A stretch of 64,000 nucleotides of DNA from Massospora cicadina (Eukaryota > Entomophthoromycota > Entomophthoromycetes > Entomophthorales > Entomophthoraceae). The stretch covers positions 1 to 64,000 of the forward strand of contig JAKSZP010012274.1 of NCBI GenBank assembly GCA_022478985.1. The letters are read 5' to 3'. This document shows, in pieces, positions 1-64,000 of this stretch. Under the pieces are notes generated by a model. The model saw only the letters and a list, made by a program, of their open reading frames with translations. It was not told the origin of the DNA and made no database searches. Both the position numbers and the translations under genes were made by a program. Position 1 is the stretch's first letter, and every line of letters begins with the position of its first letter.

Positions 1-52
1 TTTCATTATGTACAACATGAAACTCCGTTGCAAAGCACGGGTATTCTGCTAG
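1..52 (+). mobile_element. Helitron-like 3' terminus
   Basis: Positions 25-40 form a short hairpin (CCG-T-TGC, loop AAA, GCA-CGG). It is followed by 8 nt and then CTAG at 49-52, with T as the next base. A 3' hairpin about 8-12 nt before CTRR, with T downstream, is the known end of Helitron rolling-circle transposons. Only the end is in the window; the body lies to the left. No Rep/helicase coding is visible. Confidence 0.55.
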
Positions 53-69
53 TTATATATATATATATG

Positions 70-306
70 CCTCCCGAGTTCGATCCCGGTAATGGACTTT
101 GGGTAGGGGACAATTTTGACTGTGTTGGTTTTGCGCGCCAATGCCCCAAACCGAGATAGCGAATAGCAAAGGTGGTCCATGGAGTTCCTGGCCTATCATA
201 CGCCGCGCATGGAGGTTTTCCAGGTTTTATCCTCCTTTACCATTTTCTTCACTTCCCTAATCGGTGCGGATCGTCCCCAGGTTGGCCCACCTCGAATAAA
301 ATTAGA
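70..306 (+). mobile_element. SINE family 1, copy 1 (5'-truncated)
   Basis: A tRNA-derived retroposon. It starts inside the tRNA-like head just before a B-box-like GAGTTCGATCCC (76-87). It continues through the family body and ends in the family tail CCCCAGGTTGGCCCACCTCG plus an A/T-rich end. Three other copies share this order (8631-8872, 32228-32515, 63156-63442). It lies between AT repeats (53-69 and 307-323), which probably hide the target duplication. The 5' third (A box) is missing relative to the 287-bp full-length copies. Confidence 0.75.
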
Positions 307-431
307 AATATATATATATATAGATACATGCTATGGTTTGAATCTAATGATGTATCTTTTCTTAAATGCGTACTCACCTGAAAGTTTTTATTGGGTATAC
401 TTAACCCGAGGTTAGCTCATCTTGAGTACTA

Positions 432-521
432 TTAACCCTTTGCACTCAATTTATTTTCAAAGTTGTTGGGTGTCAACTTGTATTGTCACCTCCAGCGTGA
501 CATACGAGTGCAAAGGGTTAA
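432..521. mobile_element. piggyBac-like MITE, 90 bp with TTAA sites
   Basis: TTAACCCTTTGCACTC at 432-447 is repeated as a perfect inverted copy, GAGTGCAAAGGGTTAA, at 506-521. A TTAA target and termini beginning CCCTTTG are typical of piggyBac-superfamily elements. The core is only about 58 bp and noncoding, so this is a non-autonomous miniature element. Confidence 0.7.
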
Positions 522-626
522 TTAGAAATTTACTTTTTTCATAAGTACTGAAAAATAATTTTTAGGCTAGATACTTAAAACTAAGAGTGATATTTCTAAA
601 TAATTAAAAGCATTTTGTAAAAAAAA

Positions 627-967
627 TTGGGAAAAAAGAACCTCCTTTAAAAAAAGCTCTAAAAAGTATGAAATAATCGAGAAATTAAGCCTACTCAATA
701 AAACCCCTTTTGAAATCAGCGCCATATTTTAATCTGAATTATAGAATTTTGCTCACAAATACAAATTATATCTTATGTCTGGATTGGGTCCAAGTGTAAA
801 CTATAAGCATCTTAATATAAATAGTACTGAGTATATAAATTATAAATGGCTATTATAAGTGTTAAATATGGCGCCGACTTCAAAAAAGGGTTTTATTGAG
901 TAGGCTTAATTTCTCGATTATTTCATACTTTTTAGAGCTTTTTTTAAAGGAGGTTCTTTTTTCCCAA
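627..967. mobile_element. 341-bp fold-back MITE with ~100-bp inverted repeats
   Basis: Positions 627-728 and 864-967 are inverted repeats of about 100 bp with only a few mismatches, separated by a 135-bp AT-rich spacer. The arms begin TTGGGAAAAAAGAACC and end GGCGCCATATTT (right-arm version; the left arm has AGCGCC). Nothing is coded. Weaker pairing continues a few bases outward, so the true ends may lie nearer 617 and 977. A clear target duplication was not found. Confidence 0.7.
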
Positions 968-1152
968 AAACCTTTACTCCCAGCTCTTTTCCCCTAAAAA
1001 ATTAGTGTATTTTTAAAATTAGCTCTTTTTCCTACTTTTATTAAATATTACTATCTTTATATATCCTTTTTGACCCCTTACTTTTTCTCCAAAAATAAAA
1101 CTCATTGTATATATTTTATATATAGTATCTTATAAACAAATATTCTAATAAC

Positions 1153-1405
1153 TCATTTTTTTAAATTTAGTTGGTTTTATTGGTCAAATTATACTAAAGT
1201 TACAGATCACCATCTACAATACTCATTTTATTAAATTTAGATGATTTTATTGGTCAACGTATGCCAAATTTACTGATCCCATCTACAGTAATTCATTTTA
1301 TTAGATTTGGTTGCTTTTAATAATCAATCTAAGTAAATTTATTGATCGCTATCTAAAATAATCCATTTTATTAAATTTAGATGATTTTATTGGTCAAATT
1401 ATGCA
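1153..1405. repeat. Tandem array, locus 1 (~70-bp unit)
   Basis: About 3.6 copies of a 70-bp AT-rich unit built around TTAAATTTAGATGATTTTATTGG, quoted here in part only as TCATTTTATTAAATTTAG, then TTTTATTGGTCAA, then a GATCNCCATCTACAAT-like end. The same unit and the same right-hand unique flank recur at 4838-5310, so the array is part of a dispersed element rather than a simple satellite. Confidence 0.7.
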
Positions 1406-1800
1406 GAAACGATAGCCTCTATAATGATTTAAGCTCGTCCCGCTATGAGCTCATACTGACTGAATTTTGAACATGCCCCAGCCATAGGACATATCAAAAG
1501 TGCCTTGAAGCTATCGCTTCACCGATGCCGGAAAACGTTTATCCGGGGTTGTGTTAGTCCCACAAGTATCTATCGCTTCCGAGCCCATTTTGATATAATT
1601 TACTAAATTAATAGGCTTATACTTGCCCAATACTTACAAAAGTAAAATGGGACCTAAGTTGGAGCATCATCGATTTTTGGAGATGATCATCCAAATCGGT
1701 CCAGTATTTTCAGAGTTATGCGTGAACAAACATCTAAAAAAACATACAGGTCGAATTTAGAACCTTCTCCTTTCTCAAAGTCGGTTAAAAATTGAAGTTG
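1406..1800. repeat. Decayed dispersed-repeat sequence, unclassified
   Basis: Positions 1406-1495 match the segment that follows the second tandem array (5215-5310; shared string CAGCCATAGGACATAT). Positions 1690-1800 contain phrases such as AAATCGGTCCAG and AAAGTCGGTTAAA, which resemble conserved 3' regions of animal and fungal transposons (recollection, not searched). No ORF is visible and the ends cannot be defined. Confidence 0.35.
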
Positions 1801-1904
1801 ATTGAATTCTATTTTTATCATGTGCTAAATACGAATTTTTATAGCGATAGTTAATGTGTAAATTTAACTTTAAATAGCTATGATAAAACAATTCGTAATG
1901 TTTT

Positions 1905-1924
1905 TTTTAGTACTAGATGGTCCC
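1905..1924 (-). mobile_element. Micro-retroinsertion A (20 bp) with 17-bp target duplication
   Basis: On the minus strand it reads GGGACCATCTAGTACT followed by an A run. The 17-mer ACAATTCGTAATGTTTT occurs immediately on both sides (1888-1904 and 1925-1941). The insert lies about 65 nt beyond the stop codon of the minus-strand RING gene, next to its AATAAA, so it is probably in or just past the 3' UTR. Confidence 0.85.
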
Positions 1925-1938
1925 ACAATTCGTAATGT

Positions 1939-1944
1939 TTTATT
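1939..1944 (-). terminator. Putative polyadenylation signal of the RING gene
   Basis: AATAAA on the minus strand, about 45 nt downstream of the stop codon at 1989-1991. It overlaps the inner copy of the micro-insertion's target duplication. Confidence 0.4.
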
Positions 1945-1988
1945 GGAATAAAAAGTGTGGATCATATGCGCCTTAAAAATCAAATATC

Positions 1989-3386
1989 CTATAAAAACCC
2001 AGGGGTTTTTCTTGAGAAAAGCTCTTGTTGATATTTTTCTATTTCTTGTATATCAATCTCAAGTTCATTACATAGTTCATCTAAGGCTTAGATAAAAAAT
2101 AACTCATAGTATATACCTTCGTTATTTTTGCTGTAATTATTTTCAAATTTCGCTTGAGAACGAAGCAGATCATCTTTTGCCGGTAATGATTCTATTTTAA
2201 AATTAGTATTGCTATAATTCATAATACTTCTACCTATTCTCCTTCTTGCACGTATACCATCTGTTTCTGCATACATAGCTTCTTCTTATGTTTTTAAGTT
2301 AACACTAAAATTAATTTTACTCATGTGGTTATATTTAGTATGAGAATCCATATTTATCTTAAAATCATTATAATGTAGCTTATTGCTTGGTAAACCATTA
2401 CTTCTATTTAATTCTTTATGAAATTTTGATGATAGAGAATTCAAATTGTCAAAGTCTACATTTAGTATGTACTAACTATTTACATGAGCTTTTTGTAACC
2501 AATTCCTCTTTTTTGTTTAGGCTATAATAATTTAGTTAATTTAATATGACTGAATGAGTTTTCATGGCTCTTTTAATTGATTAAAAATAGTTATTTTTTA
2601 AGCTTGCTATAATCTTTACTTATAAATAAATTGGTACTAAAATATGTATATATAGTTATTTGCCGCTCTTTGATTCGAAAACGCTTTTACTATTAAAAAC
2701 TACATTTTACCTTTCACGCGGTTCTAAATTATTGAACGAGCTATATTTTTCATTTAATAGTTGGTTTTTGAGATTGTGGTTTTCAGATTCAAGATCATGC
2801 ACTTTCCTAAAAATTATTATAAAATATGGATATTGACCTTTTAAGTTTTTGGGACTCTTTGGCTATAGCTCTAAACTTTCTTATTTCTTCATTACAAAGC
2901 TCAACTCTCTTTTTAAGTTCATCAATAACTTGTTCCCGGCTTTCAACTTGAAACTACCCTTTTAGCTTACTTGTTGTTTTTTACATTAACAGTTTCAAGA
3001 AGATTTTTAATTATATCTGAGACAGGCGAAAATGGACTGTTCTTCACTTGTGATTCCTTTAAGACTTACTCTCACATTTTGTTGTTCCTTTACCTTGGGA
3101 GCAATAAAAGAAAAGGAACACTCTGCTTCACAAACTGGACATCTTGTTATTTCTAGTTTACGATATGAGCTCGTTAGGCTACTCTCGATACAATAAAAAA
3201 GATACCTGAAAATTCATTAAATTGGAAGCACTTAGTGCAGATGATGTGTTTGCATTCTAGTAAGAAAAAATTTATTTGTATCTCATTTTTCAGGTTTAAG
3301 AGCTTGCATTTTGTGCACATTAAGGAGTTTTGAGTTGCACCATTTATTATCTGACATGATCTGTGGCTTGCTTTAACAACAGACAT
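1989..3386 (-). CDS. RING finger/coiled-coil protein, Zip3/HEI10/RNF212-like (nine exons)
   Basis: Joined exons (minus): 3386-3206, 3152-3094, 3056-2985, 2953-2838, 2806-2711, 2521-2484, 2455-2321, 2284-2117, 2080-1989. They sum to 957 nt, or 318 codons plus TAG, in frame throughout. All introns are GT-AG (53, 37, 31, 31, 189, 28, 36 and 36 nt). Several have CTAAC/TACTAA-type branch sites, for example GCCTAAC in intron 1. Residues 24-68 form a C3HC4 RING: C24, C27, C45, H47, C50, C53, C65, C68. Intron 1 splits the RING, and splicing restores the CPVC pair. Residues about 105-165 are heptad-rich coiled coil; the C-terminal half is polar with a basic patch (RARRRIGR). An N-terminal RING followed by a coiled coil in a ~300-aa protein is the plan of the meiotic SUMO/ubiquitin ligases Zip3, HEI10 and RNF212, which mark crossover sites on synapsed chromosomes. 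Family assignment is inference from architecture. Least certain are the 189-nt intron, which could hide a small exon, and intron 2. Met23 is an alternative start. Confidence 0.72.
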
Positions 3387-4126
3387 TTTGGTCTTTTTTC
3401 TACGTAATTTTAAGTGAGTTGTAGAAGCTTATTTTGAATTTCTTTTATATCGTAGAAGCATACAATCTTTATAACTATATTTAATAGAATTGTCTTGATA
3501 ATCTTTTTGCTAATTAAAAATATAAGCTTACATTGGTATCTGTTTACAAGTATATAAAACTATATATAGTGCATATAGTAGCTTTAGTCAACTACTGAAA
3601 GTCTTTATCCAATATGTACGCCCCTAAGTAAAAGTTATGCTTTCACTTTATTTTGAAATTATTAATTTGAGGTTTTGTGTGATTATTAGTGTGGTTAATT
3701 AGCCATAATTAATATTTCAATGCATTTTTTACTTAGTTGATTATTTTCTAAGAACTCATTTAATTACCAATAAATAGAAATAATTTGTTTTTAGCTATAA
3801 TAAGTTATAAGCTTATAATACTATAAAAACTAAAATTAGGTAAGCTAATACTATGAGAATCACAAAATCTTTAAATGGAGAGCTTGATAGTTAATTTTTA
3901 AAGTTTTGACTAATAATACCATGTAAACCTAGATTCTAGCTATCATAAAAGCCTGCAACTTAAGAGTTGTGAATATATCTAAATACAAATTTTTAGGCCA
4001 ATTATTTTTCTAGTTCTAGTAATCCTAATCATTTGTTTGCTTATTATAGCTTTTTAATAAGTTTATCTTTTACAAATCATTTCTGTTTAAGACAAAGAAA
4101 GTTTTTTCTAAAATTTTTATATCTTA
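3387..4126. other. AT-rich intergenic sequence upstream of the RING gene
   Basis: No ORF, tRNA or repeat boundary recognised. It presumably holds the promoter of the minus-strand gene, but no defined element can be named. Confidence 0.5.
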
Positions 4127-4837
4127 CTAGCCAATCTACCTAGCTTCGCTTGGGTTTATAATTTACCAGATGATTATAATCAATTATTCTAATTTTTATT
4201 TTGGTAGATGGCCATCAATAAGTTCAGAAACCATCAAATTTATTGAATATTCCAGCCACCAACCACTTGATTAAAATCAATTAAAACTATCAATTATATA
4301 AATTATTAATTGTTAGCCAAAACTAATGATACTACAAATTAACCAAAAATTATCAACACTTAACTAAAACCAATTGTTGAACTTATAAAGCAAATTAAAA
4401 ACTGCCAACTGATTATCAAAACCTATTTTATTTTTTAAAAATGATTCAAGTTTTACCTTATGGTAAAAACTTAAGTGCATGATATATGCCTTATAGCTAA
4501 AGGTTGTTAAAAACTTTCTTAACATTTTATCTACTGTTATAATAGGATACTAATGTTTTTTGTCATTTAACTTTCAAAAGAAAATATACCTGAGATGGTA
4601 AGATTACTTAAGTAATGGTTGGATTAGCCTAACCAAAACTGTGTATGACAGCAGGCTAGTAGCTGGTAGATAGATTCAAATTTATTTAATTTATATTAAA
4701 TTAGATAGCATTTTAGTTGTGGTGGTTTAGGAAATTATCTTATAAATAAATTATTATAAATGCATGTTTATTTTCAACATCTACTCCTAGACTATTTACC
4801 AATCTCAGATTAACCTGATACAAATTTTCTATGAAAC
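4127..4837 (-). mobile_element. Helitron-like 3' terminus and subterminal region
   Basis: Read on the minus strand, a short imperfect hairpin (CCCAAGC-GAA-GCTAGG, plus-strand 4139-4154) is followed by 8 nt and CTAG (4127-4130), then T. This repeats the layout at 25-52. The AT-rich sequence to the right (4160-4400) resembles, in reverse complement, the region before the third hairpin at 22416-22443. That suggests related non-autonomous elements. The 5' end was not located. Confidence 0.45.
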
Positions 4838-5225
4838 ATATATATAGTTATTTAGTTGACTTGATTAGTACAATATTTCAGGTATAAAATTGCCAGTTTT
4901 TACTTATTTAGTTTTTATTATTTAGTTGATTTTATCAGTCAATTATAAAGTAAACTTTCAGATATCTATCTATATTACCTAATTTTATTTATTTGGTTGA
5001 TTTAATTGGTCAATATATTATTAGTTTTACTGATGGCCATCTACAATTTCTCATTTTAGATTTAGTTAATTTTTAGGTCACTCTATAATAAAATTACTGA
5101 TCACCATCTATAATAACTCATTTTAAATCTAGTTATTTAATTGGTCAATCTATAATAAAATTACTGATTGCAATCTATATTAATTCATTTTAAATTTAGT
5201 TGATTTTATTGGACAACCTATGCAA
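4838..5225. repeat. Tandem array, locus 2 (~66-70 bp unit)
   Basis: About five to six decayed copies of the unit seen at 1153-1405 (TTTAGTTGATTTTATTGGTCAA, quoted only as TTTAGTTGATTTTATTGG, then a GATCACCATCTATAATAA end). It is followed by the same unique flank (5226-5310). Copies are more diverged than at locus 1. Confidence 0.65.
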
Positions 5226-5381
5226 AAATGAACCACACCCATAATAATTTAAGCTTGTCATGATATGATCTCATACTTGCCTTGATTTTAAACATACTCC
5301 CCAGCCATAGGACATATATCATATCAAAAAATGCTATATTATTAATTGAATAATAATAAGGGGAAAGGGGGGAAATTATTT

Positions 5382-5465
5382 TTTCTAGCCAGAAAAGGTT
5401 TCAAACCTGTTATGGCATTTTTATACCACCTTAGTTTATAGTTACAGGTTGAGCAATTACACCTA
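5382..5465 (-). mobile_element. SINE family 2 head fragment
   Basis: On the minus strand this is a tRNA-like head with B-box GGTTTGAAACC (5397-5407) followed by CTGGCTAGAAAAA, as in the complete family-2 copy at 13095-13226. The A-box side reads TGTAATTGCTCAACCTG. The tail is lost or too diverged to recognise. Confidence 0.45.
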
Positions 5466-6458
5466 GTTATTATCAAAAACCTATGAGCCTATTAATTTAT
5501 ATAGATAATGGAATTGATGACATATACAAGCACTTTTATATTATATATATTAAATAATAATATTATTTAAAAAATGGTATTGTGATATATCATTTTACTA
5601 GGATAGATTTATATAAAGTCTAATTAGTATAAGTCAAATCACCTAAAATTAAGTATTGTTGCTCATATTCTAAGAACTCTTTGTTGATACTTATTTTTGG
5701 AAAAGACTTTTATTATCACTCTGCATTATTTTCTTGTTATCACTAATAACTTGCAAATAATAATAAGCTTCAAAGGATATAAAAAGTAGCTATATAGTAG
5801 CAAGTGATAGTATAAAAAGGGTTAAAAGTTAGATTTAGAGACAAGTAGGTTAATTTCTATTAAAGAAATTTAGTAAAGAAGTGAAGATAAAGTGAATATA
5901 ATCTTATGATGATGTTTGTAATGATACTGCCAGCCAAATAATTCTCAATGTATCAAAGTAAAGTAATTTTTTATTTTAAAGTTATCATTTTTCAGAAATC
6001 AATTAAAACTAAAATCAAACTTTGGTATTTAGGGCATATATTAAAATATAAGATCTATGTATGGTAAGTAGATACATTATACATTTATATAAATTAGACT
6101 ATACAAGTAGATTTTATACTAGACCTATCAATTTTTAAGCCAAAAATAGTTAAAGTTAGATTCTGCTAAAAAGTATATATATACCAAAAATACTATATTT
6201 TATATACTAAGTATTAGTATAACTAGCTGATAATTATATTGTTTAGTCTTTTTGCATATCACTTTTCAATAAGCTATGATGAAAGCTATCAATAATAACA
6301 TTTTTATCTATAACTTATAATGATAAATCAATAGTATAACAATTAAAAAATCCATAAGGATAAAATGCTTATTGATTAAGTCTATACTAGATAATTCAGG
6401 TTGTTAGATTCACTTAAGTCACTAGGAAACTGGTCCCAAGTTCTAAATCATTTATAAT
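5466..6458. other. AT-rich intergenic sequence
   Basis: Very low GC with runs of TA and AAT. No coding segment, repeat boundary or RNA gene recognised. Confidence 0.5.
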
Positions 6459-6475
6459 AATATTAATAAATGTAA

Positions 6476-8424
6476 TTTTCTTTCCGTTCAATCTCACTCT
6501 GAGAAAATTTTATTAAAAAAGTGTTTAATTTTCTACTGCTGTCTGGCCACAACTACTTCTTAAAAAATGTCTGCAGATCCACCACCTGCTGCTCCAATGT
6601 GAGGTAGCTCTCCACTGCCTAGCGTTTTCTGCCCTATGGGCAAATGCGTTTGTATGGGGTCAAATAGCCCACTATCTTTTACAGGCTATTTTGTCCCCCT
6701 ACAGAACTTAGTGCTCCACCTGGCACATATCCACTTTTCTTGCCTCCATCCTCTAGCCCTACCTCATTCCAATATCCAATTTTGCCTAAGAGTTGACTAC
6801 AGGCATTTGCTCCCATATGTGACAAAGCAATTAACAAAGTAGCTACAGCTGTATTTGCACCAGCTGGTTTTATTGATTTCTGCTCATCTAAGGGCTATTT
6901 TGATGTTGATTTTCAAATGGAGGAGGATGTTCAGAAGCAGCTTCTACTCCTATAATTTACAGAAACACTCCAATCCTACCACCCAAACTTGCCTTCCTTC
7001 AGACACCACATTGTTGGTGTCCTTTGCATCCCTCCCATCTCACCTACCACCCCAGTTATTATATGATAAGTTGATGGTGGGGCTTCTGGATTATGAGACA
7101 CATCCCAACCTTGTCTTTGCTGTTTTTTCTGGAGCAGATTGTCTTGCTACCCTTGTTACTGCCACCATAATCCCACACCACCTTATCATAGCCTAAAAAA
7201 TCCACCCCCATGCTCATATTGCTGTGGCGCCTGAGCACACCTTTTGGGCTAGAGTGGATAATGGTTGCCAAATTTGTCCCCTCTGTTTCAGACTTGACTA
7301 TTCCAAAAAAATCCTGCCCCCAAGCCACTTCCTCAAGTGTAGCCTCTGAGCCATATTTGGCAGATTCTGAATGGGACATTTTGTTGCACTCTTCTGCTCA
7401 ATGTTCTTACTGAAGGGCCAGAGTGGGAAATTGGCTTTACCAAATCCACCCACATTATCCCACTTAATTTCACCCACACTAATAAGAACCTGGCCTGGAC
7501 TGCCATTCAAACCCAAACAGCCCATTTGATCTCTGCCCACCCAAAATCTCTATCCACTATTTCTGTGAACCAAAATCCACAGGAATTATTGGCCAAGATT
7601 GACAAACAGGTAATGTTGTCACCAATGAGGACTCCAATGAACCTCTTGACCTGCTCAATTGAGTTTGGGCCAAAATTTTACAACTCTAATTTTGACAAAT
7701 TCCCATCTTCTAAGTGATTCACTTCCAAATCCAATGCCATCCCCTGCCAAAGTGACCACAGCTCACCTTAGCAGCAGTGGCCTCACTCTATTGCCCAATT
7801 CTATGTAAAGAGGGCACAATCCATTTTTCAATTCCACCAGGGGCTGAGCATAGTCAAGTTCCCCCTGATTTCCCCAAAACAGCATAGTAGGAAATCACAA
7901 AATTGGCCACTGAAGCCACTAAAGCAGTCATGCATATGGCATAATTAGCAGATTTTTGACCCATCTGCAAAAATCACCTGACAAAGTCTCACCAAATTTT
8001 CCTAACTTCCCAAAGCCTGCATTCAAGCTGAACACCAAGTAGTGGAATTTGTTGAAGCTGTCTATCAAGCTGATCTTGAGGAAGGTAACCAACTTTTTGT
8101 CCACCTACATCCCCACCACGCTGATGCCCCCAAACCCTGGCTCTCCGCTTTTGTCCATTTATACAACTTCAATGATGATGATCAGCTGAATATGTATGTC
8201 AAAGCGCTGCCCAACCCCCCTCACCCTCTGCCATGGTGGGTTAGCAGTGTTCCACTGTCCTCCTGGTTGGAGTTTTATTTTGATTTTAGTTTTTTATTTG
8301 GTTGGTTTTTGGTTTTAATCCATTTGATTCTTTCACTCAGTTTTTTGTTCATTGAGTATTGGTAATGTCCATCCCCTGGTCAGTGTACCTCATATAAAAT
8401 TTAGAATTTAGAATTTAAAATTAA
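6476..8424 (+). mobile_element. ORF1-only LINE derivative (HAL1-like), full-length copy
   Basis: Bounded by a perfect 17-bp target duplication, AATATTAATAAATGTAA (6459-6475 and 8425-8441). It starts TTTTCTTTCC, as does the autonomous LINE (49063), and ends in the LINE-type tail with CCATCCCCTGGTCAG (8371-8385). It is a decayed gag-like ORF1 from ATG 6567: a Pro-rich N-terminus, a segment around 7000-7080 resembling the LINE ORF1 stretch at 49608-49680 (pattern SFxSLPSxLP), and a Cys-x2-Cys motif near 7280 (CPLC). Frames are broken by stops. No endonuclease or RT is present, and none would fit in 1.95 kb. It must have been mobilised in trans by a LINE. Confidence 0.75.
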
Positions 8425-8630
8425 AATATTAATAAATGTAAGAAAACTTGTTCTTTACTTTTAATACAAAAACAAACTCTAGTACCATTTAGCCCTAATA
8501 GATCAGCTGATATATTATGATAAAGTTTTATTACTATGCTATAGTTCGCTAAGTGTTTATATTAATTTTTAGGTTTAAAGTGTCAGCTCCAATATAGCTT
8601 ATAAAGTCTGCAGATATTATATTATATAAA

Positions 8631-8872
8631 CTGACTCCCTGAGTTTGATCCTGGTAGATAAACTTTGGGTAGGGGATGGTTATGACTGTGTTGGCGTTGT
8701 GCACCAATGCCCTGAACTGAGATAGCAAATAGCAAGGCAATCCATGGAGTTCCTGGACTATCATATTCACGCATGGAGGTTTTTCAGGTTTTATCCTCCT
8801 TTTCCATTTCTTCACTTCCCTTCATTGGTGCGGTATTGTCCCCAGGTTAGCCCACCTCAAATAAAATTTAAA
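8631..8872 (+). mobile_element. SINE family 1, copy 2
   Basis: A 242-bp copy starting just upstream of a B-box-like GAGTTTGATCCTGG. The family body and tail CCCCAGGTTAGCCCACCTC plus AATAAAATTTAAA follow. It is flanked by the 15-bp duplication ATTATATTATATAAA (8616-8630 and 8873-8887). The A-box part is missing, so this is a 5'-truncated insertion. Confidence 0.85.
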
Positions 8873-8887
8873 ATTATATTATATAAA

Positions 8888-10345
8888 AAATTCTATGATT
8901 CTTGATTTTTAATTAGTAAACTTGTGTTTATCATGGACAATCTTACTTACTGTTATAGCATGCTTAAGGTATCTTCTCTAATATATTAGTAAAGCTTGAT
9001 TGTCTAAGTTGTAATATTTTTTGCTTATATACATTTCTTTCATGATTTTGACTGGTTTATATTATATTAACTTATAAAGTTGTTAAGCTAATATGCCTGC
9101 TCAAAAAGCCCTTTTACACAAAACATCTCACTGCATAGGTAATGATTAGTTTCTTTTTACATATAATTCACTATTAGTATACTAGAAAACTGTTTAATTC
9201 AATGGACATAAAGTTAATATGTATGGCACCTTTTCTTTAATATTGGAATGTTAATAAAATAAATTTGCACTTAGATTACAAGGCACATTGTTTGTCAGAG
9301 CTGCAATTGTCATATCCTATTAAACTTAAATAGAATTCTGTATGAATACAATGTTAGCCACTGATACCTTGTTCATTAATACCAGTGAGGGCTATTTCTA
9401 AAGTTGAGGCCCTAAGGAGCGTTGCATCATTAAGTTGGTAGAATCAAACCTTAATTATGGCACAAAGAAAATACATAAGAATCAATAGAAACTAGTAACT
9501 GTAATGTTAGTTAAAATGATGTTAGGACTTATATTTATAGAAGCAGAGAATAATATTTTTTAAAGATAATCTACCCCTAACCTGCAATATTTTGTGAGAG
9601 ATGTTTTACAATGATAGGTCAAAACAAAGACATCACACCTTGTTGTTGTTTATAAAACGTTAATGAACTTAAATTGACAGGCAAGGGGTTAATACATTTA
9701 TAGATGCTTACATCTTTCAATACATCTGATCCATTTATATAACTCACATTTTAGTTTTATTATTAGAATTAAACACTTATTTAGTATTTACTTAAAAATC
9801 ACTAATATAATATAGTTTATACCCCTTTAAGTTGGGACCACCTAATATTAAAAATTATATTATTGTTTTAGGAACTTTTTTATAAAAATTGTTAGAATAG
9901 AGATTAACTCATCTTTATGCTTATTTTATGTTTAAGTTTTACAGTGGCCTTTAGTTAGATTAAAATTTGTATAAATCTAATTTTTTAAAGTTTAGTATTT
10001 GCACATTTCAGAAAAACTAATCTTAGTCTTCAAATATCAGATTTAATTTTTTACTTAGAACTTGCACTAACATAAACTAATTCTGTATTGATAAGTTTTT
10101 TTACAATAAGAAGTTTTACTAAAAACTTAGTATATAAATTACATATAGTATTGCATGTACTACTAGTTTTAAGATAGATATTAAAACATAAAAAACTTAC
10201 TTAATCCTAATAAAGCATCTACTTTTAGTATAAGTATATTACTTTTTTTATTAAAACAAACCATATAGTTCTATAAGCTTATATATCACTTGTCAACCTA
10301 TATAAATCTTTACAATATATAAAATTATCTATATATAATGAATGT
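8888..10345. other. AT-rich intergenic sequence with possible spliced coding
   Basis: No long ORF. Short open stretches next to GT/AG sites occur on both strands at 9090-9720: on the plus strand an ATG-led stretch at 9094-9139 ending at GTAATG, and on the minus strand a pair of segments joinable across a 51-nt GT-AG gap at 9367-9317. The strand and model could not be decided. Confidence 0.3.
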
Positions 10346-10363
10346 TCCTTTGTTTGTTTCTTT

Positions 10364-10408
10364 TTTTAGTACTAGATGGTCCCAACCCAAGAGGGGGATT
10401 CATCGATG
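10364..10408 (-). mobile_element. Micro-retroinsertion B (45 bp, longest copy) with 18-bp duplication
   Basis: The minus strand ends GGGACCATCTAGTACT plus A run and extends 25 nt further 5' (ATCGATGAATCCCCCTCTTG before GGTTG). The 18-mer TCCTTTGTTTGTTTCTTT flanks it (10346-10363 and 10409-10426). It is the only copy showing more of the donor sequence. Confidence 0.8.
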
Positions 10409-10501
10409 TCCTTTGTTTGTTTCTTTGTTTGTCCCATATGCGTTCCTATACCATTCATCCAATTGCAATGAAACTTTATTAAGTTGTTGTCACATGCCTG
10501 C

Positions 10502-12882
10502 TAACTGGATTCTTAACCAAATTGGAAATTTGGATGAGATATATGATGGGAATCAAAATTAATCAAACAAATTAGCGGAATCCATTATTGAGGAAAATCC
10601 CCAACAAATTTCTAGCCCTCTAAATATTGGGGATGATCCCAACTAATACAGTCACGTATTATTCACCCAAAACCCCCTAATATTGGGGTTCAAACCTGAT
10701 CTATGCGGTGAGAAAATCCTATTTGACTAAGATGACTAAGTTTTGGAGTTTTGAATTACATTCTAAAAGTGGCAGGTAAGTCTCAAAGCTGGATAGTGTG
10801 GAGGGGATAAATATATTAGGATGGGATTTGGAGCAATCTAATCCCCTATATATCATATAAATATATTAGTTTGAATGGTGTGTTAGCCTCAATTCAGGTA
10901 AATCCAATTAGGAAAATAAGATTAGATTAAGTGTCCAGACTTGGGATCCTTGACAGATGGTCTAGACTTGTAGCATAACGTCAAGGCCCAGTGGACATGA
11001 TTTAGCTACTTTGGGGAAACAAAGGCCCATCTATGGCTCTTAAATATTATAAATTAAATATATATATATATAAGTTATAGGTTGTCAGCAATCCAATGTC
11101 TTTATTAGAATATTTGGGAAGTCTTTTATAGGGTCAAGGGTAATTAATATATGCAAAAGTTGTTATTCTGATATCTATTAATAGAGATATCAGATAAATT
11201 ATAATACTAAATAAAGGATTATATAACAAGGTTGCTACAAAGCACCCAATAAATTCAGATAGGAATGATTTCATCTCAAATCATATAGAACATCATCCCA
11301 TAAGGTTCTAGACCATTTTGTGAAGTTTTATTAAATCTATTAGGCTTTTAGCCTAATACCCTAAGACTTGGCCTTAAGGAAAGTGTCAAGGTTTACCCCA
11401 GGATAAGGATTAACCTTAAAAGGGTAAAATCCTGAAAGAGCTCCCCTCAAGCCTTGTCCTAGGGGGGATCCTCTTCAACCAGTGTCGAGGGGCTCAATTC
11501 CTAAAGAAATTGGTGTTTTTAATTATAGTTACAAAGAGCTGAGAAGCCAGTCAACATTGTTAATTGGATTGGATTTGCTCACCTGTCAGAGTAAACAGGT
11601 CCTTCTGAATTAATTCTGCCCTTTGATCAATATGTAGAACAACTTTCAGGAATCCTGTGTGTAACAACGCCAAAAGACCATCAAAGTGGGGGGAGTGCAG
11701 ATTAACTCATTGCGCGGGGTCTGTATCCAAAATAGCAAAACCCTTAGGTGCTGAAAAGATAACACCTACAATTTATTAATCCATCAAGGGCAAGAATGAG
11801 TCTCTGAAAGACCAAGGGAGGTAAACAGCCATTGAGAGTTTATATTCCTTAAGACATCTTTCATGGTGTTTCACAATGAGAGACCCACAAAGAGGTAGGG
11901 TTGGTAAATCTCCAGATATTATCAATTAAATAAATAACAAATGAATAAAATATCCTTTTATTGCACAGGGAATTCAAGTCTCATTTTTGGGTAAATATTG
12001 GCACCAGGGCAGGCTCACCCATACCATTTTGGTCCATTTGGAAAAATTTATAAGTATAAAAATAAGTTGATCAATTATCAATCAAGGAGTTAGTTCAGGA
12101 CCTCACTAGAATTTAAAAACAATTATTGAAATTATCCTCCAGGATGTAATAGACGTTTTGCTTGCTTCCATCTTGGAGATGCCCCTGTAGTGAGCACCAC
12201 TTTTGAAGTTTTTAAATTACACTTAAAAAATGGCAGGTATTATCTTAAAGTTACTTATATGGATTCTCCAAAAAGTTTCTAGTAATAGTAAAAATAATAT
12301 TGAAAAAATGACTTAACCTTTATTAGCAAAAGGATTGAATATTTATATGCTTCAAAGTAGTTCAAGTATTATCAGATCTTTTCAATTGTTGAGAAATTGA
12401 ATCTTATGATATCACTGGTTGGGATAAGCATGATCGTTATTATTAGGCTTGATAAAAGTGGATTCAGTAAGTTCCCCCTCTAATATTACTAGAGGAATAT
12501 TTTGGTTAGACATTTTAGGGACGGAAGAATTCAGTAAAATTCCAAACACTAAGCCTGCTACAGAATCCCCATTTTGTAAAAATTATAGATCTTAGCTTGG
12601 ACCACTTAGAAATGAACTGGGTAACCTCCATGATTTCCCTTATAATTTTGATTCCAAGCAAATAAAGATTACTCTCTTCTTTGCCATTTTAATTCAAATT
12701 AGCCTACCTCTATTAGCTTAGGGATGATCTTATATTAGGACTTACCACTCTAGACATAGTATCTGGAGTAAAGACTTTTTGGCTGAGAAAAACAAAAAGA
12801 TATTTTTGAACATCCAGGAGCTTTGGGTCCCCTGGCCTCAAAAATTAAGGGATACATGGCATCAATCCCTGTGGTCCTAACA
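10502..12882 (+). repeat. 5' LTR of G1, interrupted
   Basis: Parts 10502-10740 and 12549-12882 match the 3' LTR (21230-21796) in order, for example CAAACCTGATCTATGCGG and ATTATAGATCTTAGCTTGG. The 5' terminus has decayed (TAACTGG for the TGTCAAAA seen in the 3' LTR). It ends at CCTAACA just before the primer site. The interruption is element X. Confidence 0.85.
10741..12548 (-). mobile_element. Small LTR retroelement X in the G1 5' LTR (noncoding)
   Basis: It sits between CTAAG duplicates (10736-10740 and 12549-12553); the G1 3' LTR has the uninterrupted site. Termini are imperfect inverted repeats (TTTTGGAGTTTT and AAAATTCCAAAC). An internal start like the left end recurs at about 12200. Directly left of that is CCCCTGTAGTGAGCACCA (12182-12199), the complement of the primer-site sequence that follows the 5' LTRs of G2 and G3. 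It is therefore read as minus-oriented with a 5' LTR at ~12200-12548. The internal ~1 kb has no ORF, so it is a TRIM/LARD-like or deleted element. Confidence 0.6.
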
Positions 12883-12886
12883 AAAC

Positions 12887-12904
12887 TGGTGCTCCCTGCC
12901 AGGT
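12887..12904 (+). other. Primer-binding site of G1
   Basis: TGGTGCTCCCTGCCAGGT begins 4 nt after the LTR end. TGG directly after an LTR is the expected complement of tRNA 3' CCA. Its first 8 nt (TGGTGCTC) are the same as in G2 and X. The primer tRNA was not identified. Confidence 0.6.
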
Positions 12905-13094
12905 ACACCCCAAGTTCCCAGTGAAAACATAAAATAAATAAAAATGAACAATAAAAATTCAGTGTCAGATCTCTTTTTAGATCAGGAACACCTTAAACTC
13001 TTGGCAAATCTATCTGATATGATGTGTGGGATGAAACAAAGAATTATCACCCTTGAGCAACACCAACTAGAACTTCAAGATGTGACTACCAAGC

Positions 13095-13226
13095 AAGGGT
13101 GCTTATCCTGGCAGGTAAAACTGCTTCCACCCTAGTGCAGGTTTTGAGTTCAAAACCTGTACTGGCTAGAAAAATTCTTGGTGTGGTATATTTTTCCCAA
13201 GGTTGACCCACCTTGCATATTTTTAT
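13095..13226 (+). mobile_element. SINE family 2, complete copy (132 bp)
   Basis: A precise insertion in gag with a perfect 18-bp duplication, AAGATGTGACTACCAAGC (13077-13094 and 13227-13244). The head starts GGGTGCTT (also the start of family 1), with B-box-like GAGTTCAAAACC at about 13146. The tail TTCCCAAGGTTGACCCACC then A/T matches the family-1 tail. The insertion adds in-frame stop codons to gag. Confidence 0.85.
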
Positions 13227-13708
13227 AAGATGTGACTACCAAGCTCAAAAGCAAAATTTGGCAGTAACCCTCTCATTGCCATTAAATTGGCCTTTGTGCC
13301 ATCCATGATTGGGTAAGCTCAATAATTGAAGATATTAACGCCTTACAAAATAAAAAGGATGCCCTCCACCCCTATGAAACTTCCAGCAATATCATTTCCT
13401 CTTTAGGTGAAAACGTGACCCAATGTCAGTTAATATTGTTTGGCTATCAACCCCCCTGTGGCATATTCAAACTGACGTTCAAAGAGAAGTATGTCTCAGG
13501 TGAAGGAACATGTTTTCTTTCTTATTTTATTATGAAAGTGCTATGGAGGAAACCACTGACACCCAACGTCTCAAACACCTAACTGTCTTATTTGCGTAGC
13601 TCAAGACATTATGGTACCTCATCTAGTACATTTTAGACTTGGGATGACGCCAAGCCTGCCTTGCTTTGAAAATTTGAGATGACCATAATTAATCCAAAAA
13701 AAGCAAAA

Positions 13709-15613
13709 TTTTTAATTTTATTCAAGGTAAGCTGATCAGGGGATGAACATTACCAAAACAGAAACACCAAACAAGCAAACCAAAAAACATGAACCAACCG
13801 CTCTAAATGAGCGGCAAGGCAAAGTAAAAAATGAATAACAACCTACTAGGTGGGGCAGTGGTGAACCGCTTATCCCATGGCGGAGGGGAGGGGGGATCAG
13901 GTAGATTATTGGTTTGAGATTCACCATTGAAGAGGCGAATGCTGAGAGCAAGGGGGTTGGGGCATCCGCAGGATGAGGTTCAAGGTAATAAAGATAATTG
14001 TTAAGATTGTCATTGACAATTTGGGCCTAGAGCATAGCCTCCAGGAGTTTGGCAACATGGTGTTTGGCTTGTATGCATGCGTCAAGAAACTGGGCGAATT
14101 TTATAATATAGGCTCTGATGATACACGTGGTGGGGGAAAATCTTCCAGTGCAGCAACATGCTTGACTGCAGTGGTGGCAGTTTCATTTAATCTATTGATC
14201 TCCTCTTTTGCAATGTCAGAGAATTGGGAGGGAATTGGGTGACATGTATCCCTTCCTTAAATTCAGTGACAGAGATTGTATGGCTTCTCAGAGATGGCAA
14301 CTTTTGGGTGAAGCAACTGAGGCCTTGACAAGCTGATGGTCACTCAGGAAAGGGGTAGCGGTGGGTTTGGGGACATATTTCTTAGGTGAGAATGGTGCAT
14401 CAAAGTCTAAAGGCAGAGAAGGTTTCAAATTAATTGGAGAGTGTTTAAGTGGGACAATTTCACCAGATTCTTTCACTTCATCTAATAGGTCCCAGGGATT
14501 TTGGTTGAGTGGGATTGAGTCAGAGAGACGTGGCTGTGGTTGGGTAAGTTTTGGGGAAAAAATTGTTTGGTTTAAATTTGGGTCCAAACCTGCTCCTGAT
14601 TGGTTAGATTGTGAGATAATTGGCCAGCTTGGGTTTTATTTGCAAAGTTTTGCTAATTTTTTGAGCGCTCAGCTGGAGAGGGTGGGGGAAGCCAAAATCC
14701 CCACTTGAATGCCATTGGTGTGGCCTAATGGGTGGGCTTAGCGTTTTTGCATTGTTTGAACTGTATTAACATGCCTTTTAGGAATGGTCCAATTCATGGC
14801 AGAGGGGGCAAACTGTGCGGCCATTGTTAATGTGAGCCCAAAAGAAGTGATCTGGTGTGGGTGGGATATAGGTATGCGGTGGGATGTGCTGGGCTATGAT
14901 TAGCTGGTGGAGGGTAATGGTGGCCAATGCCTGAGGTGCTGCTAGTTGCTCTGCACTGCTTGGGACAAGGAAGGGGAGAATGGGGTCTGTGTCATAATTG
15001 GACAGCCCTGTCATCAATTCTTCATAGAAAGTTTGAGGGGAAGGTGTGAGGGAAGGTTTGCAAAGGTCACTACAAGTGTGGTATCGTTGGGGAGACGTGT
15101 TTGGGTGGTGGTAATGGGTGTGTTTTTATAAATTAAGGGCATTGCTGCTTAAGCAGTCGCGTCCTCTTCAGTGGGGAAGCCTATATCAAAATAGCCCTGT
15201 AAGGGAGGAAGGTTGATAAATCTTGCTAGTGTAAAGGTGGCGTTGACAGCTTGATTATTGCTTTGTCAGCATAAAGGAAGAGACGTCCCTACTCGATGTG
15301 GAGGCAAAAGCAAATATTGGAATAGGGTAGGGCTAGGGGTGGGGTTGGGTTGGGTGGACTCGCACTAGGTGCAGTACTTAGTACCTTGGAGGGACAAATT
15401 GGCCAGTTGCATTTGGCGGGCTGGATGAGCCAGTCTTTACGCATTTGCCTGTTGGGCAGTAAATGCTATTGGGTGGAGCACTGCTGCCCCACACTGGGGC
15501 AGCAGGTGGTGGATCTGAGGACATGAAATGGAAGATTAATATGGTGAGGTGACGGTAAAAAATCAACCTTTTTTTTAAAAAATTGCTCAAAATTGATGTC
15601 AAGTGGAAAAACC
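13709..15613 (-). mobile_element. ORF1-only LINE derivative, second copy, inside G1 gag
   Basis: A minus-strand counterpart of 6476-8424, with the same ORF1 start context (ATGTCCTCAGATCCACCACC near 15520), same domain order and same 3' tail (CCCCTGATCAGCTTACCTTG then AATAAAATTAAAAA). Its flanks, AATCCAAAAAAAGCAAAA and AATATCCAAAAGCAAAC, look like a decayed target duplication. The 99-codon open stretch 14587-14288 is Pro/Leu-rich. A CPLC motif followed by Asp-His lies near 14800. The region is broken by stops, and no RT is present. Confidence 0.72.
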
Positions 15614-16199
15614 AATATCCAAAAGCAAACTTTCATGGGTATAAGCCTTGATTGGGGAGAAACCACCACTGAGTTTGCTCATTGTTTTTACCTTAAGGCT
15701 CAATGTTGGGTTCAGGAAAACATCTTACTTTAGATGAAGCTATTACTGCTTTGTTTTCATCATTTAAATTTTTGCCTTACATTATACTTTATAATAAAGC
15801 GGTGAAGTCTAACTGGACGTCTCTCCTCCATGTCAAAGAAGCTATTTTGGAGATTCCTGCTTACCTACTTAAACCTACTGGTCCCAGGTTTTAATATTAT
15901 TAACAAGCCTCAGCCTCAAGTGCTAGTGTTTACCCCCTGAGTCGCCTACACTTGAATTATAATGCACCCATTGCAAGAAAACCAACCGCACTGTAGACTT
16001 TGTTGCATTCTTCAACATGAGTTGACAAGAGATCAGTTAGTATATGGCAGGAGGCTCCCTATACTGGCAACAATCAAGTGCCTCAAGACTCTTGCTCCAC
16101 CTCTAGCTCTATTACTAGAACTTTAAATGTTTTGTGGCAGCTGCGTTGCAGAAGCTGACGTACCTCTTTATATTCAAGAAAAATAAGATCTCCAGCATT

Positions 16200-18137
16200 C
16201 TTACTTTTATGTTGGTCAGTTACCCAAACAAATTTTGGCGGTCAGCTCTTCTATGGAAAGCCAAGCATTGGCAGATAAAACTTTTATATGCATTGAACAG
16301 CCCTGATCTTGGCTGCAACAGAATCTTCTGCTTGTATAGCTACAAACTCTAATGACAGTTTACTAGCTGTTAATTCCCAGTTTGGATCTTCAGTGGTTCG
16401 AGTAAAGGTAGTTGTACATAAGTTATAGTCCTGGAGATAATTGACACCAGTTCCACGGTTAACCTTATTTCCTCCTAACTTATCCAGAATATAAAAATGG
16501 CTCCAGACTTGATTACAAAGATGAATATATGATGGCTGGTAATCAGTCAACTAAGGCAATAAGAACCTATTCTGCCTTACCCCTTCATTTTTGGGAAACT
16601 TTCAACTACTGCCACCACCATTGCGTTAGAAAACGATACTTATGAGTTGCTTATTGGGGTCCACTTATGCGGGAGTTTAACTGCATCATCAACCACAAAG
16701 AAAAAAACCTGCCCTGCTAAGGTATTAAATCCTATTAATATTCAAACTCTACATCAAAAGTAAGGGAGCCCCAAAAATGGACATGCATCCTTAAATACCA
16801 GCCCTCCACTTGCAAAGTTGAATACCAAGTATTAAGGGAAAAAACTAAGTTACCCCTGGAGGCTGTGAATGCCAAAGACAGGATCCCTCTGTATACCCCT
16901 CATCCTATTACAATACCATCTGTCTCAAAAGTTATTGTGGATATGGGGATCCAAATTCTCACCCCTCCTAATCAGATTTTGGAGCTAAGTGGACACCCAA
17001 ACCCTTCAATCAGAGAAGCGTTGACCTGCCCAGGGATTTTGGGATCTCGCCTATGTGAAATCTATCTCTATCTTATTAGGGAATTTAATGAATCATACCA
17101 TCCAAGTCCTGCGGCATTCCTCTATTGCTTATGTAAAACTATGTCCCATTGAGTGTATTGCCAATGTGAGATGTTTTGGCTCCTTACAAGATTTAGAATT
17201 TGATCCTTTACCCACCATAGCTCTAGTCAAAAGCTGGATTGAAAATAATCTTACCCCTAACGATTTCTATAATGTTAAGAACCTCCTTGAGAATATGGCA
17301 ATAAAATTTTCTCAGGACCAAGTGACTATGAGAAAATGTCTGAGGTAATTTAGCAAATTGAGACTGAGGCTCACCTTACATTCAAATACTGGCCTTACCA
17401 AAAATCCAAAGTGGAGGAAAATCAAGTGGCCTTAGAATTACACCAATTTTTGAAGGCCTGTTTACTAGTGTATTCTAAAAGCCCGTGGGCTTCCCCACTC
17501 CTATCAATTTAGAAGAAGGTGGTGGCCACCGTGTTGTCATGAGTTATTGCCACCTCAATTCTATTACAAAAAAGATAGCTATCCTCTGCCACCTAAAAAA
17601 TGATTACTTATGCTTGATGTTGGGATCCAGTTATTTTTCAGCTATAAATCTTGCCAGCGGGTACTGGCAAGTCAATCTTCACTGAAAGATTGTGAAAAAA
17701 TTGCTTTCATCTAAAGTGAAGGATTATTTGAGCCCCTATAATGCCGCGGGGGTTATGTAATGCCCCTGCTACATTCCAACGCGCCATAGATGGGCTCTTA
17801 GGTGATTTAAAAGGCTCCTGTGTGCTAGTTAATCCTGATGACATTACCATTTTTTCAAGAACCTTTACCAAGCACCTAGATCACCTCAGGCAAGTCTTTT
17901 AGTAGTTACGGCAATATTTATTAAAACTAGATTTCAAAATGCTCAATATTTCAGAGTGAGATGGATTTTTGGGCTATAAGGTTAGTAAAACCGGAATATC
18001 CCCAATGGAAGACAAAGTCTTTTCCATTACTAGGATGTACCCCCTAAATACCTATAAGAAGTACAACTTTTCTTAGGGATGGTGGGATATTATTGCTATT
18101 TTATTCCCCACTTTGCAGACACATCCAGCCTCTAGTA
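16200..18137 (+). pseudogene. Protease and reverse transcriptase of G1
   Basis: A stretch at 16855-17000 (pattern VNAKDRIPLYTPHPITIPS) is shared with G5 (near 60070) and precedes the polymerase. RT motifs are visible at 17530-17690 (HRVVMSYCHLNSITKK, then FSAINLASGYWQVNLH), at ~17740-17790 (PRGLCNAPATFQRAID in a shifted frame) and at 18070-18135 (FLGMVGYYCYFIPHF). The YxDD region (~17820) is broken. It is interrupted after 18143 by a solo LTR. Many stops fall where Gln or Trp is expected. Confidence 0.8.
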
Positions 18138-18143
18138 TACTTA

Positions 18144-19499
18144 TGTCATGAAGACAGAAAGATATGTTTAGACCGCCTGCCAGTATGGATGCCTAAGCAC
18201 CCAAATGACAAGCCCAAATGCCAGAGGCACTGCTGCTTGAATGACAGTTATTTGAATGGGAACATATTTTACTAATGAGCGCTTGGGTCATGATTGTGAA
18301 TATTAACCTGGCAACAAACCAAGCAAACATGATCCCAGGGCCTGCGAGTTTGGGAGCTGGGAAAAATTAGGTTGTGTAGGGTATTTAAATCTTGTCATAA
18401 TAAAGGTTTAATTTGAGAAACAGGATTTTTTTAGTGAAAATAAAGGGAGAAAATCAATTATCAATTTTCTCTGTGTGTTATGACTGTTTAAGTAGATGAC
18501 TGATTTAGGGAATAGCTTAATAAAGCTTGGGATTGGGGCCCTCAAGGATTTGCCTAATCTGGAGAACTTTGAGTGAGGAGAAAAACGATTTTACTCTAAA
18601 CTGACTTTGCAATTGTTGGCGGTGGGCTGAGTTGTTATCAATTTGACCCTGGACGCCCAAACTGCAGTTTCACCACAAACCTCAATGGTTAGCACAACGG
18701 TGTCTTGCCTGATGGGTAATGGGAAACTCCAATGCCACCCCACATAGGGGCAGTCCCAAGAGGTCAGGAACAGGGTAAGGATATCTAACCCACCCGCACC
18801 CATCACTTTGGTGTCTGTTCAGCCAAGCGAGATGCAATGAATGATGATCCTAATTTTTATGGGGAGAATTCCAAGCTAGCGGCAACATTCAATGATGGGG
18901 GTACATACCAATTGGGCTTTGTCCTCAATGTTTTTGAGGGAAGTTTTGAATTTTCAACAACACTTCCCAATGGCTTGTTGCCATTGGCAAGTTTAACTGA
19001 GGATTTGTCGCTATATACATTCTTATCAAGAGGTACACAACTGTTGGGCTTTGTCCCAATGATTTTTGAGCAGGCCTTGAACCAATGCAAAATTTCCCAA
19101 TGCCCCAATGCCAATGGCAAAATTAGCTGAAATATGACTCTTGGTTCCCATTTCTGAATTTGTAAGCCTTCAGGCTTTGTTGCCAAAGATTTAAGGTTTC
19201 TGAATCTTAATTTTGAGGTCTCAGTGTCATCAACTTCATAAGATCCTTTTGACCCATGGGGGTGGCAGCTTCCAATTATTTTGGTGCAAATTTTCTCAAT
19301 TTGCAAACTAATTTGGCAAATGTAATTATTAGGACAGGTGGTGGGATCTTCAAGGGAGGGCTGTTACCCATAGCTCATCTATCACATGGGCAAGATTGTC
19401 CTGTGAGACAAGTGGGACAGCTGCCTATTTGGCCCATTTTTTCGTTGAGAACGGAAACAACACCCAGTCCAGGCAAAGGGATGCTCCCCCAGACTTACA
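18144..19499. mobile_element. Solo LTR, family B, copy 1
   Basis: TGTCATG...CTTACA, 1356 bp, with flanking 5-mers ACTTA and ATTTA (one C/T difference). The pol reading frame resumes directly after it. A second copy (43510-44670) shares both termini and internal blocks (GCATTTGGG-like block near the left end, GGGGCAGTCCCAA, CATGGGCAAGATTG). TG...CA ends with 5-bp duplications and no internal region make it a solo LTR. A 149-codon open stretch on the minus strand (19306-18857) is not recognised as a protein. Confidence 0.7.
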
Positions 19500-21229
19500 A
19501 TTTACTTAAGAAAGGGATACTTTTTTAGTGGAAAGAAGAATAGCAGCAGGTCTTTGACTTGCTACGCGTCTCTCTCTCCCACTCTCCAGTACTTATTCAT
19601 CAAAAGATGATCAACCCTTTCTCCTCTTTACTGATACTAGTGATAGCCATTGAAGCTATACTATCTCAACATGACGAAAACTTAGTGGACCATCCTATCG
19701 CCTACTATAGCAAAACCTTATCCAGAGCCAAACGCAACTATAGCATTACAGAACGTAAATGCTTGGCAGTCCTACTGGCTATTAAGAATTTCTGACCTTA
19801 CTTATATGGGAAATATTTCACCATAATTACCAACCATGCTTCCTTGTAATGGCTATTGCAAATGAAGGACCCCAATGGGATATTAGCCTGGTGGAAGTTA
19901 AAACATCAAAACTACAACTTTTCCATTATCCATCGACCAAGGACCATACACCAAGATGCATATTGCCTATCCCAGCTTCCCATATTAACTTTAACTGACC
20001 CTTAAGAGGATAAACTCTACATCCTTTTAACACAATCACATTTATGGAAGGACAACTTCCTGACCCTTCAAAACTATTTAGCAAAAAAATTAGTCAAATC
20101 TTCAAGTCAAGATTGGCCAGATGCACAAACTTGTGTTCAAAAATTGGGTACCCTATGTATAACCTTCAGCTCAAACTGACGTCATATTGGAGGACATTGG
20201 CAAGTTGGCCACAAGGGAATTCAGAAAACCTACCAGTGGCTTAAGACTAATGCTATTGAGAATTTATGCTTGTTTCAATCCAAGATGTATTAGAGTTAAA
20301 CCTGGTATGTAAAAGTCAAGCTGGACCTAATCCCTGACCTCAACATCCAGTGGTTCTACCCTGTGAACCCTTCCATACTATTACTAATAATGTTGTGGGA
20401 CCCTCCCTCGAGCCTCTAATGGTTGTTGATTCCTCCTTCTAGCTGTGGACCATTTAACTAAGTGGATCAAAGCTGTATCTTTACCCTCAGCTTCAGCAAA
20501 GGCTACCACCACGTTTTTGTATAATCAGATTATTACCCAAAATGGGTGTCCTAATACCATTCTTTCCAATAACGGGCAAAACTTCTAATTGATACTGATG
20601 AATGATTTAGCTGAACTTATGGGAACCACACATGTATTCTCCACCCCCTACCATCCTGCAACCAATGGGATGGTAGAGCAGGAAAATTGTACTCTAACTG
20701 TAAACTTCCGGAAAATGGCTAAGAAAGACCCCCTTCATTAGCCACAATATCTGCCTAGTGCAATTTTGGCCTATGGTATAAGCTACCATCAAATAATTAA
20801 GATGTCGCCCTTCCAAGTGTTGTATGAAAGAAATCCTCAGCTTCCTTTTAAAGTGCAGGCTATGCTTGACCAAGCCTCCCCTGAAGCCCTTAAAGTCACT
20901 ATGCAAACTATTGCCAATGAAATTATCTGACTTTAGGCCCTGGATTCTGAGAACCTGTTTACTACAACTAGTATAGAAACTAATCAATTTAATGATAAGC
21001 ATTACCCCCTGAACACCTTCCAACTAGGTGATCTAGTCCCTTTCTATCATCATCTGCCTAGAGGTTGTGACAAAAAATTGGGCACCAAATGGTCAGGGCT
21101 TTACAAAGCCTTTATAAGCAGGGAATTGAACATCAATTGTGGAGGTCATTCAAGGTACCATAGTAAACCGCATACATAGTCACTTTCTACATCCGTTTTC
21201 CCCCTACACCAAGATCTAGAGGGTGACGT
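19500..21229 (+). pseudogene. RNase H and integrase of G1
   Basis: RNase H: TNHASL and LLQMKDPNG-type motifs at 19820-19900, preceded by HPIAYYSKTLSRAKRNYS at 19690-19745 and followed by FSIIHRPRT. Integrase core: VDHLTKWIKAV near 20440-20480, TILSNNGQNF near 20560-20590 (Asp replaced by Asn), STPYHPATNGMVEQ near 20640-20680. The C-terminal region GCDKKLGTKWSGLYK lies near 21065. The catalytic triad is not intact. The 3' LTR follows at 21230. Confidence 0.82.
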
Positions 21230-21796
21230 TGTCAAAATCTTACCCAAATTGGAGATTCAGATGAGGCATATGATAAGAATTGAATCTTAGCCATCAAAAT
21301 AGCTGAAACTATTATCAGGGATAAACCCTGAAGAATTTCCAGCCCTCTTGACATTTAGGACAAACCCTGACTAATATAGTCACATATCTACTCGCCCAAA
21401 ATCTCCTAATATTGGGTTCAAACCTGATCTATGCGGCAACCAAATCCTATTTGACTGAGATGACTAAGCCTGCTACAGAATCCATATTTTGTAACAATTA
21501 TAGATCTTAGCTTGGACCACTTGAAAATAGACCGCATAACCTCCCTAATCTCCCATATAATTTTAATTCCAAGAAAATAAAAATTACTCTCTTCTTTGCC
21601 ATTTTAAGTAAAATTGGCCTACCTCTATTAACTTAAGGACAATTTTATATTAGTCTTTAACACTCCAGAAATAGTATTTAGAGCAAAGTCTTTTTGACCA
21701 ATAAAAGTGAAAAGGTATTTCTAATACCCAGGAACTATGGGTCCTCTGGACTCAAAAATTAAGGGAAACATGGTATCAAATTCCGTGGTTTTGACA
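21230..21796 (+). repeat. 3' LTR of G1 (567 bp)
   Basis: Starts TGTCAAAA and ends TTTTGACA, an 8-bp terminal inverted repeat with canonical TG...CA. Uninterrupted, it gives the reference for both the insertion site of element X and the decayed left end of the 5' LTR. Confidence 0.92.
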
Positions 21797-21849
21797 CCTG
21801 CAAAGGTTTCTGAATTAGTTTTTTATATAAAAATTATAATAAAATAAAA

Positions 21850-22578
21850 AGTTTTATATTTAACAAGTAAAAAATCATATATCTTATAATGGTAATCAGT
21901 ATATTGTTACAGCTAAGCAGTTTGACAGTCAGTTGATTTGATAGTTGATATGGGTTTTCCAAAAGATTGGTGGTTTTGGGTTGATCCTTAGCTTGGTGGT
22001 TTTATTAAACAGTAATTGATTGGTTTTTTTGATAAGTTAATTGGTTTTGGTAAGTTGTTGGTGGGTTTTTGTTTTTCAACAAGTTTAGTTTGAATTTATT
22101 AAACATTTGGTGATTGGCTGATTTGTTATGTTCAATGGCTTTAGCTAAGCAGGTTAATGTTTTATCTATGATTAGCCATGTTCCCAATAAGATTTCTCAC
22201 CACAACATATCATGAACCATTTGACTATCCTCAAATTATTTAGGTTTGGGTGAGCAATTTGGTGAATTATTATTATATTTTTAATTCTCAACCACTTGGC
22301 CATATAGATTGAACCTATAAAACTCAATGGTTTCAGATGTCAGTCAGTCAGTGTTAGTATTTTATTAAGTAGATATAAAATCTAAAATACTCAATTAAAA
22401 TCATTTGTTTATTAACCTGAGCAATGCTGGGTAATACCACTACCTATCTATAATATAATAACCAATTTAGTTATTTCAGATTCGTTTTTTATTAACCCTG
22501 GGAAATTCTGGTTAACAAACTATAGAAAGCCTAAAAAAATAATTCTAATCATCTGGCAAGCTACAAACACCATGGCAA
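21850..22578 (+). mobile_element. Helitron-like decayed 3' region
   Basis: A hairpin-like CCTGAGCAATGCTGG (22416-22430) is followed by G, 8 nt and CTAC (22440-22443), a CTRR end with its last base changed. A second weaker repeat of the same block is at 22490-22535. The upstream sequence (21980-22080) resembles the reverse complement of 4210-4400, beside the Helitron-like end at 4127. Confidence 0.35.
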
Positions 22579-22579
22579 G

Positions 22580-23711
22580 GTCTAAAAATTTACTGGGTTT
22601 TGCTATTATTCTCAGCTGGTAACCCTAAATTAATTAACTGCACAGGTTCAGTGTTGTTCAATTCTTCACGTTGTCTGATAGTGATATGTATTCATTTTGA
22701 TAATAGTATGGAGACTGTTATCCATAGTTGAATAAAGTACTAGTATTGGGTCCAACGCTTGACCAATATTATCTCTTGAAATACTTAAGATGTCCTCAAT
22801 AAGATTTATTCCCACCATCTAGTACTAAAAAAAAAATAAGATTTATTCCCTTGTACCACCTAACTTGATCCATGCTCAGATCCTCATTTATGGTTTTTCT
22901 CTGGTAACACACAGTCAGCAGCAATCCCCAATTCAGCTTCTCTTCTCTGGATCCACGCTCAAATACTTACCTTTTATTCTAAAAAGTCTCCCAATTAAAG
23001 CACACAGCAATAATTTCCCTGAAAAAGAATAGAATGGTAAAGTGTCCTGTAAAGCATTGATTTTATTTAGTAACTCTTAGCGAAATTTATAGTGGAAATT
23101 TGGCGCCCAACCCTCATTTGGCACCTCAATGATGAAATGGCAGCCGTTGTCATTGAATTACCCAGAATCATCTCATGAGCGATGGTATTCCCTATCCTGG
23201 CTAGGATTCCATAATTGGATATCCTTGAGACCTAAAATGTAAAGAGTCAGAAAACCTGTCCCTAACATTTTCCTCTTGATCCCAGTGAACCAACCATATT
23301 TGGCAAGCAACCTGCTTAGGTAATGTGACTTGTTACCTATTAATGCAGATTGTGAACCAACTATTTGATTTGCTAGTTGCAGGCGGCATCACTCACCTCA
23401 CAACTTAATACTTAAATTCCCAACCAGTTGGTGATGAAACCCAACCAATACCAATTGTTACACCTGATAGTTAATCATCAATCAACCATCAGATGCACTT
23501 ATTTCATCAGCAACTCTGCCTGACAAGATCTTAAGCATTCACCTGATTGATCCCCAACAGATCTGACCCAGGAAAATTACCTAAAATCCCCCAAACATTG
23601 CTACCATGAAATCAGGGTCAACTGATATCCAATTCACTTTGCTATAGGGAATTATCTCCTAGCAACCCCAGGTAATCTAGTCAGCTGGGAATATGGGCAA
23701 AAAACCCAACA
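22580..23711 (-). repeat. 3' LTR of G2, carrying a micro-insertion
   Basis: Collinear with 30688-31756 over its whole length (shared TTATTCTCAGCTG, CAGCAATCCCCAA, GGGAATTATC and others). Its polypurine tract lies directly upstream on the minus strand (plus-strand CATCCCCCCTCTTGCC at 23712-23727). It is 37 bp longer at 22798-22850 because of micro-insertion C. Confidence 0.9.
22814..22834 (+). mobile_element. Micro-retroinsertion C (21 bp) with 16-bp duplication and empty site
   Basis: ACCATCTAGTACT plus eight As, flanked by perfect 16-mers AATAAGATTTATTCCC (22798-22813 and 22835-22850). The partner LTR has the unoccupied sequence (TTAATAGGGATTTGTTCCC then TGGTACTGCC, about 30900-30927), so the boundaries are proven within the window. 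Confidence 0.93.
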
Positions 23712-25150
23712 CATCCCCCCTCTTGCCTAGATTTCCAGAGAGAAAAGGATAGGGACAGGAGAACACTGCTTTGGACACTCAGTAAAAAACTTCTTTGTTC
23801 AAGCAGAGTATGGTCAATCAGTACTTGACACTGCTTGGGATGACCTTTGGCATGTGGCTCTCTTCCTCTTCCTCCTCGCTACCACCTACTTAGAGCACAG
23901 TTCCCAAACCTTCTGTCATGCCAGGCTGATAAATTTACTCATGATGATATTAATCCCATGATCCAGTTTTCCCCCTGTCCGGGAATATGACTCACTGTCA
24001 TATTCAGGATACTTGGTCCAGTGTCCTTGATTACCTGATTTTCTCCTCATCCTTGACAGGTGATTATTGCCATCAATGTTTATTTTGCAGTGTAATTAAA
24101 AATGCTCATTTATTATCACTCTTGTTATTTTCTCATATTAACCTCTTGGCTCATATTATTCTTAATTCTTCTCTGGAGAGCTTATCCCATTAATTTTTGA
24201 GATTAATTTCTCCAAAAGTGGATCCTAATTGATTTCAGAGTGCATTATGTTGACTATCATATAAGTCTGACATCTCCCCTCTTGTCCAGCTCATATGTCA
24301 AATTCTGAGTCTCAGTACCAACAGCTGCTCAATAGCTTGTTTGATAAAGATCTTTGGCTCTTCCAGATGATGAGTCAATCTGCACGTTGGAACCATTTCT
24401 ATGATCCTTCCAGGAAACACACTCCCAGTCAAATATCCATGGCCAGTCCTTCTGTGGAATTGTCAGAAACAGTAACCAATCCTGATGAAACAAGGTTAGC
24501 GATTGTCTCAAAGGACTTGCGACCAATCCTTCCTCTGTCATTGATTCCCAAGTTAGATTTTGAAACTCTCCTAGATTCATCTTCAAATGCAAATTCTCCT
24601 ACCATCATCATTTAACCTCCTGAAGCAATGCCTTCCACTCTTGTTAACTTGTTCCTCACTAGATCAGACTTGCTTCTGGAGTTCCCTTTCAAACTCAGTC
24701 AGTATTACAAGCCAGCTGTTTTGGACACTAAACTAGCCATTGGTATCTTCCACTGATAGTTTTATAGGGGTCATGATTCAACAACTCCCGCTTAGTATCC
24801 TTTGCTTGATGACAGCCCATATGTCCAATGTTCTTGATGAAGCCCATCAGCAAGCGCTCAAGACCAATCTTCCAACGCCAGTGCCATATCAGGATTACTC
24901 AGGGTTATTCACCAACTGCCTCTTCTTGTTCTGTTGCTTCCCTCCCCAATCTTAGGTATCATCTTTGGCATGTTCTGAAATTTCCATCTTTCTTACCCTA
25001 GTCAAAGTCTCGCAGGGATCAGCATCCACCTAACAAACTTGGTGTTGAGTGAGTCTAGCCCTCGTTAGCATTCACCCTCACATAAATTTTTATAGGTTGT
25101 TTACTCCTACTATGATCCATCCTCCCTCCCCAAGAGGTGACATAGGCAGA
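23712..25150 (-). other. Noncoding 3' segment of G2 with a second polypurine-tract/LTR-start-like junction
   Basis: No pol homology. Plus-strand ACATCTCCCCTCTTGTCC at 24270-24287 resembles the true tract/LTR junction at 23711-23727; read on the minus strand it is a purine tract followed by TGTCAGAC. This may be the remnant of another LTR element lodged against the G2 LTR. An open stretch of 106 codons (24295-24615, plus) is unrecognised, and two other frames are also open there, so it is probably chance. Confidence 0.4.
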
Positions 25151-28010
25151 AACAACCCCCAAGTCAAGGATAACCAATTTAAATAAAAATGATAAAAATA
25201 AATCTTTTTCCTATGCATTTTTTATATTTTTTCCCAATATTTTTGTCAATCTTTTTTTTTTTTTTTTTCCATGAGACTTGACCTTTTTTGGTTCAGAGGT
25301 CCAATTTTTTATTTTGTTCCCCCAAACTGGTTCCTAGGTATACTTAGACCTACCAGTTTTCTATGGTTCAGAGGTCTTACTTTTTTAAGACTTAACCATC
25401 TAGTTTGGTTCAGCAGTCCTTTTTTCAGACTTAACCAAATCTTCAGGACATAACTAACTTAATAGTTCAGCAGTCCTTTGGGAACTCTTTTTTCATTATT
25501 TTTTTCATCGATCCATTGCTTTAAATACTTAGCATAAACTCAATTTACTATCCTTCCATCCAAGATGCTCTTAATGGAGTAGGCGTACATTGACATATTT
25601 GCAATAATTTTGGATGGACCTTACCACAACGCAACCAACTTGTTTCTTCTCCCAAAACTATGTATATCACAGTAGGAAACTCTTTTTCCTATTCAATTAT
25701 TTTGATAAGGCCAGTTGGTTCTTATCATCTGTCATTTTTGCTCAAATCCTTTTCTTCAAAGTTGTATCAAATGCTTGCAATTTCATTTCAATCAAGATAT
25801 CTGTCAATTGGTTCAGGTACTGATTGGCACTCATTCCCAATGTTGGTTCCACCACCTAATATAAAATCAGTGGCAATGCAGCCAACCTTATGTATAGCAA
25901 CTCAAATGGCGTTTTTCCTGTCGCTGTATGGTGACTTATATTGTAGACAAACGTCACTGAACTAAGGTACATTCCCCATGAAGCACTTCTTCCTGCGACC
26001 AGCTTCCTCAGTGTTACAGCCAAAATCCCATTGACTCGTTCTACCAGTCCGTTCATCTCCAGCTGGTAGGGTACAGACATGACTCCTCAGATCCCCATTA
26101 TTTCACAGAATCATGGGATCACATGAGATATGAAATTTGTTCCATTGTCACTCATCAGAACCTGTGGGCATCGATGTCATTATACTGCTTGATCTAGAAT
26201 AAACTTGACAGTGCTTGTAGTGTCTACTTTTGCCAGGACCTTTGTCATGAACCATCTTTTCAGATGGTCAATCGCAACTATGATATACTTGACTCCCTTT
26301 GTGCTCATTGTAAGTGGTCCCATTATGTTGATGGACACCATATGATAATCCAGAACGGGCCATTCAGTATCCAGTTGTATTCTTATGCAGCTTGTGCAAC
26401 TAACACTCCACACAACAAGACAGATAGTCCGCGACATTGTAGTTGATAGACTCCCAGTAGTAATACTGGCTCATAAGATCAGTCGTATTTCTCAAGCCTC
26501 CATGCCCAACAATCTTATAAGCGGCTTGAACAATAGCCACTCATTTCGATGGCTTTGGAAATAGTAAACGCTTCCCATTGATTGTCTTGAAAACTTGTCA
26601 ATCCATGGTCTCAGTGTTTTCCATTGCTTTTTGAAGCGCACCTTGTATTTCTTGAAGTTTATTCCTGATTTATCCGCTGACCATTCTCTGAAATAGCTCA
26701 TCCTCCTGTTGGTATACCATCTGGACCATTAGTAACCACAGTAAGCTCTCTGCATTCTGATGAGAAGCCCCAGTTTGGTGGACTATCTTATAGTCATAGG
26801 CCTGTAACTTTAATGCTTATTGGGCCAGTTGTCCTGGTTCTTATAAATTGTGCAGCCAATGCAATGAGGTTTGATCAATCACCACTTTGAAGTGCGTTCC
26901 ATGGATGTACACCCAAAACTGTTTACAAGCATTATTGACCGTAAGCATTCACACTCAGTCACAATGTAATTCCTCTCAGCGGCTGGGAGTGTCCAGCTCA
27001 CATATGCCACTGGATGTTCATCCCCAAGTTCATTTACTTGGCTCATTATAGCGATGATTGCCATCAACAAAGCATCAGTTTGTCTTATAAATTCTCAATT
27101 AGAAAATGAAAATTTCAAAATTGGAGAATCTATTAAATACTGGCGTAACTCATTGAAGGATCTTTGGGCTTCTTCACTCCAAGCAAATCCATATTCAGAT
27201 TCTTCAGTAAATAGAAAAGGGGCTCATGATTCTTGCAAAATCCCAAATGAATCTTCTATAGTATCTGACCATTCCAAGGAACACTTGTATATCTCAAACA
27301 CTCTTTGGCACAGCCATTCGCTCTATGGCTTTGCTCTTCTGGGCTTGCATCTGCAGTCCACTAGAGATGATCACAAATTCAGATATTTCAACTCTTTCTT
27401 GAAAAAGTGACACTTCCTCAGCTTAATCTTCAGGTTGGCCGCGGATAGTCTCTTGAACACTTCTTCCAAGTGATGAAAATCGTCAGTAAATGTCCTACTG
27501 AACACATTGTTATCATCCAAGTACACTAGGACGCATGACAACTTCAAGTCATTTAGTGTTGCATCCATGGCCCTCTGAAACGTCGCAGGCACATTTCACA
27601 GACCTTGGGGCATCCTCGTCAGTTGATATAGCCCCTGCCAGTGATAATTGTACATTTCTCTTGGCTTTCTCTTGGCAAATCAATTTTACAATATCCTAAT
27701 ATTAAATCCATTGCATGGAAATACTTTGCTTCTCCAAATTGATCTGGCGAATCATTGATTCTTGGTAGTGGGTACTAATACTTCTTCATAATCTTGTTCA
27801 GCTTCCAATAATCGATTACCACCCAATTAGAGCTGTCCTTCTTCTTCAAGATAAGGATAGGGCTCACCCAGGGACTTGATGACAGAACTAGAAGACCATG
27901 CTTTACTCTTTTGCTAATTTCTTTCCTCTACTACCACTTCAGCCACCTTTGAACATCAAATCGGTCTTATCATGATTGGTAAATTTTCCCTGGTATTAAC
28001 CTTGTGGATC
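25150..28010 (-). pseudogene. RT, RNase H and integrase of G2
   Basis: In order on the minus strand: RT with a YLDD catalytic box (VYLDDNNVFSR, 27592-27371 segment) and NAP/PATFQRAMD motif; RNase H near 27070-26780 (HPVAYVSWTLPAAERNY, then the ITDQTSLHWLHNL-like block); integrase zinc region (~26500-26380) and core (26437-25856: VAIDHLKRW, then YQLEMNGLVERVNG). The YLDD aspartates are kept, but the open segments are separated by stops, so no polyprotein can be made. Most similar in the window to G3. Confidence 0.85.
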
Positions 28011-28699
28011 ACATCTCTTGCACATCCCAAATCATGGTCATCCTGGGTGAATACTTCCCAATAATTGTCAAACAATTTGAGCACCTCCTCCTGCTGTCTG
28101 TCTTTCAGATCAGCGAGTTGCTCTCAATTAACCAATAGATTGATACTATTAACTATCCCTGCCAGTAGTCCCATTTCATCAAGGGTCCCAAAATCATGAA
28201 ATTTTTTCAATTCAGCTGTCAGGATTAGGTGAACAAATATGACGATCTGGTTCTTCTCAATCTTCATTGGTTATTCACTCAAATTCACTAGGAGAACTCA
28301 AATTTCTCCATGGCCCAGCATAATACTCCAAGAGCCACCCAAGGGCTCTACTCTAGACTTCTTCCAGGGGCTTCTGAATTCCCCATACAGCAGCTCTAGT
28401 ATCTCCAATTCCAACCCCGTGTCAACTATTATCTGTGACCCCAGTGGTATGGTTCTTGCATTCTTAATCCTCAGCGGAATTCCCCAATTTTCTAGAATTT
28501 CCATCAGCATCTCTCGTCACTTCCAGCCAACTAGTTGGTATCAAATCAGGACAATGCCATCATTGTATATCGAGTTGAAGTTATTTCTCCTACTCAGTGG
28601 AGCTTTCCCCATCCTTTTGATAGACCAAAGGTAATGTCTGACCCAATATGGTCAATGTATTATCCTCAAAGTTACATTTAACTCCATACTTTTATAGAA

Positions 28700-28972
28700 A
28701 TTCTGTACCAATCAGAATATTGTAGTACTGTTGATCAAAACTATTGCTGGAGCAGATACCATCAAGGATCCAAAGCAAAGTGATTGAGCACTATAAGCTC
28801 CCCATGAGATGGTGGTATTTGGACCAGTTTTCCCATACTCTTTCTTGTGTTCCAAATCTGGAGAGATCTTCATCCTCTTCACCAACTTGGTTGAGACTTT
28901 ATTGATGGATGCTCCAATGTCAATAATCGCCCTCACCAGTACTTGACTACTAGTATATCTATATACGTACAC
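28700..28972 (-). pseudogene. Aspartic protease of G2
   Basis: An open stretch with the flap-side motif VRAIIDIGASIN, where DTGA of retropepsins reads DIGA. It lies between the CCHC region and RT, as expected for Gypsy pol. The Thr-to-Ile change fits C-to-T decay. Confidence 0.7.
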
Positions 28973-29449
28973 TCAGAGTGTTGTAAGATAGTATTTATTG
29001 TGTGTATAGTGGTGTTATTAGCTTTATTGAGGGTGTGAATTATTTGTGCCAATAAATCAGGGAATGATTCCTTGATCATGCTAAGGGGTATTGAAAGGCT
29101 TGCCTCATATAATCAACCTTCAGTAAATCCTTTGGGATTATCTACAGCTCAAATCTTGTCCATTCAGTTGCCGGGCATATAGCTGAGAAACTTCTGTAAA
29201 TATCTTGGGGTCAATCCCCTTCAACCCAGATCTTGTTACTGCATTCACGTCCAAATTGACTACTTGATACAGCTGATCCTGCACGTCTTAATCCACAAAC
29301 AGATCACTGATGTCAATTTCATCATGCATAATATCAGGAGGAATAGGTTTTTTCATAGCTCTAGACTGTTCCCCAGCTAGGCCGCAGGTCCTTTTCCCAA
29401 GTAATTTGCGGGTTCAGACTCTTTTTCTTGGACCACGTTAATTTGATCT

Positions 29450-30660
29450 TTGGGTTTCTTGCAGTGCACAGCAAAATGTCCTTTTCCTCCGCACTTTTAA
29501 CAGACTTTCTCCTTCTTATTGATCAGTTTAAAGTCTTCTAGGCTTATTTCCTGGCATGTTTTGGTTATTCATCTCCTTAGCGCCCTCGCTCCTCTTTGTA
29601 GGATTTGAATTTCATACTGGATTTTATTTGAAACTTCTATTTGGGTTAGTAAAGGTAGCTCTCAAGATTTTCATATTGTCTATCATCTGAGGGGTGGTAA
29701 TTTACTTTGGGAACATGGAAGACATCATTAGATGCAAATTGTGGTAGGGCCAAAGGGCCACTTGTAGTGCAATTTGGGCTTTGAAATCATCCAGCACTTT
29801 CACTCCAACCAAGATTTGCAATTCCTGGTAGAAACAATTGGCGAAGCTTGATAAGGATTCATCTTTATTATCTTTGAATGTCCATAAACTCTTGTATGCG
29901 TTTTGACATGCACATTGGGCTTCCAAATTCCTTCATAATGGCTGATTTGGCCTCTTCATACTACCAGCTGTCCCACTCCAGATGGGGCAACACTAGGTTT
30001 TGACAATTAGTATCTAGGCAATTCATCACCGTCAATGCCTTTTGACAATCACCATATCTGTACATTGTCATATCAAACAATTGGGAAAACGCAGGGGCGT
30101 TATCCTGATGGAAAGTTAACAATTTCATTGTCACATTGAATTTATACGATGTTTCTCTAGCCACCTCTCTTGGTTCAGCTACTCAGCTCACTTGGGAGTA
30201 ATATCAGCTGTCATCTCTGAAGTAGCTGTAAAAGCGGGCGGCATGTTTCTTGGTATAGTTGTATTTCCAACTAGAGTCTGGGGAGTTCTTGGCATCAGTC
30301 ACCACATATGGCTCACATTTGCATGTGTGAGTCTTCAAATCCTTGACCTGCTTTATCAGCCGCTCTATATCTGCGCTGAATGCTCTTAAACAAGTGCAAT
30401 CTGCTTCACGCTCCATTTTCAGAAAAAACTTCTCAAACAAAGTCCCCTTCTTTTTCTTAAATGATGTTACTTTTCCAAGTAACTCATTTCCAAAACTCAT
30501 GAAATTATTGACCCCTTCCTTGACCTTAGTGACTCTCTCCTCCAAGGCACCAAATTCTTGATGATCCACCAAGTTCAGGGTGTTCTGGTTAATGGTTGCC
30601 AACTCCATCCAGAATTTTCTTATTTTGTCCTTGTATGACATCACTTTCTAATATCTTCTC
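29450..30660 (-). pseudogene. gag of G2 with CCHC zinc knuckle
   Basis: It begins at ATG 30644 with about 110 residues of Lys/Glu-rich coiled coil (30644-30300). The capsid-like part continues at 30164-29702 (DMTMYRYGDCQKALTVMNCL; ALWPYHNLHLM). Near 29515-29465 is CGGKGHFAVHC, a retroviral-type knuckle. Frames are broken. This is the longest near-continuous gag here (146 codons). Confidence 0.78.
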
Positions 30661-30667
30661 AACTACT

Positions 30668-30685
30668 CCCCTGTAATGAGCACCA
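30668..30685 (-). other. Primer-binding site of G2
   Basis: Minus strand TGGTGCTCATTACAGGGG, two nt after the 5' LTR end. It is the same 18-mer, with one or two changes, as in G3 (43333-43350) and X (12182-12199). Confidence 0.65.
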
Positions 30686-30687
30686 AA

Positions 30688-31756
30688 TGTTAAAACTTAT
30701 AGGGTTCCCGATTATTCTCAGCTGATAACCCCTAAATTAATCAACTGCACAGGTTTGTCATCGTGCAATTCTCCACGTTGTTTGATAGTAAGATGCATTG
30801 TTTGATAATAGTGTGGAGACTATTATCCATAGTTAAATAAAGTACTAGACTTAGGCCCAACGCTTGGCCAGTATTTCCTCTTAAAATACTTAGTATTTCC
30901 TTAATAGGGATTTGTTCCCTGGTACTGCCTAATTCAATCCACTCTCAGATTCTCAGTTATGGCTTCACTCTGTTGACACACAGTTAGCAGCAATCCCCAA
31001 TTTGATTCAGCTTCTCTTCTCTGGATCCACACTCAGATCCTTACTCTTTATCCTAAAGAGTCTCCCAATTAGAGCACACAGCAATAATTTTCCTGAGAAA
31101 GAATAGAAATTGAAATGGATTCTGATAAAGTATATTAAGATAATACTCTGGTAATTAGTGTGTTTTTTATTAATGAATTCAGCGCTCAACCCTCAGTTGG
31201 CACCTCAATGATGAAATGACAGCCGTTGCCATTAAAATTACCCATCCTCATCTCATCAACAATGGTCTTCCCCATCCTAGCTAGGATTCTGTCATTAGAC
31301 ATCCTTGAGACCTAAAATTGAAAGAGTTGGAAAATTTGTCCCTACGTTTTCCTCATGATCCCAGAAAGCCAACCATATTTGGCAAGCGCACTTCTTAGGT
31401 AATGGGACTTGTTACCCATTAAGGCAGGTCGCAAATCAACTGATCAATTTGCTAGTTGCATGCAGCATCAATAACCTCACAACTTGATCCCTAAATTCCC
31501 AATTGGTACACCTGATAGTTAATCATTGATCAACTATCAGATGCCCCTATTTCATCAGCAACTCTGCTGACAAGATCTTAAGCATTCATCTGGAGCAATA
31601 CCTGACAGATCCAACCCAGGCTAACCTAAAATCCCCTGAACATTATTGCCCCAAAATTAGGGTCAACTGATATTTAATTCACTTTGCTGTAGGGAATTAT
31701 CCCCTAGCGACCCCTGGTAATCTAATCGGCTGGGAAAATGGGCAAAAATCCCAACA
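30688..31756 (-). repeat. 5' LTR of G2 (1069 bp)
   Basis: Plus-strand TGTTAAAACTTATAGGG...ATCCCAACA; ends are TG...CA on either strand. Pairs with 22580-23711 and keeps the empty site for micro-insertion C. Confidence 0.92.
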
Positions 31757-32219
31757 ATAAATACAATAATCCTCATTTTTATATGTAATATCAAAGAAAA
31801 TTAAAAATTATTAAAGCCTCTCTTACAGGTTCACTATCATTAGTTACTAAAATTATCCTATTTATTATAAAATAGACTCTTTAACTCTACAACTTTCTTT
31901 GTATAGCTTCAGCAAAATTATGAAACCTGAGTACACTTAAATATGATATATCCTATTTTCTAAACAATTATCTAAAGTTTTGTTATGGAAACATCTTAGA
32001 AGTTACATCTATAAAAAGTTTCTAGATACAACTAAATAGTAAATATTATTAATTTCTATAGTATTACTGTAAACTAAGCTAGATTACTTATAAAGTAGGT
32101 ATTATAGTACCTTAATCATCAAATCAGATATAGCTCAACTCACTATACTACTCATAAAAGTATATGTTATATTTTATACTAACTTTTCCAGCAGCAAAAT
32201 CTATAGATTGTAATTTTTA
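31757..32219. other. AT-rich sequence between G2 and a SINE
   Basis: No coding or repeat structure recognised. Confidence 0.5.
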
Positions 32220-32227
32220 CAAAGTAA

Positions 32228-32515
32228 GGATGGGTACTAGAGTTAGAGTATGGACTCACTGATCACTGCGTCCAATTATAACCCCAGTAGATGAACTTTG
32301 AGTAGGTGACAATTTATGACTGTTAGCATGAGCACCAATTTTCAAACTAAGATAGCACATAAATGTGGGCCATAAATATTTCTGCCTATCAGAATGCTGT
32401 TCATGGTGGTTTACTTGAATTGATCTTCTTTCCCATTGATTTGATTTTTCCATCTTCTATAGCCAGTTTTTTATTGTAGCAAGATCAGCCCACTCAATTA
32501 AATATATAACATGAC
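32228..32515 (+). mobile_element. SINE family 1, copy 3 (full length, diverged)
   Basis: 288 bp. Head GGGTACTAGAGTTAGAGTAT (A-box side) and CCAATTATAACCCC in the B-box position, then the family body. The tail AGATCAGCCCACTCAATTAAAT is more diverged than in other copies. It is flanked by CAAAGTAA (32220-32227 and 32516-32523), probably the remnant of a longer duplication. Confidence 0.75.
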
Positions 32516-32943
32516 CAAAGTAAAACAATGAATTAAAGATGTGGTTTTTTTTACATAAACTAATATATAATAATAGATGTATTATATAGAAACTTACACT
32601 GTATGAAACGTTTTTACAAATTTTGAACTCATGACTCAACCTTTCTCTGTAATGAGGCGTTACCAAGTATATCTTTCATAATATTTATAGTGATTAAGAA
32701 AATCTTAGGGTGTTATTCTTCTCTATCTTTCACTTCTAGATATCCTTGTCTCAATTGCTATACATGTTTTTTGTTATTTATAGAAACTTATATTTGACAA
32801 AGTAGATATTTATATATTTTACACAATTAAAGACATATATCAGTAATAAATTAACCAAATCGGTATAAATTGGTAAAAAGAAGGTTGTATTCTTAAAGTT
32901 ACTTATCATATAGAGTGGACAAACTGGCATTATATATGGCCCA

Positions 32944-33833
32944 TGTAAGGCCTTAGCTCCAGCTATTAAGCTAAATAGAATCATGCACCTCTTTAGAACC
33001 ATAAAGAGATTTAAAACATAGGGACATGCTCCTCACTCAATCTCTGACCTGGGGCATACTTTGGATGAGAAATGGGTAGCTGCAGCTATTGTCTGTTTTC
33101 CAAATGACTTCCTAAACCTACCCCCAACCCAACCCCATCCATGTTTCAAATCTGAAAGTTTTTAGTTGAAGAAAATTAAGCAATTTTGTAAAGTATTGTA
33201 AGGATAAAGAGGCTCTACACCATGGGTTTCATTACCTGCCCTCAACAGGTGGCTTAACCTGAAGACAATATGAGTAGGGAAAGCTTACTTAGTGAGCCAA
33301 CTTTAAGCAAAAAGTCAAAATGAAAAGGCTGAAAATGAGTATTGAATCCAACCTCCAATTCCAATAATCGAAAAAAGTGAAATCAGACATCTAGAAGTCT
33401 AGAAAACATCCCAAGAATAGCTTGGAACCATTATCCATTACTGTTGAGGAAAATCAGGATCATAACTGGTAATTAATGAATTTTATTGGAAATAAAACTT
33501 TATTACTATAATTCAGCTTAGTAGCTCTCCTCCATCCCAACATAAGATCCAGCACCCTGCTAATGGTAGTGCGGTGGGTTATTTCTTTATCTTAGTTTCC
33601 TGTCTAAGTTCAAATAAGGTATACATATTAAAACAAATCTTTTTGGGATATTTTAATAAAAATGGCAAATAGGCAACAATTCCATGAACTGGAGCCTTTC
33701 CACTACCTCTCCAACGCGCTCATCTAGAGCTCTTTAAAACCAGCGGTGCCTTGTGGACTGCTGGCTGCCCTTGTGGGTTTTGGCATATCTACAAAGAAAG
33801 CAGGTCTTTCCTTAGCGTGCTGGGTTCTTAATA
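32944..33833 (+). repeat. 5' LTR of G4
   Basis: Collinear with 46829-47715 (TGTAAGGCCTTAGC start, AAAACCAGCGGTGCCTTG near the end). Its terminal CA appears decayed to TA. No clear primer site follows. Confidence 0.8.
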
Positions 33834-34670
33834 ATAAAGCCAAGCCTAAAAATATAAGGTGCAGTTGTTGTCTTAAAAAATACTCAAATTTGAATGACTC
33901 TGCCATCAATTGAAGTTTTTTCCCTTTTAAGAGTTTTCCTTAGCTGTTGTCTATGGAATACTCTTGTAACAATCATACACAGGTCCTATCAGCTTGTTAA
34001 GCACAACTCACAATACCTTTGTCGCCCTCACTTCAATGTAAACAGCCAGAGTTTAAGGCTCCTCATAGTTTGCTCATGTTAGGCCACAGCCAGGTGTTAA
34101 AATATGATAGCTATGGAGAAACAAGCAAAAGAGTGGTGAATGTTTCTTAGGAGGGGATGAACTATGCACTCTTGACTATTGCATGAATTGCCTTTGCAAA
34201 TGTATAAAAGTGTAATAGAGTAAGTGAATATGCTTTTTAACATTCATAACACGGGCCTAGGTTATCACACTGAGGCCTACCCTCCCCCTATCAGGGGTCT
34301 GAATGAGCTATATTGAATCATTTGGACCAGTCTCACCCTGAAGTATCTACCCTCACCCCATAATATTAAAATGACCCTTTAGGAATATTTGAAATTCTTA
34401 TAAACCCTATAACACCAGCTATCAATTCCTACCAAATGTCACTTGATCATCAGGTTGAAGAGAAGCGTCACGTAGATCCAGTTATGATGATCTTCCAAAT
34501 GTGCGCCCTTATCTGACACTGAAAATCCTGATTCTTCACCTTTGTCTTATGCCTGGGCTGCTGCTATGCCCACTCAATTCGTTAACAGGTCCACCAAAGT
34601 GTGCAAACCCGCCAAGGTTAAGAATTCTGTTTAAACCCTTTGTTCCCTTAATGATAGAGTAAATTTGATT
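33834..34670 (+). other. G4 5' internal region, gag too decayed to trace
   Basis: Between the 5' LTR and protease. No gag motif or zinc knuckle could be recognised; short open stretches are not diagnostic. Confidence 0.4.
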
Positions 34671-36640
34671 GTGCTTACTTTTTATTCTCATTCATATTTT
34701 AGTAGGGCAACTAAATGTAGCGTTAACTACCTTGATATACACTGGAGCCACAGGGAACTTCATTAATATTCATGTGATGAAAGCCTTGGATCTTGCTGTT
34801 ACCCCAGGTTCCACAGCTTTGGAAGCATCCTGGATACCTAAACTCACACTCCCTCTTTGTGAACTATAGTACTTTGTTGCCCATAAATAGTAATTTATAG
34901 CCCACTTTGTGGCAAACCCAAAATTGCTTTATCCAGTGGTCTTGGGGGTGGGATGGCGGTGCCGCCAGTTAGTGAGTATTGACTTGTAGCAGAATATGCT
35001 AGTTTTCTCCTCCAATGCTCACTCAGATGGGTCCCCCTTCTTCCCACCTTGGCTACAGGCAACGCGGTAGAAGCAACTGTGGAGTACTCATCTATAAATA
35101 GTAGCTGAGTTGCCTACTTTGCCTTTTAGTCTCACTTCATTCAAGTTGTTTTTGAAGTGGATGAGGCTAATAAGCTGCCCAGTCACTCATATATTGATTT
35201 GAGTTTCCAGATATTGGTGACCCTGATTAAAATCAATTGTTTCATAAATGCCTACACAGCTGCAGTATACCAGGTGTTAAAGACGTGGATTGATGGCATG
35301 GTGACAAAGGGTTGGATGGTCATGAAAACCTCTCCTGTGATCTTCTCCCAGAAGCCGGATGGTACTTTGAGACCATGTGTGGATTATTGACACAAGAATA
35401 ATGTGCCAATTCTTAACCCCTACCCTTTGCCCTGGAAGCAGAAAATTCCCAAGCAACATAGGTCAAAAGTGTTCTACACACTTGATCTGGTCAATTCTTT
35501 CCATCAGGTGTGGTTTTATCTGCCTGGAATGGCTGACTGCAATTAGCACCATTATGGCATTTACCAGTTTAAATCTATGTCCTTTGGTCTTAAAATGCCC
35601 AGAAGTTTCCACCGCTTATAAATGACGCTTTATGGGATCTCAGATTCTCTTGTGCGATTTCTTATGTGGATGACACCTTGTCCACTCACCCAATGCTGAA
35701 CAACGCATCAAGATTTGGTAGCAGTGGCTTCACCCCTCCATAAACCAGGCTTGGTTGCTAAGCCATCCAAATGTGAGTTCTCCAAAAATGAAGTCCAATT
35801 CCTGGGAAATCTGATTTTAAAAGATGGACGTGCCATCGCGCCTTCTTAGCTGGACACCATTTTCTTATGGCCTATCCTACTAACACAGAAACAACTGCGG
35901 AGCTTCTTAGGATCTGTACTTTCCTCAAAAGTTCTCACCAGCCATTTCAGAGCTAGCCTCAACCATTAACTTCCTCACAGGTAAGATCACTCCATTTGTT
36001 TGGCTTCCAGAATGCTAGCAATATTTGAAACAATAAAGGAGGTTTTCACTAACAAACCCAATTTAAGTCATGATGATGAAGATAAGCCATATATTGTGTT
36101 GTGTGATGCCTCTGGAACTGCAGTTGGGGCTGTACTTCTGCAGGAGCATGAGAGGCATGAACACATTGTGGCTTAAAATTTCAAGGAAATTCAGCGCCAT
36201 GGTTTGAGCCTGGGCCATCTATGATAAAGAGTTGGAAGCATTTTTTTGTCCCTGATGCATTGGCGTTATACGTTACAGGTATCCAAGCATACAGTGGTTG
36301 TGCGCAAGGACCACAAGTTTCTCGCTTATTATCGCAAACCTCAGAAACTGGCTCACAGGCAGACCAGAACTCATTATGGCCTTCTGATCTATATTTTCAA
36401 ATATGAGTTTGCCAAAGGGGCCACCCATATATCCTGATATCTTGAGTCGCGCACCCCTAATGGGTCCCACTGTGGATACAGGCTCAGAATTAGTCGCAGT
36501 GATTTACTTTAAACAAGCTATTGCTCCACCACCTCCAGCCATTGCTGTGATTATGTCCCCCACACCAACCCCTAAGCTAAAATTTAAACACAAACCTAAA
36601 AATAAAACAAGATATAAAGCCCAAAAATTATAGGTCCAAA
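34669..36640 (+). pseudogene. Protease, RT and RNase H of G4
   Basis: Protease: TLIYTGATGNFIN (34725-34765), the DTGA motif with Asp changed to Tyr. RT: VLKTWIDGMVTKGW near 35275, then FSQKPDGTLRPCVDY at ~35345-35390 and NPYPLPW; the YxDD box reads YVDDT-like with a shift near 35660; then KPSKCEFSKNEVQFLGN near 35760. RNase H: IVLCDASGTAVGAVLLQEHE (36095-36150), then DHKFLAYYRKPQKLAHRQ (36310-36365). Stops and frameshifts occur throughout. Confidence 0.85.
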
Positions 36641-36864
36641 TCCCCTAGTACCCATGATACTCCTTTGAGCCAGTATCCCCTGTTAATGAAGGTTCTCTTT
36701 TGGACGCTATTATCATTAAACTCCATTTGGGTTAGTGACTGAAGTTACTATGTCTGTCCCAGTTTAGGTATTTTTTGTAAGTGAAGGTCCTCTCCTGGAT
36801 GCTGTTTTGGCATTTTAGTCTACTGATCCTGGTGGATGAGACCTCATAGTATGTTTGATGCTGA

Positions 36865-37642
36865 TGTAAACTTTTGGCTTAGTTTACTGCACAGGTTAAT
36901 TGTGAAATAATATTAAAGAAACTAGTTATATGGCGACAACTATTAGGTTGAGTCTTTAAAATAAATATCAACGAATCCATTCTGGCAAACTTTACTTGAG
37001 AAAACAACTAAGGACCTTTATTCCCTTTAATCTTAAATTTAGCAGTAATTAAAATAAATATATTTCAGTTGAACTCTGTTTTTATTAGAGAATGCTAGGG
37101 GTTTTTATAGGCAGAAGGCGGACAACTTTTCAGAAAATTCTCTGAAAATCAACTGATTGGTCTTCTAAAACTTCTAACCCTTAGGATTAACTTCTGATGA
37201 TGTTGACTGCCTTCTTCTTAATTAATCCTCAGCAGTGTAACCTTTCACAGATTGGCAACTATCCCCTTGTGTTAGAAACTGTCTACATATGGACTGGGGC
37301 CATGTTACCTGATTATGACTACTAGCTACTGCCAAAGCAAGCGTTAAAATGCTTCAGTAGCTTCATAAAATGACCCTAAATTGTTCAGCGCCTCTGCTTG
37401 AAAGACTCGCCATGACAATCTGACTATCATCAATTAAGATCTCATCAATTTGCCTAATTAACATCGTTGGGGACAATACCTGACGAAATATTAATCTTAG
37501 TTATCATCAGATTATATCATTTGGTTAATTATGATTAATAATTTAATCAGCAACCGTTGTCAAACAATAGATTTCTTTTAACAACCTTCAAAATTCTAAT
37601 TGGCAAGTGAGATGGATAATGTGGTCAACCAAATTTACAACA
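36865..37642 (-). repeat. 3' LTR of G3 (778 bp)
   Basis: TGTAAAC...TTACAACA. It gives the uninterrupted version of the 5' LTR (AAGGACCTTTATTCCC at 37009-37024), showing where the solo LTR entered. Confidence 0.9.
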
Positions 37643-38640
37643 CATCCCCGCTTGACCAGATTACCCAGCGAGACAGTTTTTAAAAGTAATTGCTTTTAAA
37701 AAGACTTAAATAACAAGCCTAGCTCAGAGGTTTAGCTTCTGGACTTAACCAACTCATTAGTTCAGCGGTCCACTTATCACTGCTGCCTCTGTTGAGCGCA
37801 GTCCTACAGCCTTGTGACATACCAGGACTAATTGGGCATCATTGTCAGTCATAGCCTGAAAATCTGTATCCCCTAGGATGGGCTCTCTGTTTGCAATCAG
37901 AGTGGATTTTTCATTCCTAAAGACTACTCATGGTGAATCTAGTTTTTGCCCGTTCTAATCCTATTCAACATAGTTTAGTGTTTTGGGATTGCTTATGGCA
38001 GACCCAGTTGCAACCTGATCTGGACCTGTCAATAATAGGAGGGAACAACGCCAAAAATTTCAAGTACAGCAAATAAAAATTGTTCTTTAAAATAGTTTTT
38101 CATTATTATTGTTATTATTTTCTTTTTTTATGTTTTTATTGATGTTTTTTATGGTTTTCTTTTAGTATACATTGTTTTTATGCCAGTTTTTTAAGAACTT
38201 GCTATGGAATTGGTTAACTATGTGATCTTTGAGTTATTTTGATCATATAGGCATTCATTGCCAATTTGAAATTACTCTAAAGGGCCTATCCATAAGGCTC
38301 CAGCTCATTTTGGCAGCCAAATCCATGCATGTCACAATAGGATACTTTATCCCCAATTTTAAATCTTTTTATGGGTGGTCATTTCTTACATTTATATGTT
38401 TTGCCTGGATTCTTTTCTAAAGGGTTTTGGCAAATGCTTTGGATTGTAAATTGATCATAATGTTGGTTAATCAATTTAAGTGCTAATCAGGAATCATCCT
38501 TAAAGTTGGATCCAGTGCTGAATATAGAATTGATGGTAAGGCGGCTTATTTTCCATAGAGCAATTTGAAGGGTGTTTTCCCAGTTGAGGAATGATAGCTA
38601 ACATTATAGGTGAATGTCACTGAACTTAAGTATGAAGCCC
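37643..38640 (-). other. G3 3' noncoding region and integrase C-terminal remnant
   Basis: A purine tract (minus) directly abuts the LTR (plus-strand CATCCCCGCTTGACC). The rest is AT-rich with short open segments and no recognised domain. Confidence 0.45.
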
Positions 38641-40560
38641 AAGCAGATGTCTTTCCTGCAACCAGCTTGCATAACATAGTGGCCAAAATAGAGTTCACTC
38701 TTAACTAGTCCATTTGTCTCTGGCCAATATGGAACCAATATGACCCCTTTAATCCCCATCAGTTCATTCAACAGAGTATAACAAAGGATGTAAAGTTTCT
38801 TCCATTATTATCTAAGATCACTTGGGGACAGCCATGCCAATATATTACTTGATCCAGAATAAATTTAACAGTATTCATTGCATCGACCTGAACCAGACTT
38901 GGTTTCAATCCAACAGGTCAGGTGATCAATTGCAACTATGATATATTGCATTCCTCCAGTGCTTGTATTCAGAGGTTCCATGACATCAATTGATACTGTA
39001 TGCCAGGCAAATCCTGGTAGCACTAACCAATATCCAGCCACATTTTTGTGTGGCTTGTAGAGCTGACACTCTGCAAAAAAGGAAAGAAAATCCTCCATAT
39101 CATAGTTTAATGATTCCCAATAGTGATATTAAAAAATGTGCTTTAAAGATTCCTTGAGGCCATCATGGCCAACAACTTTGTAAGCGGCGCAAGCTATTTC
39201 TAGTAGTTTGGATGGCTTCAGAAACAGAAGCCTTTTATCATTCAATAGTTTAAATAACTGTTCATTATTTTGTTCTGTTCCCTCCATGGCTTTTTGTAAC
39301 GCCGTTTGAACTTCTGGTGGCTCATCCTCCAACTCTCCTTTCACCATTTGTTTGAATAGGTCATCAGCACAATCCTGTACTGTAAGAATTGCCAATTGTC
39401 TGTATAATCTGTCAGCATTTTGGTTTTTATCTATGGCGCAATAACCAATTCTCAAAATCATACGCCTGCAATTTCAAGGCCCATTGTGCTAGTCTCCCTT
39501 CAGGTTCAATTAAGTTATGTAACCAACGGAGAGATGCATGATTGGTTACAACCTTGAAATATGTCTCATGAATATAAACAAAAAATTGCTTGCAAGCGTA
39601 GATAACCAAAATACATTCACACTTGGTGACAGTATAATTATTTTTGGCCTTTGTTAAAGTATGGCTGACATATGCCACTGGGTGCTCTTCACCAAGTTCG
39701 TCCACTTGACTAATTATAACACCTATTTCCATGAGCGATGTATCTGATTGTATAATAAACGGTCAGCCAAAATTTGAATATTTGAGTATTGGGCTTGTCA
39801 TTAAGAATTGCCGTAATTTTTCAAATGCTCCTTGGGCCATCTCATTCCATTTAAACCCTTTTTTTCAGACCTTTAAGCAGATGGAATTACGGATCTGCTA
39901 TTTTTGTAAAGTTCTTAATAAAGTGGCAATAATAAACAGCCATTCCTAAAAATACTTGGATATCACAAAAACTTTTGGCAATGACATCCGCTCAATAGCA
40001 TCAATTTTTTGTTTTTGAGGCTGTAATCCATCTGTGTTTATAATGAAACCTAAATATTCTAACTGCTCCTTAAAGAAGGGACACTTTTGATTTTAAGAAT
40101 GGCGGCGGCTTTTATCTTGAATACTTCCTCTAAGTATTGCAAGTGCTCTTTGAATGTTTGACTAGTACATTGATATTGTCTAGATATAATAGAGCACAGG
40201 ACAACTTGAGGTCACATAAGATGGTATACATAGCCCATTAAAAAGTTGCAGGGGCATTACACAAACCTTGAGGCATCTGCGTAGGTTTGTAAAGCCCTTG
40301 TGCCATTATTATGGCACACTTCTCCTGGTCTTCAGGTGACATATCAATATGCCAATACTCCAAGATGAGGTTTATTGCCAAAAAGAATTTAGACCCACCT
40401 AACTGATTTAATGCAATATCAGTTTGTGGCAAGGGGTAAGAGTATTTTTTTGTGATTTTATTAAGATGGCAATAGTCAATTACAACCTGGTTCAACCCAT
40501 CCTTCTTTTTGATGATTAATATCAGACAGCCCATGGGCTGGAAGAAGGCACAAGCAATCC
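38640..40560 (-). pseudogene. RT, RNase H and integrase of G3
   Basis: RT 40534-40238: KKDGLNQVVIDYCHLNKITK, then QGLCNAPATF. RNase H 39732-39427: HPVAYVSHTLTKAKNNYTV, then VVTNHASLRWLHNL. Integrase zinc part and core 39098-38700: CQLYKPHKNVAGY, then VAIDHLTCW. Three open segments of about 100 codons each survive, but the frames are not joined. Confidence 0.86.
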
Positions 40561-41499
40561 ATGCTCCAACAACTTTTCTATTTCTTCAGCAACTACTGCC
40601 TCAGCCACTTGGGACCTTCAAATAGGTCTCATCTTAATTGGGGCAGCTTCTCCAGTGTCAATTTGATGAAGTACATTTTCCGCACACCCTAGATTGTTGT
40701 CATTTTGTGAAAATATAGTCTGATATTGTTCAAATAATGCCAATACTTTATTTTGCTGATCTTTGGTTAATCCTGATAATTGTTCCTAAGCAATTAATGT
40801 ATGAATGCTTCCAGCTGAATTCAGTAATCCCATTTTAACTAAATCACTGAATTTGTGGAAGGGATGGAGCTCTGTTATAGGGAACAACTGGGAGAGCACA
40901 AAAATTGATTTTTCTTGATTTTAATCAGCTTTTTTCCCGGATTAGCTAATAAAATATGAATTTCTCCATGACCAGGAATTAAGATTCCTGGAGCTACCCA
41001 AGGCTCAATTCACAATCTTCACCAGGGAGCCTCAATTTTGACATATATGTGCCAGAAATTTTCTGAGTCAGTTCAGTATTGACCACTATCTGCATTCCAG
41101 GAAGTATGATTAATTCCTTTTTTACTCAGATTAGAATTCCTCAGTTTTCATTCATGCGTTTTGTTAAAGGATGGATACTTTTCACAACTAATTTTTAACC
41201 AACGGGAATGATGCCATCCTTATACATCACGTTTATAAAGTTATTCCTCCAATTGAGGGGGGCATCCCCTTTTGATAATAGATCAATGGTAGCGTCTGGC
41301 CCAAGATTATCATAGTATGCTCCTCAAAGTTGCACTTTACTCTATACTTCTGCATAAAGTTGGTGACAATGAGAATACTTTATTTCTAATTGGGTAGAGC
41401 AATTGCTGGCTCAGAAACAACTAGGGATCCAAAAGAAAGGGGTAAGGCACTATAAGTCCCATAGGAAGTAGTAGGGTTGGGCCCAGCTGTACCCTACTG

Positions 41500-43330
41500 C
41501 TTTTGATGTGCTATAATGGAGAAATCTTTAGACATTTTACTGTCTTGGTAGACACAATATTGATTTGTGCACCGCTATCAATAATAGTCATTACTTATAC
41601 TTGGTTAATCAAAATGTCAGCATAAGTACACTCAGAGTATTGGAGAATATTGTTTACTGAATGTATAGTGGCATTGGTTGCTTAACTCAGAGTGTAAGTA
41701 TCTGGGCTGTTATATTAGGAAATGAATCCTTGATGGTAGCGATAGGAATTGAAATGTTAAAGTCATCCAACTTTGTCTTTAGCAATTTGTCTTGGTTGTC
41801 AGCATTCTAGGCCTTTTCCAACAGTTGATGAGCATAGGGTCGAGAAACTCTTGGTATAATTTCAGGATTAATCACATTCACTTTTGATTAAGTTATTGCA
41901 TGGATATTTTACCTGTGCTTGGCTGGGTAATAATAAACAGGTACATCTGTGAAAAGGTCAGAGGTATCAATTTTGACGAGCTTGTCTGGGGAAACTGGGT
42001 AATCTGCAGATCTAGATTGTTCTTCATCTAGACTGCAGGGCCTTTTCCTGACTCCTCATAGGTATTTTTTCCTGAACAAAGATTACCTGATCTTTTGGTT
42101 TCTTAGTCCAGCAATGGTCAGCATAGTGTCCAGTAATTCCGCATCTGTTACAAGTGATGCATGGTGCACTACTAGGCCATTTCAGACCATTAGGTTTTTC
42201 CCCTTTGATTGGGGAAATCCTTTTTGCGATTAGATTTTTTTCCAAATTTGAATTAAAAGGCAATTGTTGTTTTACACTTTGATTTGGCATCAAAAATGGA
42301 GGCCAAAATTTCAGATGCACTACCATTTGAGAAGTAGTATTGTTATTGGTGAAGGTTGATGCCATAAATTGGTATAAATCCTGACAAGGTCAGAGTGCTG
42401 CCTTCATGGCGATGCAAGCATCAAAATTGCTCAGGTTATTAGCTCCCATCAGGATTTGTGCTTCTTCATAGAAATGTTTGGAAAATTCTCCTAAGGTTTT
42501 ATCTTTTTGAAATTGTATTCCCATGAACTCCTGCTTTTGGTTAGCCATTTAACTAGGGCTACCAAATTCCTTCATAATCGCATTTTTTGCCTCTTTATAT
42601 GACCAATTTTCCCCTTGAAAATGGGATAATACCAAGTTTAGACAAGTGGTATCTAAACAATTGATAACAGTAACAGCTTTTGGAGATCAATACAACTGAA
42701 CATGGTCATTTTGAAAAATCTGAAGAAAGCTGGGGCATTATACCAATGAAAGGGTTGCAATTTTGGGGTGGGCCAAAATACTTGGTTTCCACAGGATCAT
42801 TTGCAGGATGAGCAGTGTGGCTAGCCATTCTAGCACCAGTTGGTGTGTTGTAAAGGGTCATTGCCAAAATGGTGGCATAGGCACTTGACATGTTTTGTGT
42901 AGGCTGAATGCTCCTTATATTGCTTTCATCTTTGTTTAGGTCCTGGTCCCCAATCTCAGTTTCCACGTGAATAAAAGTACATTGATGTTTATAATTTTTT
43001 TACTTGGTTCTGGAGCTGATCAAGTTTCTCTCATAATAGAAATTTTTCCCAGCCTCAGCTTGAAATGTTACTTTGAATAGGAGTAGATCCTTCTCCACTT
43101 TGGAATATTTTTGCTTTAACTCAGACATTTTTCTAAATAATTTATTATTAAATTCAGTGATAAGGTTAACATCTTCTTCCACCTTGGTAAAGCGATTCTC
43201 TGTTCTGGATAAATCAGCATGAGCTACCAACATTAGAGTGATCTGATTCACAACCTCCAACTACTTCCATAGCCGCTAAATTTTACCCTGAACAGAGGAC
43301 ATGGTGGTAGTTTTTGACAAGAATCAAATA
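41500..43330 (-). pseudogene. gag and protease of G3
   Basis: It starts near 43300. A coiled-coil N-terminus (43260-43000), capsid-like segments (42966-42420), then CNRCGITGHYADHC (about 42150-42108), a complete CCHC zinc knuckle followed by a Lys-rich stretch. The protease active-site region near 41580 is degraded. Confidence 0.8.
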
Positions 43331-43332
43331 CA

Positions 43333-43350
43333 CCCCTGTAGTGAGAACCA
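43333..43350 (-). other. Primer-binding site of G3
   Basis: Minus strand TGGTTCTCACTACAGGGG, two nt from the 5' LTR. One base differs from X, two from G2. Confidence 0.65.
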
Positions 43351-43352
43351 AG

Positions 43353-45381
43353 TGTAAACTTTTGGGTTAGTTTACTTCACATATTGATTGTGAAATAGTA
43401 ATAAAAATAATAGTTGTATGGCGACAACTAGTAGGTTGAGCCTTCAAAAAATAAGTGGCAACAAATCCACTCTGGCAAACTGAACTTGTTAAAACAACTA
43501 AGGACCTTTTGTCAGGCAAACAGCAAGTTATTTTTAGACTGTCCTGAAAGCTTAGGTGCTGAAGCACCCAAACGGCAAACCTGAATGCCAGTGGCACTGT
43601 TGCTTGTACAACGGTTATAAAACTAGGAAGGAGTTCCATCATTAAGTACCCATAAGCCATAATTGTATATAGGCACCTAGCAAAATACCAGGTGAACATG
43701 GCCATAAACTCTGAGGGTTGTTGGAATACTGATGGAAAGGGTGGTTTGGTTTCAAGCATATGAAAAACTAGAATCAGGTCAAGGGTTTTTATTGGGAAAA
43801 TAGATAAAGAAAATTGACCAACAATTTCCTCAGTGTGATGCAACTGATTAAATAGCGTTTGATTGGTAGTGGGTCAAAGCAGGGATCAGGTCCCTAGAAT
43901 TTGACTTATCACAGCAAATTTTCAAAGAAGGGGGCAGATAATTTCAATTGGAACTGACATCAAAGGATTTGGCAACAGGCTGAGTCACTATCAGTTTGAC
44001 CACAAACACATGGACTAAGGCAGGACTGCATTTTCATCAGTTTGCATGATGGCATCTGGCCCAACAAGCAACGGGAATTCCCCAGGGCCACCCCACATAG
44101 GGGCGGTCCCAATTGGTTGGAAAAAGGTTCAGGATGGCCAAGCCACCCATGCCCAGTCTCTGGGGCGTTTGTTTGGTCAAATGAGTTGTATCAACTGCAA
44201 CTCCCTAATCCATCAGATTGGGGTTTCGAACTATCTACAATAGTTCATGAAGATACCATCTGCACATTGAGGATCATACCTGACAATTTTGAGGGGTATT
44301 TGGCATCAGTGATCGTACTATTGGCTGAGACAAAACTGTCAGCAATTTTGGCTGATAATTCAATACTTGTCCCTTTTTGACTAATAGTTTTCTGATCGTT
44401 AGCTTAGTTTCCATCAGTTTTGGACCTTTCAACTTTGATATGGTAATCTCAGCACATTTTTCCTCAATTTGGTGGACAAGTTTGGCTGAGGTGAACGCGG
44501 GTACTGGGGGAGTAATCTTAAGAGGAAGTGCTGTCACCCAGCACTCATCTACCATGTGGGCATGGTTGCCCTGAGTGACGAGGGGTACAGCCACCCTCTT
44601 AGGACCTTTCTTGTCTGGGAAAGGAAAAATCGCCCAATATACGCAAAGGGGACGTTCATCTGGACTTACACCTTTATTCCCTTCAATCTTAAATTTAAAA
44701 GTAAATATAATAGATATATTTCAGTTGAAATATTTTTTTAATAATGAAATCTATGAGCTTTTATAGGCAGAAGGCGGACAACTTCTCAGATAATTCTCTG
44801 GAAAATTAACTGATTGGTCTCCTATAACTTCCACCCCTTAGGATTAACTTCTGAGGATGGTGAATGCTTTCATCTTGATTAATCCTCAGCAGTGTAACCT
44901 TTCACAGATTGGCAATCATCCCCCTGTGTTAGAATTTGTATACATTTGGGCTGGGGGCCATGTTACCTGATTATGATTACTAGCTACTGTTAAAGAAAGC
45001 GTTAAAAATCTTCAGAAGCTTCATTAAATGACTCTATCTGGTCAGCACCTCTTCTTGAACGATTCACTATGACGATATGACTATCAGCAATTAAGCCCTC
45101 ATTAATTTGCCTAATTAACATTTTCAGGGATGATCCCCAACGAAATATTAGTCAAAACCATCATCAGATTTTATTCTATGGTTAATTACAACTAACATTT
45201 TTATTCAGGGATGATCCCTGATGAAATATAAGTCAAAATTAATCATTGGATTATATCCTTTGGTTAATTATGACTAATAATTTAGTTGGCAACCATCGCC
45301 AAAATAATATAATGCTTTTAACAACTTTGAAATTCTCTTTGGCAAGTGAGATGGATATTGTGGTCTCCCAAATATTCAACA
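43353..45381 (-). repeat. 5' LTR of G3, split by a solo LTR
   Basis: Segments 43353-43509 and 44671-45381 match 36865-37642 in order. A partly repeated block near 45125-45240 (CAGGGATGATCCC twice, with AAATATTAGTCAAAA and AAATATAAGTCAAAA) makes it longer than its partner. Confidence 0.88.
43510..44670. mobile_element. Solo LTR, family B, copy 2
   Basis: TGTCAGG...GGACTTACA, 1161 bp, flanked by CCTTT (43505-43509 and 44671-44675). The other G3 LTR has the empty site. Homologous in patches to 18144-19499. No internal retroelement sequence is present. Confidence 0.8.
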
Positions 45382-45399
45382 GCTGGTGAAGCCCCTTCT

Positions 45400-46800
45400 G
45401 GATGGTATTCCCAAATGATAGGGTAACATATTTTGTGACAAAGTAAGGGTTCCCTCTGAGCTGCATTCCCATTTTACAAGGGAACATCATGATCCACCAA
45501 CCATGGGGCATCCTGGCGCAAAAAGACATTAACTTCATCAAAAGAAGATATGATTGTAATGGACTGATGAAGGAAGTCTTAACCTGGATTCAATGCCTGA
45601 TCTGCGCTAGGTCCAAATCAGATAGGACAGGGTGAAATGGCCTCCTCCGCCCTCTTCAACAAGCAGCAGGACCATGGATGTCACTATCAGTGGACTTTTA
45701 TGTAAGTTTACCAAACTCTAATAGTATGACGTTATCATGGTGTTAGTATATTGATTTAAAAAATATGTTATTGCTATCCAACCTATGACAACTGCTACAG
45801 TTGAGGACATGGCACGGTTGTTTGTGGCACATTCTTTTGTCCTGTTTGAGATTCCCAAAGAAGTAATCAGAGATAGGGGATCTCAGTTTATCTTACGATT
45901 CTGGGAGGCTTTGTCTAAAATTTTGAAGCTTAATCCATACAGATCTTCAGCCTATCACACCAGTCAGATGGTTAAACGGAGCGCACAAACCAGTCCTTGG
46001 AGCAGTATCTTTGGTGCTATATGACTGCTTCTCAGAATACATGGGCAGCGGATCTCCCTATGGACCAATTCACATACAAATACTCCCTCCATGCATCAAT
46101 GGGATGTTATCTATGTATGCTAATTTGGGGTACAACTCTGCGTTTAGTATTGGGCCACAAGCGCGTAGTAACATACCTGCTGCAGATCTCTTTGTCACCT
46201 ACACCTAGAAGGTGCATCAACAGGTTCAGAACCAGCCTATTAATTTACCAATGATGGCAAGCAATTATCAGATAAAAAGTAGCGCTAGGCTCTTAACTAT
46301 TAAAAATGATTTGTTAGGTTGAATACCAAGAATTTGCACCTCATGGTGCCAAGTCATAAGTTAGCTTGCAAGTGCGCATGCCCCTTCCCCATTCCCAGGT
46401 GTTGAGCAATGGATCCTTTCACGTGGAATTTCCCCCACACTGGAAGATTCATAATTCCTTTCACTCCTCCTCCTTATCAGCATTTAAAAAACAGAAGCCT
46501 GTAGAGGTGGAGCCCATCATGGTTGAGGGTGGTCCAGAGTTTAAAGTAGAGCAGATTATGAACTCATGAAGAGTCATACGCAGTTTGCAGTACCTAGTAT
46601 TTTGGAAGGGATTCCCATATCATTAAGATAGTTGGGTTCCCTCCAAAGATTGTAATAAATGTCAAGAGTTAATTGCCAATCTCCACAAGGCTAACCCCGA
46701 GGCACATTTACCTTACTACCCCTAAGAAGACTAAAATTTCATCCATCAAACTCCCAACTCTGCACAAAAAATACGTTTGGCTAGCGCCCCTGAAAGGGGG
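45400..46800 (+). pseudogene. Integrase and chromodomain of G4
   Basis: Zinc region and linker: KDINFIKRRYDCNGL near 45520 and CLICARSKSDRTG near 45595. Core: DMARLFVAHSFVLFEIPKEV, DRGSQF (45805-45890), then SAYHTSQMV. C-terminal: HVEFPPHWKIHNSFHSSSL followed by PVEVEPIMVEGGPEFKVEQI (46430-46560), a chromodomain start of the kind that targets chromovirus integration to heterochromatin. It has frameshifts, and the glutamine/asparagine-rich middle is broken. Confidence 0.85.
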
Positions 46801-46828
46801 TGGACCCTGTCCTTTTTTGAAAGTGTAA

Positions 46829-47715
46829 TGTAAGGGCCTTAGCTTTAGCTATTAAGCTGGATATGGTCATGAACCTCTTTAGAACCAAAAAGGTTCAAAC
46901 CCTAGGGCCATGCCCCTCACCCTATTCTCTGGTTTGGGCATACCCTCATGAAAGATGGTGGCTGCTGCCCCATTATGTTTGCCACAAGCCTTTCCTGCAC
47001 CTACACCTAACCCAAACCAATTCTAGTGTCAAAATCTGCACTTTTTTATTAATAAAAACTTGACAAACTTTGTGATGTCATTGGAAGAATCAAGAAGATC
47101 TCCAGCATGGATCCCATTATCTGTCCCCAACAAGGGGCTCAACTAGAAGTCAATCTGTGTAAGGAAAACCTACCTATTGAGCCAAATTTAAGCAAAAAGT
47201 CAAAATGGAAAGGCTGAAAATGGGGATTGAACCCAACACCCTATTCCAAGCTTTAAAAGTGAATCAGATCATTTAAAGTCTGGAAAACATCCCAAGAATA
47301 GCTTGGAACCATCTGCAATACTAATGAGGGGAAATTGGGGATCAAAGTTTGTTAATTGGAAAATTAAAATTAAAAATCAGAAATTATTCCCACTACCATA
47401 GTTCAGCTTAGCAGGTATCCCCTATACACTTTAAGACCCAGCACCCTGCTAATGGTAGGGTGTTGGGTTATTTCTTTTTCTTGGTTTCCTGTTAAGTTCA
47501 GTTAAAATATACATTTTGGAACACATAAATTTGGTTATTTAAAAAAATGGCAAATGGGCAACAATTTATATGGTTATGGCCTTTCCTCGCCCCCTCTAGT
47601 GCTCCCATCCATAGCTCTAAAACCAGCGGTGCCTTGCAGACTGTGACTGCCCTTGTGGGTCTTGAATAACCATGAAGGAAACCAGGTCTTTCCTTAGCAC
47701 GCTGGGCTTTTAACA
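46829..47715 (+). repeat. 3' LTR of G4 (887 bp)
   Basis: TGTAAGGGCCTTAGC...CTTTTAACA. Preceded by a purine-rich GAAAGGGGGTGG near 46792. Pairs with 32944-33833. Confidence 0.87.
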
Positions 47716-47720
47716 GCCTA

Positions 47721-48451
47721 TATGGCAAAGCAAAACAAAACTTTAAATCTAGTTATATAGATACTCACACATATTCCTTTTATGTATTAGGGTGCTCTCT
47801 ACAAACTATTTTTTAATTTTTAGTTTTAGTGACTCATCAAGAACTATAACACAATTCTACTAAGCATTAACCTTGTCTGAAAAGTTTACAATTAGTAATT
47901 TATAGAGCTAGACAGTTAGTATTTGTGTTATGAAGGTTAGTATATCTAGTTTTACATACAAGTTCATTGCATATTCTAGCTTTCGCCCTAAATATGCTAT
48001 TTAATGATCCCAATTGACTTAAAGCCAGTTTAGACTAGCTTTATATCCTCTACTTTGACCTTTTATTAAGACATTTGAGGTATTAAAAGATAGGCGAAGT
48101 AAACTGATATCAATATATTAGATATGGATAGCTCTGATACTAATCCGCATTTTAAAAGAAATTACTGTACAGGAGTATCAGTTTATATTCCATCATTTTG
48201 TTTCCTTAAAAAATACTTGAGCTGAAATTAAAAAATGTTGAGGAAACAACTTTTCTGTGTCTGGTATATTTTTATTATAAGTACTGAAACACTTATGTTT
48301 TTAACTGTTACCATTTGTAAGAAAGTTTATGCATGCCTTTTACAAAGAAAACTAAAGAAATAAAAAAAGTTATCTTGGCAAATATTTTAAAAATAAAGAA
48401 TTATAATGATTATAACAGTACTTAATAATATCCAGTCAAAACTATTATCTG
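47721..48451. other. AT-rich intergenic sequence
   Basis: No coding, RNA or repeat structure recognised. Confidence 0.5.
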
Positions 48452-48685
48452 TTATTTGAAAACTGAACTAAAATCTTTTTTTTCTGCAAGCTTTAAAATC
48501 AGACTAAGTATATTGTTGTTTGAATCCTCTAAGTCAGGTATTATATTACCCACCAGAGAATCTCTTATATCCTCATTTTTATTTTTATTAAGAATCAATA
48601 ATAACAGAAGAGTGGATAGCTTATCAGAGTGGATCCTGATACCACTCTGGGTTGGGTTCTTGTTGAAACAGGTTTGAAACCACAC
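48452..48685 (-). CDS. Possible terminal exon of a host gene, reading out of a SINE
   Basis: An open reading frame whose last ~50 codons (48601-48452) look like ordinary protein: charged and hydrophobic residues in register, KNEDIRDSLVGNIIPDLED, ending KKDFSSVFK and TAA. Its first ~28 codons come from the antisense of a SINE family-2 copy. A plausible 3' splice site (TTTTTATAG) lies inside the SINE near 48690, and another (TTATCTTTCAG) at ~48770 beyond it. Either the SINE has broken an exon or part of it has become exon sequence. No upstream exon could be fixed, and the 5.2-kb LINE lies in the way. No family recognised. Confidence 0.35.
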   Translation of the reverse strand: MWFQTCFNKNPTQSGIRIHSDKLSTLLLLLILNKNKNEDIRDSLVGNIIPDLEDSNNNILSLILKLAEKKDFSSVFK

Positions 48686-48740
48686 AGTCTATAAAAACTC
48701 AGCACGTATATTTTTCCCAAGGTCAACCAACTTCATTTAC
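48605..48740 (+). mobile_element. SINE family 2, copy 3
   Basis: A-box-like TAGCTTATCAGAGTGGAT, B-box GGTTTGAAACC (48671-48681) and tail TTTTTCCCAAGGTCAACC, matching 13095-13226. Target duplications are decayed (AATAATAACAG and GTAATAAACA). Confidence 0.65.
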
Positions 48741-49381
48741 TTTCAAAAAAGTAATAAACAAAAAGACCTGAAAGATAAAGGTAGAACAATACAACTCTAA
48801 TTAACTAAACTAGAAAAGATTTTGCTATTAATGAAAGTAAAAGTTATCTCTTAGTTATATTTATAGCAATCATATTTGTTCAATAGTATCAGATATATTT
48901 AAAGCCACTGCAAATATGTTGAATCATACATTTATCTGAATTAATAGCCCACTTATAATCAAATCAAAAAATTTTTAACAAAATAGTAGGTAAAATATAG
49001 AGGGAGATTTATAAACCTATTCAATAAAGTAAAATAAGCTTTTTAAGTTTTGTTAATTGCGCTTTTCTTTCCTGTAACAATCACTTTAGTTACTACAATT
49101 TGATTTGAACAGCAATTTTTGGTAATCACACAGGAGATATGGGCGATTTTAATAAATCTATACAACCTGGGCGAGCGTCGCATCAGGAGGTGCACAAAAT
49201 GGTGCACCCAAGGGCAAGAAACGCCCTGGAGGGGGACCAGGAACCCAAGCCACCAAGAAACCGCAAACTCAGACACTGTCCAGGTTTATGGTACTTACTA
49301 TAAAACAAAATCAATACATGTACATCCAGTGTAACCAACCTCTTTCAAAGGTGGAACACAGACTTTGACTCTTTCTATGGG

Positions 49382-50193
49382 ATGAGTCCCCAACCCTGTG
49401 GGAGAAAACATGCGAGGCACAGCCCTCCCTTTTCCCCCACGCGGTATATGTCACCACCAACAACATGGGCTACAGCTGGATCAATATTAGTTTTGAAACA
49501 GCTGAAGAAGCAGATGCCGCAGCAAAAGTCAGCATCAAAATTACCCTTTCTGAGGGCAAAAGAATAGTGTGCACTGAGCGCACCAGATGGAACAAAGCAA
49601 AAACTTTGTTCATCTCCTTTGACTCACTCCCTACCAACCTTCCTCATAAGGTAATTGAGGAGGAGCTCCGCAAAGGGCTTGTAGCCTATGGAGAAATTAT
49701 GCAACTTGAATTACAATAATTTCGCCTGATGCCAACCCTGTGCACAAGCAAAGCTATCACCATGATCAACCCATTCCCCAAAGTGGAAGATGACTTATCA
49801 AGAATCCCTTGCACAGAATAGTTTCACTTTGCAGATGGGGGACAGTCATCCACAATCTGAATCACACCAGAATGTGCACCGCCTATATGCAACCACTGCA
49901 TTTCATTGGGACACAAGGAACACGCATGCCCCGTGAAGGAGGGCTTAATGAAAGCAGACTACTGTGAGGAAGCTATGGACAAAAGTAATGAAAACTTCGC
50001 CAGAATGACCAATGGCCACCACCCATTCCGCTGGGGTGAAGATGGACTTTACTCCATCGTGGACCCAGTTACACATAAACAACACAAAGCGGCACAAAAA
50101 GCCTTCAAGCGGGCAGCAGCCAAGGCGGCAGCACATGCAGAATCATCCATCGACCCCAGACAAATTCAAGAGGACATTTCAGATATACACTGA
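49382..50193 (+). pseudogene. LINE ORF1 (RNA-binding, CCHC)
   Basis: Open segments at 49465-49719 and 49906-50193 plus a linking stretch with two or three stops. The first part (ISFETAEEADAAAKVSIK, then FISFDSLPTNLPHKVIEEEL) has the look of an RRM-type fold. CNHCISLGHKEHAC (49891-49932) is a zinc knuckle. The C-terminus is Lys/Ala-rich (KAAQKAFKRAAAKAAAHAE). ORF1 proteins coat the LINE RNA. Related sequence is found in the two ORF1-only derivatives. Confidence 0.8.
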
Positions 50194-50559
50194 GCCAACC
50201 GTTCAGAACAATATGCACAAGTTGAAAATTTTCACAGCAACTCAACTGAGTCACCAAGCAACATCAATCATGCACACTTTAAGGAACAATTCAGCTGCAA
50301 TATGGGCGATAATGTGGTGCACAATTCTCCAAACTTGAACCCCAAAATCACAGAATCCAATTAGCACCCCACATTGAACCATCATGAGACACGTGTGGGA
50401 AAAGATAACGCAAATTCCAAAAACCACAATTTCCGCAAAAAATTGGGTCAGATCAAGTGAAATGACATTGTCACTGAGAGAGTTGGAGTACAGACACAGA
50501 GCATGGCCAAAACGAGCCGCGGTGGGTTAGGGCCAGAGGGCCCTCCCAACTGCTCCTGA

Positions 50560-53500
50560 GGTGCCACAGGCAACTCAGTGTCAATAGGGACGTTAAACAT
50601 TGCGGGGGCCAGGGCTCAAAAATCCCAAGCCAAAAATCTGGACTTCCTGCAAAAACCCCTTGTAGACATCTTGGCCATCCAAGAAACCCACTGTCTACAA
50701 GGGGAAGAAGGATCCTGGTCAGCCAGGGTCTCACCATCACAATTGGTATGGACGTCTCACTGTGGGGTGATTGTCCAAAATAACAAAAAATTAAAAATTA
50801 CAAACTCCTCGTCATACCTTCATGGCCACGTCCTGGTAGCAACAATCACATGCCAAGAGGAAAAAATCTCGATAGCATGCATCTATGTACCATGCACTGC
50901 AGCTGAGAGAAAACAATTTCTCAAAACCATTCCAACACTCACCCTCCCACCAGATACCATCCTGTTGGGCGATTTTAACTGCTGGGATAACCCCAACACA
51001 GACCAATGACCTAACTCCAGGGGATACCCACTGGGGCACATTGAATTCCGCACAATGAAGGCATCCCTTGGCCTACAGGATGCCCTCCCCCCAGATCACC
51101 ACTCCTTCCCCACATGACATGGCCCAACATATGCAAGGGAGCAAACATATCAATGAGCCGCATCAATCACATCCTCATTCTGCAATCCCAACAATCAAGC
51201 ATCTTCAAATTTTCAACCAAATAGTCAATTTTTCTGACCACCAACTTGTTTTGGTGCAGCTATCACCAACCCAAACCCATGCATAGGTGTCGCCCTGGAG
51301 AAAGCTACACCCAGAAAACATAGTGTTACCTGAAATATCTGACTGGGTCAAACATGAGGCCACAAACCCAGAATTCACAGCCCCATTCACTTCAGATCCC
51401 ATCATAACCTGGGCAAATTCTAAAAAGGATCTAATCAACAAAACCTGACATCTCACATCACGTTAGTACACCGCCAACACAGCCACAATCAGGCGTATCT
51501 TGGCAGAGCTGGACTACCTCAAGCTAAATACCCCGAGATCTGGTTACAGCCCTAACTGGGGACGCAAATGGGTGGAAATATCTGCCCACCTAAACACCCT
51601 CATCTTTGAGCACCAACACAGAATCAAAGTATCAAACAAAGGTAAGTTCATAAAGGAAGGCGAAACATGTTTGACATATTTCTTCTGCCAATTTCACTCC
51701 CGTGGCAACAAGCCCATGTGCACACAGGTCTACAAGACTGACGGCACCGTGGCAACTGACCCTGAGGAGGTTAAGGCGGAAGCACACCATTATTATACCA
51801 AATTATACCACGATACGCTGACAGACCCTCAAAAAATCACAGAATTTATAAATATTGCCAGAATACAAAGCACACCGCCAGACTACAATATACTAAATCT
51901 ATTAACATGGGAGGAGCTTTGGGATATAATCCGCGGTTCACCATAAAGGAAATGCCCAGGGCCTGATGGGATACCCTACAAATTTTATAAAAAATATATT
52001 CAGCAAATTGCCCCCCTCCTATTGTTGTCTATGAACCAATGCTTTCTGGAAACACGCCTCCTACCTGGTGGCCATGAATCATATGTCATAACCCTGTATA
52101 AGAAGGGTGACAAACTGGACCTGGCCAACTGGCGTCCAATCGCACTTTCTAATACTGATACAAAAATTCTAACAAAAATTTTTAGCAGCCAGATTAGGCA
52201 CAATAGCCTCTAATGTCCTGTCACCTAACCAGTTTGGGTTTATACCAGGGCGCTCAATCTGAAACAACATACACCCTGTTGCAAACATATGTCAGTCCAT
52301 AGCAACTGGAGCCCTGGTCTTCTTAGACCAGGAAAAGGCGTATGACCACGTAAGTTTGCCATACCTAAAAGAATGCCTAGAAGCTTTAAAACTCCCACCC
52401 AGATTCACAAACTGGGCGATTCTTTTTACAGAATCTGCAACCATGGCTATATGCGGCCCTGGCTTCCTAACTAACAAGATCACACCACACAGAGGGCTCA
52501 AACAAGGGGACCCCCTCAGCCCACTGCTGTATAATTTCAGTTTTGATCCACTCCTCCGCGTAACTGACTCACGCCTCATGGGCATAACTGCATAAGGCCA
52601 GCCAACAGTCAAGATACTGGCCTTTGCGGATGACTACATGGCAGGTATAGCTAACAACAATGATGCCTGACAGCTGGAGTGCACCCTAGAGGAATACTCC
52701 ATGGTGAGCAACGCATCACTCAACAAAAGGAAAACAGAAATTATTCTCTTAGGCAAGTACACTAATAACTGGGCTACAACACCAGAACCTCACACCCTCA
52801 TACTAAGAAAAACCCACTCATCTTACCCTTTGCATCACCTCCTACCACCACTCCTGTCCGCCACCTTGGGATATGGCTGGAAACAGGTGGATATGCCAAT
52901 GAGACAATGGAAAGCAACCTACTACAGCAGGTATCCAACCGCGTCGCCTCCCTCAAGGGAAGATCCCCAGGACTAACGGGGCGAGTAGCAGTTGCTAACT
53001 CACTCATCCTTCCAATACTATGGTACCCTGCCCACATGATAGCCTTCTCACCCATCTTTATAACTTCAATCCAAGCGCTCATCCAGGGCTGGATGTGGCC
53101 CGGATCCCATCCTCCCATATGGATGGAAACACTCTTTGGCCCACGCTCAAGCAGAGGCATGGGACTAATAAATTTTGAGAGCCACGCCAACCGCATCCTG
53201 GGTACCTGGATAAAGGAGGTCCTTGCCCCAGACCTCCCACAACAACACTGGTCCAGGGCAGTGAGGACTAACTTTGCACAGGCGCTCAAATTAACTAACC
53301 CACATAGCCCACCCAGACTATTATCATACCTTGTTAAACACCCTATTGCAACAGGCCCTTATGGAACCCCCCTCACTTCAAACGCATCCTCTGAGCCATC
53401 CACCACATGGGGTGGACCGTAGAGAACACTGGCACTGTGCAGGGAAGGGGACGACCCAGCCCCCACTTCAAATTAAGAAATCCAGAAAACCACCCCCAGA

Positions 53501-54195
53501 GAGACATGCTTGCTATGACCCCAAACATTGCTAGAACCAAATACCTAGATGTGTTGAACATTCCCTACAACTTAACCACACAGAAGGTAGTGTGGAAAAT
53601 GACGCACCATCCACTCCTACAGCTGAGGGTAAGAGCCAATGCCTATCGCTGTCTGAGAAGGACCTATAGGATGGCAGACCGCTCCAATTCTCCTTTACGC
53701 AACCTGCGCAGTATGTGGAGGGGAGGGCTCCCTATACCACCGCCTAGAAACATGCCCCCCAACCAAAGCCATATGGCGGAAAGTCGCGCGCCTGCTTAAG
53801 CTCCAAAATGAGCAAGAATTTTATATCTCAAAGAGCCTCCTAATGCTCCAGATCGAATCACCAATCTCATCTACCCTCCGCTCCCTAATGATACCCATTG
53901 CAATGTGGACAATCCAAACCATTGCCTTAGATGCGTTCAAGGGCACAATCCCAACCATCCTTGGGGTTATCAACAGGTTCAAAGTTCACTTATTAAAGCA
54001 CTTCCAAGCCTGGCTCTATGGATATATGAGGCTAAGGCAACAGGCGCTCATAGAATCGTGGTTCCCACTCTGGTTCCTCCACACAGACCCCTTCCTTCAC
54101 ACCTGCTCTATAGCGGTGAGGACCCCCTCAGAGTAGCGCACCAACCCCAATACCTGGCAGTACCGCCGGCAACAGGGGTAACCTGAGTACCCTGT
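50560..54195 (+). pseudogene. LINE ORF2: endonuclease, reverse transcriptase, Cys-His C-terminus
   Basis: From ~50578: endonuclease motifs LNIAGA, AIQETHC (catalytic Glu), LLGDFNCWDNP (Asp/Asn), to about 51450. RT: CPGPDGIPYKFYKK (51955-51995), YKKGDKLDLANWRPIALSN (52100-52155), DQEKAYDHV (52326-52352), RGLKQGDPLSPLLYN (52492-52536), FADDYMAG (52622-52645, the catalytic box, intact). The post-RT region 52907-53422 is the longest open stretch in the window (171 codons). CAVCGGEGSLYHRLETC (53706-53756) is C-x2-C-x7-H-x4-C, as at LINE ORF2 C-termini. Stops occur at about a dozen places, several as TGA/TAA/TAG for Arg/Gln/Trp. Confidence 0.9.
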
Positions 54196-54304
54196 GGCGC
54201 CCAATTTGATCTACCTTCGCTTACCCCTTTTTTTACCACAAATACTTGGTAATTCCCATCCCCTTGTCAGATTGCCTTGGTTAAATAAAAGTTTTGTTAA
54301 TTGC

Positions 54305-57300
54305 TTAGGGTTGACTATACATGGCTGTTGGAACTTAAGGAGCAATCTTTTTCAATCCAAATAAGGTTGCAAATTCCAATAATTAGATAACCTGGTTCAA
54401 ACTTGGCTTCCACCTCAACTTCAAATTCTCAGATAAATCACAAATATGACTGAAATAGCACTATCTATCATGAAGGATGTTGTTAGAGACAAAGAGCAAA
54501 AGCCCTTGTCTTGAAGAAAAGTTGTTATAAAGTACTTATATGGGAATCCAGCTGATTGTTGCTCGCTGATGCTGGATACCGCTGGATTCCACAATCAACT
54601 TATTTAAATTAAGTATAAAAGACTAATCAAAAAAGCTTGTTTTATAAGATTTAATTAGTGTTGGTGTGGGAAAGAGAAATGAACCCTCTCAATATCTGAC
54701 CGTTTAGTATATAAACTGTAATGAGGATTGAAGGAAATTCAATGGTAAGTTTGGAATAGCTTAGTATGGTCCAACTTATGAAATATGTAAATTTGGCCTA
54801 TTGGAGCTCAGAAAACTTGCTTCACTTTGGCTGAATGACAGATAGGGAGTTATTTTTAGGCAAGACATACCCGTGGGATAATGATTTAATAAATTTCAGC
54901 CAATCCCCATTAAAGAAAATTATTGCACCCTGAGGACCCCTGCCAGGCCTATAGAAGGGGGTGGTCCCCGCTTAGGTGCTTGCTTTGAACTGAATATGAC
55001 CTGTGGAGAAACCTCCAATAGACTTCCCAGGCTTCCCCGCATGGTCAGATCAATTCAACTTCCCAACTTTGTGCTATTTGCCCCTATATTATTTGTAAAA
55101 GTGTTACCACAATTTGTGGGGTTCCACTGAGAATTGACCAGGGTCTTTTAGCTGATAAATTGTTATCATTGGGACCATATAGTACTAAAAAATAAATTGT
55201 TAATAATACTTAAATCGCTTTTATCATCATTACAAACTTGTAAATGTCTGACAATTTCCCCTTTTGCCAATTTTGACCCAAAACATTCTTTTCTTTAAGC
55301 TGGGAAGGCAAATGTCTGACAACTTGCATTGGGAATTAAGAAAATTACTATATTATTTTAGGGGCTTGTCATGTTCTCTTCTAAAGAGGAGCAAAAATAA
55401 TAAACATATTCCTTGGTTTCATATAGGCTCTCTGTAGATGTCATGACCCTAAAACTTATAGATATCAAGCAATTTAGCTTGTAAAGTATTTTATTAATTT
55501 GTATCTATTATATACTACCTCTTACTCTTTGATAATAAACAGTCTATAGACTTAACTTCAAGCCAAGGTCAACCTTTTAGTAATTTTTAAGTGTTAATAA
55601 GCTATATAACGTCCAAGAATTTCAGCTTTAAGATTGATTGATACATCTGGCCATACCCTATACTACAATGCCTGATTTTTTGGTTCTTTTTAACAAGCTT
55701 TATGAGGTGTAAACAGTGAGCATCTATCAATAATGGACAATAACTCTATTTAAGACGCCTCTAAATCCAATGGTGCACTTTTAGCACCCATTAAGTAACA
55801 ACTGATAATTTAAGAGGTGGCGCCTCCTAACCCAGCTACCCCTTGAATTTATTGCTGAGAATGGAGTAGAAGTATTCACTATTGACAAAGATGAATATAA
55901 GATGGGATTTTCAGTTTAGTTAGTCACCAAAAGCTAATAAATGATATTTTCATCCCTCAAGGACAATCTAGTTAATAAAGAGCCTCTACTTTACCCTTTC
56001 ATATAAGAGAGCTGTACCATTTTATAATCTTTTTATTCAGAAAGTGATACTAAAGCCACCCAACCCCTTTGTCATTATGTGAACCCTGCCATCTACCATA
56101 TTACAAAGATTGTGAGGTGTACTATCAGGAAGCCTTGTAGCAAATAAAATTTATTCAGTTACACTCTTATACCTTTAACTTTATCATTCTGTCTTCTCCT
56201 TTGTAAAAAAGTACTGAGACACGATTTTTTGACAATTGTCACTAGCTTAATAAGTTTTTCGACAGGTAGCTAGATTATATGATGAGGGTTGAAATTTCAT
56301 TCCTCGTATAGGTCAGCCTTGGTTAGGGTTGAGCCCAGCATCAACATCATGTATTGAGTGGTTTTGGGACTTTATTTTAGATTTTTAGGTGTAGGTTAGG
56401 CCACAAGGTCACCAGAGGAGCGGTGTTGATGCATTATGGATAGTGAATTTAAGTAATTAATGGGACACCACTTGGATGGTGTTATGAGTTTTTTTAGGCC
56501 ATATTACTAAATATAGGATGATTTTACCAATGAAAAGACTTAGTTGCATCTTATGTCACGTTAAGTCAATAATGCTAACCACCATAATTTATATGTCTAA
56601 TAATTTGAGTGATACTTTCCACTATAGAAACTAAATTAATCCAGTATGGCACAAATCAGGATGTCATCTCGCCAGAGTTGTCAGTATTATAGTTTAACAT
56701 TTATATAAGCCTTCTTATAAAACCTTAAACTATCCCCTAACTTCCTCATCACAATCCCATTATATATAAGATCTTTTGCAATCCTAATATATATGGTTGG
56801 TCTTACTTTTTGTAAAAGACATCATTTATTCATGTGTATCTATTACCTAGTTAATTCTTATCCTAGCTGTTTTGGGGTGGGAGAGGGGGTCCCCAGAGTA
56901 TGAGCATTCCTGGGTATTTTGTTGCCAAGTAGTCTGCCCAATTGCTCATATACCCTAAGCTGCATTGAACTCTGTGGGAGGAAAAGCCCAATTGTGAACT
57001 TAGAAAAAGGGACTAGGTGAAGATCAGTCCTATTAAAGTTAAGATTGGGAAGAGCAGCTCCTAGAACACTTGGGCTAATAAGGCAGGATAGGTTTAGGAC
57101 GCTGTGTTTTCCAATGTTGCAGGTAACCTGAGGTGAAGTCGCTCAGTTGTGTAAATGGGTTAAGGGTTGCTGCTCACAAACTTATAGCAATGGTGAGTCA
57201 ATGAGGAAAGTCATGCAAGGGCTGGCAATTCTATTATCTCCCTGGATTAACAGAGGAGCCAAAACTTTTTGACATATAAAATTGCAATATTGGGAGTTTA

Positions 57301-57980
57301 TGCTTACCATATAATTAATTTGATATCATAGTAAGTGAGGCGGTGACTGAGACTCAGATAAGATTAAGAAAATGTGTTTCATCAGTTATGACTCACATCT
57401 CGTTAATTAAAACTAATTGTTAACAACAATTTGTCTAGTTCATAATTCCATAAATTAGATATAAATTCATTTAGATATCATTCATTCTGAAATTAGGGTG
57501 CTTCTTTTTAGAGGCTGTGGCCCATTTAAGCCTGAGGAGATACCCAGAATTTCCAGGCCCACTTTTGGAATTGGCACTAGTGCTCAACTTTCAACCACAC
57601 AGATAATTTACATTTTATATAAAATAAGGGAGATTGTGTGAAGAAAGTAACCCCACAATACATTAATAATATTTTTGTTTAAGGTTCTTTGCTTAATAGT
57701 TAAACTAGCTAGGTGAAAGAAAAGATCCCATATAATTTCCCATTCCCATCATAATAAACTACACGTTAGAGTACCAAGCAACACATAGTTATTCTAGAAA
57801 TGGTAAAAGTTATTGGTTTGGAAAATTGGGGACAAACCCCATGATGATTGTTTTTATGAAAGCATGGCAGAAGAGAAAATAAAATAAATAAATAGGACAT
57901 TGATTTACAACGCCATAAAGCATCATAAATCAATAGGAAGCGAATTGGAAGAAATTGAAAATGGGGAGGTAGGAATTTGA
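54305..57980. other. AT-rich intergenic sequence
   Basis: Mostly featureless. Micro-insertion D is at 55171-55191. No recognisable coding; a 72-codon open stretch at 57984-57766 (minus) has no known motif. Confidence 0.5.
55171..55191 (+). mobile_element. Micro-retroinsertion D (21 bp) with ~16-bp duplication
   Basis: GGGACCATATAGTACTAAAAA, flanked by ATAAATTGTTATCATT (55155-55170) and ATAAATTGTTAATAAT (55192-55207), 13 of 16 identical. One core base differs (CCATAT for CCATCT), as expected for an older copy. Confidence 0.78.
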
Positions 57981-57989
57981 TCATCAGTA

Positions 57990-60900
57990 GCTTTTATATA
58001 AAAGTGAGGGCACGTGGACAAGTCATTACACCATAACTTAAATCAATGGATAGACAGCGATGGTGAGACAATCTGCTGTAACTTAAAATAATTCATTATT
58101 CTCAGTGGTAAGGCATGAGGAATCAGACCTATAGTCTAAGTTACAAAGAAAAAATAATGGAATGGTTGGTCAGACCAAATTGTAACACACTCCATGGAAA
58201 CACGGGTCTATGGACCCTCTAGGCCCCTGGGTCTGCTCATCCAGAACCAGTGGATAAACTCTCACGCCCTTGGGGCAATAAATGAAGAAAAGGTTAACCA
58301 GTTGGAAAGTTGGATTTTTACATTTTCACATAATTGTGTAGTAGACAACAGGAGACCCCATTATTTTTTAAATACTCTATTGAGGCTTTTGCCAGAAGGA
58401 CTTGACAATACTAGAAAGTTCCCCTGACTATCCAGCCTGATATGGGACAAATTGAGAAATGCATTATTAAACTCACCCACAAAGCTGAGGTTGTTGAAAC
58501 CAGTCATTTACTCAAAGAAAGCTTTAAGCCTAACAAGCAGAATTACAAGGCATTAAAGATCACTTATCTCGAAAGTCTACTCTTTCAGTCATAATGAGTC
58601 ATTGGGCCAGATTGCAAGACAACATAAATACCTTTAAAACCCAGGCCAAATGACTATACACTATGGTACATCCTGAAACTGAGTCATCTGTACCTGTACT
58701 GAATGATACAAAAGAGACCAATGTTTTATCCATACACGTTAATAATTTTTTTAATCCTACCTTAAAGAAAAAGTAAGTATTTGTCAAGGATAGAAAATTT
58801 CCTTTTTACAGGTCTATTATTTGGTATGGGGAAGCCACTTATTGACAAAAAATGAAACACCTGCCTTTATATTTAAATCATAGTGAGTAGGGGATAATGG
58901 TCACACATTTAAAAGTTAAGTCACACTTAAGTCAAGTCAAGTATGCATTGATATAAGAGTATTTAAAGTGATTAGACTCTTTCCACTCAAAAGCAGGCCT
59001 TCATGAAAATCCAACATCATAGAGGAGAAACCCATGTTGAGTTTATGAATCTATTATATTATATGGCAAAAACCTTGGAGGCCAGTATTTGTGTTTCTTT
59101 TAATAATGTGATTGTTGCCTTAGTGCCAAACTTAGTTTATCGTCCTGATATACAGCTTCCTATCAAAGAGTTAAAAGAGGAACTACAATATGACTAGATA
59201 TAAAGGAATTTCATTATTATTTTACTAGCCTGATCTAAACAATGGATTAAAACTGCTCTATATTTTCTTGTGCTTCCCCATGTTCATGCTCTTAATAAAA
59301 AGGGATCAAACGAAAAAAAAAATTTCTGTGACTATTTTAAAGGACATTATTTTGTGTCCTAGGAATGCTAATAAAAATTTCTGATGAGTTTAGAAAGAAC
59401 AATCAGCATAAAAAGGAGTATTTTTATGTTGACAACAATACTAACCTTATGAAATCCTATTCTCAGAAGGTTGCGTCAACTTATGACCAAAAATAGAGAT
59501 AAGTATGATTAGATAACAAAAAAACACTAAATATTGTAATCTGAATTACTTTTTTACAAATTTTTCTCTTCAGATTCTATTTTAATGCTGCATTCACCAT
59601 CTAGGAAAGCAGTAAATAAGGTGGAAGTACAAGAGTTTAATTAAATTTACGCTATTGTTAATATAGATTCACCTATAAATATTTTCTTTTAAAATAATGA
59701 TACACATTGTTGCACCTGCCCTCCAACATGATAATGAGTATAATATTTGTAACCTCATTATACCTAGTCTATCAGGGCACATTATTCACTGTCATTGCAT
59801 ATAAATAGTTGCCGCTCACCATCCTTACTGTAATGCACAGTAATCATAGTTACCTTCAATTGCTGACAACTTAATTCCCAAAAAAGTGTTCATGGATAAT
59901 CAACCTGTCCTAATATTATTGCCCTTGCTGGGTTACCAACTCCTTTTTATCTTTCAGTCATCACATAAAAAGGAAAGAACCTTCAAAAAGAAATATGCCT
60001 TATGGAAGTGACTGGTTGATCTATCAAATTAGATACCAGGTAATAGTTTGCATGTGAAGATGCCTCCCACTGTTACTGACGCCAATGAAGAGTTTCCTAT
60101 CTATGCACCATATTGATTTCATACACCAAAGAAAATCCAAGTCCATTGTTAAATCTGGGTTCAAACACATCCTCCAGGACAAATTTCATAAGCAAAAGGT
60201 GTAAAATATTTATTTGTTAAAGTTTTTGCCTTGCCTGGAAATTTAAACCCATATTACTTGTGCGCCATCTCCATATTGATGTAACTCTAAATCCACAGAG
60301 TTTACCTTTGGGAATAAAGGTCCTATAGCTTATCATTTACCAGTACCATTAATGCCATTCTCAGTGTACATAAGTTGGGTACATTGCGAAAATTTTGGGC
60401 TTAAAAATTCCCCAACCATTGTTACTATAACCCATAAAATTGGATCTACAACCTCTAATCAATGTGAGGTAGCTTAAGAGTTGCTTAATGAATTCTTCAA
60501 GATCTTAATAAATAGTCCAAATTTTTGGAAAATTAAATGAGGTATCCCATTAGAAATATGGGGATTCCTTAACCTTAAAAAAGCCTAATAAAAATCAAAA
60601 TTTATATGAAGCGCAAATGGCTGTAAAACTAAAGAAGCTTTTTGATGCTAGCCTTATGAAACCCTTAAAAATTATGGGCTTCGCCACTTCTCCTGAATCA
60701 GGAAAAAGGACATGAGTCATAATATTTATTAATCATGAAAAGTAAATGAAATTATTAATATAAAGAATATTGTCTACCATGCTTTGACTTTCTCTAATTT
60801 CTCAAAAGCTCACAGCACTTTTCAGAAATGGTTCTGCCCACATGGATACTAAGTTTGAATTATCCTCCAAGACTAGGAAAAATGCGCCCTTATAGCCAAG

Positions 60901-63040
60901 GAAGGAATATTTGAGCCCACTAAAATGAAGCAGGAGTTTATAGTATGCCATTTATATCTTCCAGATGGCTATGGGTGGAATTTTTAGAGTTGAGGATGTC
61001 CTGTGTATTGGAGTATTTAATGTATTAATGTATTTTCTGAAACATTCAGCCCATGTTGACCGTTTGTGCTAAGTTTTTGAGCGACTATGTGAGGCTTTTT
61101 AAAGCAAATACCATCTAAATTATTTTTGCAGAAAGAGTTGTAGTTTTTGGATCATAAAGTTTACCCATGAGAGGATAATGTCACTATCTTCAAAAATCAC
61201 AGCAATACAAAAGTTTTTCTTACCACAGAGTGTGATGGGAAACAGCCCGTTACATCACAACACTGAAAAGGGCTTGTCAGTGCAATAAGAAAGATACCAA
61301 GGTTTTAATGACAATTAGTTTATTAAAAGCAAATACTAGCCGCGAAATGCATCCCAAAAAGCTATATAAAAACCCAAGATGGGGCTTCTCTTGGTTTTGG
61401 GAAGCTTTATACCAAATATCTGGGAAATATCATGCGCATAGGGGGAGAACACTCCAAAAGGGCATTAAAGCCCAATTTGCAGCCATTAGATTAGACTAAA
61501 CAATTATAATAAGCTATCAATTTTGCAATTAAGAGGTCTGACATTGCAGAATTAAAGTAAGGCTCATAAGCTCCCTAAGATATATGCTCATTAAAGTTAA
61601 AAAATTGCAAATGCCACAATTTGGCTAAACTTGATTGTAAAATCACCCCTTGTAAGTGAAAGCACCAGCGAGTGGCAGAGGAGGCTGAGGGCACTGTGCC
61701 ACACTGGAAGGTGGGCGCAGCATGGGTAATGGAAGGGGTGCAAAGTACATGATCATGGTTTAGTTTAATGAGCTGAATCCTGATACATTGCCTAAGCAAT
61801 GGAAAGGGATTTTCGTAGCCAAAAAATTGAAAACGCCGCGGCTCAGATGATTTATAGTTATATTAAAGTAAAAATGGGCTTCAAAATATGGCCCAAAAAC
61901 TATATATAAACCCAGTATGAGATGTTCTCTTGGCTCAAGGAAGCTTTATACCAAACATTTGGGAAATATTATGCGCATAAGGTGGAGAACGCTCTGGTAG
62001 GACGTTAAAGCTCAATTGAAGCCATCAGATTAAATTTTTTAACCTGATAAGCTATTATTTTTCAACTGAGAGGTTTAATATTGCAAAATTGAAGCGAGGC
62101 TTTGTTAAACTCATAATTTAAGTGCTCTTTTGAGTTGCAAAATTGCAAAAGGCACAATTTGGAAAAGCTGAATTGTGACACATAGCTTGGATATTTAGGT
62201 CACGCTTGTAATGGTAGGATATCACTGCCAATTTTACCTTGCTAATATATCTGATCTTCTAGTCCTTTTATTAGATAAAATAACTCTACCATTTGGAACT
62301 GGAGCATAACAGTTCTTTGATGCAAAATGAACATCCTAAACTACGTCTAAATTATATTCACATTAATTTGAAGAACTATTTAAGCTGTTAACTGATTTAA
62401 GCGACGTGGCTGTGGGGAAAAACTAGTGTAGCATGGCGAGAACCATGTGGGCCTCCAAATCACATACTTTAGCAAAACATAAATCAAGGAAGTGAGAATA
62501 ATGTAATGTCATAAAACAAATACACTGGCAATTATCCTCGCTATCAATTATTTCTGGCCATTCTATAAGGCACATAAACACCATGATAACCAAGCATGCT
62601 TCTTTTGCTAGCTATAACAGATGAGGGACCCTAATGGCAGTTTAACTAAGTTGACTTTGAAGTTGCAGAATTATGAATTTTATTACTTACCAACAAGATG
62701 CCGTTAATCAAAAATTCAGTTGTCCTATTGATAATTTATGTTCTAACGGTATTATTGGCTTAGGGAGAATAAAATACAGCCTCATATGTTAATATGAATT
62801 ATGGTTTATATAGACCCCTGGAGTATAGGCGAACTAAGAAGGAGGGGGGTAATACACAAGTGCCTGAAGGAATTTTGAACAAGTTGGTTTATAATAAGTT
62901 GTTACCTTGTATCCAACCTTTGGCTTGCACTAAAATAATACTAAAGGGACATATAATCACTGGACATAGAGTGGATTAAAAACATATAATACCTAAAGAC
63001 CTAATACTTCTTTGATGACATGCTAAAATACATCTAAGAT
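57990..63040 (+). mobile_element. Heavily decayed Ty3/Gypsy element G5 (related to G1)
   Basis: gag-like segments at 58194-58427 (LESWIFTFSHNCVVDNRRP) and 59003-59197 (HRGETHVEFMNLLYYMAKTL ... LVYRPD). Knuckle remnant FCDYFKGHYFVS near 59320. DANEEFPIYAPY near 60080, matching G1. RT remnants near 60620-61150 (KKLFDASLMKP, CALIAKEG-like, HVDRLC). RNase H near 62580-62690 (LQMRDPNGSLTKLTLKLQNYEF in a shifted frame). No LTR pair recognised. A repeated block at 61310-62178 interrupts it. Confidence 0.65.
61310..62178. repeat. Direct repeat pair, ~330 bp each
   Basis: Positions 61310-61635 and 61850-62178 are direct repeats (shared GAAGCTTTATACCAAA, GGGAAATAT, ATGCGCATA, GGAGAAC, AAGCCCAATT/AAGCTCAATT, ending AATTGCAAA...GCACAATTTGG). 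They are 540 bp apart with a 214-bp GC-richer spacer. They could be a tandem duplication or LTR-like ends of a small element. Confidence 0.6.
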
Positions 63041-63155
63041 GTTCTTGACGCCTGCATTATTTTCCAATGCCATTATAAGACTAACTAAAGTACCAACAGC
63101 AAATGATCAAATCTTCTGCGCCCTTTCATACCATAAATCAATGTTGTTGTCCCAC

Positions 63156-63442
63156 AAGGAGGGTGCTTCAGAGGTAGAGTATGGACTCAATGACCACTGC
63201 CTCCCAAGTTCAATCTCAATAGATGAACTTTGGGCAGGAACAATTTATGGCTTTGTTGCCGTTGTGCACCAATGCCACAAACTTAAATAAAAAATAGCTT
63301 GGCGTTCCATAAGCTCTGAGCCTATTAGAATGCTATGTGTAATGGTTTACCAGGATTTTTCCTCTTTTCAAATTAATTTAACTTTCCCATTTTCCCCAAA
63401 ATTGGTGAAGTATTGTTCCCAGGTTGGCCACCTCAGATATAT
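63156..63442 (+). mobile_element. SINE family 1, copy 4 (full length)
   Basis: 287 bp bounded by a perfect 16-bp duplication, AATGTTGTTGTCCCAC (63140-63155 and 63443-63458). The head GGGTGCTTCAGAGGTAGAG is a tRNA-like A-box region, AAGTTCAATCTCA is the B box, and the tail is TTCCCAGGTTGGCCACCTC. This copy defines the complete family. Confidence 0.9.
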
Positions 63443-63458
63443 AATGTTGTTGTCCCAC

Positions 63459-64000
63459 TACACCCAGAGTACATAGACATCAATTTAATATAATGCCTAT
63501 TTCCCATTTAACTAAATGAGTCAAGGAGATATCAGTTTCATGAGCTAATGCTCAAACTACGTCCTTATAGTTATCAGCACGTTTTCAAAAAACATTTCAG
63601 TCCTCAAGTAAGCCATTTGAAATTAAAATCAACTTTACATTGAAAGTAATTCAAGAAATTACCTTTTTTATTAAATACCACTTAAGCCTTTGCTGCCCAT
63701 ATATAACCCAGCCACTATTGGAGCTTTGAGGGCATAAATAGCACTATGTTATTTATACTCTAAAAATAGCCTCCTCTGGCCACATGCAATGGAATTTCTA
63801 TCTTACAAGTGCTTTGTTGGAATAACAGATCAGCTACCTTTGGGCGATAAAAATTCATCCCATGTAAACCTCTAACTGTAGTACTACCCTAACAACATTC
63901 CTCTAATTATTGTAGAGCTAAATACTCCAGAAATTAATAGCCATGAGATTTTTGGCAGACAAGAATATACAATTGTAGGTGATGACCATGAATTTGATAT
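63459..64000. other. Right edge, unassigned
   Basis: AT-rich with one open run at the very end of the plus strand (from about 63895: ELNTPEINSHEIFGRQEYT), cut by the window. It could be another element or a host exon; there is not enough sequence to say. Confidence 0.35.

Follow-up and report, generated by a model that had tools for sequence, protein, structure and literature searches.

Tiny 3′-end pieces predominate among the probable insertions of an L1-like LINE in Massospora cicadina

An L1-like LINE in the cicada-killing fungus Massospora cicadina may mostly insert what decay has left of its own RNA, with insert length set by the template that is left and not by enzyme processivity, a reading to which we give a probability of roughly 0.45. 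Judged from the DNA, the inserts almost certainly derive from this LINE and are products of target-primed reverse transcription (TPRT) by its enzyme. A near all-or-nothing distribution of lengths is well supported by the sampled copies, which measure about 8–24 nt, about 41 nt, or mostly the full length of the element.

Four insertions in a 64-kb window

The window, the whole 64-kb stretch of DNA analysed, carries a shared core at four of four sites, two on the minus and two on the plus strand, with one CCATAT variant, as a preliminary description of this DNA had claimed. The features are as follows.

1888..1904, strand not applicable, site 1 duplication, copy 1, 17 bp
1905..1924, minus strand, site 1 insert of the short class, with GGGACCATCTAGTACT at 1909-1924 and an A tail
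1925..1941, strand not applicable, site 1 duplication, copy 2, 17 bp
10346..10361, strand not applicable, site 2 duplication, copy 1
10362..10409, minus strand, site 2 41-nt-class insert; 10368-10409 is ACATCGATG...CTAGTACT, the whole 3′ hairpin, plus A tail
10409..10424, strand not applicable, site 2 duplication, copy 2
22798..22813, strand not applicable, site 3 duplication, copy 1, 16 bp
22814..22834, plus strand, site 3 short-class insert, ACCATCTAGTACT (22814-22826, 13 nt of the core) plus A tail
22835..22850, strand not applicable, site 3 duplication, copy 2, 16 bp
55155..55165, strand not applicable, site 4 duplication, copy 1, 11 bp exact
55166..55191, plus strand, site 4 short-class insert, CCATAT variant, core at 55171-55186 preceded by five extra bases, plus A tail
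55192..55202, strand not applicable, site 4 duplication, copy 2, 11 bp exact

The inserts had been described as 20–45 bp long between duplications of 16–18 bp. Short inserts are indeed present, but they fall into two size classes, the insert at 10368 belonging to the class of ~41 nt. The duplication lengths hold at site 1 (17 bp), site 3 (16 bp) and site 2, whose exact repeat of ~16 bp extends into a T run, but were generous for site 4, because the exact repeat there is only 11 bp. The insert at site 2 (10368–10409, minus strand) is 42 nt long with the core at its end, base 10409 being assignable to either the insert or the duplication. Allowing up to three mismatches, the core matches five times in the window against 0.45 expected, the fifth match lying at 9834. 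The window also contains a LINE at 50560–54136; a link between it and any short family was not found.

The parent LINE and its predicted 3′ hairpin

At its 3′ end, an L1-like LINE of 6.4 kb carries the core, the predicted hairpin and the A run. The preliminary description had proposed extreme 5′ truncation of a LINE or reverse transcription of small-RNA fragments as the source of the inserts, and both are candidates. The element carries the parts of the L1 clade, namely an apurinic-type endonuclease, a LINE reverse transcriptase and a C-terminal zinc finger, with domain matches to PF03372 (3.1e-10), PF00078 (8.8e-34) and zf-RVT (9.6e-6; at 26.6 bits, slightly below the cut-off of 27.5). A search of solved structures in the PDB ranked human L1 ORF2p (1e-36) ahead of R2 (1e-27) for the reverse transcriptase, and protein matches include a plant 'Line-1' (40% identity) and Mucoromycota. 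The parent LINE has probably been active recently. In the published M. cicadina repeat survey, L1 LINEs make up 6.3% of the genome (PMC10515909), and the repeat-survey section of that genome paper makes no mention of tiny LINE footprints (PMC10515909).

The predicted hairpin has a folding energy of −8.9 kcal/mol and a z-score of 0.14, a stability no greater than that of shuffled sequences. Across 31 sequences the pairing is complete in 25 and has one or two broken pairs in six, with one compensatory change; as proof of the fold, this sequence covariation is too thin. Hairpins of the TTGGG and CTCAGG types are found among long copies as well as among those of 41 nt. Stringent-type LINEs such as UnaL2, SART1 and some plant L1s have a stem-loop beside a short 3′ A run (PMC3747384), an arrangement predicted here; the covariation of the Massospora hairpin is weak.

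Copy number, duplications and target motif

Genome-wide counts were made in the 1.47-Gb M. cicadina assembly, a giant genome. The preliminary description had inferred very many copies per genome, and ACCATCTAGTACTAAAAA occurs in 30,390 exact copies (reversed control, 0) and CTAGTACTAAAAA 39,550 times (reversed control, 143). The first 100 genomic copies of ACCATCTAGTACTAAAAA served as the detailed sample, in which flanking repeats were counted at a score of at least 11 and the control consisted of flanks shuffled between sites. A flanking repeat was found in 84 of the 100 copies versus 3 of 498 shuffled pairs, as expected from the duplication and A tail that had been read as marks of TPRT. Few genomic copies, flanks without duplications, or a longer repeat at every site had been named as grounds for doubt; instead, the core is numerous, duplications flank the inserts, and 90 of the 100 sampled sites lie outside any longer copy of the parent LINE. 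Duplications were also present at 20 of 20 selected 41-nt sites and at 16 of 17 sites with a match of 10–12 nt. The reversed, shuffled and expected-count controls rule out a chance origin of the core sites.

A scan for direct repeats with an A run, made independently of the core over 282 kb (the window plus DNA taken around core sites), returned 22 cases, 18 of them with the core, and two with the A run on the opposite side. Over the 84 duplicated sites there is a nick preference for AA|GA, with A at −2 in 69 and at −1 in 74, and, taking +1 as the first non-A base, G at +1 in 48 and A at +2 in 55. The inserts combine a 3′ A run, followed by a target duplication, with a common nick motif, which are the features of TPRT. 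The A tail of the preliminary description is present, but the run is short, with lengths close to a median of 7 (target A's counted in), unlike the long A tails of human L1. Human L1 likewise uses an L1-type endonuclease and reverse transcriptase and leaves a 3′ A run and duplications at an A-rich target. The duplications here span 12–26 bp; those of full-length human L1 peak at 14–16 bp (PMC2912911).

The duplications abut the short insert, and their two copies differ at 15 of 1,153 compared bases, a low estimate since the alignment favours matches. These junctions bear on the idea that long insertions were later deleted to their ends, or that the assembly is at fault. We found no point in support of this idea and consider it barely credible, given the abutting duplications, their few mismatches and the recurrence of the same end positions across different contigs. 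Deletion of longer copies was rejected on the clean junctions.

Two short classes or near full length

In the sample of 100, the 84 duplicated inserts comprised 62 of 12–24 nt, two of 27–28 nt and 20 of 36–43 nt; the other 16 were ten long LINE copies (nine of at least 6 kb and one of ~0.5 kb, L006) and six short ones without a detectable duplication, so that 90 of the 100 copies are shorter than 45 nt. Inserts as short as 8–11 nt are also present, extending the shorter class to about 8–24 nt. The 5′ ends of this class form a smear without a sharp end, located in the 3′ arm and loop of the hairpin. Its commonest templated length is 13 (15 of 62), in a search that itself imposed a floor near 12–13 nt; genome-wide counts increase at 13–15 nt too, and 13 nt coincides with the start of the UCCC/GGGA stem.

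The class of ~41 nt has a fixed 5′ end, 5 nt upstream of the predicted hairpin and precise to about one nucleotide. In a first set of 20, the LINE match stopped 5–8 nt upstream of the hairpin in all 20 and at 5 nt in 15. In a second set, selected for the presence of ACATC, all 20 had duplications and 19 began −1 to +2 nt from that motif.

Human L1 copies are often 5′ truncated (PMC13174262). Ordinary random 5′ truncation of the LINE, with only the short end visible, would be an extreme of a process known in kind from TPRT, and the ~0.5-kb copy fits it. Exact 22-mers, however, number 2,207 at −45 nt, 2,718 at −920 nt, 2,309 at −4.56 kb and 2,416 at the 5′ terminus, with no drop toward the 5′ end over 6.4 kb. 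When 35 long 3′ ends were listed, at least 28 could be paired with an exact match at −4.5 kb or at the terminus; five had one only at −920, and two had none. The seven that lack a match as far out as 4.5 kb mean that at most one long copy in five could be of middle length, although just 1 of the 100 sampled copies was. The 22-mer counts, the 100-copy sample and the 35 listed 3′ ends show no wide scatter of truncation points over the LINE, and we regard random truncation as very unlikely. Unlike those of human L1, Massospora LINE insert lengths appear near all-or-nothing, with a majority below 45 nt and an A run of ~7.

A separately transcribed, minimal SINE-like RNA could parasitize the LINE enzyme, the 41-nt class being this RNA and the shortest inserts its truncations. 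The sharp 5′ end agrees with such a parasite, as does the seeming enrichment of one subtype relative to long copies. The CTCTTGGG type accounts for 11 of the 2,207 exact 3′ ends of long copies, compared with two of the 20 inserts in the first 41-nt set and 0 of 20 in the second; its apparent enrichment rests on those two inserts and the copy in the window. Given this difference in share, long genomic copies may not reflect the RNA pool, a point against the template-remnant mechanism discussed below. Against a parasite, long and 41-nt copies share the TTGGG and CTCAGG hairpin types, and no tRNA or known RNA family was detected in the window by ARAGORN or by Rfam at its gathering threshold. A SINE identity was accordingly rejected, the inserts being short LINE 3′ pieces. 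To our knowledge, no known internal pol III promoter has room within 41 nt, and we judge an independent RNA improbable.

Template remnants or aborted synthesis

The template-remnant mechanism, in which short 3′ leftovers of the LINE RNA would be copied to their ends, stands for us at about even odds. The LINE enzyme would sit on the 3′ end of its own RNA, much of which would be shortened from the 5′ side before or during TPRT. An Xrn1-type 5′–3′ exonuclease would degrade this RNA processively and thus leave few intermediates. Stopping 5 nt ahead of the 3′ hairpin, it would yield the precise 41-nt class, with LINE 3′ fragments beginning at ACAUCGAUG; should the hairpin open, trimming would proceed to the enzyme-held stretch and yield the short class. 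The reverse transcriptase would copy the remaining template completely, and the target duplication would arise through ordinary repair of the second strand.

The main rival is aborted TPRT on intact RNA, in which the enzyme would stall and release either within the hairpin's 3′ arm, giving the short class, or shortly past the hairpin, giving the 41-nt class, and enzymes that clear the hairpin would turn processive and reach the 5′ end, in the manner of promoter escape by RNA polymerase. We hold this possible, if doubtful. It accounts for short-class ends in the 3′ arm and loop, for a modal length at the start of the stem (subject to the search floor), for the scarcity of ends at 25–35 nt (2 of 84) and for the mostly full length of copies that pass the hairpin. 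It does not predict a fixed 5′ end 5 nt past the hairpin, and neither the ordinary stability of the hairpin nor the 8–11-nt inserts, which end before the UCCC/GGGA stem, sit well with it.

In the 41-nt class, microhomology occurs at 17 of 35 5′ junctions versus 42% of shuffled ones, which is chance level; in the short class, at 22 of 56 versus 25% by chance (p 0.015), a slight surplus in line with aborted synthesis. Microhomology is at chance level for full-length human L1s and reaches nearly 80% for 5′-truncated ones, so the 41-nt class resembles the former and not the latter (PMC2912911). Some 5′ junctions carry additional bases, 21 of 77 in the short class and 6 of 41 in the 41-nt class, but these do not discriminate between the models. 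Template remnants are supported by the fixed 41-nt end and its chance-level microhomology; the ordinary hairpin and the short-class smear with its slight excess of microhomology count against them, and that smear and excess fit aborted synthesis at least as well. A plain hairpin is, moreover, not expected to halt Xrn1 without a bound protein.

Parallels exist in other systems. Xrn1 has been proposed to accommodate 5–6 nt of single-stranded RNA on the way from its surface to the active site, and it halts 5–6 nt before the stem in xrRNAs of mosquito-borne flaviviruses (PMC5760640), a spacing that speaks for template remnants; in other xrRNAs the halt falls inside a stem (PMC5760640), which speaks against them. 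Some flavivirus sfRNA 5′ ends lie 5–6 nt before a structured stem (PMC5760640), compared with 5 nt in Massospora; sfRNA is, however, a product of cellular RNA decay, whereas the Massospora likeness comes from DNA copies and a simple predicted hairpin. In DT40 cells, NHEJ shapes 5′-truncated copies of the zebrafish LINE ZfL2-2 (PMC2666801), and the joining of an unfinished cDNA to the target upstream is one possible source of the Massospora short class. That assay was blind to inserts of tens of nucleotides because recovery relied on a reporter cassette (PMC2666801). The MINE chimeras of Magnaporthe also involve a fungal LINE with unusual use of the TPRT template; in these, template switching joins on a second RNA (PMC2104539), whereas the Massospora inserts that were read consist of 3′-end sequence from the LINE itself and a few extra bases at most.

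Implications

Among the matches listed, mainly from the open-access literature, no title or abstract opening described a LINE with mostly sub-45-nt inserts. The system bears on why LINE copies are so often truncated, offering a natural separation of outcomes, and its ~39,000 core copies allow stops to be mapped at nucleotide level against RNA decay, abortion by the reverse transcriptase, and repair. Since most jumps leave tiny pieces, the footprints would fall below the reach of ordinary repeat searches; each adds ~40 bp and probably escapes repeat annotation as a rule, and tallies of retrotransposition based on alignable copies can overlook the majority of events. If the remnant reading is true, tens of thousands of copies in the M. 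cicadina genome would record, to the nucleotide, where RNA decay stopped on the LINE's RNA, namely 5 nt before the hairpin and at the LINE enzyme's own footprint, and repeat-finding software would not see the majority of this element's TPRT events.

Short inserts in the window and in a genomic sample

The four poly(A)-tailed insert sites with a common core described preliminarily are present in the window, and every site is flanked by its own direct repeats. At three sites, the insert ahead of the A run measures 13, 16, and 21 nt. The target duplications, put at 16–18 bp in the preliminary description, keep that length at three sites (17, about 16, and 16 bp), but measure only 11 bp at one. 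Core matches with up to three mismatches number five in the window, versus 0.45 expected.

Features of the window
10368–10409: longest insert, 42 nt, with the same core at its end
9834–9849, plus strand: fifth core-like match, 3 mismatches
50560–54136, plus strand: second LINE-like element, frames broken, with no family of short inserts linked to it
50560–51009: PF03372 endonuclease match (9.6e-6) within the second LINE-like element
About 25408–25479: direct repeat plus A run, coreless
59318 onward: direct repeat plus A run, coreless

For insert lengths, we went through the contigs in order and took ACCATCTAGTACTAAAAA at its first 100 exact occurrences, a non-random sample that requires an exact 18-mer. 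A duplication scoring at least 11 lies close by in 84 of 100 copies, versus 3 of 498 flank-shuffled pairs. These 84 copies comprise 62 inserts of 12–24 nt, two of 27–28 nt, and 20 of 36–43 nt. The remaining 16 are 10 long LINE copies and six members of the short or 41-nt class (L027, L031, L035, L053, L072, and L093), where a duplication was sought and none found. Sites matching 10 nt of the core but not 13 (n = 17) have a duplication score of at least 11 in 16 cases, with 15 inserts of 8–13 nt and one of the 41-nt class bearing an altered core; locus L146 of this set is doubtful. The two copies of the duplications disagree at 15 of the 1,153 bases compared, or 1.3%, a figure that runs low since the alignment favors matches; many insertions are therefore young. 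A scan of 282 kb (the window plus regions fetched around core sites) also returned four direct repeats with an A run and no core, two in the window and two at the core locus L016, versus two in a mirror control; these are probably background.

Genome-wide abundance and the parent LINE

Exact patterns were counted across the assembly (1,469,884,898 bases in 16,968 contigs, window included), with the same patterns read backwards as a control. We found 39,550 copies of CTAGTACTAAAAA (control, 143), 35,669 of ATCTAGTACTAAAAA (7), 30,390 of ACCATCTAGTACTAAAAA (0), and 18,943 of GGGACCATCTAGTACTAAAAA (0). Lengthening the matched core thus loses 3,881 copies from 8 to 10 nt, 5,279 from 10 to 13 nt, and 11,447 from 13 to 16 nt; each step also loses some copies by mutation, but the last drop far exceeds the earlier ones, so that, per nucleotide, inserts of 13–15 nt outnumber shorter lengths. 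Scaling by the shares in the 100-copy sample gives rough estimates of ~21,000 short inserts of at least 13 nt, ~6,000 of the 41-nt class, and ~3,000 long copies. A 404-aa segment of EF-Tu encoded on another contig of this assembly (C6245) matches the M. cicadina protein at 100% identity, followed by Entomophthora muscae at 86%. Excerpts of a published survey of these fungi give, for M. cicadina, 92.4% repeats, with L1 LINEs at 6.3% of the genome (PMC10515909).

The parent element spans ~6.4 kb and encodes an ORF1-like frame, which has no Pfam match, followed by an endonuclease (PF03372), a reverse transcriptase (PF00078) whose closest solved structure is human L1 ORF2p, and a weak zf-RVT. In some copies (L009, L010, L015, and L016), 376 bp close to the 5′ end are duplicated in tandem; L010 has a different arrangement there. 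Likely target duplications flank the long copies L010, L015, and L016; at L009, one was looked for and none found. The target preference is AA|GA, and the A run behind the core is short and tight, with a median of 7, target A's included.

The 41-nt class and the long copies

The 41-nt class has a fixed 5′ end near ACATC. ACATCGATGAATCCCCC occurs 6,648 times genome-wide and 2,207 times when extended by five upstream LINE bases, so about two thirds of its sites stop or diverge there. At the 20 sites of this class in the unselected sample, the LINE match stops 5–8 nt upstream of the first base of the predicted hairpin, and at exactly 5 nt in 15. A second set of 20, chosen as keeping ACATCGATGAATCCCCC without the upstream bases, has a duplication at all 20 sites and starts within −1 to +2 nt of ACATC at 19 (12 at 0), with L125 at −4; because this choice excludes later starts, the lower bound rests on the first 20 sites. 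At L128, a copy of this class, TAGTAATAAAAAAAG stands at the 3′ end in place of the usual TAGTACTAAAA, perhaps reflecting another priming point. The hairpin-loop subtype CTCTTGGG accounts for 11 of the 2,207 long 3′ ends matched exactly, but for 2/20 copies of the first 41-nt set (0/20 of the second); the window copy is also of this subtype.

Long copies are mostly complete. Eight of the 10 sampled hold the LINE 5′ terminus; L016 starts ~235 nt inside it, and L006 is only ~0.5 kb long. Exact LINE 22-mers number 2,207 (about −45 nt), 2,718 (−920 nt), 2,309 (−4.56 kb), and 2,416 (5′ terminus) genome-wide. Their conservation is unequal: the −45 nt 22-mer is kept in 6/10 sampled long copies, the terminal one in 7/8, and the two middle ones, picked from these same copies, in 9/9 reaching that far. 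Scaled for conservation, the counts become roughly 3,700, 2,700, 2,300, and 2,800 from 3′ to 5′; some loss toward the 5′ side is possible, without the steep fall that random truncation gives. For 28 of the 35 3′-end sites listed on contigs C1–C56 of the assembly, an exact mate lies at −4.5 kb or the terminus (terminus, 23); five have one at −920 nt only, and two none. The seven lacking a far mate may be truncated or only mutated within the 22-mers.

A predicted 3′ hairpin and competing mechanisms

The LINE RNA 3′ end is predicted to fold as GAUG-AA-UCCC...GGGA-C-CAUC. The short inserts have their ends in the loop and 3′ arm of this fold; the end of the 41-nt class lies 5 nt ahead of the hairpin's 5′ base. 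Predicted stability is ordinary (z 0.14) and covariation thin, which counts against any role of the hairpin. In the reading we prefer, at about even odds, the LINE enzyme would copy short 3′ pieces of its own RNA through to their ends. This would explain the exact 41-nt end, the rarity of middle lengths, and the chance-level 5′-junction microhomology of the 41-nt class (17/35 versus 42% in shuffles). In human L1, microhomology is at chance level for full-length insertions and nearly 80% for 5′-truncated ones, according to excerpts of PMC2912911; for Xrn1, 5–6 nt of single strand have been proposed between surface and active site (excerpts of PMC5760640). A competing and somewhat less probable explanation is that the enzyme gives up at the hairpin. 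Such aborted synthesis fits the smeared ends of the short class and its slight microhomology excess (22/56 versus 25%, p 0.015), a value biased down by the selection of the 10–12 nt set for mismatch at the next bases. Both may well contribute, with RNA remnants as the source of the 41-nt class and aborted synthesis as that of the short inserts.

Target-primed reverse transcription, L1-type LINEs, extreme truncation, and 3′ stem-loops are already known. Among the matches listed in searches of the open PMC literature, no title or opening of an abstract describes a LINE whose copies for the most part measure less than 45 nt, with the rest mostly full length. With no earlier report among these matches, what appears new in M. 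cicadina is a LINE with this very distribution of copy lengths.
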